Part shown: piece by piece, positions 1 to 64,000 of the stretch
How positions within the stretch are numbered: the first letter of the stretch is position 1
Layout: each line of letters begins with the position of its first letter
NCBI GenBank assembly: GCA_034336665.1
Contig: CM067590.1
Span: 4,311,748-4,375,747 of the forward strand
Direction of reading: 5' to 3'
DNA from: Luscinia megarhynchos
Taxonomy: Eukaryota > Chordata > Aves > Passeriformes > Turdidae
DNA: 64,000 bases
Translations under genes and position numbers: made by a program
Notes under the pieces: model-generated
Databases searched by the model: none
Seen by the model: only the letters and a program-made list of their open reading frames with translations
What the model was told of the DNA's origin: nothing

Positions 1-211
1 TATAGAAGGAGGTAAAATTATAAAGATATGTAGAGTTTATGAGAAGGCACCGTAAACCAAGCAAAAAAAAGAGAGATGCAATTCAGTGAAAGAACATAAA
101 ATATTAAAAACAAGAAGGAATGAAGCAGTGAATGAATGTTACAAGATATAAAATCGTTTAAGTAAAGAAAATTAAGTAGGTGAAAATTGAAGGAATATAA
201 AAAAATGTCAC
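1..211 (-). other. MUC16: Intron 3' of SEA module 11 (array edge)
   Basis: This is AT-rich sequence without a recognisable exon. It follows the exon C donor on the minus strand and is unrelated to the intron found at the same place in modules 1-10, so the tandem array stops here. Open frames through it are simple read-through from exon C. Confidence 0.7.
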
Positions 212-1125
212 CGTTGATGTAGAGGCTGTCCTTGTCCAGGCTGTAGGGGCCCAGCTGGGTGATGCCTGTGGTCTTGTTGCTCACTTCGTGGTACAGCCCC
301 ACCCTGTCCAGAGGCGCGGCCCAGGGCTCCTTGCTGTAGCTGCACACGGCGTCCACCCGGGTCTGGTCCCTGTGACTGCCCGGCCTGCAAAACACAGGCA
401 CCTCCCTGAGCACACTGCTCTGCAAGATTTCCTCTTGAGCATGGGTCTTGGAACAGCCGTGGTCATTTAGTAGTTGGATTGCAAGCTCTATCTTCCCAAC
501 ATAAGAGTTTGTGCCCTTGTTGCCTGGACACTCTACTCTGGCTTCAATAAGAGTCTGGACATGTCCATGAGAGAGGGGACCTGGAAGAACTTTCGTATCA
601 ACTTGAGACTGGGCCTCCACCACCCAAAGAGGAGAGTGCATAAGGTGAGGGTGAGATGAAGACAGAGGCAGTGCAGAAAGAAATTCTGGGAAGGACGGAG
701 AATGTCTTTGCTCGATAAAGAGGAGAACATGAACATGAACATGACTGGTTCTCTTATGTCAGTAATGGGACTGCCAAGACACACAGGAGGGCCACTCATA
801 CCTGAAGTCGGTTGTCTCACATCCTTGGAAAACAGGGCCAATGCTGCTTCCCTTCAGCAGGCGGTCAAGCTGACAACAGGAAAGTATTCCGAGTTAGAGC
901 ATGGCCACCTCACTGGACAGAGCCCAATTTTAGAGTGCCCAGGGTGGCCAAAACAATTTCCAGGTGATGGTCCACTTACCAGGGTGTTCATAACCCTTCG
1001 TGTAGCTCTGAACTTGGCTGAGTCAGGATTCTCCAGGTCAGAAGAGTAGGGGAGGTTGGTGATGGTGAAGTTGATGGTGAAATGCTCAAGAGCAGGAGGT
1101 GTTGTTTTTGTTGGATGGATTGGAG
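212..1125 (-). CDS. MUC16: SEA module 11 (last module in window)
   Basis: Exons: A 980-1125 (146 nt), B 802-869, C 212-384. It is a class I module. Exon C ends SLYING rather than SLYVNG. Its donor GTGACA is followed by AT-rich intron sequence with no resemblance to the 109-nt C-D intron that follows every other C exon. No D exon is seen in positions 1-211, so the next exon lies outside the window. Like the others, this SEA aligns FRPGSHRDQTRVDAVC over the place where self-cleaving SEA domains have GSVVV, so it is not expected to autoproteolyse. Confidence 0.83.
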
Positions 1126-1355
1126 CTAGAAGCAGCAGAGATGGGGAATTATAAATTTTAAAATCATGATTGTTACAGCTCTGGCTGAATGAGCATAGAG
1201 GCCTCCATGCAGCCCTCCTCTCCATGGCCAAGGCTGGGAATCTCCCCATGTCCCCAGGATCTCATGCCCCAGGTCCCAACCTCCAATGTTTTAAAGAAGA
1301 ACAGTTTGGGCACTGGTTATCTTATGAACCCATCCCACTGCTTTAAGGTACTCAC

Positions 1356-2424
1356 TGGTGGGCACTGGCTGCTCGTTGTATCCTGAGAAAAGAGAGAGAC
1401 AGAGAGTCAGGGGCTGGATGAGGGCAAGGGGCAGCACTGGGGCAGGGCTGCCATGGAGAGCAGAGGAGGCCGAGGGAGGAGCGCCGGTCACCGTTGACGT
1501 AGAGGCTGTCCTTGTCCAGGCTGTAGGGGCCCAGCTGGGTGATGCCTGTGGTCTTGTTGCTCACTTCGTGGTACAGCCCCACCCTGTCCAGAGGCGCGGC
1601 CCAGGGCTCCTTGCTGTAGCTGCACACGGCGTCCACCCGGGTCTGGTCCCTGTGACTGCCCGGCCTGCAAAGCACAGGCACCTCCCTGAGCACCCTGCTC
1701 TGCACATTCTCCACTCATGGCTGGGTATTGGCGCTTCCACAGCCATTTGCAAGTTGAATTGCTATGTCTGCCTTCCCAAAATATGTGTGTGTGTTTAGCA
1801 AACAGATATGCTCTTCATCTTCACTAATGCTCGGTGGCAATTGATGAATGAGAGTGTCTGGAAACATTTTAACTTGAGTTTACTAAATAATCATAGCCTA
1901 GTGCATGCCAAGATTGGAGTACAGACTTAGAGGGGGACACCTAAGAGGAAGTGACATCAGGGAGAACATCCTGGAGCAGGACAGCATTAGCAGGAAGGGC
2001 CTGCCTCTGGGAAGGAGGAGAACATGAGTGTCCTCCAGGCAAGGCTCAGACGTTTTTATGTGAGCATGGGGCTTGGAAGCGGAGACGGGGGTGCAACCCA
2101 TACCTGAAGCCAGTTGTTTCACATCCATGGAAAACAGGAGCAATGCTGCTTCCCTTCAGCAGACGGTCGAGCTGCCAGGAGAAGGGGGTTCAAAATTTAA
2201 GCCATGGCCAGGATTCTGAACTGCTTCCAACCTGATGCAGTCAGGGAGGTCAAGGAAATGAATCAGTGCTTGTTCACTTACCATCATTTTCATAACCCTT
2301 TGTGTCGCCCTGAATTTGGCCGAGTCAGGATTCTCCAGGTTAGAGGAGTAGCGGAGGTTGGTGATGGTGAAGTTGACAGTGAAATGCTCCAGGGAGACAG
2401 CTGTTGTTGTTGGATGGATGGCAG
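1356..2424 (-). CDS. MUC16: SEA module 10 (variant A-exon end)
   Basis: Exons: A 2282-2424 (143 nt), B 2104-2171, C 1492-1664, D 1356-1382. The B-C intron is class II. Exon A is unusual: it lacks the Ala-rich class II start, has an Arg to Gln change, and ends RVMKMM where all other modules end RVMNTL. B reads SSIAPVFHGCETTGFR. The donor ATG|GTAAGT is still sound. Exon C remains indistinguishable from its neighbours. Confidence 0.82.
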
Positions 2425-2656
2425 CTGGAAGAAGCAGAGATCAGGAATTACAGATTGGAAAGTCTTACTTGTTACAGCTCAGGCTGGATGAGTGCAGAGG
2501 TCTCCTGTCATCTCTGCTCTCTGTGACACGAGCTTAAGTGCTCCCCAAGTCTCCAAAGTCTCCTGCCCCAGTCCCAGCCATCCTGTGTCCAAACGAGAGG
2601 CCACAGGGGGGAAGTGGCTGTCTTATGAACCCATCCCACTGCTGCAAGGTACTCAC

Positions 2657-3706
2657 TGCTCAGCACGGGCTGCTCGTTGTATCCTGAGAAAAGAGAGAGA
2701 CAGAGGGTCAGGGGCTGGATGAGGGCAAGGGGCAGCACTGGGGCAGGGCTGCCATGGAGAGCAGAGGAGGCCGAGGGAGGAGCGCCGGTCACCGTTGACG
2801 TAGAGGCTGTCCTTGTCCAGGCTGTAGGGGCCCAGCTGGGTGATGCCTGTGGTCTTGTTGCTCACTTCGTGGTACAGCCCCACCCTGTCCAGAGGCGCGG
2901 CCCAGGGCTCCTTGCTGTAGCTGCACACGGCGTCCACCCGGGTCTGGTCCCTGTGACTGCCCGGCCTGCAAAGCACAGGCACCTCCCTGAGCACCCTGCT
3001 CTGCAAGATTTCCTCTTGAGCATGGGTCTTGGAACAGCCGTGGTCATTTAGTAGTTGGATTGCAAGCTCTATCTTCCCAACATAAGAGTGTGTACCCTTG
3101 TTGCCTGCACACTCTACTCTAGCTTCAATAAGAGTCTGGACATGTCCATGAGAGAGGGGGCCTGGAAGAACTGTTGAATCAACTTGAGACTGGGCCTCCC
3201 CCAAACAAAGAGGAGAGTGCATAAGGTGAGGGTGAAATGAAGACAGAGGCAGTGCAGAAAGAAATCCTGGGAAGGACGGAGAATGTCTTTGCTCGATAAA
3301 GAGGAGAACATGAACATGAACATGACTGGTCCTCTTATGTAAGTAATGGGACTGCCAAGGCACACAGGAAGGCCACTCATACCTGAAGTCTGTTGTCTCA
3401 CATCCTTGGAAAACAGGGCCAATGCTGCTTCCCTTCAGCAGGCGGTCAAGCTGCCAACAGAAAAGTTTTCCCAGTTAGGGTATGGCCACCTCACTGGACA
3501 CAGCCCAAGTTTAGAGTGCGCAGGGTGGCTAAAACAATTTCCAGGTGCTGGTCCACTTACCAGGGTGTTCATAACCCTTCGTGTAGCTCTGAACTTGGCT
3601 GAGTCAGGATTCTCCAGGTCAGAAGAGTAGGGGAGGTTGGTGATGGTGAAGTTGATGGTGAAACGCTCAAGAGCAGGAGGTGTTGTTGTTGCTGGATGGA
3701 TTGGAG
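2657..3706 (-). CDS. MUC16: SEA module 9
   Basis: Exons: A 3561-3706 (146 nt), B 3383-3450, C 2793-2965, D 2657-2683. It is a class I module with SSIGPVFQGCETTDFR in B. The linker exon D ends PVLS rather than PVPT. Together with module 10 it may represent a repeat of the class I/class II pair seen in modules 8 and 9. The splice phases match the rest of the array. Confidence 0.85.
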
Positions 3707-3937
3707 CTAGAAGCAGCAGAGATGGGGCATTATAAATTTTAAAATCATGATTGTTACAGCTCTGACTGAATGAGCGTAGAGGCCTCCTTGCAGCCCTCCT
3801 CTCCATGGCCTGAACTGGGAATCTCCCCATGTTCCCCAGGATCTCATGCCCCAGGTCCCAACCGCCAATGTTTTAAAGAAGAAGATTCTGGGCACTGGTT
3901 ATCTTATGAACCCATCCCACTGCTGCAAGGTACTCAC

Positions 3938-5014
3938 TTGTGGGCACTGGCTGCTCGTTGTATCCTGGGAAAAGAGAGAGACAGAGGGTCAGGGGCTGGA
4001 TGAGGGCAAGGGGCAGCACTGGGGCAGGGCTGCCATGGAGAGCAGAGGAGGCCGAGGGAGGAGCGCCTGTCACCATTGACGTAGAGGCTGTCCTTGTCCA
4101 GGCTGTAGGGGCCCAGCTGGGTGATGCCTGTGGTCTTGTTGCTCACTTCGTGGTACAGCCCCACCCTGTCCAGAGGCGCGACCCAGGGCTCCTTGATGTA
4201 GCTGCACACGGCGTCCACCCGGGTCTGGTCCCTGTGACTGCCCGGCCTGCAAAGCACAGGCACCTCCCTGAACACCCTGCTCTGCACATTCTCCACTCAT
4301 GCCTCGATATTGGTGATTCCACACCCCTTTGCAAGTTGAATTGCTATGTCTGCCTTCCCAAAATATGTGTGTGTGTTTAGCGGACAGATATGCTCTTCAT
4401 CTTCACTAATGCTCGGAGACAATTGATGAATGGGAGTGTCTGGAAACACTTTAAAAGTATTCTTGAGTTTACTAAATAATCATAGCCTAGACCATGCAAA
4501 GATGAGAGTATGGGCTTAGAGGGGGACACCTAAGAGGAAGTGGCATCAGGGAGAACATCCTGGAGCAGGACAGCATTAGCAGGAAGGGCCTGCCTCTGGG
4601 AAGGAGGGGAACATGAGTGGCCTCCAGCCAAGGCCCCGACCTGTTATGGAAGCATGGTCCTTTCAAAGGGACAATTGGGTGCAACCCCTACCTGAAGCCA
4701 GTTGTTTCACATCCATGGAAAACAGGAGCAATGCTGCTTCCCTTCAGCAGACGGTCGAGCTGCCAAGAGAAGAGGTTTCCTTGTTAAGCCATGGTTAGCT
4801 CTCTGCACTCCCTCCAGGCTGATCAGCCCAGTGGGGCCAAAAATATTTCCAAGTAATCCTCCTCTTACCAGAGTGTTCATAACCCTTCGTGTAGCTCTGA
4901 ACTTGGCCGAGTCAGGATTCTCCAGGTCAGAGGTGTAGTGGAGGTTGGTGATGGTGAAGTTGATGGTGAAACGCTCCAGGGCAGCAGCTGTTGTTGTTGC
5001 TGGAAGGGTGGGAG
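3938..5014 (-). CDS. MUC16: SEA module 8
   Basis: Exons: A 4869-5014 (146 nt), B 4692-4759, C 4074-4246, D 3938-3964. It is a class II module. C carries two changes relative to the consensus copy, SYIKEPWVAP for SYSKEPWAAP, and its last codons use AAT instead of AAC (VNG). A reads LHYTSDLEN. Donors and acceptors keep their consensus, including GTGACA after exon C. Confidence 0.85.
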
Positions 5015-5241
5015 CTGGAAGAAGCACGGAAGGGGATTTACAAGTTTAAAGGGCGACTGTCAATGCTTTCAATGGAAAAACAGAGGTCCCTTGGCAACTT
5101 TCCTCGACGTGGGCAAGGCAGGAAGTCTCCCCATGTCCCCAGGATCTCATGCTCCAGCACCCAGCATAACCTCCCACAGAGCAAACCAGTGTGAGACACT
5201 AGCTGCATTCTCATGCCATCCCATTGCTGCAAGGTACTCAC

Positions 5242-6290
5242 TGGTGGGCACTGGTTGCTCGTTGTATCCTGAGAAAAGAGAGAGACAGAGGGTCAGGGGC
5301 TGGATGAGGGCAAGGGGCAGCACTGGGACAGGGCTGCCATGGAGAGCAGAGGAGGCCGAGGGAGGAGCGCCGGTCACCGTTGACGTAGAGGCTGTCCTTG
5401 TCCAGGCTGTAGGGGCCCAGCTGGGTGATGCCTGTAGTCTTGTTGCTCACTTCGTGGTACAGCCCCACCCTGTCCAGAGGCGCGGCCCAGGGCTCCTTGC
5501 TGTAGCTGCACACGGCGTCCACCCGGGTCTGGTCCCTGTGACTGCCCGGCCTGCAAAACACAGGCACCTCCCTGAGCACCCTGCTCTGCAAGATTTCTTC
5601 TTGAGCATGGGTCTTGGAACTGCCATGGTCATTTAGTAGTTGGATTGCAAGCTCTATCTTCCCAACATAAGAGTGTGTGCTCTTGTTGCCTGCACACTCT
5701 ACTCTAGCTTCAATAAGAGTCTGGACATGTCCATGAGAGAGGGGGCCTGGAAGAACTTTTGAATCAACTTGAGATAGGGCCTCCACCACCCAAAGAGGAG
5801 AGTGCATAAGGTGAGGGTGAAATGAAGACAGAGGCAGTGCAGAAAGAAATCCTGGGAAGGATGGAGAATGTCTTTGCTCGATAAAGAGGAGAACATGAAC
5901 ATGAACATGACTGGTTCTCTTATGTAAGTAATGGGACTGCCAAGGCACACAGGAGGGCCACTCATACCTGAAGTCTGTTGTCTCACACCCTTGGAAAACA
6001 GGGCCAATGCTGCTTCCCTTCAGCAGGCGGTCAAGCTGACAAGAGAAAATTTTCCCAGTTAGGGCATGGCCACCTCACTGGACACAGCCCAATTTTAGAG
6101 TGCGCAGGAAGGCCAAGACAATTTCCAGGTGCTGGTCCACTTACCAGGGTGTTCATAACCCTTCGTGTAGCTCTGAACTTGGCTGAGTCAGGATTCTCCA
6201 GGTCAGAAGAGTAGGGGAGGTTGGTGATGGTGAAGTTGATGGTGAAACGCTCGAGAGCAGGAGGTGTTGTTGTTGTTGGATGGATAGGAG
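5242..6290 (-). CDS. MUC16: SEA module 7
   Basis: Exons: A 6145-6290 (146 nt), B 5968-6035, C 5378-5550, D 5242-5268. It is a class I module. The B exon has FQGCETTDF with the preceding Gly-Cys context changed by one base relative to module 6 (cacaccc versus cacatcc in + strand sense). The N-F-T and N-K-T sequons and the Cys pair are retained. Splice sites are intact. Confidence 0.85.
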
Positions 6291-6520
6291 CTAAAAGCAG
6301 CAGAGATGGGGAATTATAAATTTTAAAATCATGATTCTTACAGCCCTGGCTGAATGAGCGTAGAGGCCTTCATGCAGCCCTCCTCTCCATGGCCTGAACT
6401 GGGAATCTCCCCATGTCCCCAGGATCTCATGCCCCAGGTCCCAACCGCCAATGTTTTAAAGAAGAAGATTCTGGGCACTGGTTATCTTATGAACCCATCC
6501 CACTGCTTCAAGGTACTCAC

Positions 6521-7567
6521 TGGTGGGCACTGGCTGCTCGTTGTATCCTGGGAAAAGAGAGAGACAGAGGGTCAGGGGCTGGATGAGGGCAAGGGGCAGC
6601 ACTGGGGCAGGGCTGCCATGGAGAGCAGAGGAGGCCGAGGGAGGAGCGCCGGTCACCGTTGACGTAGAGGCTGTCCTTGTCCAGGCTGTAGGGGCCCAGC
6701 TGGGTGATGCCTGTGGTCTTGTTGCTCACTTCGTGGTACAGCCCCACCCTGTCCAGAGGCGCGGCCCAGGGCTCCTTGCTGTAGCTGCACACGGCGTCCA
6801 CCCGGGTCTGGTCCCTGTGACTGCCCGGCCTGCAAAGCACAGGCACCTCCCTGAGCACCCTGCTCTGCAAGATTTCCTCTTGAGCATGGGTCTTGGAACT
6901 GCCATGGTCATTTAGTAGTTGGATTGCAAGCTCTATCTTCCCAACATAAGAGTGTGTGCTCTTGTTGCCTGCACACTCTACTCTAGCTTCAATAAGAGTC
7001 TGGACATGTCCATGAGAGAGGGGGCCTGGAAGAACTTTCGTATCAACTTGAGACTGGGCCTCCACCACCCAAAGAGGAGAGTGCATAAGGTGAGGGTGAA
7101 ATGAAGACAGAGGCAGTGCAGAAAGAAATTCTGGGAAGGACGGAGAATGTCTTTGCTCGATAAAGAGGAGAACATGAACATGAACATGACTGGTTCTCTT
7201 ATGTAAGTAATGGGACTGCCAAGGCACACAGGAGGGCCACTCATACCTGAAGTCTGTTGTCTCACATCCTTGGAAAACAGGGCCAATGCTGCTTCCCTTC
7301 AGCAGGCGGTCAAGCTGCCAACAGAAAAGATCTCCCAGTTAGGGCATGGACACCTCACTGGACACAGCCCAAGTTTAGAGTGCGCAGGAAGGCCAAGACA
7401 ATTTCCAGGTGCTGGTCCACTTACCAGGGTGTTCATAACCCTTCGTGTAGCTCTGAACTTGGCTGAGTCAGGATTCCCCAGGTCAGAAGAGTAGGGGAGG
7501 TTGGTGATGGTGAAGTTGATGGTGAAACGCTCAAGAGCAGGAGGTGTTGTTGTTGGATGGATTGGAA
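6521..7567 (-). CDS. MUC16: SEA module 6
   Basis: Exons: A 7425-7567 (143 nt), B 7247-7314, C 6657-6829, D 6521-6547. It is a class I module with SSIGPVFQGCETTDFR in B. A has Gly for Glu before NPDSAKF (SDLGNP). Its introns and exons are very close to module 7, so the two look like a recent tandem duplication. Confidence 0.85.
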
Positions 7568-7804
7568 CTAGAAGAAGCACAGAGGGGAATTACAAATTAT
7601 AAAATCATGAATGTTACAGCTCTGGCTGAATGAGCGTAGAGGCCTCCATGCAGCCCTCCTCTTCATGGCCTGAACTGGGAATCTCCCCATGTCCCCAGGA
7701 TCTCATGCCCCAGGTCCCAACCCTCAACCTCCAATGTTTTAAAGAAGAACAGTTTAAAACACTGGTTATCTTATGAACCCATCCCACTGCTTTAAGGTAC
7801 TCAC

Positions 7805-8881
7805 TGGTGGGCACTGGCTGCTCGTTGTATCCTGAGAAAAGAGAGAGACAGAGGGTCAGGGGCTGGATGAGGGCAAGGGGCAGCACTGGGGCAGGGCTGC
7901 CATGGAGAGCAGAGGAGGCCGAGGGAGGAGCGCCTGTCACCGTTGACGTAGAGGCTGTCCTTGTCCAGGCTGTAGGGGCCCAGCTGGGTGATGCCTGTGG
8001 TCTTGTTGCTCACTTCGTGGTACAGCCCCACCCTGTCCAGAGGCGCGACCCAGGGCTCCTTGCTGTAGCTGCACACGGCGTCCACCCGGGTCTGGTCCCT
8101 GTGACTGCCCGGCCTGCAAAGCACAGGCACCTCCCTGAGCACCCTGCTCTGCACATTCTCCACTCATGGCTGGGTATTGGTGATTCCACAGCCATTTGCA
8201 AGTTGAATTGCTATGTCTGCCTTCCCAAAATATGTGTGTGTGTTTAGCGGACAGATATGCTCTTCATCTTCACTAATGCTCGGAGACAATTGATGAATAG
8301 GAGTGTCTGGAAACACTTTAAAAGTATCCTTGAGTTTACTAAATAATCATAGCCTAGACCATGCCAAGATGAGAGTATGGGCTTAGAGGGGGACACCTAA
8401 GAGGAAGTGGCATCAGGGAGAACATCCTGGAGCAGGACAGCATTAGCAGGAAGGGCCTGCCTCTGGGAAGGAGGAGAACATGAGTGGCCTCCAGCCAAGG
8501 CCCCGACCTCTTATGGAAGCATGGTCCTTTCAAAGGGACAATTGGGTGCAACCCATACCTGAAGCCAGTTGTTTCACATCCCTGGAAAACAGGAGCAATG
8601 CTGCTTCCCTTCAGCAGACGGTCGAGCTGCCAAGAGAAGAGGTTTCCTTGTTAAGCCATGGTTAGCTCTCTGCACTCCCTCCAGGCTGATCAGCCCATTG
8701 GGGCCAAAAATATTTCCAAGTAATCCTCCTCTTACCAGAGTGTTCATAACCCTTCGTGTAGCTCTGAACTTGGCCGAGTCAGGATTCTCCAGGTCAGAGG
8801 TGTAGCGGAGGTTGGTGATGGTGAAGTTGATGGTGAAACGCTCCAGGGCAGCAGCTGTTGTTGTTGCTGGAAGGGTGGGAG
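7805..8881 (-). CDS. MUC16: SEA module 5
   Basis: Exons: A 8736-8881 (146 nt), B 8559-8626, C 7941-8113, D 7805-7831. It is a class II module. C carries KEPWVAP where most copies have KEPWAAP. B has FPGCETTGF rather than FHGCETTGF. The Cys pair and both N-glycosylation sequons (NFT in A, NKT in C) are retained, and the splice sites are intact. Confidence 0.85.
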
Positions 8882-9108
8882 CTGGAAGAAGCACGGAAGG
8901 GGATTGACAAGTTTAAAGGGCGACTGTCAAGGCTTTCAATGGAAAAACAGAGGTCCCTTGGCAACTTTCCTCGACGTGGGCAAGGCAGGAAGTCTCCCCA
9001 TGTCCCCAGGATCTCATGCTCCAGCACCCAGCATAACCTCCCACAGAGCAAACCAGTGTGAGACACTAGCTGCATTCTCATGCCATCCCACTGCTTCAAG
9101 GTACTCAC

Positions 9109-10196
9109 TGGTGGGCACTGGCTGCTCGTTGTATCCTGAGAAAAGAGAGAGACAGAGGGTCAGGGGCTGGATGAGGGCAAGGGGCAGCACTGGGGCAGGG
9201 CTGCCATGGAGAGCAGAGGGAGGCCGAGGGAGGAGCGCCGGTCACCGTTGACGTAGAGGCTGTCCTTGTCCAGGCTGTAGGGGCCCAGCTGGGTGATGCC
9301 TGTGGTCTTGTTGCTCACTTCGTGGTACAGCCCCACCCTGTCCAGAGGCGCGGCCCAGGGCTCCTTGCTGTAGCTGCACACGGCGTCCACCCGGGTCTGG
9401 TCCCTGTGACTGCCCGGCCTGCAAAGCACAGGCACCTCCCTGAGCACCCTGCTCTGCACATTCTCCACTCATGGCTGGGTATTGGTGATTCCACAGCCCC
9501 TTTGCAAGTTGAATTGCTATGTCTGCCTTCCCAAAACATGTGTGTGTGTTTAGCGGACAGATATGCTCTTCATCTTCACTAATGCTCGGAGACAATTGAT
9601 GAATGGGAGTGTCTGGAAACACTTTAAAAGTATCCTTGAGTTTACTAAATAATCATAGCCTAGGCCATGCCAAAGATGAGAGTGCATGGGCTTAGAGGGG
9701 GACACCTAAGAGGAAGTGGCATCAGGGAGAACATCCTGGAGCAGGACAGCATTAGCAGGAAGGGCCTGCCTCTGGGAAGGAGGAGAACATGAGTGGCCTC
9801 CAGCCAAGGCCCCGACCTCTTATGGAAGCATGGTCCTTTCAAAGGGACAATTGGGGTGCAACCCATACCTGAAGCCAGTTGTTTCACATCCATGGAAAAC
9901 AGGAGCAATGCTGCTTCCCTTCAGCAGACGGTCGAGCTGCCAAGAGAAGAGGTTTCCCTGTTAAGCCATGATTAGCTCTCTGCACTCCCTCCAGGCTGAT
10001 CAGCCCAGTGGGGAGGCCAAGACATATTTCCAAAGTAATCCTCCTCTTACCAGAGTGTTCATAACCCTTCGTGTAGCTCTGAACTTGGCCGAGTCAGGAT
10101 TCTCCAGGTCAGAGGTGTAGCGGAGGTTGGTGATGGTGAAGTTGATGGTGAAACGCTCCAGGGCAGCAGCTGTTGTTGTTGCTGGAAGGGTGGGAG
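9109..10196 (-). CDS. MUC16: SEA module 4
   Basis: Exons: A 10051-10196 (146 nt), B 9869-9936, C 9246-9418, D 9109-9135. It is a class II module: A carries the Ala-rich start and LRYTSDLEN, and B carries SSIAPVFHGCETTGFR. Small insertions in the introns (for example in the A-B and C-D introns) distinguish it from module 5, to which it is otherwise nearly identical. Splice sites and phases are intact. Confidence 0.85.
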
Positions 10197-10429
10197 CTGG
10201 AAGAAGCACGGAAGGGGATTGACAAATTTTAAAGGGTCTGACTGTCAAGGCTTTCAATGGAAAAACAGAGGTCTCCTTGGCAGCTTTCCTCTACGTGGGC
10301 AAGGCTAGGGAAGTCTCCCCATGTCCCCAGGATCTCATGCTCCAGCACCCAGCATAACCTCCCACAGAGCAAACCAGTGTGAGACACCACGTGCATTCTC
10401 ATGATATCCCACTGCGGCAAGGTACTCAC

Positions 10430-11463
10430 TGGTGGGCACTGGCTGCTCGTTGTATCCTGAGGAAAGAGAGAGACAGAAGGTCAGGGGCTGGATGAGGGCA
10501 AGGGGCAGCACTGGGGCAGGGCTGCCATGGAGAGCAGGGGAGGCCGAGGGAGGAGCGCCTGTCACCGTTGACGTAGAGGCTGTCCTTGTCCAGGCTGTAG
10601 GGGCCCAGCTGGGTGATGCCTGTGGTCTTGTTGCTCACTTCGTGGTACAGCCCCACCCTGTCCAGAGGCGCGGCCCAGGGCTCCTTGCTGTAGCTGCACA
10701 CGGCGTCCACCCGGGTCTGGTCCCTGTGACTGCCCGGCCTGCAAAGCACAGGCACCTCCCTGAGCACCCTGCTCTGCACATTTTCCAACAGGCATGGTCT
10801 GGCTCATCCATTGCCATTCCTGTGTGAGAAACCATGGTCTGCCTTCCACAACTATGTGTGTCATGATCAGCCACTGCTCTCCACCATCACTAATGCTCTG
10901 CTGCTCTTCATGAATAAGACGGCTTGGAAGGAATTGAGAATCCTCTTGGGGCAGGGCCTTCACCACCCAAGACAGTAAAGGCAATGCATGTGGGGTCTAA
11001 CAGAGAAGGGCATCAGACAGAAGGCAGAGGTGCAGGAGGGCATTATTGGGAAGGTTCAGCCTCCATTAAAATGGAAAAGATGTGTGTGACTGCCTACATT
11101 ATCAGAGGGAGGTCTTCAGAGAAATATACTGGAGTGCAACTCATACCTGAAGCCTGTTGTTTCACATCCATGGAAAGCTGTGCCAATACTGCTTTTCTTC
11201 AGCAGGCGCTCGAGCTGTCAAGGGAAGAAGTTTTCCAGTTATGGCAGGACTATCTATGCACTTCCTCCAAGATGCTGAGGCCAATGATGTCAAGGAAAGG
11301 TTCACTGCTGGTCCACTTACCAGAGTGTTCATAACCCTTTGGGTAGCCCTGAACTTGGCTGAGTCAGGATTCTCCAGGTCAGAATTGTAGGGGAGGTTGG
11401 TGATGGTGAAGTTGATGGTGAAACGCTCGAGAGCAGGAGGTGTCGTCATTGGGTATGTTGGAG
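10430..11463 (-). CDS. MUC16: SEA module 3 (most divergent module)
   Basis: Exons: A 11321-11463 (143 nt), B 11147-11214, C 10566-10738, D 10430-10456. A starts TPTYPMTTPPALERF and has LPYNSDLEN and RATQRVMNTL. B reads LERLLKKSSIGTAFHGCETTGFR. The roughly 408-nt B-C intron belongs to neither common class and looks like an older or separate lineage. In contrast, exon C and the C-D intron are essentially identical to the other modules, which suggests recent homogenisation of the 3' part only. Confidence 0.85.
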
Positions 11464-11700
11464 CTGAAAGAAGCACAGTTGGGGAGTGACAAGGGGCAAA
11501 GTTTCGGTTGTTACAGCTCTGGTTGGATGAGTACAGAGCTCTCCTGTCAGCTCAGATTTCCAAGGGGAAGGACGGGAGGATCCCCATGTCCCCAGGATCA
11601 CAAGCCCGAGCCCCAGGCCCAAGACTCCTCTACCCTAAGGAACACCAGTGTCAGGCACTGGCTGTCTTGTGATCCCATCCCATGGCTGCCGGGTACTCAC

Positions 11701-12778
11701 TGGTCAGCACTGGCTGCTCGTTGTATCCTGAGGAAAGAGAGAGACAGAGGGTCAGGGGCTGGATGAGGGCAAGGGGCAGCACTGGGGCAGGGCTGCCATG
11801 GAGAGCAGAGGAGACCGAGGGAGGAGCGCCGGTCACCGTTGACGTAGAGGCTGTCCTTGTCCAGGCTGTAGGGGCCCAGCTGGGTGATGCCTGTGGTCTT
11901 GTTGCTCACTTCGTGGTACAGCCCCACCCTGTCCAGAGGCGCGGCCCAGGGCTCCTTGCTGTAGCTGCACACGGCGTCCGCCCGGGTCTGGTCCCTGTGA
12001 CTGCCCGGCCTGCAAAAGCACAGGCACCTCCCTGAGCACCCTGCTCTGCACATTCTCCACTCATGGCTGGGTATTGGTGATTCCACAGCCCTTTGCAAGT
12101 TGAATTGCTATGTCTGCCTTCCCAAAACATGTGTGTGTGTTTAGCGGACAGATATGCTCTTCATCTTCACTAATGCTCGGAGACAATTGATGAATGGGAG
12201 TGTCTGGAAACACTTTAAAAGTATCCTTGAGTTTACTAAATAATCATAGCCTAGGCCATACAAAGATGAGAGTATGGGCTTAGAGGGGGACACCTAAGAG
12301 GAAGTGGCATCAGGGAGAACATCCTGGAGCAGGACAGCATTAGCAGGAAGGGCCTGTCTCTGGGAAGGAGGAGAACAGGAGTGGCCTCCAGCCAAGGCCC
12401 CGACCTGTTATGGAAGCATGGTCCTTTCAAAGGGACAATTGGGTGCAACCCATACCTGAAGCCAGTTGTTTCACATCCATGGAAAACAGGAGCAATGCTG
12501 CTTCCCTTCAGCAGACGGTCGAGCTGCCAAGAGAAGAGGTTTCCTTGTTAAGCCATGGTTAGCTCTCTGCACTCCCTCCAGGCTGATCAGCCCAGTGGGG
12601 GCAAGAATATTTCCAAATAATCCTCCTCTTACCAGAGTGTTCATAACCCTTCGTGTAGCTCTGAACTTGGCCGAGTCAGGATTCTCCAGGTCAGAGGTGT
12701 AGCGGAGGTTGGTGATGGTGAAGTTGATGGTGAAACGCTCCAGGGCAGCAGCTGTTGTTGTTGCTGGAAGGGTGGGAG
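11701..12778 (-). CDS. MUC16: SEA module 2
   Basis: Exons: A 12633-12778 (146 nt), B 12456-12523, C 11837-12009, D 11701-11727. A has the class II start, an extra Ala run before LERFTINFTI, and LRYTSDLENPDSAKF. B reads SSIAPVFHGCETTGFR. C differs from the other copies by Val to Ala in the RVDAVC region (RADAVC). One extra A lies in the intron just upstream of the C acceptor. D encodes GYNEQPVLT. The B-C intron is class II. All splice phases are preserved, so the module is predicted to be intact. Confidence 0.85.
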
Positions 12779-13005
12779 CTGGAAGAAGCACGGAAGGGGA
12801 TTGACAAGTTTAAAGGGCGACTGTCAAGGCTTTCAATGGAAAAACAGAGGTCCCTTGGCAACTTTCCTCTACGTGGGCAAGGCAGGAAGTCTCCCCATGT
12901 CCCCAGGATCTCATGCTCCAGCACCCAGCGTAACCTCCCACAGAGCAAACCAGTGTGAGACACTACGTGCATTCTCATGCCATCCCACTGCTGCCGGGTA
13001 CTCAC

Positions 13006-14044
13006 TGGTGGGCACTGGCTGCTCGTTGTATCCTGAGAAAAGAGAGAGACAGAGAGTCAGGGCTGGATGAGGGCAAGGGGCAGCACTGGGGCAGGGCTGC
13101 CATGGAGAGCAGAGGAGGCTGAGGGAGGAGCGCCTGTCACCGTTGACGTAGAGGCTGTCCTTGTCCAGGCTGTAGGGGCCCAGCTGGGTGATGCCTGTGG
13201 TCTTGTTGCTCACTTCGTGGTACAGCCCCACCCTGTCCAGAGGCGCGGCCCAGGGCTCCTTGCTGTAGCTGCACACGGCGTCCACCCGGGTCTGGTCCCT
13301 GTGACTGCCCGGCCTGCAAAACACAGGCACCTCCCTGAGCACACTGCTCTGCAAGACTTTCCTCTTGAGCATGGCTCTTGGAACTGCCATGGTCATTTAG
13401 TAGTTGGATTGCAAGCTCTATCTTCCCAACATAAGACTGTGTGCCCTTGTTGCCTGGACACTCTACTCTAGCTTCAATAAGAATCTGGACATGTCCATGA
13501 TAGAAGGGGCCTGGAAGAACTTTCGAATCAACTTGAGGTAGGGCCTTCACCAAACAAAGAGGAGAGTGCAGCAAGTGCGGGTGAGAGGAAAACAGAGGCA
13601 GTGCAGAAAGAAATCCTGGGAAGGACGGAGAATGTCTTTGCTCGATAAAGAGGAGAACATGAACATGACTGGTTCTCTTATGTAAGTAATGGGACTGCCA
13701 AGGCTCACAGGAGGGCCACTCATACCTGAAGTCTGTTGTCTCACATCCTTGGAAAACAGGGCCAATGCTGCTTCCTTTCAGCAGGCGGTCAAGCTGCCAA
13801 CAGAAAAGGTTTCGCAGTTAAGGCATGGAAATCTCTCTGCTCTCCTTCTAAGTGTACAGCACCCAGGGAGGGCAAGAGTTTCCCAGTGCTGATCCACTTA
13901 CCAGGGTGTTCATAACCCTTCGTGTAGCTCTGAACTTGGCCGAGTCAGGATTCTCCAGGTCAGAAGAGTAGGGGAGGTTGGTGATGGTGAAGTTGACGGT
14001 GAAATGCTCTAGGGTAGCTGTTGTTGTTGTTGGATGGATTGGAG
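13006..14044 (-). CDS. MUC16: SEA module 1 (exons A, B, C and linker D)
   Basis: Exons in transcript order: A 13902-14044 (143 nt), B 13726-13793 (68 nt), C 13141-13313 (173 nt), D linker 13006-13032 (27 nt). A receives the phase-1 donor of the giant mucin exon directly. A encodes the FTINFTITNL strand with an NFT sequon, B the LDRLLKGSSIG helix and first Cys, and C the second Cys, the SNKTTG sequon and GPYSLDKDSLYVNG. These match human MUC16 SEA landmarks. The Cys pair is separated by 19 residues, the CA125 disulfide-loop spacing. Acceptor and donor consensus is present at every border (A|B phase 0, B|C phase 2, C|D and D|A phase 1). The B-C intron is a variant of class I. This first module has a shortened A exon and a slightly diverged intron. 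Confidence 0.85.
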
Positions 14045-14720
14045 CTGAAAGAAGCAGAGATGTGGAATGACAAGGGCAAAGTGGTTCTGGATGGACAATC
14101 ATAGATTTCAGGGTTCGCGCCTGTAGCCATGGTGTTGCCAATAGAGGCCTCTTTGTATCCTTGTTCTCTCTTCAATAATATGAGCCTTTCATTCTTAGTT
14201 TGTATTATGAATGTTTACATTTCTTTTTAAGATATATATGTTAAGATTTCTTTCATTTTGATTCAAATAGATGTTATGGAATAACACATGGAGATATAGG
14301 TAAATGTATCTGTGAAACAATTATCTTATTATTATATCCAAATTTTTTTGCATTGCAATACTTTGTAGTCCAAAAATGATAACTATGAATTTGCACCTGA
14401 GAAAAAAAAAAATCACTTTGGTATTTTCTGCATTTAACTAGTGATTGTTAGTGCATTATGCAAAGATTAGACAGAAGTAAAAAGGAACGAAAGAGTAAGT
14501 GAATTAAAAAAAATAGAAAATATAACAGTCATATTGCATACAATACAACAACAATATTAATTTTAAAAATCTCAGAAAGAAAGAAATATGTTAAAAATAT
14601 ATTCAGAAAGCCATAATATATTACAATGGCCTTTTGGAAGAAAAAAAAGCTCTATTAATATTCATACCTAAAAAAGAAAAATATAAAAAAAAATAGAATT
14701 CACAGCGCTATAAAACTTAC
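14045..14720 (-). other. MUC16: Intron between mucin exon 2 and SEA module 1
   Basis: The intron is AT-rich beyond about 14180 and joins the phase-1 donor at 14720 to the exon A acceptor of SEA module 1. I see no additional exon or mobile element. Confidence 0.7.
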
Positions 14721-17700
14721 TTTGTTTCACACCAATGCCACTAGAAGATGTTCTTGTTGTAACCAAATGACCTGTGGTGCTGCCATGAAAAAAAGATGTA
14801 CGAGATGTCTCGGTATTGAAGGGAAGAAGGGTTGAAAGAACTTGGTGAGAAGTCATAATTGCAGAGGTTCCCACACTTTCACCTTGGGAAGCAAAAGGCA
14901 TTGAGGTTGTCAAAAGACGGAAAGTCACTGGAGAACCTGATGAGGCTGAAACCGTAGATCCAGGCAGAAATGGGGACTGCACAGCCGAGGTGGTGCCTTC
15001 CGCCGTGCTGGTGCGCCCAGACACAGTGGTGGACTCAACAGGTGATATGGTCTGACCAGCTGCTGTGGAGGCTGTGTGAAGAACAGTGCTGGCGGTGGGT
15101 GAAGCACTGCTGAGAGTTGGGGAAGTCATCTCCAGAGCAGATCTCGTCGGATGAGCAGACCTAGTGGCAGAAGTTGGTATTGTGCCAGGAGCAGAGGATG
15201 CCATTGGTGCATTGACCATGGTGGTGGCAGTGGATGTTGCCTCTGTTGCTGCAGTGGTGACCAGCTCACGCCGGGGACTCTCAGTGGGGATGGATGCCAC
15301 AGTAGTGGCAGCTGAAGTCTTCAGTGTGGTGGCTTGTTCTGCTGTCGAGAGGACAGTGGAGGTTGTCTCCAATGGAGATGTGTCTGCTCTAGTGGAAGAG
15401 GCTGGAGTCGTCGACACACGATGCCTTGTGGACTGTGTAGCCGAGGTGGAGAATTCTGTTGTCATGGAGGTGGGCCCAGTGATGGACTCAAAGGTTGAGG
15501 TTGACGTAGCAGCAGAAATAGAGGTTGTCTCGGATGTAGTGCTGATGCTTGTAGCTGTGCTGAGAGCTGGTGAACTGGTCTCCAGAGTAGAGCTCTCGGT
15601 AGGAGAAGAGGTGGTGGCAGAAGTTGGGCTTGTCCCAGGAGAAGAGGATGATGTTTGTGCAGGGACCGCAGAGGTCGCAGTTGTATCTGTGGCTTCTGTG
15701 GTGACCGGGTAAGGAGTGGATGTCTCAGCAGGGCTGGATTGGGTGCTAGTGGTGGCGGAAGCCTTTATGCTGGAGCTTTCTGGTAAGGCCGAGAGGATTG
15801 TTGAGGCTGTCACAAGTGGAGACGTCACTGTCCCAGTTGATGAGGCTGAAGCCGTAGACCCAGGCTGAGATGGGGACTGCACAGCCGAGGTGGTGCCTTC
15901 CACCGTGCTGGTGCGCCCAGACACAGTGGTGGACTCAACGGGTGATGTGGTCTGACCAGCTGCTGTGGAGGCTGTGTGAAGAACAGTGCTGGCGGTGGGT
16001 GAAGCACTGCTGAGAGTTGGGGAAATGATCTCCAGAGTAGATCTAGGAGGATGAGCAGAACTGGTGGCAGAAGTTGGTCTTGTGCCAGGAGCAGAGGACG
16101 CCGTTGGTGCATTGACCGTGGTGGTGGCGGTGGATGTTGCCTCTGTTGCTGCAGTGGTGACCTGCTCACGCATGGGACTCTCAGTGGGGATGGATGCCAC
16201 AGTAGTGGCAGCTGAAGTCTTCAGTGTGGTGGCTTGTTCTGCTGTCGAGAGGACAGTGGAGGTTGTCTCCAATGGAGATGTGTCTGCTCTAGTGGAAGAG
16301 GCTGGAGTCGTCGACACACGATGCCTTGTGGACTGTGTAGCCGAGGTGGAGAATTCTGTTGTCATGGAGGTGGGCCCAGTGATGGACTCAAAGGTTGAGG
16401 TTGACGTAGCAGCAGAAATAGAGGTTGTCTCGGATGTAGTGCTGATGCTTGTAGCTGTGCTGAGAGCTGGTGAACTGGTCTCCAGAGTAGAGCTCTCGGT
16501 AGGAGAAGAGGTGGTGGCAGAAGTTGGGCTTGTCCCAGGAGGAGCGGATGATGTTTGTGCAAGGACCGCAGAGGTCGCAGTTGTATCTGTGGCTTCTGTG
16601 GTGACCGGGTAAGGAGTGGATGTCTCAGCAGGGCTGGATTGGGTGCTAGTGGTGGCTGAAGCCTTTATGCTGGAGCTTTCTGGTGAGGCCGAGAGGATTG
16701 TTGAGGCTGTCACAAGTGGAGACGTCACTGTCCCAGTTGATGAGGCTGAAGCCGTAGACCCAGGCTGAGATGGGGACTGCACAGCCGAGGTGGTGCCTTC
16801 CACCGTGCTGGTGCGCCCAGACACAGTGGTGGACTCAACGGGTGATGTGGTCTGACCAGCTGCTGTGGAGGCTGTGTGAAGAACAGTGCTGGCGGTGGGT
16901 GAAGCAGTGCTGAGAGTTGGGGAAATGAACTCCAGAGTAGATCTTGGAGGATGAGCAGAACTGGTGGCAGAAGTTGGTCTTGTGCCAGGAGCAGAGGACG
17001 CCGTTGCTGCAAAGACTGTGGTGGTGGCGGTACTTTTCTCTGTTACTGGAATGTGGACATAGTCAACAATGGATGTTCCAGGAGGAATAGAATTTGAAGT
17101 GGAGTCTAAAGCCTTTAGGCTGGTGCTTTCCATTGTGGTCAACAGAATTGTTGAGGTTGTCACAAGTGGAGACGTCTCCATCCGAGTTGAAGAGGCTGAA
17201 GCCGTAGACCCAGGCTGAGATGGGGACTGCACAGCCGAGGTGGTGCCTTCTGCCATGCTGGTGCTCCCGGAAACAGTGGTGGACTCAACGGGTGATGTGG
17301 TCTGACCAGCTGCTGTGGAGGCTGTGTGAAGAACAGTGCTGGCGGTGGGTGAAGCACTGCGGAGAGTTGGGGATGTGATCTCCAGAGTAGATCTCGTAGG
17401 ATAAGCAGAACTGGTGGCAAAAGTTGGTCTTGTGCCAGGAGCAGAGGACGCCGTTGTTGCACTGACCGTGCTGGTGGCAGTGGATGTTGCCTCTGTTGCT
17501 GCAGTGGTGACCTGCTCACGCATGGGACTCTCAGTGGGGATGGATTGCACTGTAGTGGCAGCTGAAGTCTTCAGTGTGGTGGCTTGTTCTGCTGTCGAGA
17601 GGACAGTGGAGGTTGTCTCCAATGGAGATGTGTCTGCTCTAGTGGAAGAGGCTGGAGCCGTCGACACGCGACGCGTTGAAAACTGTGCAGCCGAGGTGGA

Positions 17701-20700
17701 GAATTCTGTTGTCATGGACGTGGGCCCTGTGCGGGGCTCAGAGGTTGAGGCTGACATACCAGCAGAAGCAGAGGTTGTCTCTGCCGCGGTGGTGAAGCCT
17801 GCACTTGTTGAACTGGTCTCCAGGATAGAGCTCTCGGTAAGAGAAGAGGTGGTGGCAGAAGTTGGGCTTGTCCCAGGAGAAGCGGATGATGTTTGTGCAG
17901 GGACCGCAGAGGTCGCAGTTGTATCTGTGGCTTCTGTGGTGACCGGGTAAGGAGTGGATGTCTCAGCAGGGGCTGGATTGGATGCTAGTGGTGGCGGAAG
18001 CCTTTATGCTGGAGCTTTCTGGTGAGGTCGAGAGGATTGTTGAGGCCGTCACAATTGGAGATGTTCTTGCCCGAGTTGAAGAGGCTGGAGCCGTAGATCC
18101 AGGCTGAGACGGGGACTGCACAGCCGACGTGGTGACTTCCGCCGTGCTGGTGCTGGTTGACACAGTGGTGGACTCAACAGGTGATATGGTCTGACCAGCT
18201 GCTTTGGAGGCTGTGTGACGAACAGTGCTGCCGGTGGGTGAAGCTGTGCTGAGAGCTGGTGAACTGACCTCCAGAGTAGAGCTCTCGGTAGGAGAAGAGG
18301 TGGTGGCAGAAGTTGGGCTTGTCCCAGGAGGAGCGGATGATGTTTGTGCAGGGACCGCAGAGGAGTCAGTTGTATCTGGGGCTTCTGTGTTGACCAGGTA
18401 AGGATTGTATGTCTCAGCAGGGTGTGATTTGATAGAAGTGGAGGCTGAAGCCTTTATGCTGGAGCTTTCTGGTGAGGTCGAGAGGATTGTTGAGGCTGTC
18501 ACAAGTGGAGACGTCACTGTCCCAACTGATGAGGCTGAAGCCGTAGACCCAGGCTGAGACGGGGACTGCACGACCAAGGTGGTGCCTTCCGCTGTTCTGG
18601 TGCGCCCAGACACAGTGGTGGCCTCAACAGGTTTTGTGGTCTGACCAGCTGCTGTGGAGGCTGTGTGAAGAACAGTGCTGGCGGTGGGTGAAGCAGTGCT
18701 GAGAGTTGGGGATGTCATCTCCAGAGTAGATCTCGTAGGATAAGCAGAACTGGTGGCAAAAGTTGGTCTTGTGCCAGGAGCAGAGGACGCCGTTGGTGCA
18801 TTGACCGTGGTGGTGGCGGTGGATGTTGCCTCTGTTGCTGCAGTGGTGACCTGCTCACGCAGGGGACTCTCAGTGGGGATGGATGCCACAGTAGTGGCAG
18901 CTGAAGTCTTCAGTGTGGTGGCTTGTTCTGCTGTCGAGAGGACAGTGGAGGTTGTCTCCAATGGAGATGTGTCTGCTCTAGTGGAAGAGGCTGGAGCCGT
19001 CGACACGCGACGCGTTGAGAACTGTGCAGCCGAGGTGGAGAATTCTGTTGTCATGGAGGTGGACCTTGTGCTGGGCTCAATGGTTGAGGTTGACGTAGTA
19101 GCAGAAGTAGAGGTTGCCTCTGCTGCGGTGGTGAAGCCTGCACTTGTTGAACTGGTCTCCAGGATAGAGCTCTCGGTAAGAGAAGAGGTGGTGGCAGAAG
19201 TTGGGCTTGTCCCAGGAGAAGCGGATGATGTTTGTGCAGGGACCGCAGAGGTGGCAGTTGTATCTGTGGCTTCTGTGGTGACCGGGTAAGGAGTGGATGT
19301 CTCAGCAGGGCTGGATTGGATGCTAGTGGTGGCTGAAGCCTTTATGCTGGAGCTTTCTGGTGAGGTCGAGAGGATTGTTGAGGCTGTCACAATTGGAGAC
19401 GTTCTTGCCCGAGTTGAAGAGGCTGAAGCCGTAGACCCAGGCTGAGACGGGGACTGCACAGCCGAGGTGGTGCCTTCCGCCGTGCTGGTGCGCCCAGACA
19501 CAGTGGTGGACTCAACGGGTGATGTGGTCTGACCAGCTGCTGTGGAGGCTGTGTGAAGAACAGTGCTGGCGGTGGGTGAAGCACTGCTGAGAGTTGGGGA
19601 AATGATCTCCAGAGTAGATCTAGGAGGATGAGCAGAACTGGTGGCAGAAGTTGGTCTTGTGCCAGGAGCAGAGGACGCCGTTGGTGCATTGACCGTGGTG
19701 GTGGCGGTGGATGTTGCCTCTGTTGCTGCAGTGGTGACCTGCTCACGCAGGGGACTCTCAGTGGGGATGGAAGCCACAGTAGTGGCAGCTGAAGTCTTCA
19801 GTGTGGTGGCTTGTTCTGCTGTCGAGAGGACAGTGGAGGTTGTCTCCAATGGAGATGTGTCTGCTCTAGTGGAAGACGCTGGAGCCGTCGACACGCGACG
19901 CGTTGAGAATTGTGCAGCCGAGGTGGAGAATTCTGTTGTCATGGAGGTGGACCCTGTGCTGGGCTCAATGGTTGAGGCAGACGTAGCAGCAGAAGTAGAG
20001 GTTGTCTCTGCCGCGGTGGTGAAGCCTGCACTTGTTGAACTGGTCTCCAGGGTAGAGCTCTCGGTAAGAGAAGAGGTGGTGGCAGAAGTTGGGCTTGTCC
20101 CAGGAGAAGCGGATGATGTTTGTGCAGGGACCGCAGAGGAGGCAGTTGTATCTGTGGCTTCTGTGGTGACCGGGTAAGGAGTGGATGTCTCAGCAGGGCT
20201 GGATTGGATGCTAGTGGTGGCTGAAGCCTTTAGGCTGGAGCTTTCTGGTGAGGTCGAGAGGATTGTTGAGGCTGTCACAATTGGAGACGTTCTTGCCCGA
20301 GTTGAAGAGGCTGAAGCCGTAGACCCAGGCTGAGACGGGGACTGCACAGCCGAGGTGGTGCCTTCCGCCGTGCTGGTGCTGGTTGACACAGTGGTGGACT
20401 CAACGGGTGATGTGGTCTGACCAGCTGCTGTGGAGGCTGTGTGAAGAACAGTGCTGGCGGTGGGTGAAGCACTGCTGAGAGATGGGGAAATGATCTCCAG
20501 AGTAGATCTAGGAGGATGAGCAGAACTGGTGGCAGAAGTTGGTCTTGTGCCAGGAGCAGAGGACGCCGTTGGTGCATTGACCGTGGTGGTGGCGGTGGAT
20601 GTTGCCTCTGTTGCTGCAGTGGTGACCTGCTCACGCAGGGGACTCTCAGTGGGGATGGATGCCACAGTAGTGGCAGCTGAAGTCTTCAGTGTGGTGGCTT

Positions 20701-23700
20701 GTTCTGCTGTCGAGAGGACAGTGGAGGTTGTCTCCAATGGAGATGTGTCTGCTCTAGTGGAAGAGGCTGGAGTCGTCGACACACGATGCCTTGTGGACTG
20801 TGCAGCCGAGGTGGAGAATTCTGTTGTCATGGAGGTGGGCCCAGTGATGGACTCAAAGGTTGAGGTTGACGTAGCAGCAGAAATAGAGGTTGTCTCGGAT
20901 GTAGTGCTGATGCTTGTAGCTGTGCTGAGAGCTGGTGAACTGGTCTCCAGAGTAGAGCTCTCGGTAGGAGAAGAGGTGGTGGCAGAAGTTGGGCTTGTCC
21001 CAGGAGGAGCGGATGATGTTTGTGCAGGGACCGCAGAGGTCGCAGTTGTATCTGTGGCTTCTGTGGTGACCGGGTAAGGATTGGATGTCTCAGCAGGGCT
21101 GGATTGGATGCTAGTGGTGGCTGAAGCCTTTATGCTGGAGCTTTCTGGTGAGGTCGAGAGGATTGTTGAGGCTGTCACAAGTGGAGACGTCACTGTCCCA
21201 GTTGATGAGGCTGAAGCCGTAGACCCAGGCTGAGATGGGGACTGCACAGCCGAGGTGGTGCCTTCCACCGTGCTGGTGCTCCCAGACACAGTGGTGGACT
21301 CAACGGGTGATGTGGTCTGACCAGCTGCTGTGGAGGCTGTGTGAAGAACAGTGCTGGCGGTGGGTGAAGCAGTGCTGAGAGTTGGGGAAATGAACTCCAG
21401 AGTAGATCTTGGAGGATGAGCAGAACTGGTGGCAGAAGTTGGTCTTGTGCCAGGAGCAGAGGACGCCGTTGCTGCAAAGACTGTGGTGGTGGCGGTACTT
21501 TTCTCTGTTACTGGAATGTGGACATAGTCAACAATGGATGTTCCAGGAGGAATAGAATTTGAAGTGGAGTCTAAAGCCTTTAGGCTGGTGCTTTCCATTG
21601 TGGTCAACAGAATTGTTGAGGTTGTCACAAGTGGAGACGTCTCCATCCGAGTTGAAGAGGCTGAAGCCGTAGACCCAGGCTGAGATGGGGACTGCACAGC
21701 CGAGGTGGTGCCTTCTGCCATGCTGGTGCTCCCGGAAACAGTGGTGGACTCAACGGGTGATGTGGTCTGACCAGCTGCTGTGGAGGCTGTGTGAAGAACA
21801 GTGCTGGCGGTGGGTGAAGCACTGCTGAGAGTTGGGGATGTGATCTCCAGAGTAGATCTCGTAGGATAAGCAGAACTGGTGGCAAAAGTTGGTCTTGTGC
21901 CAGGAGCAGAGGACGCCGTTGTTGCACTGACCGTGCTGGTGGCAGTGGATGTTGCCTCTGTTGCTGCAGTGGTGACCTGCTCACGCAGGGGACTCTCAGT
22001 GGGGATGGATTGCACTGTAGTGGCAGCTGAAGTCTTCAGTGTGGTGGCTTGTTCTGCTGTCGAGAGGACAGTGGAGGTTGTCTCCAATGGAGATGTGTCT
22101 GCTCTAGTGGAAGAGGCTGGAGCCGTCGACACGCGACGCGTTGAGAACTGTGCAGCCGAGGTGGAGAATTCTGTTGTCATGGAGGTGGACCCTGTGCTGG
22201 GCTCAATGGTTGAGGTTGACGTAGCAGCAGAAGTAGAGGTTGTCTCTGCCGCGGTGGTGAAGCCTGCACTTGTTGAACTGGTCTCCAGGGTAGAGCTCTC
22301 GGTAAGAGAAGAGGTGGTGGCAGAAGTTGGGCTTGTCCCAGGAGAAGCGGATGATGTTTGTGCAGGGACCGCAGAGGTCGCAGTTGTATCTGTGGCTTCT
22401 GTGGTGACCGGGTAAGGAGTGGATGTCTCAGCAGGGCTGGATTGGATGCTAGTGGTGGCTGAAGCCTTTAGGCTGGAGCTTTCTGGTGAGGTCGAGAGGA
22501 TTGTTGAGGCCGTCACAAGTGGAGATGTTCTTGCCCGAGTTGAAGAGGCTGAAGCCGTAGACCCAGGCTGAGACGGGGACTGCACAGCCGACGTGGTGAC
22601 TTCCGCCGTGCTGGTGCTGGTTGACACAGTGGTGGACTCAACGGGTGATATGGTCTGACCAGCTGCTTTGGAGGCTGTGTGACGAACAGTGCTGCCGGTG
22701 GGTGAAGCTGTGCTGAGAGCTGGTGAACTGACCTCCAGAGTAGAGCTCTCGGTAGGAGAAGAGGTGGTGGCAGAAGTTGGGCTTGTCCCAGGAGAAGCGG
22801 ATGATGTTTGTGCAGGGACCGCAGAGGTCGCAGTTGTATCTGTGGCTTCTGTGGTGACCGGGTAAGGAGTGGATGTCTCAGCAGGGCTGGACTGGATGCT
22901 AGTGGTGGCTGAAGCCTTTAGGCTGGAGCTTTCTGGTGAGGTCGAGAGGATTGTTGAGGCTGTCACAAGTGGAGATGTTGCTGCCCGAGTTGAAGAGGCT
23001 GAAGCCGTAGACCCAGGCTGAGACGGGGACTGCACAGCCGAGGTGGTGCCTTCCGCCATGCTGGTGCGCCCAGACACAGTGGTGGACTCAACGGGTGATG
23101 TGGTCTGACCAGCTGCTGTGGAGGCTGTGTGAAGAACAGTGCTGGCGGTGGGTGAAGCACTGCTGAGAGTTGGGGAAATGATCTCCAGAGTAGATCTAGG
23201 AGGATGAGCAGAACTGGTGGCAAAAGTTGGTCTTGTGCCAGGAGCAGAGGACGCCGTTGGTGCATTGACCGTGCTGGTGGCGGTGGATGTTGCCTCTGTT
23301 GCTGCAGTGGTGACCTGCTCACGCATGGGACTCTCAGTGGGGATGGATGCCACAGTAGTGGCAGCTGAAGTCTTCAGTGTGGTGGCTTGTTCTGCTGTCG
23401 AGAGGACAGTGGAGGTTGTCTCCAATGGAGATGTGTCTGCTCTAGTGGAAGAGGCTGGAGCCGTCGACACGCGACGCGTTGAGAACTGTGCAGCCGAGGT
23501 GGAGAATTCTGTTGTCATGGACGTGGACCCTGTGCTGGGCTCAGAGGTTGAGGTTGACGTAGCAGCAGAAGTAGAGGTTGTCTCTGCCGCAGTGGTGAAG
23601 CCTGCACTTGTTGAACTGGTCTCCAGTGTAGTACTCTTGGTAAGAGAAGAGGTGGTGGCAGAAGTTGGGGTTGTCCCAGGAGAAGCGGATGATGTTTGTG

Positions 23701-24216
23701 CAGGGACCGCAGAGGAGGCAGTTGTATCTGTGGCTTCTGTGGTGACCGGGTAAGGAGTGGATGTCTCAGCAGGGCTGGATTGGATGCTAGTGGTGGCTGA
23801 AGCCTTTAGGCTGGAGCTTTCTGCTGAGGTCGAGAGGATTGTTGAGGCTGTCACAATTGGAGATGTTGTAGATGTTTTTTCCATCTTTTTCGTAGTTACC
23901 TGTTGAAGTGTGGTTGTTCTGCCTGGGGTGGAATCATCTTCTCTTGTTCCTTCTGGATTTGTGGTTGTTGTTTCTTCTCTCATGCTGACAGTTGTGGTTT
24001 CATTCACTCCGTCCATATTTTTTCCCCAAACCGATGTTTGTGACGTTGTTTTTCCGTCCATTGGGCTTGAGTTTTTCCCATTCCCATATATTATAGTTGT
24101 TGTGTATGTTTTGTCATGCCTAGGTGCTGTAGTCGTCCTTGTTTGCATGTCTGTAGATGATGTTGATACTTTAATGGTCTGTCTTGTAGGAACACTGACT
24201 TGTTGCTGTGAAGTTC
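14721..24216 (-). CDS. MUC16: Exon 2 of MUC16-type mucin: giant Ser/Thr/Pro-rich O-glycosylated domain (one +1 frameshift)
   Basis: This single 9,496-nt exon is bounded by an acceptor (ttattacag, AG at 24217-24218) and a donor GTAAGT (GT at 14719-14720). Both junctions are phase 1, matching exon 1 upstream and SEA exon A downstream. It encodes about 3,165 residues dominated by Thr, Ser, Ala and Pro, with essentially no Cys, as expected of a mucin PTS domain. Roughly the first 120 residues are non-repetitive and carry N-glycosylation sequons (KNSS, NETT). The last 70 or so are also unique. Everything between is modules of 888, 450 or 900 bp. The frame is open from 24216 to 17963 and again, in another frame, from 17757 region to 14721. 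The break is a G4 run at 17969-17972 where every paralogous module has G3. If that extra G is real, the protein ends before any SEA domain; an assembly error seems likelier. In human MUC16 the equivalent domain is several times longer. Confidence 0.85.
14898..19373 (-). repeat. Mucin super-repeat copy 2 (L-S-L-S-L-L, about 4.47 kb)
   Basis: Anchors at 19374, 18486, 18036, 17147, 16697 and 15797, with a degenerate one near 14898, give spacings of 888, 450, 889, 450, 900 and about 900 bp. This is the same order of long and short modules as copy 1. The special segments recur at an offset of 4,464-4,465 bp: the SPTGSTVRHTASKAAG block near 18200 versus 22670, and the DYVHIPVTEKS block near 17050 versus 21515. 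The one-base change in offset is the frameshift at 17969-17972. The last 200 bp or so of the exon degenerate into unique sequence. Confidence 0.85.
17969..17972 (-). other. MUC16: Single-base homopolymer insertion (frameshift) in mucin exon 2
   Basis: The module beginning at 18036 is 889 bp, while every other full module is 888, 450 or 900 bp, all divisible by three. The extra base lies in GCAGGGGCTGG; the corresponding site one super-repeat away (about 22434) and the other modules read GCAGGGCTGG. The insertion yields a premature stop at about 17963 after SSPC. Without it, the next residues match the other modules. I infer a sequencing or assembly error in a homopolymer within a repeat; a true null allele is the alternative. 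Confidence 0.85.
19374..23837 (-). repeat. Mucin super-repeat copy 1 (L-S-L-S-L-L, 4,464 bp)
   Basis: A shared anchor (attgttgaggytgtcac) recurs at 23838, 22950, 22500, 21612, 21162, 20262 and 19374. The spacings are 888, 450, 888, 450, 900 and 888 bp. The first short module carries a segment with SPTGSTVRHTASKAAG. The second carries a distinctive, less repetitive stretch ending in DYVHIPVTEKS. All lengths are multiples of three, so expansion and contraction preserve the frame. Confidence 0.85.
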
Positions 24217-25871
24217 CTGTAATAAATGTTGATTTTTATGTAGTTTTTGAAAGCCTCTGGTCTTAATTCTCTATATTTTTCAAACAAATTCTTATGTTTC
24301 CATTGTTTATTTAAATACTCCTTTGCCTCATTTTTTGTGTTTTCACTAAGTCACACTTTGGAGATTTTGTTTAATCCAGGTTTTATTGGAAATCTCTGTC
24401 TATATTTCCATCTCATTGAGTAATAATGAGTGAAGAGAGTGAAGAATCATTGGCTGATCAAGAACTACCAGAACAAAACCAGAATGTTTTTGCAGCTGAA
24501 CATGTACATTTGCATGTGCAAGGTATCCCAATTTCCTCCACTGCAATTCAGAAGAGCCATTAAATTTTTTTTCCAAATAATTTTCATTTTAATCCTGGCT
24601 TCCAAAATATTTGCAAGATTGCTAACTTTTATAATTCCATAGACAATATTTCAAACAATTTAGGAGAAACTGTCCCTAAGTTGGAGATCTGATGGCATTT
24701 AAAATGTAATCTCACTTACTGCTAGGCATTAATTTTTACAGATTTTTTTAATCCAAGTTTTTTCATTTAAACCCAGAAAAGAACAGTAACAGCCACCAAT
24801 AAGGATTTGCCTCTACCCTGGATGATTTCTTCTTTCAGGAAAGTGTTATGTCAATCACTGTTAAAATTTATTCTCTGATTAAATTCTTAGTCTAGCTGAG
24901 GATTTCCCTTTGGCTGAAACCTTTTGTCAAAAAGGAAATTGAATCAGGCAGTACCAATTTGTTCCTTTTCTTACTTCTTAACACTTTATTATTTTATATG
25001 GCCTTGTTATTTTTTAGTAATTAGTTTTAAGATTTTTCTGCTTTTTGCAGTAAAGCTAGTCAGCAGAGAACTCACAAAACTCTTTCCTTTCCAATGAGAA
25101 ATCAATTTCCTACCCAGCCCCATCTTTATGATGTCCCCAGTTTTCCATGGAAAAGAGAGTCAAAGACTGTTCAGAGTTTTCTGGAACAGCTCCTCTAGAA
25201 CACTGAGCTGTTTCAGGATTTAAATACATATTTCACTAAGGGACATCAGTCATGTCTCTAATTCCCAGATTTCAAAGAAGGAGAAGATACCTAAATAGGT
25301 TCATATAGGAGTCAAGAAAAACATTCTGAACAAGTCCAACGTTTTTCAAAATACTCTGAACAAGTCCAACATTTTTCCAGCTGCTTTTTATGTAATGTAA
25401 TTCATGTAATGAATATGTAATGCTTACATAAAAAGCTTATTTTTTTCAAGCTTTCTAAATTGGCAACACCTAAAAAAATCTGCTATTCATCCATGGCTCT
25501 TTCAGTGACGACAACACAATAGCCATGGGTTTGTCACCCCAATTAAATTCCCCTGCTCCCCTGAGGTGCACAAAAATGTTCCAAACCATCTCTATGGTGT
25601 GGTTCTAAGGAGGGGCTCATTCTATTATTAATCCCTCACTGGAATCACAGCCTGGTCTCTCCCCTGTCAGGTTGGTTGTGTCACCTCAGGAGATTCTCTT
25701 CTGCTAAAACATTCCAGGCTCGTTAGTAATGCTGGGACTTGACACCCACCAGGAAATGAGCAGGGCTGGCACCCTGCCTCAGGTAGTGCCAGGGCACAGG
25801 GAGAGAGGGACTCAGACCAAGCTCCTTCAAATGTAAGGAACCTCATCCCAGCATCCTCACAAACAACTTCA

Positions 25872-26395
25872 TGGGACCATGGAATCGTGGTTTGGCCACA
25901 GTTTGGTTCCTCCCTGCCTTAAAGCACATCTCGTTTCATCCCTACCTCCCACTGTCCCAGGCTGCTCCAAACCCCACTGCCCAGCCTGGCCTGGGGCACT
26001 GCCAGGGATCCAGGGGCAGCCACAGCTGCTCTGGGCACCCTGTGCCAGGGCTGCCCACCCTCTGAATTTTTCCCTGATATCTCATTTCTATCACTTTTAA
26101 GCCATTCCCCTTTGTCCTGCCACTCCAGGCCCTGGGAAATAGTCCCTCTCTCTCCCTCCCTCTCTCTCTCTCTCCCCATCTTTCTTGTTGGCTCCCTTCA
26201 GGTTCTGGAAGGCCACAGGGTCACCCCAAAGCTTCCCTCCTCCAGATGAACAACCCCAGTTCTCCCAGCAGAATCCCTTGCTCTATCCCTTTAATCCTCC
26301 TGGTGCCTCCTCTGGGTTCTTCCTCCTGTGCTGGGACCCCCAAGCCGGAGGCAGCTCTGCAGGTGGGGGTCTCACCTGAGCCAGGCACAGTCACA
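25872..26395 (-). mobile_element. CR1 LINE 3' fragment
   Basis: Reverse-complement CR1 sequence: it starts at the 3' end (atggaatcgtggtttgg) and runs back through the GCCTGGGGCACTGCCAGGGATC block to the upstream 'aggtgggggtctcacctgag' region. It is 5'-truncated and non-coding. Confidence 0.8.
26141..26176. repeat. CT-rich microsatellite inside CR1 fragment
   Basis: Run of ctctctccctccctctctc-type sequence interrupting the CR1 copy. Confidence 0.7.
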
Positions 26396-26941
26396 CCAAA
26401 TCTTTTAATTGTCACAAGTCACCAGCTGGACAACGGGAGGGAAGAGTTTCTGTGGGGTTTTTGCAGGGATTTGTTCTACCTGCACTCCCTGAGCACCCAC
26501 CTGCCCTATGAACACTGTGCCAAGCAAAGCACTGAGCTGTCCCCCTCAGCAGGATTGTCACCTGGGATCCAGCCCACAGCAAGGCCCAGCTCTGTCTGTT
26601 CTATACAAAAATAACGCCCTGTCTCTTCCCCATTCCTAAATCTTTGTTGTCTTTCTGGATTCCAGACTCAAGCAAGTGATGCTCTGGTATTTTGTGAATG
26701 AGAGGGCTTAGAAAACAGCAGAATATTACAAATAACAGGTGTGGTAATATCAGAACAGAATGGCAGGTCAGAGGAGAGGCAGTGAAAGGAAGGGGCAGCC
26801 AGTGTGGCAGTGAGTAAATTGTTAGTAGCTCCTCAAGCTTTGTTTCTACTCACAGACCTGCCCTTGTCTTTTTTATTCACATTAATGATCACAATACTGA
26901 ACATTGCAGAGTTTTCAGAATTAAGGATGCACATAAAAACA

Positions 26942-27213
26942 TTGGAGGGACAGGACCACAGGGAATGGCTGCCCACTGCCAGAGGGCAGGGCTGGGTGGG
27001 ATATTGGGCAGGAATTGTTCCCTGGCAGGGTGGGGAGGGGCTGGGATGGAATTCCCAGAGCAGCTGTGGCTGCCCCTGGATCCCTGGCAGTGCCCCAGGC
27101 CAGGCTGGACATTGGGGCTGGAGCAGCCTGGGACAGTGGGGGGTGTCCCTGCCATGGCAGGGGTGGCACTGGGTGGGATTTAAGGTCCCTTCCAACCCAA
27201 ACCATCCTATGTC
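26942..27213 (+). mobile_element. CR1 LINE 3' fragment
   Basis: Plus-orientation CR1 3' region ending in gtcccttccaacccaaacca, followed by AT-rich DNA. Confidence 0.8.
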
Positions 27214-29191
27214 ATATAAATATAAACATAAACATTTTTATATATATACTATTTTTCTATTTAAATATTAATATATTAATAAAAATAAAACAAAAATAAA
27301 AATATATCTCTATAAATGTCAGCAATATGTAGGGCTATTCCTAACACATGTAATCCCTGTACCTTGATGCATTTATATTTTTATATATTATTTTCTATAT
27401 TAACATATACATTATTTGCTATATCACCATCTAGAGAATGGTTAAATTTCTCCTTTTTTTTCTGTACTACCTGGAGGTATTAAGCCATTCCTTGCCATGC
27501 CTAGTAGATTGGTTATGGGGGATTTTTCAGAATACTAAAAGAGGGGAGCAAACACCCCTGCCAGAGGGATCTGGTGATGCACAGAGCTAAATTCTCTGTA
27601 TCCCAAACTCCTCTGGGAAGCAACCTGGAACCCCACATTTCTAGCAATTGGACAGGTTCATATTTAAGCAGTAATTTTGCAAACATTCAAATATTCAAAT
27701 TTAATTGCAAACTCCAGAATTAGTGACCTTTACCCTTCTAAGGGAACATTTGCTAAATCCACAGAGAATTCACCAGAATATCAAAGTTTCTGATCCCAGT
27801 CAGAAATTCCTAACGGGCATTTCCATGCTCCACACCAAAGCTGGATTTCTTTTGCAGTGCAGTGGGGAAAGTGAAATATTTTCACATCCACCTGCATTTA
27901 AAAATCTGGCTCTGTGCAGGAATCCTCATGCAGATTTCTATTCATCAGCTCACACAAAAACAGCCTAAATCTTACCAAGACGTGGTGAATTAATTGAAAT
28001 TAATATAATTCTATTAATATTAAAAACTCCAAGTGTTTTTGAGCCCATGCACTTTAAAGCAATGTTTAGCTCCAGTGTTTCCCCTCTAATTCAGAATTAA
28101 AACAGCCTTAATTGCCTTTAAATTTAAAACTAATTTCAATTAAGCTGCTGGCTGCATGAACAAAGACATTTTATATGTTGGCACCAATGTCCTTAAAATG
28201 TTCTCTAGTAATTTGAAATAATTAATTAATTAACTCTAGGAGAGTTCTGTAAGTCACTGGGACTTCAAGTCCTAAGTGTCCTATTTATTCCATAAAATGA
28301 AATTTATAAACCTTTGAGTAACACTACCACAAAGCTGCTTTTCCATATAGAAATCAAGTAATTCCAGCTTGATTTTTTTTTAAATGAAATTTAGATTATT
28401 AAATATCATCTAGATTTTAAATTCAGAGACATTTCCAAAGCTTTTCATGTTATTAGAAATATAATTTCAGAGACTGGAGCACTCCAGACCCTCTGTCATT
28501 TCATTGCCATTAATAATGTCATTTTTACCCACTTTTTAAAAAAATACACAATTGGAAAAATATTGTAAAATTGTCTAAATCTTTTAGCTTGATTATTTTC
28601 TATTAACAATTATGATTTGTATTCCCCCCCCTCTCTATGATTTCAAAACTCAACTGAGGAATGTAGATGAGCCATTTATAAAGTAAATATTAACGTCTCA
28701 TTCATCTCTTTTCAGAAAAGAAAATTAACTTTGTGTGCTAAAACAAATGTTGCCATTTATATTTTGGCTTTTGTTACAAGAAAATAGATCGGCTCAGCTT
28801 TGGTAATTCCTCTGTATTTATATTCAATAAATCTGAAAAATTAACGTTGTCCTCTCTCTTATTTTCTTCTTTTAACTGATGATTAAAAGTGCTAAAAATT
28901 GACAATACCATGAGAAAGATCAGCCCATCACTCCAAAGTGATTTGAGGTTTTTCAGTTATATGACAAATTCTGGATAGATTTAATAATCAATGTTTTTTA
29001 TGTTATTAGATGGGAATAAAACCTGTTTTGTTTTTAGTTTTAGTGGTGATCGTTTAATTTACAAAATCTGTTCAACTGCAAAAATATACTGAAAGAGTTT
29101 TTGTAATAAAAAAGTAAATTGGATAATTGTTTCAATTAAGCAATTAAATTAAGTATTTAATAAATTAAATAATTAAATCAATTTTACTTAC

Positions 29192-29267
29192 CGAAAGAGC
29201 AGCACAATACAATGATAACACACAAAACCTTCATCTTAGACCGGCATAAATTTCTCGTCCAATCCAT
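29192..29267 (-). CDS. MUC16: Exon 1 of MUC16-type mucin: signal peptide
   Basis: Read on the minus strand, the exon begins at an ATG (29267) with A at -3 and G at +4, and an in-frame second ATG follows at 29234. The second ATG starts a compact signal peptide (MKVLCVIIVLCCSF, then Gly) with a Lys followed by a hydrophobic core. The upstream start adds 11 residues (MDWTRNLCRSK). An in-frame TGA at 29352-29354 closes the frame upstream. The exon ends at 29192 with donor G|GTAAGT, leaving one base (phase 1). The acceptor at 24217/24218 supplies GA, so the joined codon is Gly and the frame runs directly into the Ser/Thr exon. The product would be routed to the ER/Golgi for heavy O-glycosylation. 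Which ATG is used, and whether a non-coding 5' exon exists, cannot be decided here; a 13-base A run sits just 5' of the first ATG. Confidence 0.75.
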
Positions 29268-30079
29268 CCTTTTTTTTTTTTTCCTTAGAAGATTAGAATT
29301 TTCTGACAAGATTTGCAATTTTCCCAAATTCCCTTTGGGGATCTGCACAGCTCAGGAGTGACCCTCACACGGGAGGGAACAAGATGAGTGTGATGGGCAG
29401 GGGGGAAATGTTCTTAAACTCCAGCCCCTTGCATAAGCACCAGCCCTTGGTGGAGGTTTGGGCCACACCTGTACCTGACAACCTGATTTTCAAATCAGAA
29501 CCTGGTACTTTCCCTCTAGGGAAGGTAAATAAGAAACTCTGTGCTTGAAAAGGTCAGCGGGAGTGAATCTGAGCATGAAATGAGCAGGAATGGGGACAGG
29601 CCTACACCCTTGAGGGCCACAATCACACATTCATCTGGCAGATATTTAAGTTGAGGGTGGACACGGAGACAGGAGTTTGGCTGGGCTTTGAGTTTACATT
29701 GCATTGCTCTGCCCTGAGTGACGAGCAAACATTTCCTGATGCTCTTGGTGAGCAGCGAGAGCCCGGCGTGGTCCGTAAGAAAAGCGCGTGGGGCTCGTCC
29801 GTCCCTCCCAGCACTCATCCCTCGGGATCAAAGGTGCCAAAATCCACTGCCAAAACTGCCAACCTGGCACACAGGCTCAGCCATCCCCTGGGGTTTCTCC
29901 CCTGGAGAACGCACAAAGGGATCCAGGGGAATTTCTCTGAGGGAATTGTGGACACTGCTGAAGGCCTAGGCAAAATCTGCCAGGCCTTTTTCTCAAGTTC
30001 TAAGTATTTTTCTCAGGCCATGAAACTTTCTCAGCCTCAGCTAGGATTTTTCCAAGCTAGAGGTTCCTTCTTTATTATG
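29268..30079. other. 5' flank of the mucin gene (candidate promoter region)
   Basis: The sequence upstream of the signal-peptide exon on the minus strand shows no CpG island, and no convincing TATA box can be placed relative to a known start. It holds an A-rich tract next to the first ATG. I cannot assign a transcription start or regulatory motif. Confidence 0.35.
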
Positions 30080-30085
30080 AATGCA

Positions 30086-30895
30086 TGAAATGTTGTTGGC
30101 TCTTTGCAAGTTTTAGATAAATGCTATATGTATAATGTTAAAATAGCATTTCTATATAAATATAGCCTTAAGTAATAATAAAAGTTAAACATAAGATTTT
30201 TTAGAGATAGTATGTTTAAACTACCTGCTTAGTCAAAAATAACTGTGAACATGTAATGGAAACCCCTGCAACTGACAAAACAATTATCAATACGCACCAG
30301 CTAAACCACAACCTAAATTTAAAAAAATAAAATAAAAAATAAAACCACAAGCCAAAAAACACGCATGCTCTAAAAAGGCAAACCCAAGAAGTGGCCATGC
30401 TAAACAGTTGCCAAAACAATTAACTATGCATAAAAGTCTATGAATATCTAACAAGTAGAAAGTTTGTAAAACATATTTAAAGGGATGTTCCCGAAGCAGC
30501 GGTGTGCTCTGGGCAGCATGCCAAGCACCCGGCCGTTTAACCCTTTGCTTTATGTATGTCTCCTATTGTCTTAAAAAACCTTTTAATTCTCCCAAAACAG
30601 TGAACCGTGTTTTTCACATTGTAAACACAAGAGAAAGAATTATAACAGAGATAAACACCTGCAAGGTCCCTGAGAAGGCCAGAGAGAAGAGGTGTCTCTT
30701 TCTCTGACCAATGACCTGTTTGTATTTTTTTGCCTTATTTAAGGCAATGGCTTCTTTTAATAAATTGCTCTTTCTTGCTCTTTCCTGCACCAAGCAAGAG
30801 AGTGTCTTGTTGCTGTTTTTTGCTTCTCCATAATCCTTCCAAGGCAACAGGAATTCCCAGGGGTAAACCCGCGGATAAAGCGGCAAAATCCGGCA
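30086..30895 (+). mobile_element. Solo LTR, 810 bp, 6-bp target duplication
   Basis: The element begins TGAAATGTTG and ends CCGGCA, flanked by the direct repeat aatgca at 30080-30085 and 30896-30901. It contains a TATA-like ttatttaa near 30735 and an AATAAA at 30759-30764, giving a U3-R-U5 order in plus orientation. No internal retroviral sequence adjoins it. A 6-bp duplication fits a beta/alpha-retrovirus-like (ERVK-type) LTR. It lies 0.8 kb from the mucin start exon, in the opposite orientation. Confidence 0.75.
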
Positions 30896-30901
30896 AATGC
30901 A

Positions 30902-33297
30902 CGTGCTGCCCTCACAGATCCGTGAGTGGGTAAAGCTTAAGGAGGAACTGCCACACTCTGAATCCAGATGAGAATTAAAAAGGTTTCCAGTTATTTTGAG
31001 CCATCACCAATATTGAGTTTGATGCTTTATCCTTTTAATTCTTGATCTGAAGGTGAACCCAAAGACTCTTTTTGGGTTTGGGTTCCTTCATCCCTGAAGT
31101 CTTGTCCCCGTTCTCTTTCCAGATTCCTGCTCCTCTTTCTCTCACACCTCTTCCAAACTCAACATTTCTTGGTGAAGGTGAACCCAAGAAAAATAAATAA
31201 ATTCTTATTTGCATTTTCCATCACTTTTTATTTAATTCTCGCTAAAGCCTGCACTCAGGAAAGGTCCAAAACCTTTTCAATTCATCACCAGCTCAGTTCT
31301 AGGTTTAGAGGAAAAGTTTTCCAACAGATGCCTGAAGAAAACTAAATGTTTGTCTAGATGATCTGGAAATTTACTGTAAACCAATTCTAATTCCCTCATC
31401 TGGAGGATTTTTATGAGTTATTAATTAAATGTTTCGTTTGATTGGATTTTAAAGTTATTTTATACGTGTGCAACTTGTAGGGGACAGCTCTGCTTTGAAT
31501 ATCCAAGGGGTTTTTTGTAAATGCTGGAGACAATTTATCTTAAAAATATATTTTTCACAGGTAAAGAACCAGTAAACACTGGCATATACATTAATAACAA
31601 AATTAATGTAAATTCAGTTTTCCTAATTGAGGAACTAAATAGACTTTAGAAGCCTGAATTCATTCACACAAATGTTATTTCTCTGTAAAATTTCTGTGAC
31701 ACAAAGACCCTGCTCATTGCTTGGATAACACAGAAAGATTGAAAGTTCATCCCAGAGTTGGTGAAATTACCTCAAGCACACCTGTCACAATGTGAGCGAC
31801 TGACGTGCGCCTGTTCCTGCCTGGTTGTGCAAGAATTGGGTAAATTGAACATCCTTGACCTTTCCTCAGGTGTTACTAAGGGAGAAACAATTTGTGATTC
31901 ACGACTCATTTCTGCCTGGGTCGCCTCTTTGACGTGATCTGTCTTTGGCTTCATCTTCCTGCATAAAAAAAATGTTGATAAATTGGAGGGGAGGGGGAAA
32001 ATCAAGCCAACTTTAGAGAGGAATCATCCCAGCTTTGGAGCTAAATAAATCAGGTGTAAATAAAATAATAAAATTAAAACTAAAAAAGCTTTGGGGGTGA
32101 TTCTGGGGGTCTCCAAGGTTAAGCAAAAAGGCACAACCCCTCTGTTTTCACTTGGAATTTTGAGTGCAAACAGCCCAGTGGACGCTGTTTAGTTTAAGTC
32201 TCAAAATCCTGGATGGACGAGCACCAAGAGGGAGGCCTGATACTGTTAAAAATTAATATTTCAATTAATTTTTGCAGCCAAAACCTCCTGGTGGCAATAG
32301 GTTCTATCCCAAACACCTTTGTGATAGAAAAGTGATGGTTGCTGCAGGGATGACATGAGAGCCCTTGAAACAAAAGCTGCTCTTTCATGATGTCTCTGAC
32401 GTTTACATAATCCAGGACAGTTTCCTTTTATCAGAACTGGGTGTTTGCACCTCCCTGGCAGGGACACCTGGCTGCACACCTGATTCCACCCAGTAAATGA
32501 AAGTGAAGGGAAAACCTTCATGGTTTGGGAGGAATGCAGCACCTTAAGAAAAGCTGTGGGTTAATTTAGAATTTCCTTTTTAAACCTGCCCATTTGAACC
32601 AGGAATTAACTTCCTTATGAGAACTTCAGCTCTGACACAGGGATAATTCCTGCACTTGTGCTGCTGGGGCAAAGAAAGCTCAGTGGGAATGAAGTAGCTT
32701 GAGCAGGAATTCACAACTTTCATTCTTTGCAACACTCACTAAACTCTGATTGATTTATCAGGTTTTACCAGTTGGTTTTGTAACCAAATACTTCCTTCTG
32801 CTGGCATTAACTGAGAACTGCATTTGAAATCCAGACTGTCCCAGGGCTGTGGAAGGAAGTGATTCCCCCATTTTTATTGTTTTATTCTCATTTACTTCTG
32901 GATTAGGGCATCATCTCAGTTTATTGCTGCTGTCTGAACAGAAATCCTCTCAGCAGCTCCTCTGCCACACCCAAACCCAGCTGTGACGCAGGTGACTCCC
33001 TAAAATTAGAACATGATGCAATGCTGAAAGCTAAAAGGAGAATTTGGACAAATTTCCCTGTGAGTGGGTGCCCAAACAAAAACCTCTGGCTGTGGAGTGA
33101 CCCCAACATCCCTTGGTCTGCATGGGCTGAAACAACTCCACAGCCCAGGGAGAGATTCTGAGACAGATATTGAACCACAGAGGAAAAGTTCCCAGAAAAT
33201 CATGCGAGATCTCCCTGGTTTAAGGGGTCTGAACACATTAAAAAGTGGTATGAACACATTTCAGGTGGCACTGGGAGAGGAGAGAAAACACTTCACA
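30902..33297. other. Intergenic, mostly unique sequence
   Basis: No recognised gene. One minus-strand open frame (31772-32005) behind an acceptor-like tttttttatgcag is discussed under findings but is not supported as a gene. Confidence 0.5.
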
Positions 33298-33405
33298 GGA
33301 TCCCAGAATGGGTTGGGTTGAAAGAAATCTCAAAGATCATTTGATTCCTCAACCTGCCATGGGCAGGGAGACCCTGCACTGGAAGGAGGATGATCTCAGA
33401 TAAAC
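33298..33405 (-). mobile_element. CR1 LINE 3' fragment
   Basis: Short reverse-oriented CR1 3' end starting gatcccagaatgggttgggt and running into 'cctgcactgg'. Confidence 0.6.
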
Positions 33406-33984
33406 AGAGGAGGCCCTCAGCTGTGGGAGAAACAGGAATTTTGGACAGCAAATTAATGTGATTATACATAAATTGATTCATTGTTTACTTTTTAGTTTTA
33501 ATTATACATTTTAAGATAACTGTTTATGTGATTACATATTTTTTGATTGGTGCTTTTATGCTGTTTACATTCTCTGTATGAGTTTTTTAGGTATGAGGAT
33601 TTGTGGTTGTTTAGAACTTCACTGCTTACTTTTCTTTTGGGTTTTTTAATTTTGTATTCTGTTCTTTAGTTTTGGGGTTTTTTTCTATTTAGCACAATTT
33701 ATGTTTTAATGGTTTTGAAGGGTTTTTAACAACTTGCAGAAAAACACTTAAAAATGGCTTATTTTGTGTACTTGTTACAAACATTGGCTCAAATTAAGAA
33801 ATATACAGAAAAACAGTTAAGCATGTGAAGAAATACTAAAATATGCAGAAAAACAATTAGGCAGCAAAATATGGAAAAAACCAGCTAAATATGGTTTGTC
33901 TGGTGCATATGATACAGAGCACAGACTTGTTTAGATGTCACTGTGGCCCAAACTTGTTTAGTATTACTACAATCAGATAAACTG

Positions 33985-34175
33985 TTTCAAATGGATTAAA
34001 TTATATAAATATATAATATAAATTATATAATTAAATAATTATATAATTATATAAATTTATACTTTGTATAATCATTTATATAATTATTTATATAATTTAT
34101 ATTTTTTTATTTGTGTAATTTATAATTATACAAATTATATAATTATAAATATTTTGTAAATAAAATAAAAGAATC
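33985..34175. repeat. AT-rich low-complexity tract
   Basis: Nearly pure A/T sequence with repeated tataattatata motifs, immediately beside the GC-rich block that follows. Confidence 0.8.
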
Positions 34176-34435
34176 AGCTGATCACTCTTAATAAATTTAC
34201 AAATGTTCTCACCTGCCAAGGTGCCATGCAGCCCGCCCGGGACATCCGTCCCAGAGGTGTCCTTGGAGCTCAGTGGCCTCTTGCACCCTCCAGGGTCCCC
34301 CGTGTCCCCAGTGCCAGGTGCCACCAGACCTGTCAGTGCCCACAGGGCGGCTGCAGAGGGGTCCCAGGCTCGGCTCCTCCTGCGCTGGGCTCCGGAACTG
34401 AGGGAGACGTGCACGGCTGGAAGGGGAGAGGATCC

Positions 34436-35535
34436 TTCAGCACCGGGGGGCTGCACCGGGGGGGAGAGAGCTGGGGAGGGGCTGGAGGAGCCTGGGGGAG
34501 GGTCCGGGGGGGCACCAGGGGAGGATGGGGGAGGGTCCGGGGGGCAGCAGGGGGGAGGATGGGGAGGGGCTGGAGGAGCCTGGGGAGGGTCCGGGGGCAC
34601 CAGGGGAGGATGGGGAGGGGCTGGAGGAGCCTGGGGAGGGGGCTGGGGAGCTCCAGGGGGGAGGCTGGGAGGGGCTGGGGGGGGCACCGGGGGGGAGCTT
34701 AGGGGACGGTCTGGGGGAGCACCAGGGGGAGAATGAGGGAGAGTCCGGGGGGGGCACCAGGGGGAGGCTGGGGAGGATCTGGGGGACACCAGGGGGAGGA
34801 TGGGGAGGGTCCAGGGAGCACCAGGGGGGAGAATGGGGAGGGGCTGGAGAGCACCAGGGGGAGGCTGGGGGAGGGGCTGGGGGGGCACCGGGGGGAGGAT
34901 GGGGATGGTCCAGGGAGCACCAGGGGAGGATGAGGAGAGTCCGGGGGGGCACCAGGGGGAGGATGGGGAGGGGCTGGGGGGGGCACTAGGGGGAGCCTGG
35001 GGGAGGGTCCGGGGGGCACCAGGGAAGGCTGGGGGAGGGGCTGGGCTGCACCAGGGGGAGACTGGGGATGGTCCAGGGAGCGCCAGGGAAGGTTGGGAAG
35101 GGGCTGGGGGGCACCAGGGGGGAGGGATGGGGGGAGGGTCCGGGGGGCACCAGGTGAGGATGGGGGGAGGGGCTGGGGGGGCACCAGGGGGGAGCCTGGG
35201 GAGGGTCCGGGGGGCACCAGGGGAGGATGGGGAGGGTCCCGGGGGGGCACCAGGGGGAGCCTGGGGGGAGGGTCCGGGGGGCACCAGGGGAGGATGGGGA
35301 GGGTCCAGGGAGCACCAGGGGGAGGCTGGGGAGGGTCCGGGGGGCACCAGGGGGAGGATGGGGAGGGGCTGGGGGGCACCAGGGGGAGCCTGGGGAGGGT
35401 CCAGGGGGCACCAGGGGGGAGGCTGGGGGAGGGGCTGGGGGCACCGCACCAGGGGGAGGCTGGGGATGGTCCGGGGGGCACCAAGGGAGGCTGTAGAGGG
35501 GCTGGGCTGCACCAGGGGAGGCTGGGGAGGGTCCC
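34436..35535 (+). repeat. G-rich minisatellite (about 36-bp unit)
   Basis: About 30 imperfect tandem units of the type GGGGCACCAGGGGGAGGATG plus GGGAGGGTCCGG. The plus strand is full of G3-G7 runs, so stable G-quadruplexes are likely. Long Pro-rich (minus) and Gly-rich (plus) open frames across it arise because the unit lacks stop codons and its length is close to a multiple of three. Confidence 0.85.
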
Positions 35536-35952
35536 TGCTGCCACCCTGGTGCCGGGGCACAGCGCTGTGGGTGCCCTGTGTGTCATGGGGGCTTTGGCTC
35601 GAGGGCTCTGCGAGCACCAGCGAGGGGCTCAGGGGCTGTGGGGCCAACTCATCCCCGGTGCTGTGCCCAAGGAGGGGCGACCAGGGCAGAAATCTGTCAC
35701 CTGCACCTGCTCCAGGCCCACAGTTCTCCTCTGCTGCTGCCACAATTCCCAGCGAGGGGGGTTTGACCTCTCCCATCACTGCCAGGCCCTTCACGCCAGG
35801 CCCCAACCTCCTGAGACCTGCTGGGAAACACAGAGGGCTCAATAACCAGCAGAAATTAAGGGATTAGGAATATGAGGAGAAGACTTTTTGTAAATTTTTT
35901 TTTTTTTTTTTTTTTTTTCCAGTTAATTAATTGATTGATTTAATTAATTACA

Positions 35953-36128
35953 AAGGGTGCTGGGCCCTGCCCAGGCTCCCCAGAGAATGGTCCCCAAGGC
36001 TGCCAGAGCTGCAGGAGCCTTTGGACACTCTCAGGGATGCTCAGGGTGGGTTGTTGGGGGGCCAGGGGGTCACTGATCATCCCTGAGGGTCTCTCCAAAC
36101 TCAGGATATTCTGGGATTCTGTGGATTA
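35953..36128 (+). mobile_element. CR1 LINE 3' fragment
   Basis: Contains the 'gggccctgcccaggctccc' and 'ctgatcatccctgagggtct' blocks of the CR1 3' region and ends near attctgggattctgtgg. Confidence 0.75.
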
Positions 36129-36321
36129 TTTTAACTCCATCTTCCCCAGAGTTTGCAGTTCAGGAACAAGGGCTCTGAGCCCCACAGCTGCTCCCAGCCA
36201 GGCTCCAGCTCCAGCTGGGGATGGGCACTGGGAACCCCTGCCCCAACTTTCCACCCCCTCAGAGCGTCCCTGTTCAGTGGAAATGAAAGTTCCTCTGCAC
36301 ATCCTGTACCCAGCCTGCAGT

Positions 36322-36432
36322 TTGGACACTCTCAGGGATGCTCAGGGTGGGATTTTTGGGGGGTCTGGGCAGGGCAGGGGCTGCTCTGATCATCCTTGAG
36401 GGATCCAGCTCAGAATATTCTTGGATTCTATG
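36322..36432 (+). mobile_element. CR1 LINE 3' fragment
   Basis: Carries 'ttggacactctcagggatgc' and ends 'cttggattctatg', the typical CR1 3' terminus. Confidence 0.7.
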
Positions 36433-36657
36433 TGAATTTTTATGGAGATTTGGGCTTGCTGCTTTTCTTTTGGGATCTTTTATCAAACCAGGTCTCCTGA
36501 TCCTGATCAAACACAGCCTGATGTAGCAGAGCCAAGACTGTTCCAGCCAGGGATTGGAATTCTTTGCCCAAGGAACCCTTGAGTGTCAGGAGTGGGAGGC
36601 ACAGCCCCTCCTCAGCCCCACAAGGGACAGACTTCACTGCAATAATTTATATATTTA

Positions 36658-36775
36658 TAGAACCATCAAAAGAATTGGGTGGGGAGGGACCCAATCCAGT
36701 CCCACTCCCTGCCCTGGGCACAAACACCTTCCACTGTCCCAGGTTGTTCCAAGCCCCATCCAACCTGGATTTAAA
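36658..36775 (-). mobile_element. CR1 LINE 3' fragment
   Basis: Reverse-oriented and diverged: begins 'agaaccatcaaaagaattgg' and includes 'ccactgtcccaggttgttcc'. Confidence 0.65.
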
Positions 36776-37312
36776 CTTTTTTATTTTGTAATATTTTTGT
36801 TTTATAACCTCATGTAAAGAGTTTCTCTTTTTGATTTTGTTTTTTTCTTTCCATTCTGAATTTCCACCTCGTGGCTGTTGCTTTAGTCACCTAATTCTAG
36901 CATTTTAAGATGTCAGGGATTGGTAGAAACTTTATGTCAGAGAAATCTGGGGGGTTTGGGCTTTAAAAATGCAATGATATCTTTTTTTATAGGAGTTATT
37001 TCCTACACAGTGATTTTTATATTCTTATATTTCTGGACTCAACTGCAGATTTACCCCTGAATGCTGAAGCATCAAGACAGGATTATGTAGGAAGAAATTT
37101 AAGGCACCTTTTTTTTTTTTTTTGTGCTCAACTCTCAGATATCAGATATTCACAGTCAGGGGTAAAGGAAACACTGCAGATAATGGGTTTGGGTTTTGTG
37201 CTTATCCAAATAATGGAATTTGAGCACAATCCCAGCCAGTGTTAAAAAGTCTCTCCCTGAACTCTTCCTAGAAAAAATTTGGGCCTCACTGCTGCCTGAC
37301 CCAGGTACATTG

Positions 37313-37525
37313 ATGGAATCATGGAATGGTTTGGGTTGGAAGGGATCTCAAATCCCACCCAGTGCCACCCCTGCCTGGCAGGGACACCTCCCACTGCCCC
37401 AGCCCCATCCCAGCCTGGCCTGGGCACTGCCAGGGATCCAGGGGCAGCCACAGCTGCTCTGGGCACCTGTGCCAGGGCTGCCCACCCTGCCAGGGAACAA
37501 TTCCTGCCCAATATTTCACCTAAAT
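37313..37525 (-). mobile_element. CR1 LINE 3' fragment
   Basis: Reverse-oriented: begins 'tggaatcatggaatggtttg' and runs through 'ctgccagggatccaggggca' to 'ggaacaattcctgcccaata'. Confidence 0.8.
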
Positions 37526-39212
37526 ATCCCCTTTTTTTAGTTAAAAAGATATTTTAAATATTCAGGTCTCCTTCCTTTGGGTACCCAAAGGGAAAAACAG
37601 CCAAGACAATTTCCAATTCCAAAGGATCCAGTCTGTGTGTGACTGTGTCCATCCCCACTCCTGCTCCCTTTGACAGCTTTGAAAACACAGCAAACCTCCC
37701 CTCCCACCATTTGCTCAAGTCTCAGCTATTTGTTGTTTTTTTTCTCTCTCTTTTTCATCCCCAAAATAATCCACAATGATTAGAAAGTGTTCAATGACCT
37801 TCTGCCTTGAGTTCCTGCCTCTGCACTGCAGGCACGTGCAGGTACAGATATTTTCCAGGAATTTTTGAATGCACTCTGCTAATATTAATCCCAACTTAAA
37901 AATATTTAGACATAGATTTGACATATAAATGCACATTCATAATTCCCTTTAAAAAAAAAACCTTCACTCCCCCACCTCAGTTAAAATTTCAGTTTCCCTG
38001 GAAGATTCTATGAAAAAATTTAAAAAATTACCACAGGGTCCATCCTACCTGTTGCTGTGCACGTGCTGAAATAAAATGCCAGGACTATGAATATATTTTG
38101 TGTCAAATACTGCCCAGAGGAACGTTTCCAAGTCATGTTGCTGCCTTGAGACTCCTTGTCCAACTGAGAGCTTGTTCAGGGCTCCTCACAGCTCTGCTCC
38201 CTCTGCAAGCAAATTCCAAATGTTATGGAAGTCACTCAGGTAATGCAAGCTCAGGTGGGTTGGCTGAGCAGCTGACACACCTTAAAGCCTCCTTAGTTTA
38301 GGAAGTTGTTGTTATCTGGGCAGAACTGGGGGCCCAGTGGGCTGAGCTATAAATGCAAAAATGCACTTTGGGCTGGGAATCCATTTCAAAACCTCAGGAG
38401 CGCCCACATGGCCTGGAAAAGGCTTTTTTTGGGGAAATCCCGGGTGCAAAAATGGGGTTGTGGCAACATGAATGGAAAAGCATTTGGATTTTAAATCAGT
38501 AAATAAATAGTGGGGTTAATGGGATGAATTTTGGGCAACAAGTTGATCTCCAACAGCAGCATTACCATCACTGACCATGAGAAAATGTGTTGGTGACACA
38601 AAATGACTCTGGGAGAAGAGCCAGGTGGACACTCAGGGGGTCCCTCCCCCAAAAAAACTCTCCCAGAGCACATGGAGATGATTTGGCTTTGCAGGAGCAA
38701 CCCCCCACACCCCTTTTTCCTCAAATAAAGGAAATTGCTAATGAAAAAAATTCTCCCTGTGTGATTTTGTGATTAAAATCCACCTCCAGCAGACTTGGGA
38801 CAGAGCTGTGCTGAGCCAGGGATGCTCATCACCTCCTCTCCTGCTCCATTCTGACCACTGAGGGATGAATTCCACAACAGGAGCTGCTTTTCCTCCTGGT
38901 TTCCAGCTTTGCCATGAACCCAGCGGGCTGTGACTCCCTCTGGCCCTGCTGCAGGGGATGTTCAGGCACCTCAATGTCCCAGCAGTGCCTGGAGATGTTC
39001 AAATGTGTCCTCTGGGGACCACAGGGAGCTCACTGATCTCATTCCATACCCAAGTGATGCTGTTACACACAAACCTTCAGCCTGCTCACGTCCCTGCTGC
39101 CCTCATTAGGCAGAGATTCTGCAAAGGCAGCTTTTTTCAGAGAGAAGAAATTAAATTATAGCTGGGAAATGCTCAGTGTTTGTTTGCAGGGAGAAAAATG
39201 CATCTTGTAGGT
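37526..39212. other. Intergenic, no recognised feature
   Basis: Unique sequence. Open frames are short and have no recognisable domains or paired splice sites. Confidence 0.5.
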
Positions 39213-39446
39213 TATCATGGAATGGTTTGGGTTGGAAAGGACATTAAAGTCACCCAGTGCCACCCCCAGGGACAGCTTCCACTACCCCAGAATACTCCAA
39301 ACCCTGTCCAGCCTGGCCTGGGACTCTTCCAGGGGCAGCCACAGATTCCCTGTTCCATCCTCCAGCACCTCACAGCCAACAATTTCTTCTCCACATCCCA
39401 TCTAAATCCCCCCTTCTTCACCTTAAATCCATTCCCCTTTCCCATT
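39213..39446 (-). mobile_element. CR1 LINE 3' fragment
   Basis: Reverse-oriented: begins 'atcatggaatggtttgggtt' and continues to 'ccattcccctttcccatta'. Confidence 0.75.
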
Positions 39447-39779
39447 AAGGTGATCCAATATTTAATATTTTGTTAATTAAAGGGGAGGGTTTGCTGCCTG
39501 GAGCTTGTTCAGTGCCAGCCTGGGCTGTTTTCTCCCCATGTCCCTGCTCTGCTCAGCCAAACCAAACGGGGTCTCACCTTGCACATCCTGTGGGCCACTA
39601 GAGGCCATCCTAAACCTCAGAAAACAAAGCAGTAAAACATGTGGAAATAAAAGACAACATTAATCATAAAAGATTAATTAAAGCTCAGGCATTTTTAAAG
39701 CTGAGCCAGTGTTTCTTTCAGGATTGGTTGCCCTGGACTTGCACCCTCATGAGTTTGGGGTGGTTTTCCCTGCTGGATT

Positions 39780-40145
39780 TGCTGCTGATGGAGCAGCTCT
39801 GCTGGGAGGAAAGGCTGAGGGAATTTGGGTTGTTCAGCCTGGAGAAGAGAAGCTCTGGGGTGACCTCATTGTTGCATTCCAGTGCCTGAAGGGAGCCTGC
39901 AAGAAAGATGGAGAGAGACAATTTCCAAAGGCCTGGAGGGACAGGATGAGGGGGAATGGCTTCAAACTGAGAGAGAGTAGGGATATTAGGAAAAAATTCT
40001 TCCTGGGAGGGTGGGGAGCCCTGGCACAGGCTGCCCAGAGCAGCTGTGGCTGCTCCATCCCTGGCAGTGCCCAGGCCAGGCTGGACATTGGGGCTGGAGC
40101 ACCTGGGACAGTGGGAGGTGTCCCTGCCCTGCCCCTGCCCAGCTG
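39780..40145 (+). mobile_element. CR1 LINE fragment
   Basis: Plus orientation from 'gctgggaggaaaggctgagg' to 'ggaggtgtccctgcc'. The extreme 3' tail is lost. Confidence 0.75.
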
Positions 40146-40619
40146 GGCTCCCTTTAATGGGATAATTCAGCAGCACCTCAGTCCCACCAGATATTGTTGT
40201 AGTTTCACTGCAGAGCATTGAAAACCTTTCCCTGTGCCCACTCCCTCCTGTCTTGCTGTTTAACTGCAGATTAAATCCCGTACTGGATCTATTCCTCCTC
40301 CTGGAGGCTGCCCAGGGGTAGAGACTGAAGTCACACAGAACTTTGGGCTGTGGGGGACGAGAAGGAAAAGCCAACAAGGGACAGAACTCCCAGGTCTTCC
40401 CTCCTTAGCAACATGAAAACACAAAAACCTTTGTGGGAGGAGTGCAGGGAGAGGTCAGCCCTTGTCACCACAGAAGGAAAAGTGTTGGGGCTTTGTTGGA
40501 GCAATTCAGAATGAAAGGGCAAAACATTTACCATTATTACCATTATTTTACATCCAGGATTTACAGATTTAACTAAAAATGGTCACCACAAGGTCAGAAG
40601 GAGCCAAAGCTGTTGGAGG

Positions 40620-40985
40620 GAAGGAGGGACCCGGAGCTGGGGAAGGGCTGAGGAGCAGCTGAGGGCACTGGGCTCGTTCAGCTGGAGCAGAGGAGACTGA
40701 GGGGAGACTCCAGGGGCTGAGCTCTGCTCTGGGCCAGGGCCAGGAGCCCAGCAAGGGCTGGAGCTGTGCCAGGCCTTGGCATGGAGCTCAGGGAAAGGTT
40801 CTTCCCCCCGAGGGTGCTGGGCCCTGCCCAGGCTCCCCAGGGAATGGTCCCCAAGGCTGCCAGAGCTGCAGGAGCCTTTGGACACTCTCAGGGATGCTCA
40901 GGGTGGGGCTGTTGGGGGGTCAGGGGGTCACTGATCATCCCTGAGGGTCTCCAACCACTCAGGTTATTCCATGGTTCTATGATTC
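40620..40985 (+). mobile_element. CR1 LINE 3' fragment
   Basis: Plus orientation from the 'ggaagggctgaggagcagct' block to a 3' end with 'ccatggttctatgattc'. It is the same subfamily as the copies near 36.0, 54.3 and 60.8 kb. Confidence 0.8.
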
Positions 40986-41271
40986 AATTTCAAAAGTTCA
41001 AGGAACATGGCAAATCTCATGTTTGGCTTGTGCAACCAGAGCTTGGTCCTTGTTTCCCCTGAAGCCCAGCTCAGATCTGGTTCAGCAGGGCCCAAAGCAA
41101 AGCCCAGCCCTGGGCCAAAGCCCAGCCCTGAGCATGGCTCTGTTTTAATTCAGTGAGGCTTCAATCCTTCCCTAATTAAACATCTAAAAACCTTTCAAGT
41201 GCTCTACTAACGACATATGTTTACAATTAGGATCCTAGTGGTCATTTTATAATTAATTAGGACCATATGAT

Positions 41272-41706
41272 CATGGAATGGCCTGGGCTGGGAGGGATCC
41301 TAAAGACCACCCAGTACCACCCCTGCCATGGCAGGGACACCTCCCACTGTCCCGGGTGCTCCAGCCCCAATGTCCAGCCTGGCCTGGGGCACTGCCAGGG
41401 ATCCAGGGGCAGCCACAGCTGTGCCAGGGCTCCCCACCCTCCCAGGGAAGAATTTCTCCCTAATATCCAATCCATCCCTACTCTCTCTCAGTTTGAAGCC
41501 ATTCCCCCTCATCCTGTCCCTCCTGGAAATTGTCTCTCTCCATCTTTCTTGCAGGATCCCATCAGGTCCTGGAAAGGCACAATGTGGTCACCCCAGAGCT
41601 TCTCTTTTCCAGGCTGAACACTCCATTTCTTCCCAGCCTTTCCTCCCAGCAGAGCTGCTCCATCCCTCTGAACATCCTGGTGGCCTCCTCTGGATTTGCT
41701 CCAGTT
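41272..41706 (-). mobile_element. CR1 LINE 3' fragment
   Basis: Reverse-oriented, from 'catggaatggcctgggctgg' to 'ggtggcctcctctggatttg', about 435 bp. Confidence 0.8.
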
Positions 41707-42564
41707 AAGCAGAAGTGAGAAACTCAGAGAGCAGTGACAATTCCCACAGTGGGGCAGTTCCCCTTGGTGTATTCAACCCAGTGATTTCTTCACTCAGGGA
41801 AAACAGGCAGTCAGATTTGATTGGGAAAAAACTCCTCATTCCACTCAAGTGCTGTAGTAGGGAGATTGTGGGATGAATTAGAGCTGTAAAACCACCCTGA
41901 GCCTGGCTGTGCACAGCCCCTGCAGGCTCAGAGCCAAGGGACAGATTGGGTGACACACGCTGCTGTTGAACAGGCTGATTTTCACACCACCCCCTGCAGC
42001 CAGCTCCATGTTGGAAGGGCTTTTTCCTGCTTTTTGTGGAATAAATAAAGGTCTGAGTGAATTTGTTTGGAAAAAAATATAATGATAAGAGCATAGGTTT
42101 ATTTACTTGAAGAACCTTAATGGAAAATATAGCATTTGTGGAGGAGGTTGGGTTATTGTGCCATCTTCAATTCTTAAATCTTTAATTCTTTTTGTTCATT
42201 TCATATCAAAACATCTCTCATATGGAGGCTTCTCCCTGCCAGCAGTTTTGTTCCTGATTGAATCATTAACCTTAACATCTTTTGTGTAGAACATTAAATT
42301 AATCTTTTTGCCATCATCTGGAATAATTAAAGTAAGCACACTTTGTCTAATGAGTTCTAACAGCACAGTTCAATGGGAGTCTTTCTTTTGTAGCATCATT
42401 GAATTAGCTGGATCCTTCCAGTCTGTTCCAATGAAATAGAAAATGCCAGCTTGTAGGAGCTGATAGATGCCAGGATTATTCCATACCTGACAGAGACACA
42501 ATGGAAAATTCAGTTCTGCTCTGCAGTTTAAAAGAAGGCTGGGATGCCTCAGCTGATGAGCCCA

Positions 42565-43067
42565 GTTTTGGAAGGTCCAGCAAGGCTTTGGGTAGGGGAA
42601 GAGGGGCTGGAAAAGGTCCTGGGAGAGTTGGTGACAGGGACTGAACTTGAGCCAGGTGGTCAAGAAGGCCAAAGATGCCTGGCCTGTCCCAGCCATGGTG
42701 TGGCCACAGCCCCAGAGCACAGAGTGACCCCTGAGCTGGCACAGGCACCTCCTTCAGTCCTGGGTCAGTGCTGAGCATCCCACAGGCAGGACACTGAGGG
42801 GCTGGAGTGCCCAGGGCAGGGAGCAGAGCTGGGGAAGGGGCTGGAGCACCAGGAGGGGCTGGGGGAGCTGGGAAGGGGCTCAGCCTGCAGAAAAGGAGGC
42901 TCAGGGGGAATTTCTGGCTCTGCACAACTCCCTGACAGGAGGGGACAGCTGAGGGGGGTCGGGCTGTGCTCAGGGAACAGGGACAGGAGGAGAGGGAACA
43001 GCCTCAGGCTGGGCCAGGGGAGGTTCGGGTTGGACATTGGGAAAATTTCTTCCCTAAGAGGGTTATC
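42565..43067 (+). mobile_element. CR1 LINE, 5' part (interrupted by an LTR)
   Basis: CR1 sequence with 'gagccaggtggtcaagaagg' and 'tggacattgggaaaatttct', breaking off at 'gagggttatc'. The continuation 'cagccctg...cagctgcccagggcag' resumes at 43497, so this is one CR1 copy split by the LTR at 43072-43496. Confidence 0.75.
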
Positions 43068-43071
43068 CAGC

Positions 43072-43496
43072 TGATACCTTAAGTTTTAGCTTTCATATTT
43101 TCCCAAATCTGCACTGCATTAGTGTATAACTCTGAACTTCATATGAAGTGTCACAAGTTCTCCTCCCAGCTCAGGCACACAGAACAATCCTTCTCCAGCC
43201 CCAGAACCAAGGACATGCTGCAGCTTCAGCCCCAAAAAGTGCAAACAGAGAGAACTGAGGAGAGAATCTGGGAGGGTGGGACTGCAGAACCTGGAGCTGG
43301 AACTGGACAATGAACCCCAAGATGGAAATGGACCAAAACTTATAAAAATGTGAAAAACTTGGAGTCATCCTGGGTGTAGGCATGGCCAGGCTCTTGCACT
43401 GCCCAAGGTGAATCCTTTGAAGGCTTTTTAATAAATCCCTGCTTTATTTCTCTTACTCTGTCTAGCCCCTGTTCCAGGGAGCCTCTTCAGGCATCA
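43072..43496 (+). mobile_element. Solo LTR, 425 bp, nested in CR1, 4-bp target duplication
   Basis: Begins TGATACC and ends GGCATCA, flanked by cagc at 43068-43071 and 43497-43500. It contains ttataaaaat near 43339 (TATA-like) and AATAAA at 43430-43435 followed by a pyrimidine-rich U5. Excising it and one cagc restores a continuous CR1 consensus across the junction, strong support for the exact borders. A 4-bp duplication fits a gammaretrovirus-like (class I) LTR. Confidence 0.8.
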
Positions 43497-43655
43497 CAGC
43501 CCTGCACAGCTGCCCAGGGCAGAGTGGAGTGACCAGCCCTGGAAGGATTTAAAAGCTTTAAAAGCTTTGTGGATGTGGCTTTGGGGCTGGCTGAAGGATT
43601 GCTTTTTCACTTGGGGACAGGGCTTTGTATGGTTTTGGCAGTGCTGGGTTGTCAC
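43497..43655 (+). mobile_element. CR1 LINE, 3' part (continuation)
   Basis: Continues the CR1 copy from 42565-43067: 'gctgcccagggcagagtgg', 'gaccagccctggaaggattt' and 'tggcagtgctgggtt'. It is truncated before the usual 3' end. Confidence 0.7.
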
Positions 43656-44607
43656 AGCCCGAGGTGTCTCCTCAGCCCTGAGCTCACCTCTGCAGGACAT
43701 GCAGGTGGTTTGAGCCCAGCTCTTTCTGAGAGACTGCAGGAGCTGTTCTCAGAGGTTTTCATGGCTGTTTATTCTCCCTCATCTCAGGATTGCTCTGCCC
43801 AGCTCACAGCTCTGCTCTCAGGGCAGAATCTGCCTGGCAGAGGCAGGACTGATCTTTTATACTCTAAATTACCTACTGGGGATTTACAATTATTTTCCAA
43901 TACAATTCAGTCTTATAACATGGTCCAGCTTTGTCCCCATCCAATCTGACAGTGCCAGCATGTCACCCAGCATGGATGGCACAGGAGAAGAAGGAGGAAG
44001 AGGATCCACACCCCAAATTCTCCATCTTGGCCACGTGTCCCTTATAACAAACATTCCAGAAATCTGCTAATTCTACATTCTAACAGTCTAATTTACACTC
44101 TGTTTATTTTTGCAGCTTGCATTTCTTCTCTCAATGTTGGTAAATTGTTCCAAGGAGCTGAATCCAGCCCCTGAGACACCTGGGTCTCATTCGAGGGTCT
44201 TTGGGGACCCCTCCAGGGGGGTCTTGAACCTCCCAGGGAAGCCAGAGGAGCACTCTGGGCTCCCACACTGGGTGAGCAGCTGGATTTGATGATCTGAGAG
44301 GCCTTTTCCACCCTCAGTGGTTCTGGGATTCCCTGCAGTCCCTCCTGAGTTGTCTCTCCCATGTTCCAAAGGTGTCAAACTCGTTTTCCCCCAAGTTCCA
44401 GCCAGGCTGAGCCTCTTCCCCTCATTCCTGAATATTTGATAACATTTCTCAGCTGAGTTTGCCCTTCCTTCCCCACCCTGACAGCACTTGCTGAGATATC
44501 CATGTATTTTCCATGATCTCTTTCCTTGCTCTCCTGGGTTTGTTGCTTTAATGTGTCCAAGACAAGCTTTGCCTCTTAGAGCAAAAAAACAAACACAGAA
44601 GAGATCC
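43656..44607. other. Intergenic, no recognised gene
   Basis: Mostly unique sequence. A weak plus-oriented CR1 3' remnant may lie at about 44268-44335 (gctggatttgatgatctgag). Confidence 0.45.
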
Positions 44608-44662
44608 ATGGAACCACAGAATCCTTAAGATTGGAGAAGACCTTTTAACTGTAGACCCAAAA
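44608..44662 (-). mobile_element. Short CR1 3' remnant
   Basis: The 'ccatggaaccacagaatcct' and 'aagattggagaagacctttt' pattern is a degenerate reverse-oriented CR1 3' end. Confidence 0.45.
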
Positions 44663-45407
44663 AACACCATTCCTTGGAGAATCTTAAAATTGTCATCATT
44701 TTAGACAGCAGATATTCTCCCCTAAAGCAGGTTGGGAACTTATCCTATTATTTTAGGCTTTCACCTCTTTCCTTACCTTTCATCTGAAGAAAAAAAAATG
44801 GGGAGATTTTTTTTTTTTACTCTAGTTTCTAGTCTACCAAATGATTTGAAATTCCCAGAAGCCTTGTGTGGACTCCTTGGAGGAGCCATAACTCCAACAC
44901 CAACCCAGTTTTGGTGGTGCATCATCCCACAGAGGGCTGTGCCAGGGCAGGGGCGTGTGTGCATGACACAGACACTTTGTGTTGTGTTTTAGCTTTGCTT
45001 CCTCAGCCCTTCCCAGCTCCTCAGCCTGTTTTTAACTCCCAGATAAAACCAGAATTCCTTCATGGCTGTTCCAGGGTCTGGCTCAGCTCGAGGTGGCTCT
45101 AAAGGCTTTGGGATGGGGGTAGAGGTGGGAGGGGGTTCCAGCCCTGCCATCCCTTGCAGCATTGGTGATCTGGGACAAAGACCCACTGAGGGGGGGCCAA
45201 AGATCTGATGATCTTCTCCAGCTGTAATGATTCTGCTCCCAGGCTGTGATGTCATAAAGACATTTGGGGGATTGGAGTGAAAATCACGGCAGATGAACCC
45301 TAAACCTGATGGTACAGACACCCCCAGATCTGAGTGTCCCTGTGCAGATCCAGTTCCTGAATCTGTGCTGGGTTCTTGTACCTCTGCTTCTTGTTCTTCT
45401 CATGGAA

Positions 45408-45722
45408 ATCAGAGAATTATGGAATCCCACAATGGTTTGGGTTGGGAGAGACCTCAAAGCCCACCCAGTGCCACCCCTGCCATGGCAGGGACACCTCCCA
45501 CTGTCCCAGTGTCCAGCCTGGCCTGGGCACTGCCAGGGATCCAGGGGCAGCCACAGCTGCTCTGGGCACCCTGTGCCAGGGCTGCCCACCCTGCCAGGGA
45601 ACAATTCCTGCCCAATATCCCACCCAGCCCTGCCCTCTGGCAGTGGCAGCCATTCCCTGTCCCTCCAGGCCTTTGGAAATAGTCTCTGTCCATCTTTCCT
45701 GCTGGCTCCTTCAGGCACTGGC
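45408..45722 (-). mobile_element. CR1 LINE 3' fragment
   Basis: Reverse-oriented: 'cagagaattatggaatccca' followed by the standard CR1 blocks to 'gctggctccttcaggcactg'. Confidence 0.8.
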
Positions 45723-45799
45723 TGGTTTCAAGCTGTACCAGGGCAGGTTCACATATTGGATATTAGTATATTACATTTTTTTTTCCATGGTTTTAAGCA

Positions 45800-45970
45800 C
45801 TGGAGAGGCTTCCCAGGGTAGGGGTGCAGTCACCTTCCTGGAATTGTTAAAAAAGGTGTGGATGGGGCACTTGGGGCCGTGGTTTAGTGGTGGCCTTGGC
45901 AGTGCTGGGTTAATGGTTGGACTGGATGATCTTCAGGGTCTTTTCCAACCTTAATCCTGTGATTTTATGA
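45800..45970 (+). mobile_element. CR1 LINE 3' fragment (second subfamily)
   Basis: Plus orientation: 'ggtgtggatggggcacttgg', 'gtggccttggcagtgctggg' and the 3' end 'ttccaaccttaatcctgtga'. Confidence 0.75.
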
Positions 45971-47739
45971 CCCTGTTTTATGTTTGTCTCTTAGCTCGTG
46001 CTCGGGTTCTCCTTGGCCACATGTCGTCCTTACAGACTTGTTCCAACTGGGAATAAATAAATATAGAAAGCAAAGAGTTCTCCAAATTGCAAGAGTTCAG
46101 ATAATATTACAGAAAACTCACTAAGCCTTTCTTGAAATTAATATTAGGACTTACATTTCTTGCCTCTTGCAGTTATTACAACAATAATCCAGCAATCACA
46201 GGCTTTAAAAGTACAAGAAGAACAATCAGTCCATATTCTGCTTGTCCTGTTTCACCTCCCATTTCACATTTTCCAACTGGAAGGATTTTTTTGAGCCCCA
46301 CTAAATGAAATATAAATTGAGTTCTAAGGAGCAGAGTGTCCCTAATGTGGGAATGATCCAAGAAAGAAGCAGGAAATGTCTTAAAGGACTCTCTGCAGTT
46401 TCTTAGTGTTATTTACTCAGGGGATAAAAGCACCATCAAAGGATGTTTGTTCCTCTCTGGTTGAACATCAATCTGCCTTATATCACATTACTCTGAGATT
46501 TTCTTCATGCAAACAGAAATTAGTCCAAGCAAATCTCTGCCCCAAGAGTTGCCAACTGCATTTCTTCTGTTTCAGACAGCAAAGATTGAGGAGAAGTTGG
46601 AGATAAAACCTCCCATTTCTGTATTATCCTTTAGTTTGGCTTCTTATATATCCTTAATTTGAAATTAGTCATGATGAGGCAAGAACACAACACTGGGTGT
46701 TTGTCCTGCTGACTGAAAATGTAGAACCCAAAACCTGGGAAAGCAATTCCCCTTCAACTTAAATCCACTTTTAATATCAAGAAAGTTGTGGGTGTTTTTT
46801 ATATCTGGAATCAAAGGACAGGATTTACTGATTTTATTTTTTTTCTTGGTTTTAAGGAAATCTGTGGATTGCACAGCTCTTAATCTCACTGCCATCTGAA
46901 ACAATTGGTGAGTTCTGCAAACAAAACTAAATATTTCTACAAGGAAAAGTTTGTGTTGGCCCCGTGTGGCCCTTCAGGGATAGAAATGACCCATCAGGAA
47001 ATGGGACATGCTAAACTCAAATATTTGTCTTGCTCTAAGCCTCTGGGGAATCTTGTCATGACATCTTTGTCCTGGCTGAGATTTAGGGATGGGGAGGCCC
47101 CAGGGAAGGAGCTGCTCCTGAAGATTTGGAAATAAATGAGAAGGAATCCATCTCCATGCTGCTGATAATGAATTATCTGAGGCTTTTCTTGCCTCAGCCA
47201 AGGGCCAGCTCAGCAGAGACCCCCCAGCTGTCCTGGGAAATGCAGACAGGAGAAATCCACAGCCCTTTCCAACCAATTAAATCCTTAAGGTCAGCAGGGA
47301 AATAATCCAAAATCACAACGAGCTGTGTTGATGTCATCAGCTCAGCAATGCAGATAAATGATGATATTTTACCCAAGCAGAGGGTAGAGCCAGTAAGGAC
47401 CAATTTAGCTGGAGGCAAAGACTGTTCCTGGAACTCCTGTGGGCCATGGCTGTGCACACATGGATGTGCTTCCCAGGGCCTGTGCCTCTGGCTGTGCTCA
47501 TTCCCTTCCTTCCCCAGTACATTCCGTGCTGGGATCAGCTCTGCAGTGAGGAGAAGTATTTAAAACCTCCCTGCAGTGTGAAATTCCTGCACAAATATAG
47601 AATTATTGCACAGGGAGAGAACGTGAATAATCATGGCAGTGATGCAGATACAAGGAATGCACCTGCTGCCCTTCTCTCCTGGGAGAGGATCCAAGTTTTC
47701 CTGTGGAGTTTGGGATATTTCAGAGGGGAACAAAACAGC
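45971..47739. other. Intergenic, no recognised feature
   Basis: Unique sequence without convincing exons, RNA genes or repeats. Confidence 0.45.
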
Positions 47740-48213
47740 TTTGATTCTCTCCCTCTGCTCCACTCTGGTGGATCCCACTTGGAGCACCAGGGCCAGATCT
47801 GTGTCCCCCAACAGAGCAGGGACAGATATAGGGAAACACCAAGTGAATTTGGATTGTCCAGCCTGGAGAAGAGAAGCTCCAGGGAGAGCTCAGAGCCCCT
47901 GGCAGGGCCTGAAGGGGCTCCAGGAGAGCTGGAGAGGGGCTGGGGACAAGGGCTGGAGGGACAGGAGCCAGGGAATGGCTGCCACTGCCAGAGGGCAGGG
48001 CTGGGTGGGATATTGGGCAGGAATTGTTCCCTGGCAGGGTGGGCAGCCCTGGCACAGGGTGCCCAGAGCAGCTGTGGCTGCCCCTGGATCCCTGGCAGTG
48101 CCCAGGCCAGGCTGGGATGGAGCTGGAGCACCTGGGACAGTGGGAGGTGTCCCTGCCAGGGCAGGGGTGGCACTGGGTGGTCTCTAAATTCCTTTCCACC
48201 CCAAACCATCCTG
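47740..48213 (+). mobile_element. CR1 LINE 3' fragment
   Basis: Plus orientation, from a diverged 'ctccctctgctccactctgg' region through 'gtccagcctggagaagagaa' to 'ccaccccaaaccatcctggg'. Confidence 0.75.
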
Positions 48214-48311
48214 GGACTCTCCTCAAACAAGTGGATGAGCTCACATGTCTCAGTGCTGGGGCAGATGAGCATTGGGCTGCCCATGAAGGGAAGGGGAATA
48301 AATGCAGGTGG

Positions 48312-48702
48312 ACAGGGATTGTCCATGGAACAGGACTGGGATTGTCCATGGAAAAGGGCTGGGATTGTCCATGGAACAGAATTGGGATTGTCCATGGAAA
48401 AGGGCTGGATTTCCTATGGGATAGGTTGGGATTGTCCATGGGATGGATTTGTCCATGGGCAGGACTGGGATTTGTCCATGGATTGGGCTGGATTTGTCCA
48501 TGGAACAGGCTGGGACTGTCCATAGAACGGATTAGTCCATGGGATAGGCCAGGATTGTCTATGGAACAGGACTGGATTTGTCCATGGATTGGACTGGATT
48601 TGTCCATAGAATGGATTTGTCCATGGGACAGGACTGGATTGTCCATGGATTGGGCTGGATTTTTCCATGGATTGAGCTGGATTAGTCCCTGGGACAGCCC
48701 AG
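48312..48702. repeat. 23-24-bp minisatellite
   Basis: About 17 imperfect tandem units of the form GGATTGTCCATGGAACAGG, sometimes with ATGGATTGGGCTGGATTT variants. It begins about 100 bp past the 3' end of a CR1 copy. Confidence 0.85.
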
Positions 48703-50714
48703 GGTCCCAGGATCCAGCCCCTGGGCAGATGCAGCTCCCAGAGCCCACACTGGCAGAGCAGCCCAGGACAGGGACTGGCCTCTCCTCTCAGCAGAGGAGG
48801 ATTTGGCACAGCCCCAAAACTGAGGAATTTTCTTCCTTAATGCTCCACCGACCATCCCGAGGTCAGGGGAGTTACGTGACCAATTCACAGCCAATTAAGA
48901 AGAGATTTAACGACAAAGGATTGGAAGGATTAGGAATCTTTTGTTACCTGGCTTCTTACTGAGCTCTGCTTCTGGGCTTGGTGAGCTCATTCCAAGGTGG
49001 AACAGCCAGAGAATGGCTGGCTGGGAATTGTCCTTTCCCTTTGTCAGTGGATCCCTCCCTTTGCTTAGAAGGATAAATTAATTCTAAAAAAAAAAAAAAC
49101 TTGAGCATCCTTTTGGTTTCCTTTCTCACCTGCAATCTCCAGCTGGAACATCTTGGTTCCCCCAGCATCCTTAGGGGAGAAAATACCCCAAATTCCCATT
49201 TTTGATCCCCCTGTGCACCGTGGCTGTGGCAGCAGAACTGCCCAAATCCATCGGACTGACACCCAGAAAACATTCCTGCAGCACCAAAATTCCTGCAGAA
49301 ATTATATTCCGAGTTGTTTCAGTCCCAGAGGGTCACTTTGACATAGAGAACAATGAAATAAATCCCTTGTTGAGATTCTCCTCTCTCCAAAACATCCCTG
49401 AAAATTATCCTAAAGCTTCCCAAAAACACCTTTCCATGTCTTTAGAGGATGCACAGGAAGGACTGAGGTTTCAGGCCTGAAGTTTGAAGGTTTTAGGCAG
49501 AAATTAATGCATTAATTTTCCCTTTGAGAAGCTTCTTTTTCACAAATAAAAAGCAGTAAAACAGTGAGACAATGCTCTTCCAGAAGAAAGAGAGTGGTGA
49601 TGCATTATGATAGTTCCTACACATAAATATATTTTGTCTAAGAGTCTTTACAGCCTTTATTTCACACTAATTGCAACAATAAGGATTTTTTAAATAATCT
49701 GTTACTCTGATGGCAACCTTGAAATTGCCATTTACAACACTGACTTCAAACAGTGATTGGAAAAAAGCTGCTCCTGGATATTTCCATGCAATTTTTTAAC
49801 AAAAATATCTGACCAAAATATAAGTATTTCTTTAACCTTCCCTCTCAGGATCTCTGCAAACATGACCATCATTACCAAACCTTCACATGTTTATTAATAA
49901 ATATTTAAAAGGAATTACAGGTGGAAATATTGCTCAAGGCTGAGAGATTTTAGAGGTAAATTGTTCCTTGATTAAAACCTTGAAGTGCCCCCTTTCTTTG
50001 GGAGCATTTATTCACACGTGGATCAGCCCATCATAACACCCTGAAGCTTCTCCCACATCTTTATATGTAAATTATTATTTTCTGGCCACTTACTGACAGT
50101 AGGATTTTGAGGATTAATTGTTCCTATGCTAATTTTAGAATTATTTTAAGCTCCTCTATCAGAAAAGCAGCTACAGTGAAACTGTGCAGAGTTGCTTTCA
50201 ATAGGGATTATTTGCAGGTAACAAATACCTAGAAAATAAATTCTTGTCTTATTGGGGTTTTTTAAATGCACATGGATAAAAACCTGGAGAAATTATTATA
50301 CAGGACAGCTTTGCAAAAAGAAAGACAATTAGATTGTATAATATTGAAAAATATTTGATTGTCAGCCTGACTAATTAATGGATTAAGGAAAGTTATTGAG
50401 ATAAATCGATTTTTTTACCTGCTATGTGAACCTTGATGGGAAGCAGCAGCACCAGCAGCCAGAAATGGCTCCTGAGATCCAGTTTTCCCCATTCCAGGGG
50501 CAGGAATGGTGTTACTGCTGGACGTGGGAGAACACAAAAGTCTCAGGTCTCTGGTTTAGCAGCACCTGCCCCAGAACACAAAAGGATCTCGGATTTGCAT
50601 TTGCAAAGCAACAAAATGATCCCAGGAGTTCCCAAACTGCAGATTGGAAGGGCAAGGCTGGGGTGGGCCAGGAAATAGAACCAGAAATAGAAAGAGAAGC
50701 AGAAAATAGGAGAG
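48703..50714. other. Intergenic, no recognised feature
   Basis: Unique and moderately AT-rich. The open frames present are short and lack domain or splice support. Confidence 0.45.
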
Positions 50715-51085
50715 AATTACAGAATTCCAGAATCACTGAGGCTGGAAGAGCCCTCCAAGGTCATCGAGCCCATCCTGTGCCCAATCTTGTCCCCAGCCCA
50801 GAGCACTGAGTGTCACATCCAGGAATTCCTGGGACAGTCCAGGGATGGGGACTCCAAACCTCCCTGGGCAGCCCCTTTTGATTCCTGACCACCCTTTCCA
50901 CGCAGAAATTTCTCCCAAAATCCAACCTGAACCTCCCCTGGCACAGCCTGAGGACGTTTCCTCCTGTCCTGTCCCTGTTACCTGGAGAACCCCCCGGCTG
51001 TCCCCTCCTGTCAGGGAGTTGTGCAGAGCCAGAAATTCCCCCTGAGCCTCCTTTTCTCCAGGCTGAGCCCCTTCCCAGCTCCCCC
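50715..51085 (-). mobile_element. CR1 LINE 3' fragment
   Basis: Reverse-oriented: 'cagaattccagaatcactga', 'gagccctccaaggtcatcga' and back to 'ctccttttctccaggctgag'. Confidence 0.8.
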
Positions 51086-51837
51086 AGCTGCCACTCACAT
51101 CCCAAGGTTCCTCAAGACATTCAGTGAAATGCAGCCCTGGATATTGAGGATGCAGAATTCTCATTTAATTCTCCATTGATCTCTGAAAAAACCCCAGCAC
51201 TGCACCGTGAAGAAACACAAGCACCCAGATGACATCCCCAAAAAAAAGCTCCAGCTCTTCACTGCAGCAATTTCTTGAAAAAATCCCTTGATTTGAAGGC
51301 AAGGAGCAAGGATGTGTTGCCACCCCCTGTGGGCACTTTCCCCTTGCAAGAAATGAGGTGTAAACTTTGCAGTAGCCCAAACAACCTTTTCCTGCTGGTT
51401 TTAGGTGCTCTCCAAGCCAGGAATTTTGGGTGGCACAGCCATTCCTGGGAGGTTCCCAGCCCAGCTGGGTCAGTGTGAGCAGGGTCTCACCCAGGACCTG
51501 CTGCCTGGGACCTTTCCCTCTGTTCAGCCTGGAAATAATCCTGATTACGAGTTCAAAGGGCTTTTCTGGAAGAAAACAGCACAAATGCCTGGAGTCTTTG
51601 TGGGATCACAATCCCACAGAGGACATTAAGATTTTTCCAGGTGCATTTCCAACCCTCTTTGTAGAAAGGCTCAGTCTCCTCCCAGGCAGTGGATTGGGAT
51701 GTGGATGTGTGAGCACTGTGTTGTCTTGAACCCAAACCCTGACCTAAAACCTGAGTTCCACTGAAATCTGTGACTCCTAAGCCCAGCTCAGCCTCCTGGT
51801 TTTCCAAGGGCCGCCTCTTTCCCCTGCTGCATCACGC

Positions 51838-52069
51838 TGGGAAATGCCTCAAGCTGTGCCAGGGGGTTCAGGGTGGATATCAGGAAAAACGTCTTCATTG
51901 AAAGAGTGGTGAGACATTGTGCAGGGAAGTGGTGGAGTCACCTGGAAGAGCTCAGAGAACAGGCAGATGTGGCATTTGGGGACAGGGTTTAGAGGGAATA
52001 GGGGGATTTGGTCAAAAGTTGGATTTGATGATCTTGGAGGTCTTTTCTAACCTCGGTGATTCTGTGAAA
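51838..52069 (+). mobile_element. CR1 LINE 3' fragment
   Basis: Plus orientation: 'ctgggaaatgcctcaagctg' through 'ggatttgatgatcttggagg' to 'aacctcggtgattctgtga'. Confidence 0.8.
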
Positions 52070-52170
52070 CCCAGCCCAAGACCCCTCTGTATTTTACAAA
52101 TATTGAAATACAAGGTCTGCTCTGCCAGTGGTGATCTTCACTCCTCAGCAAAGGTTAAGAGGGGAATAAG

Positions 52171-52653
52171 TGTCAAGAAAATTAATCCACAAACACCAGA
52201 GGTTTATGTCCAAAAAGGAGACAGAGGAGTTCTTTAACTTTATTTGAATAAAGGGAGAGGCCATGGGGCATTCCCCTGGGGTCTCTCCAATTTCTGGAGT
52301 ACTCAGCTTCCTTTTTATCCCAATTTCCCTCTCTTTCCCCCATGGGCTGAGGTACTTGAGAGGCACAGAATTCCCAAACACCTGATACCTGAGATTCCCC
52401 TCCCATGTACAACCCTCCCATTTTAATTTTTAAGTCTTATAGAATTCATGGTTTTTCCCCATTGCTTCTTTCACCTTTCAATACCCAATTTCATTGATCA
52501 GCAAACCCACAGTTTGTTTGTAAAGGCAAATATCTTTTCCCATTCATCAATCAGTGGAATCCATCCCATTGTTTCTTTTGTCTCTGTGTGCTGGTTTTAT
52601 CTAACAGCAGATCCACAGCTCGTTTGTAAAAGACAAATCCCTCATTGCTCTCA
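52171..52653 (-). mobile_element. Solo LTR, 483 bp, 4-bp target duplication
   Basis: On the minus strand it begins TGAGAGCAATGAGG and ends TTTTCTTGACA, flanked by taag at 52167-52170 and 52654-52657. It contains a TATA-like GGGATAAAAAGG and an AATAAA (52244-52239) followed by the U5. The 5' sequence is one I recall from passerine endogenous retrovirus LTRs. No internal region is present. Confidence 0.75.
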
Positions 52654-53835
52654 TAAGGAAGGGGAGGTTTGGGAAGCAAACGGCAGGAGAAGGAAAGGAC
52701 AGGCAGGGAGATGTGGCTCAGAGAGGAGAACACTCCCTGAGGCATGAAGTTCTACTGGATGCTCCTGCCCTGGGGTGTGGTGAGAGGTGCTGAAGGTCAA
52801 GGTTCAGAGCTGAGTGGGGATCCTACACACCCACATTTCTGGCATTGCAATCCTCACCAGGGCTCTTCTCTCGGGGTGATGAACTCCTCCTGACTGGGGC
52901 TTTGCTCTGGAAGGTTGCAGGGTGTTTTCTTCTGAGGGATTCCCTTGGTGGAACCTCCTTTGAGGAGCTCCAGGCATCATTAGCACGTAGTTATCTAAAC
53001 TAAAATCAGGCCAGGCAGAGGATTTGCAGGTGTTCTGTTTGTAACACGCCCAGGAAAGCCCTGGATCAGCTTAAATTAAAGGTAAAGCAGATTCCCTCTC
53101 CTTGCACCCAGCTCTCTCTTTCCCTGCAGGCAGAGGGAAATCTGTCCCCCCTTTTCCTCTCCATCAGCAGGAACAGCTCCAGATTTCACTGACAGCTCTG
53201 AGCAGGGGAGGGAACAGAACTGTGTTGGTGGCATTGCCCCCATGGTTTATGGTTTGGTTTTTAGGCTCCTGCATCTTCTTGCAGACATCTCTGAGCAGTC
53301 TGATCCCTGCAGCCCATTTGTCTCTCTCCAGCCCAGAAATTCTTGATGAAATGATGCTGCAGGTGATGTATGTTGATATAAATTATCTTCAACCCGAATT
53401 CTCTCCTTGGTTGAGGAGGAAAGAGCACGAACTGCAGAATTTTGGCCTCTGTGTGACACAAACTATGCTGAGTTGTTTGAGGAAGGACAGATTCAGTGAT
53501 CCCAGCACAGCACTGAGCCCCTGCCCACGCCAGATCTGTTTTGCTGTGAGAGGAATCAGAGGCCAGCCTTGTCAGGAATGAGAGATAGCAGCAAAAATCA
53601 TTGGAGAAGGAGCAACACCAGGGTTCATGAGGCCATGAGTCAGGGGAGACTCTGTGTGTGTCTGCCAGGGGGCTGTGGGGAACCAGATCATTACTAATGA
53701 CCCAAAGTTCCATAACATTCATTCTTTCTAAAATCTCTTTTGCTACCTTCAAGGGATTAATCAGCACAAAGGTCTGGGAAAGTGCAGTTCCTGTTTTTCC
53801 AGATGTTGAGGAGCAGAAAGGATGCCCTGTCCCTG

Positions 53836-53952
53836 AAGTGTCCAAGGCCAGGTTTGGAGCAGCCTGGGATGGTGGAAGTGTCCCTGCTATGGCAGGGGTG
53901 GAATGAGATGAGCTTTAAGGTCCCTTCCCATCCAAACAGTTCTGAGACTTTC
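53836..53952 (+). mobile_element. CR1 LINE 3' fragment
   Basis: Plus orientation: 'aaggccaggtttggagcagc' to 'cccatccaaacagttctgag'. Confidence 0.7.
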
Positions 53953-54141
53953 TAAAGGCAAAAAGATTTTTTTTTTCAGGTTAGGCCTGGCAGGAGGACA
54001 CTGAGGGTAGGAGTGTCCTGTGGAGCTTTGCCACCCTCAGACCTCACAGAGCTGCTGACTCGCTCCTTCCCTGGCTGAAGAGATCTCAGGGGAGTTGATG
54101 ACCTTCCTCTTCAACATGTCACCTGGGCCATGCCTTTCTTA

Positions 54142-54395
54142 GCATCCCAAAATATCCTGAGTGGGAAGGAACCCTCAGGGATGATCAGTGCAGCCCCTGT
54201 CCCTGCCCAGACCCCCAAAATCCCACCCTGAGCATCCCTGAGAGTGTCCAAAGGCTCCTGCAGCTCTGGCAGCCTTGGGGACCATTCCCTGGGGAGCCTG
54301 GGCAGTGCCCAGCACCCTCGGGGGGAAGAACCTTTCCCTGAGCTCCATGCCAAGGCCTGGCACAGCTCCAGCCCTTGCTGGGCTCCTGGCCTTGT
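54142..54395 (-). mobile_element. CR1 LINE 3' fragment
   Basis: Reverse-oriented copy of the same subfamily as 40620-40985: 'gcatcccaaaatatcctgag' to 'agcccttgctgggctcctgg'. Confidence 0.8.
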
Positions 54396-56299
54396 TCTTT
54401 CCAGAGAGTTTACCATGTGCAGCACCTTTCCCTGCCAGGACCTGCCCATGGAAGAGGCTGATGCTGGTCCTGCTGATGGATCCCTCACCTGGAGAAGTCT
54501 GGATCCCATCCCTTTCCTGTGACCCTGCTCCTCCAGCAGCAGCCAGGGCACCCTCTGGGGCTTCCTGCAGGCAGAGATTTATGGGCATTAAGTTCTCCCA
54601 AGGATTTAACAAACCCCTGCCAGCTTAGAGCCTGGAGGCTCCAGGCACCTGGTTCAGGTAGCAATGAGCTGAGCAAGGTTTTGTCCCCGTGCTGCAAAAC
54701 AGGTGAGTCCAACCAAAGCAGAGCAGGGAGGCTGTAAAGCACAAAAATGAGAGTGTTTAATGACCTGAAGTGAGATGAAAATGTCACTGAGATCAAGGAT
54801 TCCTTGGAATGCATCTCTATTTCCACCTGTTTAATTGGGGCAGCATGGGCTGGTGCTCTTCAAAAGAGAGCTGTGACTGCAAGAAGCAGCTCTGGCACAC
54901 CCAAGGTTCTCTGCAACACTGCAAGGGGTGCTAATGGAAATATTTCATATTAAATTGGCCTTTTTTAGGTTTTTTTTCCCAAGCAAGCCAGGCCTGATGT
55001 GAACAGGTTGGAATCCTCCATCCCCTCCCCAGGGCAGCTTGGGCTGGTCAAGGGGAAGAGATTTTCATTCCCAGCCAGCCCAGAGCTCCTCTGATGTGGC
55101 CAAACCTTCTTTGGGGATTACTGAATATATGGAATATTTGAGGTGAAAATCTCCCCCCCACCCCAAGGAGTGTTTGTGCCTCCACTCAGAGCAAAGCCCA
55201 GGCAAAGGATTTGGGAATTGCCAAAATTGGATCATTCAGGAACGACTCAATTCAGAGTCCTTGTGAGCTGACCAGGATTTTCTACATTTTCCTCTTTAAA
55301 AAAAATAAAAGGCTGCTTTGCTGAAATCCACGCTTTCAGCAGGATTGTGTTGGGTTCTGCCCTTTATATTCTGCATGCAAAGTCAAACATGCAAATAAGG
55401 CTGAAATGTTCCATTTTCACATGACAAGAACTTCGCATTTCCACTTCTCCTTTCAAAATAATTTTTGTGATGAAAATTATTGCCTGATGTAATAAAGTAC
55501 AATAGGGACATCAAGGAGGGCTGTCAAAATGACAACAGAGTAACTTTGAAAAACTTTTAAAACACCACATTCTGTGCTGAATTTTTAAATATGACATTTC
55601 ACTCGGCACTGGAATGAAAATAGAGTTTGAAATTACAGGGAAAAAAAAAGAGTAATTTCAGATCCCACAAAGGTGTAGCCTTAATGCATCAAACATTTCA
55701 AACCCCAAACTTTGATGGAGCGGCACCAGGTATTCAAAAACAATTTATGAAGGCTTTAAAATATCACAGAGAAAGTATCAGTCAGAGATTTTTTAAACCT
55801 TTTGAAACCTGGAAAATTTTCTGCGTTGAAAACCAGAGAATATTTGGCTTTTTTTAAGGACAGTATTGGCTTTTTAAAGGACAAATGTCCTTTAGAAAGT
55901 CCCCCTCAGCTGAGATTACAGGGTCTCCTTCCCCTATTTGAAGCTCAGTTTTACTGAGAGTGAACTTAGAGGTTTTTCAGCTCAGATAATATTTAAATTC
56001 ATGACTTCATCTCTTAAAGTCGTCATTCCACAGCCTTGGGAAGGCAAAGGGAGGGGCTCCTGTGCAAAGCTGGTTTCCAGCAATACCCAGATGGAAACTT
56101 TTAATTTGCAATTTTCTCTTTTGTGTTAATTCCCCTTTATTTACAACAGAAAATGTTTCCTTCTCTGAATGTATAAATACATGGAAATTGGATCAGCTTT
56201 AAATACTGCACTGTAAAATGTCTGTAAATGCTTCTAAATATTGAAATAAAGTTTGTTTTAATAAAGACAGGAAGAAATTGTTGGGGGCTTAAAGCTGGG
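54396..56299. other. Intergenic, no recognised feature
   Basis: Unique sequence. No gene, RNA or tandem repeat was identified. Confidence 0.45.
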
Positions 56300-56422
56300 G
56301 GAGCTGGGGGTGCTCACCTGGAGAAGAGAAGCTCCAGGGAGAGCTCAGAGCCCCTGGCAGGGCCTAAAGGAGCTCCAGGAGAGCTGGAGAGGGGCTGGGG
56401 ACAAGGGCTGGAGGGACAGGAC
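56300..56422 (+). mobile_element. CR1 LINE internal fragment
   Basis: 'ctggagaagagaagctccag' to 'ggctggagggacaggac'; it lacks the 3' end. Confidence 0.65.
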
Positions 56423-57104
56423 ATCCCAAGGTCAGCTTTTCCAAGCTGATCTTCCATGTTTTAAACAGCAATACTGAATTTGCATTGCTGAGGGAGTTTT
56501 TTGGTGGCTTGAAAATGAGTGGGATTCCTGCAAACAAAATAAATAAATAAAATTAAATCCCGAACAAAATTAAAACAACAACAGCAAAACCAAATTGAGA
56601 CAAAAATTCCCTCAGCAGAAGGGCTTGGGAATACTCCCAGGGAAGGAGAGTGGTTTTTGCAGCCTGCAGAATGGCAGAGAGGAAAATTGAGTTTGAAATG
56701 TGCTGTGATCCTGGGGCTGCGGATTTCTCTGTGAGAAATAAAACCTCTCATGGTAATTCCTGAGGATTGCACAGGAGCAGCAGGGGGAAATCTGCAAACC
56801 AGAGGGTTCTTTGGAGACAAATTGTAACTGGGACTTTCTTGTGTAATCCCCACTCTTCCCATCCCTTCAGAGCTCTGGAGCAATCCCAGAACTTTTCTTG
56901 CTCTTTCTGCTGCACCTGGTTTTGGGAACGCCCAAATTCTGGAGTTCTCGTGGGATTCAGCTCCAGGCCTGTGGCTCTGGAAGGGAAGTTTAACTTCAGC
57001 CACCTCCTGGTGGAAATCCTGGAGATTTCCAGGTGGGACTCGAGGCCACCTTATCTCACTCATGTCCCTGTGGGTGCCACAGCTCTGTCATGGTGACCTT
57101 GTGC
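56423..57104. other. Intergenic, no recognised feature
   Basis: Unique sequence between a CR1 fragment and an LTR. Confidence 0.45.
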
Positions 57105-57109
57105 CACAG

Positions 57110-58125
57110 TGTCCTGGTTTGAAGGACAGATGTTTGCCAATAAAGGCAGAGGCTTCTCTTTGAAATGGAGAATGTAAACCCTTTTCCTCCAAATTATTAT
57201 TATCATTCTGAAATTAAGAGGCTCTCAGGCAAAGATAGGGGCATTAGGAATAACAGTTCTTTACTAGGAAAGATAAAATAGAAATGCAGCATTACAAAGA
57301 ACAATCCCAACCCTGCCAGAGTCAGAATCCAAGCTGACACCCGTCAGTCAGGCAGGGTGTTGGCAGCAGTCCCATTCAATGGTGGCTGCATCCTCCTGCA
57401 GTGGCAGATGTGGTTCAGCTGGAGCAGTGCTCCTGCAGAAGGTGCAGTTTTCCTCTGAAGCTCCAGGGATGATGTGGAAAGGTCTGGCTTTCCTCTGGAA
57501 TCCAGTGGAAAGATGGAAACTTGCTGTCCAAGATCTCAGTTTTTATCTGGGTAGGAAAGGCTTGGCTCCTCCCCTGGCTGGAGCATCTCCCAGTGGGATG
57601 ATGTAATTTTATCAGCCATGCACTGGGACTCAATGGCCATTAACAGGAGATATCTCCTGGATGGAGAATGGGCTGTGGAAAGATAAAGATGCTTGCCCCA
57701 GCTGGTTTTTAACAATGGCCCATTAACAGGAGATATCTCTCACAGAGATAAGGATCACTGTCACACCCGGTTTTTAACAATGACCCATTAACAGGAGATA
57801 TCTCCTGGAGGGAGGATGGGTTGTGAAAAGATAAAGATGCTTGCCCCAGCAGGTTTTTAACAATGGCCCATTAACAGGAGATATCTCTCACAGAGATAAG
57901 GATCACTGTCACACCCGGTTTTTAACAATGACCCATTAACAGGAGATATCTCCTGGAGGGAGGATGGGCTGTGGGAAAGATAAAGATGATTGCCCCAGCT
58001 GGTTTAAAGATGGTCCATTAGCAGATAATATGTGCCAGGAGATAAGGGTCACTGCCCCACCCAGCTTCAACAGATGGAGACAGAATTCACATTTCTGGCC
58101 ACATCCTGTATTGGAACCCAAGATA
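57110..58125 (+). mobile_element. ERVL-type solo LTR, 1,016 bp, 5-bp target duplication
   Basis: Begins TGTCCTGGTTTGAAGG, a start I recall for passerine ERVL-class LTRs, and ends ACCCAAGATA, where I expect CCCAGGACA. It is flanked by cacag at 57105-57109 and 58126-58130; 5 bp is usual for ERVL. Its 3' half contains an internal tandem array (57638-58020). Confidence 0.8.
57638..58020 (+). repeat. Alternating 83/65-bp tandem repeat inside the LTR
   Basis: The motif cattaacaggagatatctc starts at 57638, 57721, 57786, 57869 and 57934, with a diverged copy at 58016. The spacings are 83, 65, 83, 65 and 82 bp. The higher-order unit is therefore 148 bp, made of two related sub-units. Confidence 0.85.
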
Positions 58126-58130
58126 CACAG

Positions 58131-59584
58131 GTGTTTGCTGGAGCATCCTTTAAATGAAGGCACATTTGGGATAGATCTCATTAATTTGCCCTAAATCCAG
58201 CCTTAAACTCAATCCTAAAACTCAACGTTTAGACTTGGAGGTGAATTTCACATGCAAAGGTGTCCCTAAAAACCCTGCAGAACCCCTGGAATTCCCTTTA
58301 AATTCCCCCTAAAGGGGCTTTTAAAGGTTCCCACACAGGTCTGGCTCTTCCCTCAGGCCCAGGAGGATCTGCGTTGGAATGTCATGGATTATTCTGCCAG
58401 GTTGTAAAAGGAGTAGCTGGAGGTTTGGGAATTACCTGGAGCTGCTTGAAATAAGGCTGTGAATGTCAATTGAATTTTTCTCTCCTTAATTGTTCTGTGT
58501 GGAGCTGAACTGGCAAGGGAGTGGCAGCAACTCTGATTTTTTTTTTGGTGTTCCAGAGCTTTTTTGGATGTTTCCTGGAGGAAATGTCTCAGTGAGTGAA
58601 TCCCAGTTGCATTAGGAGTGGGAGCTCTGGCTCAAGAAATAATCCAGGACCACAAATTGCACAGGAACTTGTGAGAATTGGCATTATCTGCCTGCTAGGG
58701 CCCGTGGGAGGAGGAGGAGATTCTTCCTGGAATCCAACAAAGCCCCTGAGCACGAATTACTGAGCTGAACTAACGAGTTTGCTGATCCAAAGTGCCTCAT
58801 CTGAGTTTTAATGGTGCTCAACATAAAAGAGTTATTTGAATTTATGGCAGAATCTCTTCATTCTTGTGGCAGAGTAGTTTGGAAGATCATTTTTAAAACA
58901 TCCCATCCCATTCATTAATGAAAGAAATTCAGTTTTTACCATGAGTAATGTCTTATCTGAAGCTGCAATGGTATAAGAAGGCTCTTTTCATATGGAAATC
59001 CTCCAAGTCTTTAGCATTTCTTCTCACACTCTTCAAACTCGATTTACATTTTCCCAACAGAACTGACTGAAAACCCAATTTCAGATGAGGAGGGCTCACC
59101 ACTAATGGAATATATGGCTCTGTAATATTTTCATCATTACATAAACCCCACATTTAAATATCCTGCTCTTCTGGCCAGAACGCTTTGCTGAGCAGATGCT
59201 TCTTAATGAGCTCTTTCCAGTGACACTGAGGCCTTGGAGTTGATTTACAATGCATGAAACCCAGGAACACTTCAAGCTCTTCCTTCCCACATGCATCACA
59301 TTGCACTTTCATCTGCCATCCTATTGCCCAGCTGAGCCTCTTTTCTGTCCTTTCAAAGTTCCTCCAAATCCTCTCATATCAGGGACTATTCAAAACTCTC
59401 TCACATTGAAATAATTTTCTCTAAGCCATAATTTGCTGCCATCTCCTATTCACTCCTCACTAAATCTGTGCAGGAATTCTGCCTCTTGCAAGAATTGCTG
59501 GGCTCTAGAGCTGCTCATCTCTTTCCATGCTGAAAGTTAGCCTCTAAATTCTACATTTTGGGGTTTTGTCTCTTGAAACCTGGT
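58131..59584. other. Intergenic, no recognised feature
   Basis: Unique sequence with no supported exon, RNA or repeat. Confidence 0.45.
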
Positions 59585-59962
59585 TGGGAGAGCTGGGGGT
59601 GCTCACCTGGAAAAGAGAAGCTCCAGGGAGAGCTCAGAGCCCCTGGCAGGGCCTGAAGGGGCTCCAGGAGAGCTGGAGAGGGGCTGGGGACAAGGGCTGG
59701 AGGGACAGGAGCCAGGGAATGGCTGCCACTGCCAGAGGGCAGGGCTGGATGGGATATTGGGCAGGAATTGTTCCCTGGGAGGGTGGGCAGCCCTGGCACA
59801 GGGTGCCCAGAGCAGCTGTGGCTGCCCCTGGATCCCTGGCAGTTCCCAGGCCAGGCTGGACATTGGGGCTGGAGCACCTGGGACAGTGGGAGGTGTCCCT
59901 GGAATGAGAGGAATGCTGGAGTGAGATGATCCTTCCATTCCAAACCGTTCCAGGACTCCACA
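59585..59962 (+). mobile_element. CR1 LINE 3' fragment
   Basis: Plus orientation: 'gggagagctgggggtgctca' to 'ccattccaaaccgttccagg'. Close in sequence to the copy at 47740-48213. Confidence 0.8.
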
Positions 59963-60717
59963 ATGGTTCCATGACTCATTTCTAACTAGTGAGAGAAGTT
60001 TTCTCTGTGGAGATCTTCGATCACACAACTAGGACAGCACCACACTGCTCTCATCTGAGCAGCTTTGAGCCTCCATCTCCTCAAAAGTGGTCCCTGGGGT
60101 AAAACAAGGATCTAAAAATGCCCCTGAAGAGCTGTGGATGGAGCAGATTCCCACCCTGTGTGGAGCCATGGCCTGTGTTTTTCAGGATTCCTTCAGCACT
60201 TGTCATGTGTTTGCTTTGCTGGAGTGAGAGGCTTTGGGAAATCTCTGAGATGAAGAGAGCAAACAGGAGCACAAACAGAGGCTCCACCAGCTCTGGGATG
60301 CTCCCTCCACCCAGGATCCTCATTCCCAGAGACGTGACTGAGAACAATGAGTGGTTCTCAGAGCTCTGTTTGGTCAGGGCTGAGCTCTCTGTATCTTTGG
60401 GGTGGTTTCAGGTTGGGCCCTGCACCCTTCAGCCACTGGTTTCACTGGTTTGGCTCTTGGGAGGGTGAGTTGACTGCAGGGCAGATTTGGAGGGGAAAAG
60501 AGCAGCACCTTGCTCAGGTGCAGAGGTTTTGGGGAGATCCAGAAGCTGCTGGGAGCTGGTGTTAGAACAACACCTTCACCTCAAAGTGTGGGATTGATGG
60601 AGACCAAGGGTGGAGTCAGGAATGACACAGAGCAGGGCTGGGACAGAGGGGCCAGATCTCAGCTCCTCCACATCCTAAGACCCCAGTGACTCCAGTGCCC
60701 CCACTGGCAACGACTCT

Positions 60718-60905
60718 GAGGGGCTGGCATGGAGCTCAGGGAAAGGTTCTGGGCCCTGCCCAGGCTCCCCAGGGAATGGTCCCCAAGGCTGCATTTGGAC
60801 ACTCTCAGGGATGCTCAGGGTGGGGTTGTTGGGGGGCTGGGCAGGGCAGGGGCTGCACTGATCATCCCTGAGGGTCCCTTCCACCTCAGGATATTCCAGG
60901 ATCCC
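60718..60905 (+). mobile_element. CR1 LINE 3' fragment
   Basis: Plus orientation: 'gaggggctggcatggagctc' to 'ggatattccaggatcccat', with an internal deletion relative to 40620-40985. Confidence 0.75.
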
Positions 60906-61018
60906 ATAATTGTCACATATAATTTATAATAATCCATTACCCGCATTTATCTTTTGTCTCTCCTTTTTCAGGTTTCCTGGCCCACAGTTGCCAATTGAAG
61001 TCCCTCCGAGTACATTAT

Positions 61019-61588
61019 TGTTGGGGAGGTAATATCAAAATCATATGAGTGCCTAGCAAGTAGTTCTGGAACAACAGATGAAATAGAGATGTTGGCAGTG
61101 TTTGACATAGACACTGAAAATTGTTATGTGAAGGTTTGAGTTCTCTTCCTTTGTTTAGATGATACCAAATGCCACAAGCACCAAAGAACCAACAGCCATC
61201 CTGCCTCATGCCTGGTAGGAAAGGTCTCAAGATAAGGGTTACAGATAAGAAAGCCATAAAACATGGGAATTTAGTGATTCCTATAGGTTGCATGCAAATA
61301 TTAGGAAATTAGTATATTGTATTACATTGGTTATTGGAAATTAGAATATTCAATATGGGAAAATACTTATTGTGCTGCAAATGGAAAATCGTTCTCTCTT
61401 GCCTCTTGCCTCTTTTGTCTCTTACCTCCTTGCCTTCTATTACCTCTGATCTCTAACCTCTCTCTCTAAGCTCTCTCTTATCACCTTTCTCTTACACCCA
61501 TGCCTTATAATAAAATACAAACCTGAAGAACAGAACATAGTGAGCTCCTGAGTCTGTCCTGAGACCATCCAACAACCCAACCCCTACA
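61019..61588 (+). mobile_element. Solo LTR, 570 bp, 6-bp target duplication
   Basis: Begins TGTTGGGGAGG and ends ACCCCTACA, flanked by cattat at 61013-61018 and 61589-61594. AATAAA lies at 61509-61514, preceded by pyrimidine-rich sequence and followed by a short U5. No internal retroviral sequence is present. Confidence 0.75.
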
Positions 61589-61594
61589 CATTAT

Positions 61595-62374
61595 ATTTCA
61601 GTATCTTATATTTCAGTATCAGAGTATTATATTTCAATATCTTTCTATCCTTTTTTTTCCTTTCTATCCCCTTTTCCCCTTTTTTTCTGCCCAAGCCAAT
61701 CATCCCAGGACAAGAACCACAGGAAAATTCTTCAAAACATGAAACAGCTCCCTTTGGCCAGCAGATGCTATAAAACTGCTGCAGGTTTTTGTCTCCTCTT
61801 CAAAGAATGATCAGAATCCCTTCATCCTGTGTCCAGTCATCACCAACTGAGGGTCTTCCACCCGAATTTTGACTTCCCAGCTGGCCTTTCATTGAAAGTC
61901 CAGGATGAGTCACATTTATGGCTTTATTTATGGTGTAATCAAAGGAAAGGGAGCAGTGACTGCTTTGCTAGTGAATAAAATATCCCTTTTCCCTTTAGCC
62001 CTGGATTGGAAACATTGGGATTGCCTGACAAACAAATGGTGGGAAACTCTGTCATCTTCCATTTGGGTTGTGGGGATCATGGGAAAGGACAGCAGGATTT
62101 CCCAGAGGATGGAGAAGCTTGAAATGAGCAGGAGCAGCAGGAAAAGGAACACAGAGGCATCACCACCATGAAATGAAGTGGAGAAAAGAGGATTTTGCCA
62201 AAAGGCAGCTCCATGGGAGGCAGGCAGAGCTTCTGTGCCCAGATCCATGGAGGGAGAATCCTGAGCTGCAGGAGCTCCAGCCCACACCACAGCTGCTCCC
62301 ACTCGTGGTGTCCTGGATGCCTTTGTGCCTTCTCATTAATATTCTTTGATATCCTAAAGATATCTTCACTGAAC
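61595..62374. other. Intergenic, no recognised feature
   Basis: Unique sequence. Open frames here have no family resemblance that I can see. Confidence 0.45.
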
Positions 62375-62492
62375 AGGTGGCCAGGCAGTGGGAGAGGCTG
62401 CCCAGGTGTGGAATCCCCACCCCTGGAAATAAGGCTGAAAGTTCGACTTGATGATTTTGGAGGTCATTTCCAACCTTAACAACTCTGTGTCT
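62375..62492 (+). mobile_element. CR1 LINE 3' fragment
   Basis: Plus orientation: 'gtgggagaggctgcccaggt' to 'catttccaaccttaacaact'. Confidence 0.7.
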
Positions 62493-63094
62493 CTGTCATA
62501 CCAAACTTGGGGAATTTCCTTATCCAAAAAGGCAATGGAAAAGCAGGAATTAGGTCAGGATAAATCTCCCAAGCTGTTGGTACAGGAGGGCTGGCACAGC
62601 ACAAAGCTCCCAGTTTAGGGGACATGAAAGATTTCAGCTTGTCCAAGGCTGAATAATTGAGCTGACATGATCAGATCATCTTTTGATGGTCTAATTGAAT
62701 TATGTGCATTTCTGAAAGCTTTTCTCAGTGGAGCTAATGAGTTTTATGTCTGTACTGAGCCAGGCAGGCCCAGCCAGGGTTCCAACCTTCCTGTAATGGA
62801 TCTAAACAGGACAAGGGCTCAGCCAGGAATTCTTACACCAATTAGCAAAGGTTCAACTCAATTCCTGCCTTCTGCTGACTGCTCAGAGCCTTGTCCCAGT
62901 GGGATTCCCTGTGAATTCTCTGGGATGTGGGATATCATTCCCCAGGGTGTTTCCTGGGCAGTCTGAATGGCTGAACAGGGAAGATGCCTTTGCTTTTATG
63001 GGATCCAAGCTGGTTTCCATTATCCCAAGGGGTGAGTTCCTAAGCTCCTGTAACTAAAAGAAGGTCAATGAGATAAAAGAAAGAAGGTTTTTTA

Positions 63095-63292
63095 CAAGGA
63101 GGGTGGGCAGCCCTGGCACAGGGTGCCCAGAGCAGCTGTGGCTGCCCCTGGATCCCTGGCAGTGCCCAAGGCCAGGCTGGACATTGGGACTTGGAGCACC
63201 TGGGACAGTGGGGGGTGTCCCTGCCATGGCAGGGGTGGGTTTTTAAAAATCTTTCAAAGATTCCCTTCCACCCAAACCACTCCATAACTCCA
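63095..63292 (+). mobile_element. CR1 LINE 3' fragment
   Basis: Plus orientation: 'aaggagggtgggcagccctg' to 'cacccaaaccactccataac'. Confidence 0.75.
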
Positions 63293-63905
63293 TGGACAGT
63301 GTGAGCTGAACACCAACCCTACAAAAACAGATTTCTTTCACTCACTTTCCTGATCCTGGAGTAGGAAAAGGACAGGCTAGATATAAAAATGAGTTTATTC
63401 AGTTGGGGAAAGTGTCTATAGAGAGGGCAAGGTGCCAGTTCCAGCACCTCCACCTGGACTTCAGCCCCAGGAGGAACTGAAAGTGTCAAAACCTTTGTGG
63501 TGGGGAAAAGTTTGCCCAGCCCAGAGTGTCAGCTCAGAAATCCACCCTGTGTTTGCCTTCAGATGAGCTTTGTGCCATCAGTCACTCTGAGAACACGGAT
63601 TTACAGCCATGGGAACCTCGGGGGTGGGAGAGGAGCCTCAGAGGTCCCTCCCCCACCTCCCTCACCCTCCATCCTGAGGGACACTGTCCCTTTGGCCACC
63701 CAAATATCTGCTGGTGGAGGCTGAAGCTTCAGCTGGGAGAGGGGAATGAGTGCAGGTTCCTCCAGGGTTACTACAGAGTTACTACAGGGACAGACAGCCC
63801 TGTGTGTGCCTCACTGTCATTGTCACTGCACCTTTGTCTGCCCAGCCACAGCCCAGCCAGGAAACACTGCTGCAATCAAAGCCAAGTTCAGGGAATTTCT
63901 GAGGA

Positions 63906-64000
63906 TCATGGAAGAGTTTGGGCTGGAAGGGACCTAAATGTTCACCCAGTCCCACCCCTGCCATGGGAACACCTCCCACTGTCCCAGGTGCTCCAGCCCC
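63906..64000 (-). mobile_element. CR1 LINE 3' fragment (runs off window)
   Basis: Reverse-oriented: begins 'gatcatggaagagtttgggc' and continues through 'cacctcccactgtcccaggt' to the window end. Confidence 0.75.

What the first reader, a model, noticed from the sequence alone, without database searches (positions are those of the whole stretch)
212..29267. A nearly complete extracellular part of a bird MUC16-type mucin, with every exon junction in phase
Signal-peptide exon, one 9.5-kb PTS exon and 11 SEA modules (A-B-C-D exons) connect with consistent phases (1, 1, then 0/2/1/1 repeating). The SEA modules keep the 19-residue Cys-loop spacing and both N-glycosylation sequons known from human CA125 repeats. 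Such repeat-rich genes are often fragmented or missed in automatic annotation.
Basis: partly seen in the sequence, partly recalled or inferred. Interest (0 to 1): 0.8.

Follow-up and report, generated by a model that had tools for sequence, protein, structure and literature searches.

The report
Bird MUC16 gene with self-copying exons
This is the bird version of the human CA125 gene (MUC16), a huge sugar-coated protein of wet body surfaces; the gene family is known, but this copy shows a small two-exon piece that seems to have been copied from repeat to repeat, and a possible self-cutting site that mammals seem to have lost.

Summary
Corrections: the 9.5-kb PTS exon is not one open frame (surplus base near 17975), so junctions are in phase only across that break; the second N-glycosylation site is not at a human position; module 11 lacks exon D in the window. 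The rest lies left of the window: five more SEA modules, membrane span, tail and stop; 66 exons in all. Avian MUC16 is already known (Lang 2006) and annotated, though the flycatcher model appears to lack signal and PTS exons. Newly seen here: exon C (11 modules) and its intron and exon D (10 modules) are near-identical and GC-rich while flanking introns are unalike, which points to GC-biased gene conversion; and the penultimate SEA module carries GSIVV, close to MUC1's self-cleavage motif, in 35 of 37 bird entries, against 0 of 16 scorable mammal entries with GS[IV]VV.

The parts
29192..29267 (-). Exon 1: start codon and hydrophobic signal-type peptide (MDWTRNLCRSKMKVLCVIIVLCCSF), ends phase 1
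   Evidence: signal function judged by eye, no predictor run
14721..24216 (-). PTS exon, 9,496 nt; 3,164 residues in two frames, S+T+P 56%, no Cys; tandem units of about 450 bp, 20 copies by TRF
17963..18003 (-). Frame break inside the PTS exon (C4 instead of C3 at about 17975; overlap of the two ORFs)
   Evidence: 1 of 9 pattern-matched copies of the site differs
13006..14044 (-). SEA module 1: A 14044-13902, B 13793-13726, C 13313-13141, D 13032-13006
11701..12778 (-). SEA module 2: A 12778-12633, B 12523-12456, C 12009-11837, D 11727-11701
10430..11463 (-). SEA module 3: A 11463-11321, B 11214-11147, C 10738-10566, D 10456-10430
9109..10196 (-). SEA module 4: A 10196-10051, B 9936-9869, C 9418-9246, D 9135-9109
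   Evidence: Pfam SEA 7e-23
7805..8881 (-). SEA module 5: A 8881-8736, B 8626-8559, C 8113-7941, D 7831-7805
6521..7567 (-). SEA module 6: A 7567-7425, B 7314-7247, C 6829-6657, D 6547-6521
5242..6290 (-). SEA module 7: A 6290-6145, B 6035-5968, C 5550-5378, D 5268-5242
3938..5014 (-). SEA module 8: A 5014-4869, B 4759-4692, C 4246-4074, D 3964-3938
2657..3706 (-). SEA module 9: A 3706-3561, B 3450-3383, C 2965-2793, D 2683-2657
1356..2424 (-). SEA module 10: A 2424-2282, B 2171-2104, C 1664-1492, D 1382-1356
212..1125 (-). SEA module 11: A 1125-980, B 869-802, C 384-212; exon D lies left of the window (C31 4311243-4311217)
12996..13354 (-). First of ten complete copies of the homogenised cassette (about 40 bp of intron B-C, exon C, intron C-D, exon D, start of next intron); the other nine at 12050-11691, 10779-10420, 9459-9099, 8154-7795, 6870-6511, 5591-5232, 4287-3928, 3006-2647, 1705-1346; an eleventh copy stops at the end of exon C11 (212)

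Best explanation
Shown from sequence: a signal-type exon, a ~3,160-residue Ser/Thr/Pro-rich region, 14 standard SEA modules each with a Cys pair, two divergent SEA modules, one membrane span and a 32-residue tail exon with the stop. Inferred: the PTS region stands out from the epithelial surface as a glycan barrier, with the SEA array as a stalk below it. Module 15, second from the membrane, carries GSIVV, close to the GSVVV at which MUC1 cleaves itself; the most likely mechanism is that this module self-cleaves while folding, leaving two parts held non-covalently that can separate under shear and shed the barrier. The 11 outer modules evolve together: recombination inside a ~360-bp exon C-intron-exon D cassette copies it between modules with a bias to G and C, while modules 12-16 stay as stable single orthologues.
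For: Identity: human MUC16 SEA chains E 9.7e-35 to 4.4e-32, mouse 3e-21, MUC1 0.17; Pfam SEA in 4 of 4 spliced modules scanned; 96 protein hits, led by birds named mucin-16 (Ficedula 97%), Alligator 53%, mammals 32-44%; in a tree of 69 modules, modules 12, 13 and 14 each group first with the Ficedula counterpart, then with Corvus and other birds, and module 16 falls in an unresolved Ficedula/Corvus/window group. Completeness: stop codon, membrane span and tail in the left flank; the tail equals that of the Ficedula model letter for letter. Homogenisation: mean identity exon C 0.993 (11 modules) and intron C-D 0.973 (10), against introns A-B 0.69, B-C 0.68, D-A 0.71; cassette 0.983 both within and between intron types, while intron B-C is 0.951 within and 0.542 between; GC3 of exon C 0.91-0.93 in modules 1-11 against 0.60-0.69 in 12-14; GC of intron C-D 0.656 (modules 1-10) against 0.39 in modules 12-13; three residues of exon C are Q/S/T in 11 of 11 copies here but E/T/R in the 5 pattern-matched copies from Ficedula (1), Corvus (2) and Pseudopipra (2). 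Motif: GSIVV in 1 of 16 modules, module 15; conserved in sauropsid entries.
Against: Two frame breaks stand in the literal sequence: the PTS one, and exon A13, 150 nt where 149 would keep frame; if real, this individual makes no full-length protein. No transcript, no expression. Single-exon ORFs with half a SEA domain fell below Pfam's cut-off (3 of 3; 23.8-24.7 against 26.4 bits). Not every protein hit is called mucin-16: some are hypothetical or SEA-domain proteins, the pigeon one is named mucin-5AC-like, and some opossum entries are fused to a kinase; only 7,990 candidates were scored. Self-cleavage rests on a motif only; in human constructs no cleavage was seen in the last two SEA domains, and 12 residues next to the membrane were sufficient for cleavage (PMC4456727, passages). 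Module 15 matches the PDB weakly: mouse MUC16 4.6e-05, TMPRSS11D 8e-04, no MUC1 among 5 hits. A rough test in other species did not show exon C to be the more uniform part: of 9 entries with two modules compared, C was more alike in 2, equal in 2, less alike in 5 (some pairs mixed module classes). In humans the MUC16 repeat is reported as nearly fixed in length and the most degenerate of the mucins (PMC13345508, passages), so such homogenisation may not hold there.
Confidence: 0.9

Rival explanations
1. A recently broken MUC16: the frame breaks are real and the locus is a young pseudogene, or makes only a secreted PTS protein of about 2,100 residues.
For: Two one-base breaks in the literal sequence; the first is followed at once by a stop.
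Against: The other exons are open and splice sites intact (though sites were chosen partly by consensus); both breaks look like single surplus C bases, the kind an assembly can make (inference); the Ficedula protein reads straight through the A13-B13 junction; the other 8 pattern-matched copies of the PTS site lack the extra base.
Confidence: 0.12
2. The near-identity of the C-D cassettes is selection on the protein, not gene conversion.
For: Exon C is coding and holds the second Cys of the loop.
Against: Intron C-D is 97% identical across 10 modules while neighbouring introns are 68-71%; of the 6 variable sites among 173 in exon C only 2 are third positions (placed by hand), so silent sites are as uniform as the rest.
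Confidence: 0.04
3. The uniform cassettes are an assembly or polishing artefact that copied one cassette over the others.
For: Short reads map ambiguously within ~360-bp repeats; two one-base frame breaks hint at imperfect polishing.
Against: Cassettes are not letter-identical (97-99% to the first copy over the full length); flanking introns keep their own types; raised GC in coding and intron sequence alike is not expected from polishing.
Confidence: 0.08
4. Another SEA-domain protein (MUC1-like, agrin or perlecan type, TMPRSS11 type).
For: SEA domains occur in these; other SEA loci exist in this genome on C7, C1, C28, C6.
Against: MUC1 at E 0.17 and agrin not among the 7 hits; the two C7 loci barely match the modules (best E 0.013); tandem SEA array.
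Confidence: 0.01

Closest known systems
Mucin-16 of Ficedula albicollis (P0001, 1,099 aa, NCBI prediction)
   Same: 97% identity over modules 12 to tail; same order of modules 12-16, membrane span, tail
   Different: The model shows no PTS stretch or signal exon and few outer modules; its first ~130 residues match an upstream ORF of the window; exon C residues E/T/R instead of Q/S/T
Chicken Muc16 (Lang 2006, PMC1552070; passages read)
   Same: PTS domain followed by SEA domains, assigned MUC16 by tree
   Different: Described there with at least four SEA domains on chromosome 28 and no EST; here 16 SEA modules, signal-type exon, span and tail
Human MUC16/CA125 (PMC10829539, PMC3431878, PMC4456727; passages read)
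   Same: Tandem SEA modules with a C-loop of 19 residues, long Ser/Thr-rich region, single membrane span
   Different: Human: 19 repeats of 156 aa, each from five exons, DSVLV in the penultimate SEA. Here: 14 standard modules, about 137 aa from four exons in modules 1-13, GSIVV in the penultimate SEA
MUC1 SEA domain
   Same: GSVVV self-cleavage motif (as cited in PMC4456727 and PMC3431878, passages) resembles GSIVV of module 15
   Different: Single SEA domain; a standard module matches MUC1 only at E 0.17 and module 15 not among its 5 hits

Membership tests
MUC16 | SEA modules closest to MUC16 among SEA proteins | tested here: met
   the tree held MUC16 entries only, so it tests orthology within MUC16
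MUC16 | Many tandem SEA modules | tested here: met
   16 modules, 11 in the window; Pfam SEA in 4 of 4 scanned
MUC16 | Cys loop with 19 residues between | tested here: met
   19 in modules 1-13 and 16, 18 in module 14, no match in module 15
MUC16 | Long Ser/Thr-rich PTS region upstream, after a signal peptide | tested here: inconclusive
   Present with S+T+P 56%, but with a frame break; link to the SEA exons by phase and order only; no homologue of its start found
MUC16 | Single membrane span and short tail after the last SEA module | tested here: met
   conserved in 6 of the 7 orthologues printed (the chicken fragment ends earlier)
MUC16 | N-glycosylation sites at the human CA125 positions | tested here: not met
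NFT shared; FNTT and KNTS positions lost; extra NKT elsewhere.
MUC16 | Five exons per repeat, 156 aa (human) | tested here: not met
   Four exons, about 137 aa in modules 1-13 against the human figure in PMC3431878; a lineage difference, not an exclusion
MUC16 | Expression in wet-surface epithelia | not testable with these tools
   No RNA data
Self-cleaving SEA domain (MUC1 type) | G-S-[VI]-V-V at the cleavage turn | tested here: met
   GSIVV in module 15 only, 1 of 16 modules
Self-cleaving SEA domain (MUC1 type) | Cleavage shown biochemically | not testable with these tools
   Needs expressed protein

The most novel reading that the evidence does not exclude
Sauropsid MUC16 is a self-cleaving mucin: its penultimate SEA module keeps a near-canonical autoproteolysis motif that mammals eroded (DSVLV and similar), so the unsettled question of how CA125 is released in humans would stem from the loss of the ancestral cleavage module there. 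In parallel, the outer SEA array is driven by a GC-biased gene-conversion hotspot confined to one exon-intron-exon cassette.
Probability: 0.4. Interest if true: 0.6.

Novelty: new member of a known kind. Interest (0 to 1): 0.42.

Why it matters
A full gene model would let annotated bird MUC16 fragments be corrected and gives an exon-level view of how a CA125-type array changes. The localised, GC-raising homogenisation of one ~360-bp cassette is a clean natural case of likely gene conversion inside a coding array, with intron types as markers. The GS[VI][VI]V motif in birds, alligator, turtles and snakes, eroded in the mammals scored, makes the unsettled question of MUC16 shedding directly testable with two small recombinant domains.

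Tried and rejected
First exon table set wrong starts for exons A2, A4, A5, A8 and let the PTS frame break run on into later exons; replaced. An in-frame splice solution for exon A13/B13 was sought by eye and not found. Rfam on the window at gathering thresholds: 0 matches. A search with the first 140 PTS residues for homologous N-termini found nothing. A regex test of whether exon C is also the most uniform part in other species (9 of 16 entries had two modules to compare) gave C more alike in 2, equal in 2 (Calidris and Anser, modules identical), less alike in 5; some pairs mixed module classes, so I do not claim the cassette pattern for other species. The region 29.3-34 and 36-64 kb was read as six-frame ORFs: recurring ORF pieces that look like decayed retroelements (CR1 label recalled, not tested), no gene recognised, no family search of these ORFs run. 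Structure prediction was not run, because spliced proteins are not letter-for-letter products of the window. Literature: 0 papers for mucin-16 with passerine and for MUC16 with Ficedula; 1 unrelated paper for concerted evolution with SEA domain and exon (listing); MUC16 with gene conversion gave 8 papers, of which only the human pangenome preprint was opened (passages). The listings on the cleavage motif show human or general papers; I opened four of them by passages and saw no statement on birds or reptiles in those passages, but did not read whole texts.
Full report
WHAT IS THERE. The window is G000:C31:4311748-4375747 of a 1.09-Gb genome. On its minus strand lie a 76-nt exon beginning with a start codon and a hydrophobic stretch, then a 9,496-nt Ser/Thr/Pro-rich exon, then 11 SEA modules of four exons each (A, B, C, D; the 11th without D) with phases 1-0-2-1-1. 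A, B and C exons of modules 1-11 are open in the predicted frame in 33 of 33 cases. All 65 introns of the final model are GT-AG, but sites were chosen partly for that, so this is weak evidence. The coordinates of the finding match the first base of exon 1 and the last base of exon C11 exactly.

The PTS exon is two ORFs in different frames. At about 17975 one of nine pattern-matched copies of a repeat site reads CCCC where eight read CCC, giving an immediate stop; the 3' half continues in another frame. The literal exon therefore leaves in phase 2, not phase 1. Exon A13, left of the window, is 150 nt long where 149 would keep frame. The Ficedula protein reads through the A13-B13 junction without a break. 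Assembly error is my preferred reading of both, but no reads were available. The sequon claim is half right: NFT is shared with human, the FNTT and KNTS sites are lost, and the bird NKT lies elsewhere.

THE REST OF THE GENE. Three stretches to the left were fetched. They hold exon D of module 11, three further standard SEA modules (12-14), two divergent ones (15, 16), a membrane span (ELQFWAIILICLFTLLGFILLLLLCFL) and a 99-nt tail exon of 32 codons and a stop. The model has 66 exons, 16,328 nt, from window 29267 to C31:4301238; 45 exons lie in the window.

WHAT IT IS. Module 4 matches human MUC16 chains at E 9.7e-35 to 4.4e-32, mouse Muc16 at 3e-21 and MUC1 at 0.17. Modules 12 to tail gave 96 proteins among 7,990 scored candidates: Ficedula mucin-16 97%, Corvus 88%, Anser 72%, Alligator 53%, mammals 32-44%; not every hit is named mucin-16 (one is called mucin-5AC-like, several are hypothetical or SEA-domain proteins, some opossum entries are fused to a kinase). 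In a tree of 69 modules cut out by patterns from the window and 11 MUC16 entries (module 15 of the window left out; modules the pattern missed are absent), modules 12, 13 and 14 group first with the Ficedula counterpart and then with those of other birds, module 16 falls with Ficedula and Corvus in an unresolved group, and modules 1-11 form one clade of their own (support 0.785), with one Ficedula outer module as the nearest outsider. Chicken Muc16 was described in 2006 with a PTS domain and at least four SEA domains (PMC1552070, passages). So this is a new, much fuller member of a known family. The Ficedula model shows no PTS stretch, and its first ~130 residues match, at 61% and 71% over two pieces, an ORF at window 34097-35863 on the same strand, upstream of the exon-1 start: a likely mis-joined automatic model.

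THE HOMOGENISED CASSETTE. Across the modules mean identity is 0.90 (A), 0.69 (intron A-B), 0.91 (B), 0.68 (intron B-C), 0.993 (C) for 11 modules, and 0.973 (intron C-D), 0.944 (D), 0.71 (intron D-A) for 10. The uniform tract begins abruptly about 40 bp before exon C and ends some 10-25 bp after exon D. Intron B-C falls into types X (modules 2, 4, 5, 8, 10), Y (1, 6, 7, 9, 11) and Z (3). The cassette does not remember these types: 0.9828 within (16 pairs), 0.9830 between (29 pairs), while intron B-C is 0.951 within (20 pairs) and 0.542 between (35 pairs). The type of intron D-A predicts the type of the next module (mutual information 1.36 bits; 0.33% of 20,000 shuffles as high) but not that of its own module (0.44 bits; 67%); n is only 10 and the types were set at an 0.85 cut. 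Exon C has GC3 0.91-0.93 in modules 1-11 and 0.60-0.69 in 12-14; intron C-D has mean GC 0.656 in modules 1-10 against 0.39 in modules 12-13. A genome search found 13 places: 10 near-full copies and one ending at exon C in this array, and two weak matches in modules 12 and 14; none elsewhere, with the tool's caveat that counts are lower bounds. In exon C, 11 of 11 copies carry Q, S and T at three positions where the 5 pattern-matched copies from Ficedula (1), Corvus (2) and Pseudopipra (2) carry E, T and R: changes that seem derived and have reached every copy. Together this supports gene conversion with GC bias inside the cassette; unequal crossing-over in the same tract may contribute. Against a general rule: a rough test in other species did not show it, and human MUC16 is reported as nearly fixed in repeat length and degenerate (PMC13345508, passages).

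HOW IT MAY WORK. A tethered mucin: PTS barrier outside, SEA array below it, one span, short tail. Of the 16 modules only module 15 has a GS[IVL][VIL]V motif, RPGSIVVDC. In 87 of 96 homologues module 15 gave an alignment; 16 of these scored below 27 bits and were dropped as other modules, leaving 71. Of 37 named bird entries, 35 have GSIVV, one GSILV, and in one the motif was not found. Six of six alligator and turtle entries have GSVVV, four of four snake entries GSIIV, frogs GSIIA (3) and GSIIV (1); the one lizard entry was not scorable; the coelacanth has GSVKV and one shark GSVKC. Of 38 mammal entries 16 could be scored: 0 have GS[IV]VV, 7 keep G-S with changed following residues and 9 have lost the Gly. 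The human DSVLV site was proposed as the analogue of the MUC1 GSVVV site; in human constructs no cleavage was found in the last two SEA domains, and 12 residues next to the membrane were sufficient for cleavage (PMC4456727, passages; PMC3431878, passages). My reading: module 15 was ancestrally self-cleaving and still is in sauropsids. This step is inferred from the motif alone.

LIMITS.

Noticed in passing
34461-35534: GC-rich minisatellite (units of about 32 and 264 bp) upstream of the gene, within an ORF whose flanking parts match the N-terminus of the Ficedula mucin-16 model.
   Followed up: partly
48310-48692: Minisatellite of about 22-84 bp units with a recurring GTCCATGG word.
   Followed up: no
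57637-58005: Tandem repeat, 148-bp unit, 2.5 copies at 95%.
   Followed up: no
L009:7690-7839 (C31:4309437-4309586): Exon A13 has one base more than the reading frame allows, apparently right at its donor site.
   Followed up: partly
L001, L013 and L014 (C7): Two further SEA-coding places about 25 kb apart; one has a membrane-span ORF nearby and resembles TMPRSS11-type proteases (label recalled); both barely match the MUC16 modules.
   Followed up: partly
14938-23866: The PTS exon is built of about 20 units of 450 bp; spacings of about 450, 888-900 and 1338 bp between marked sites hint at a higher-order repeat.
   Followed up: no
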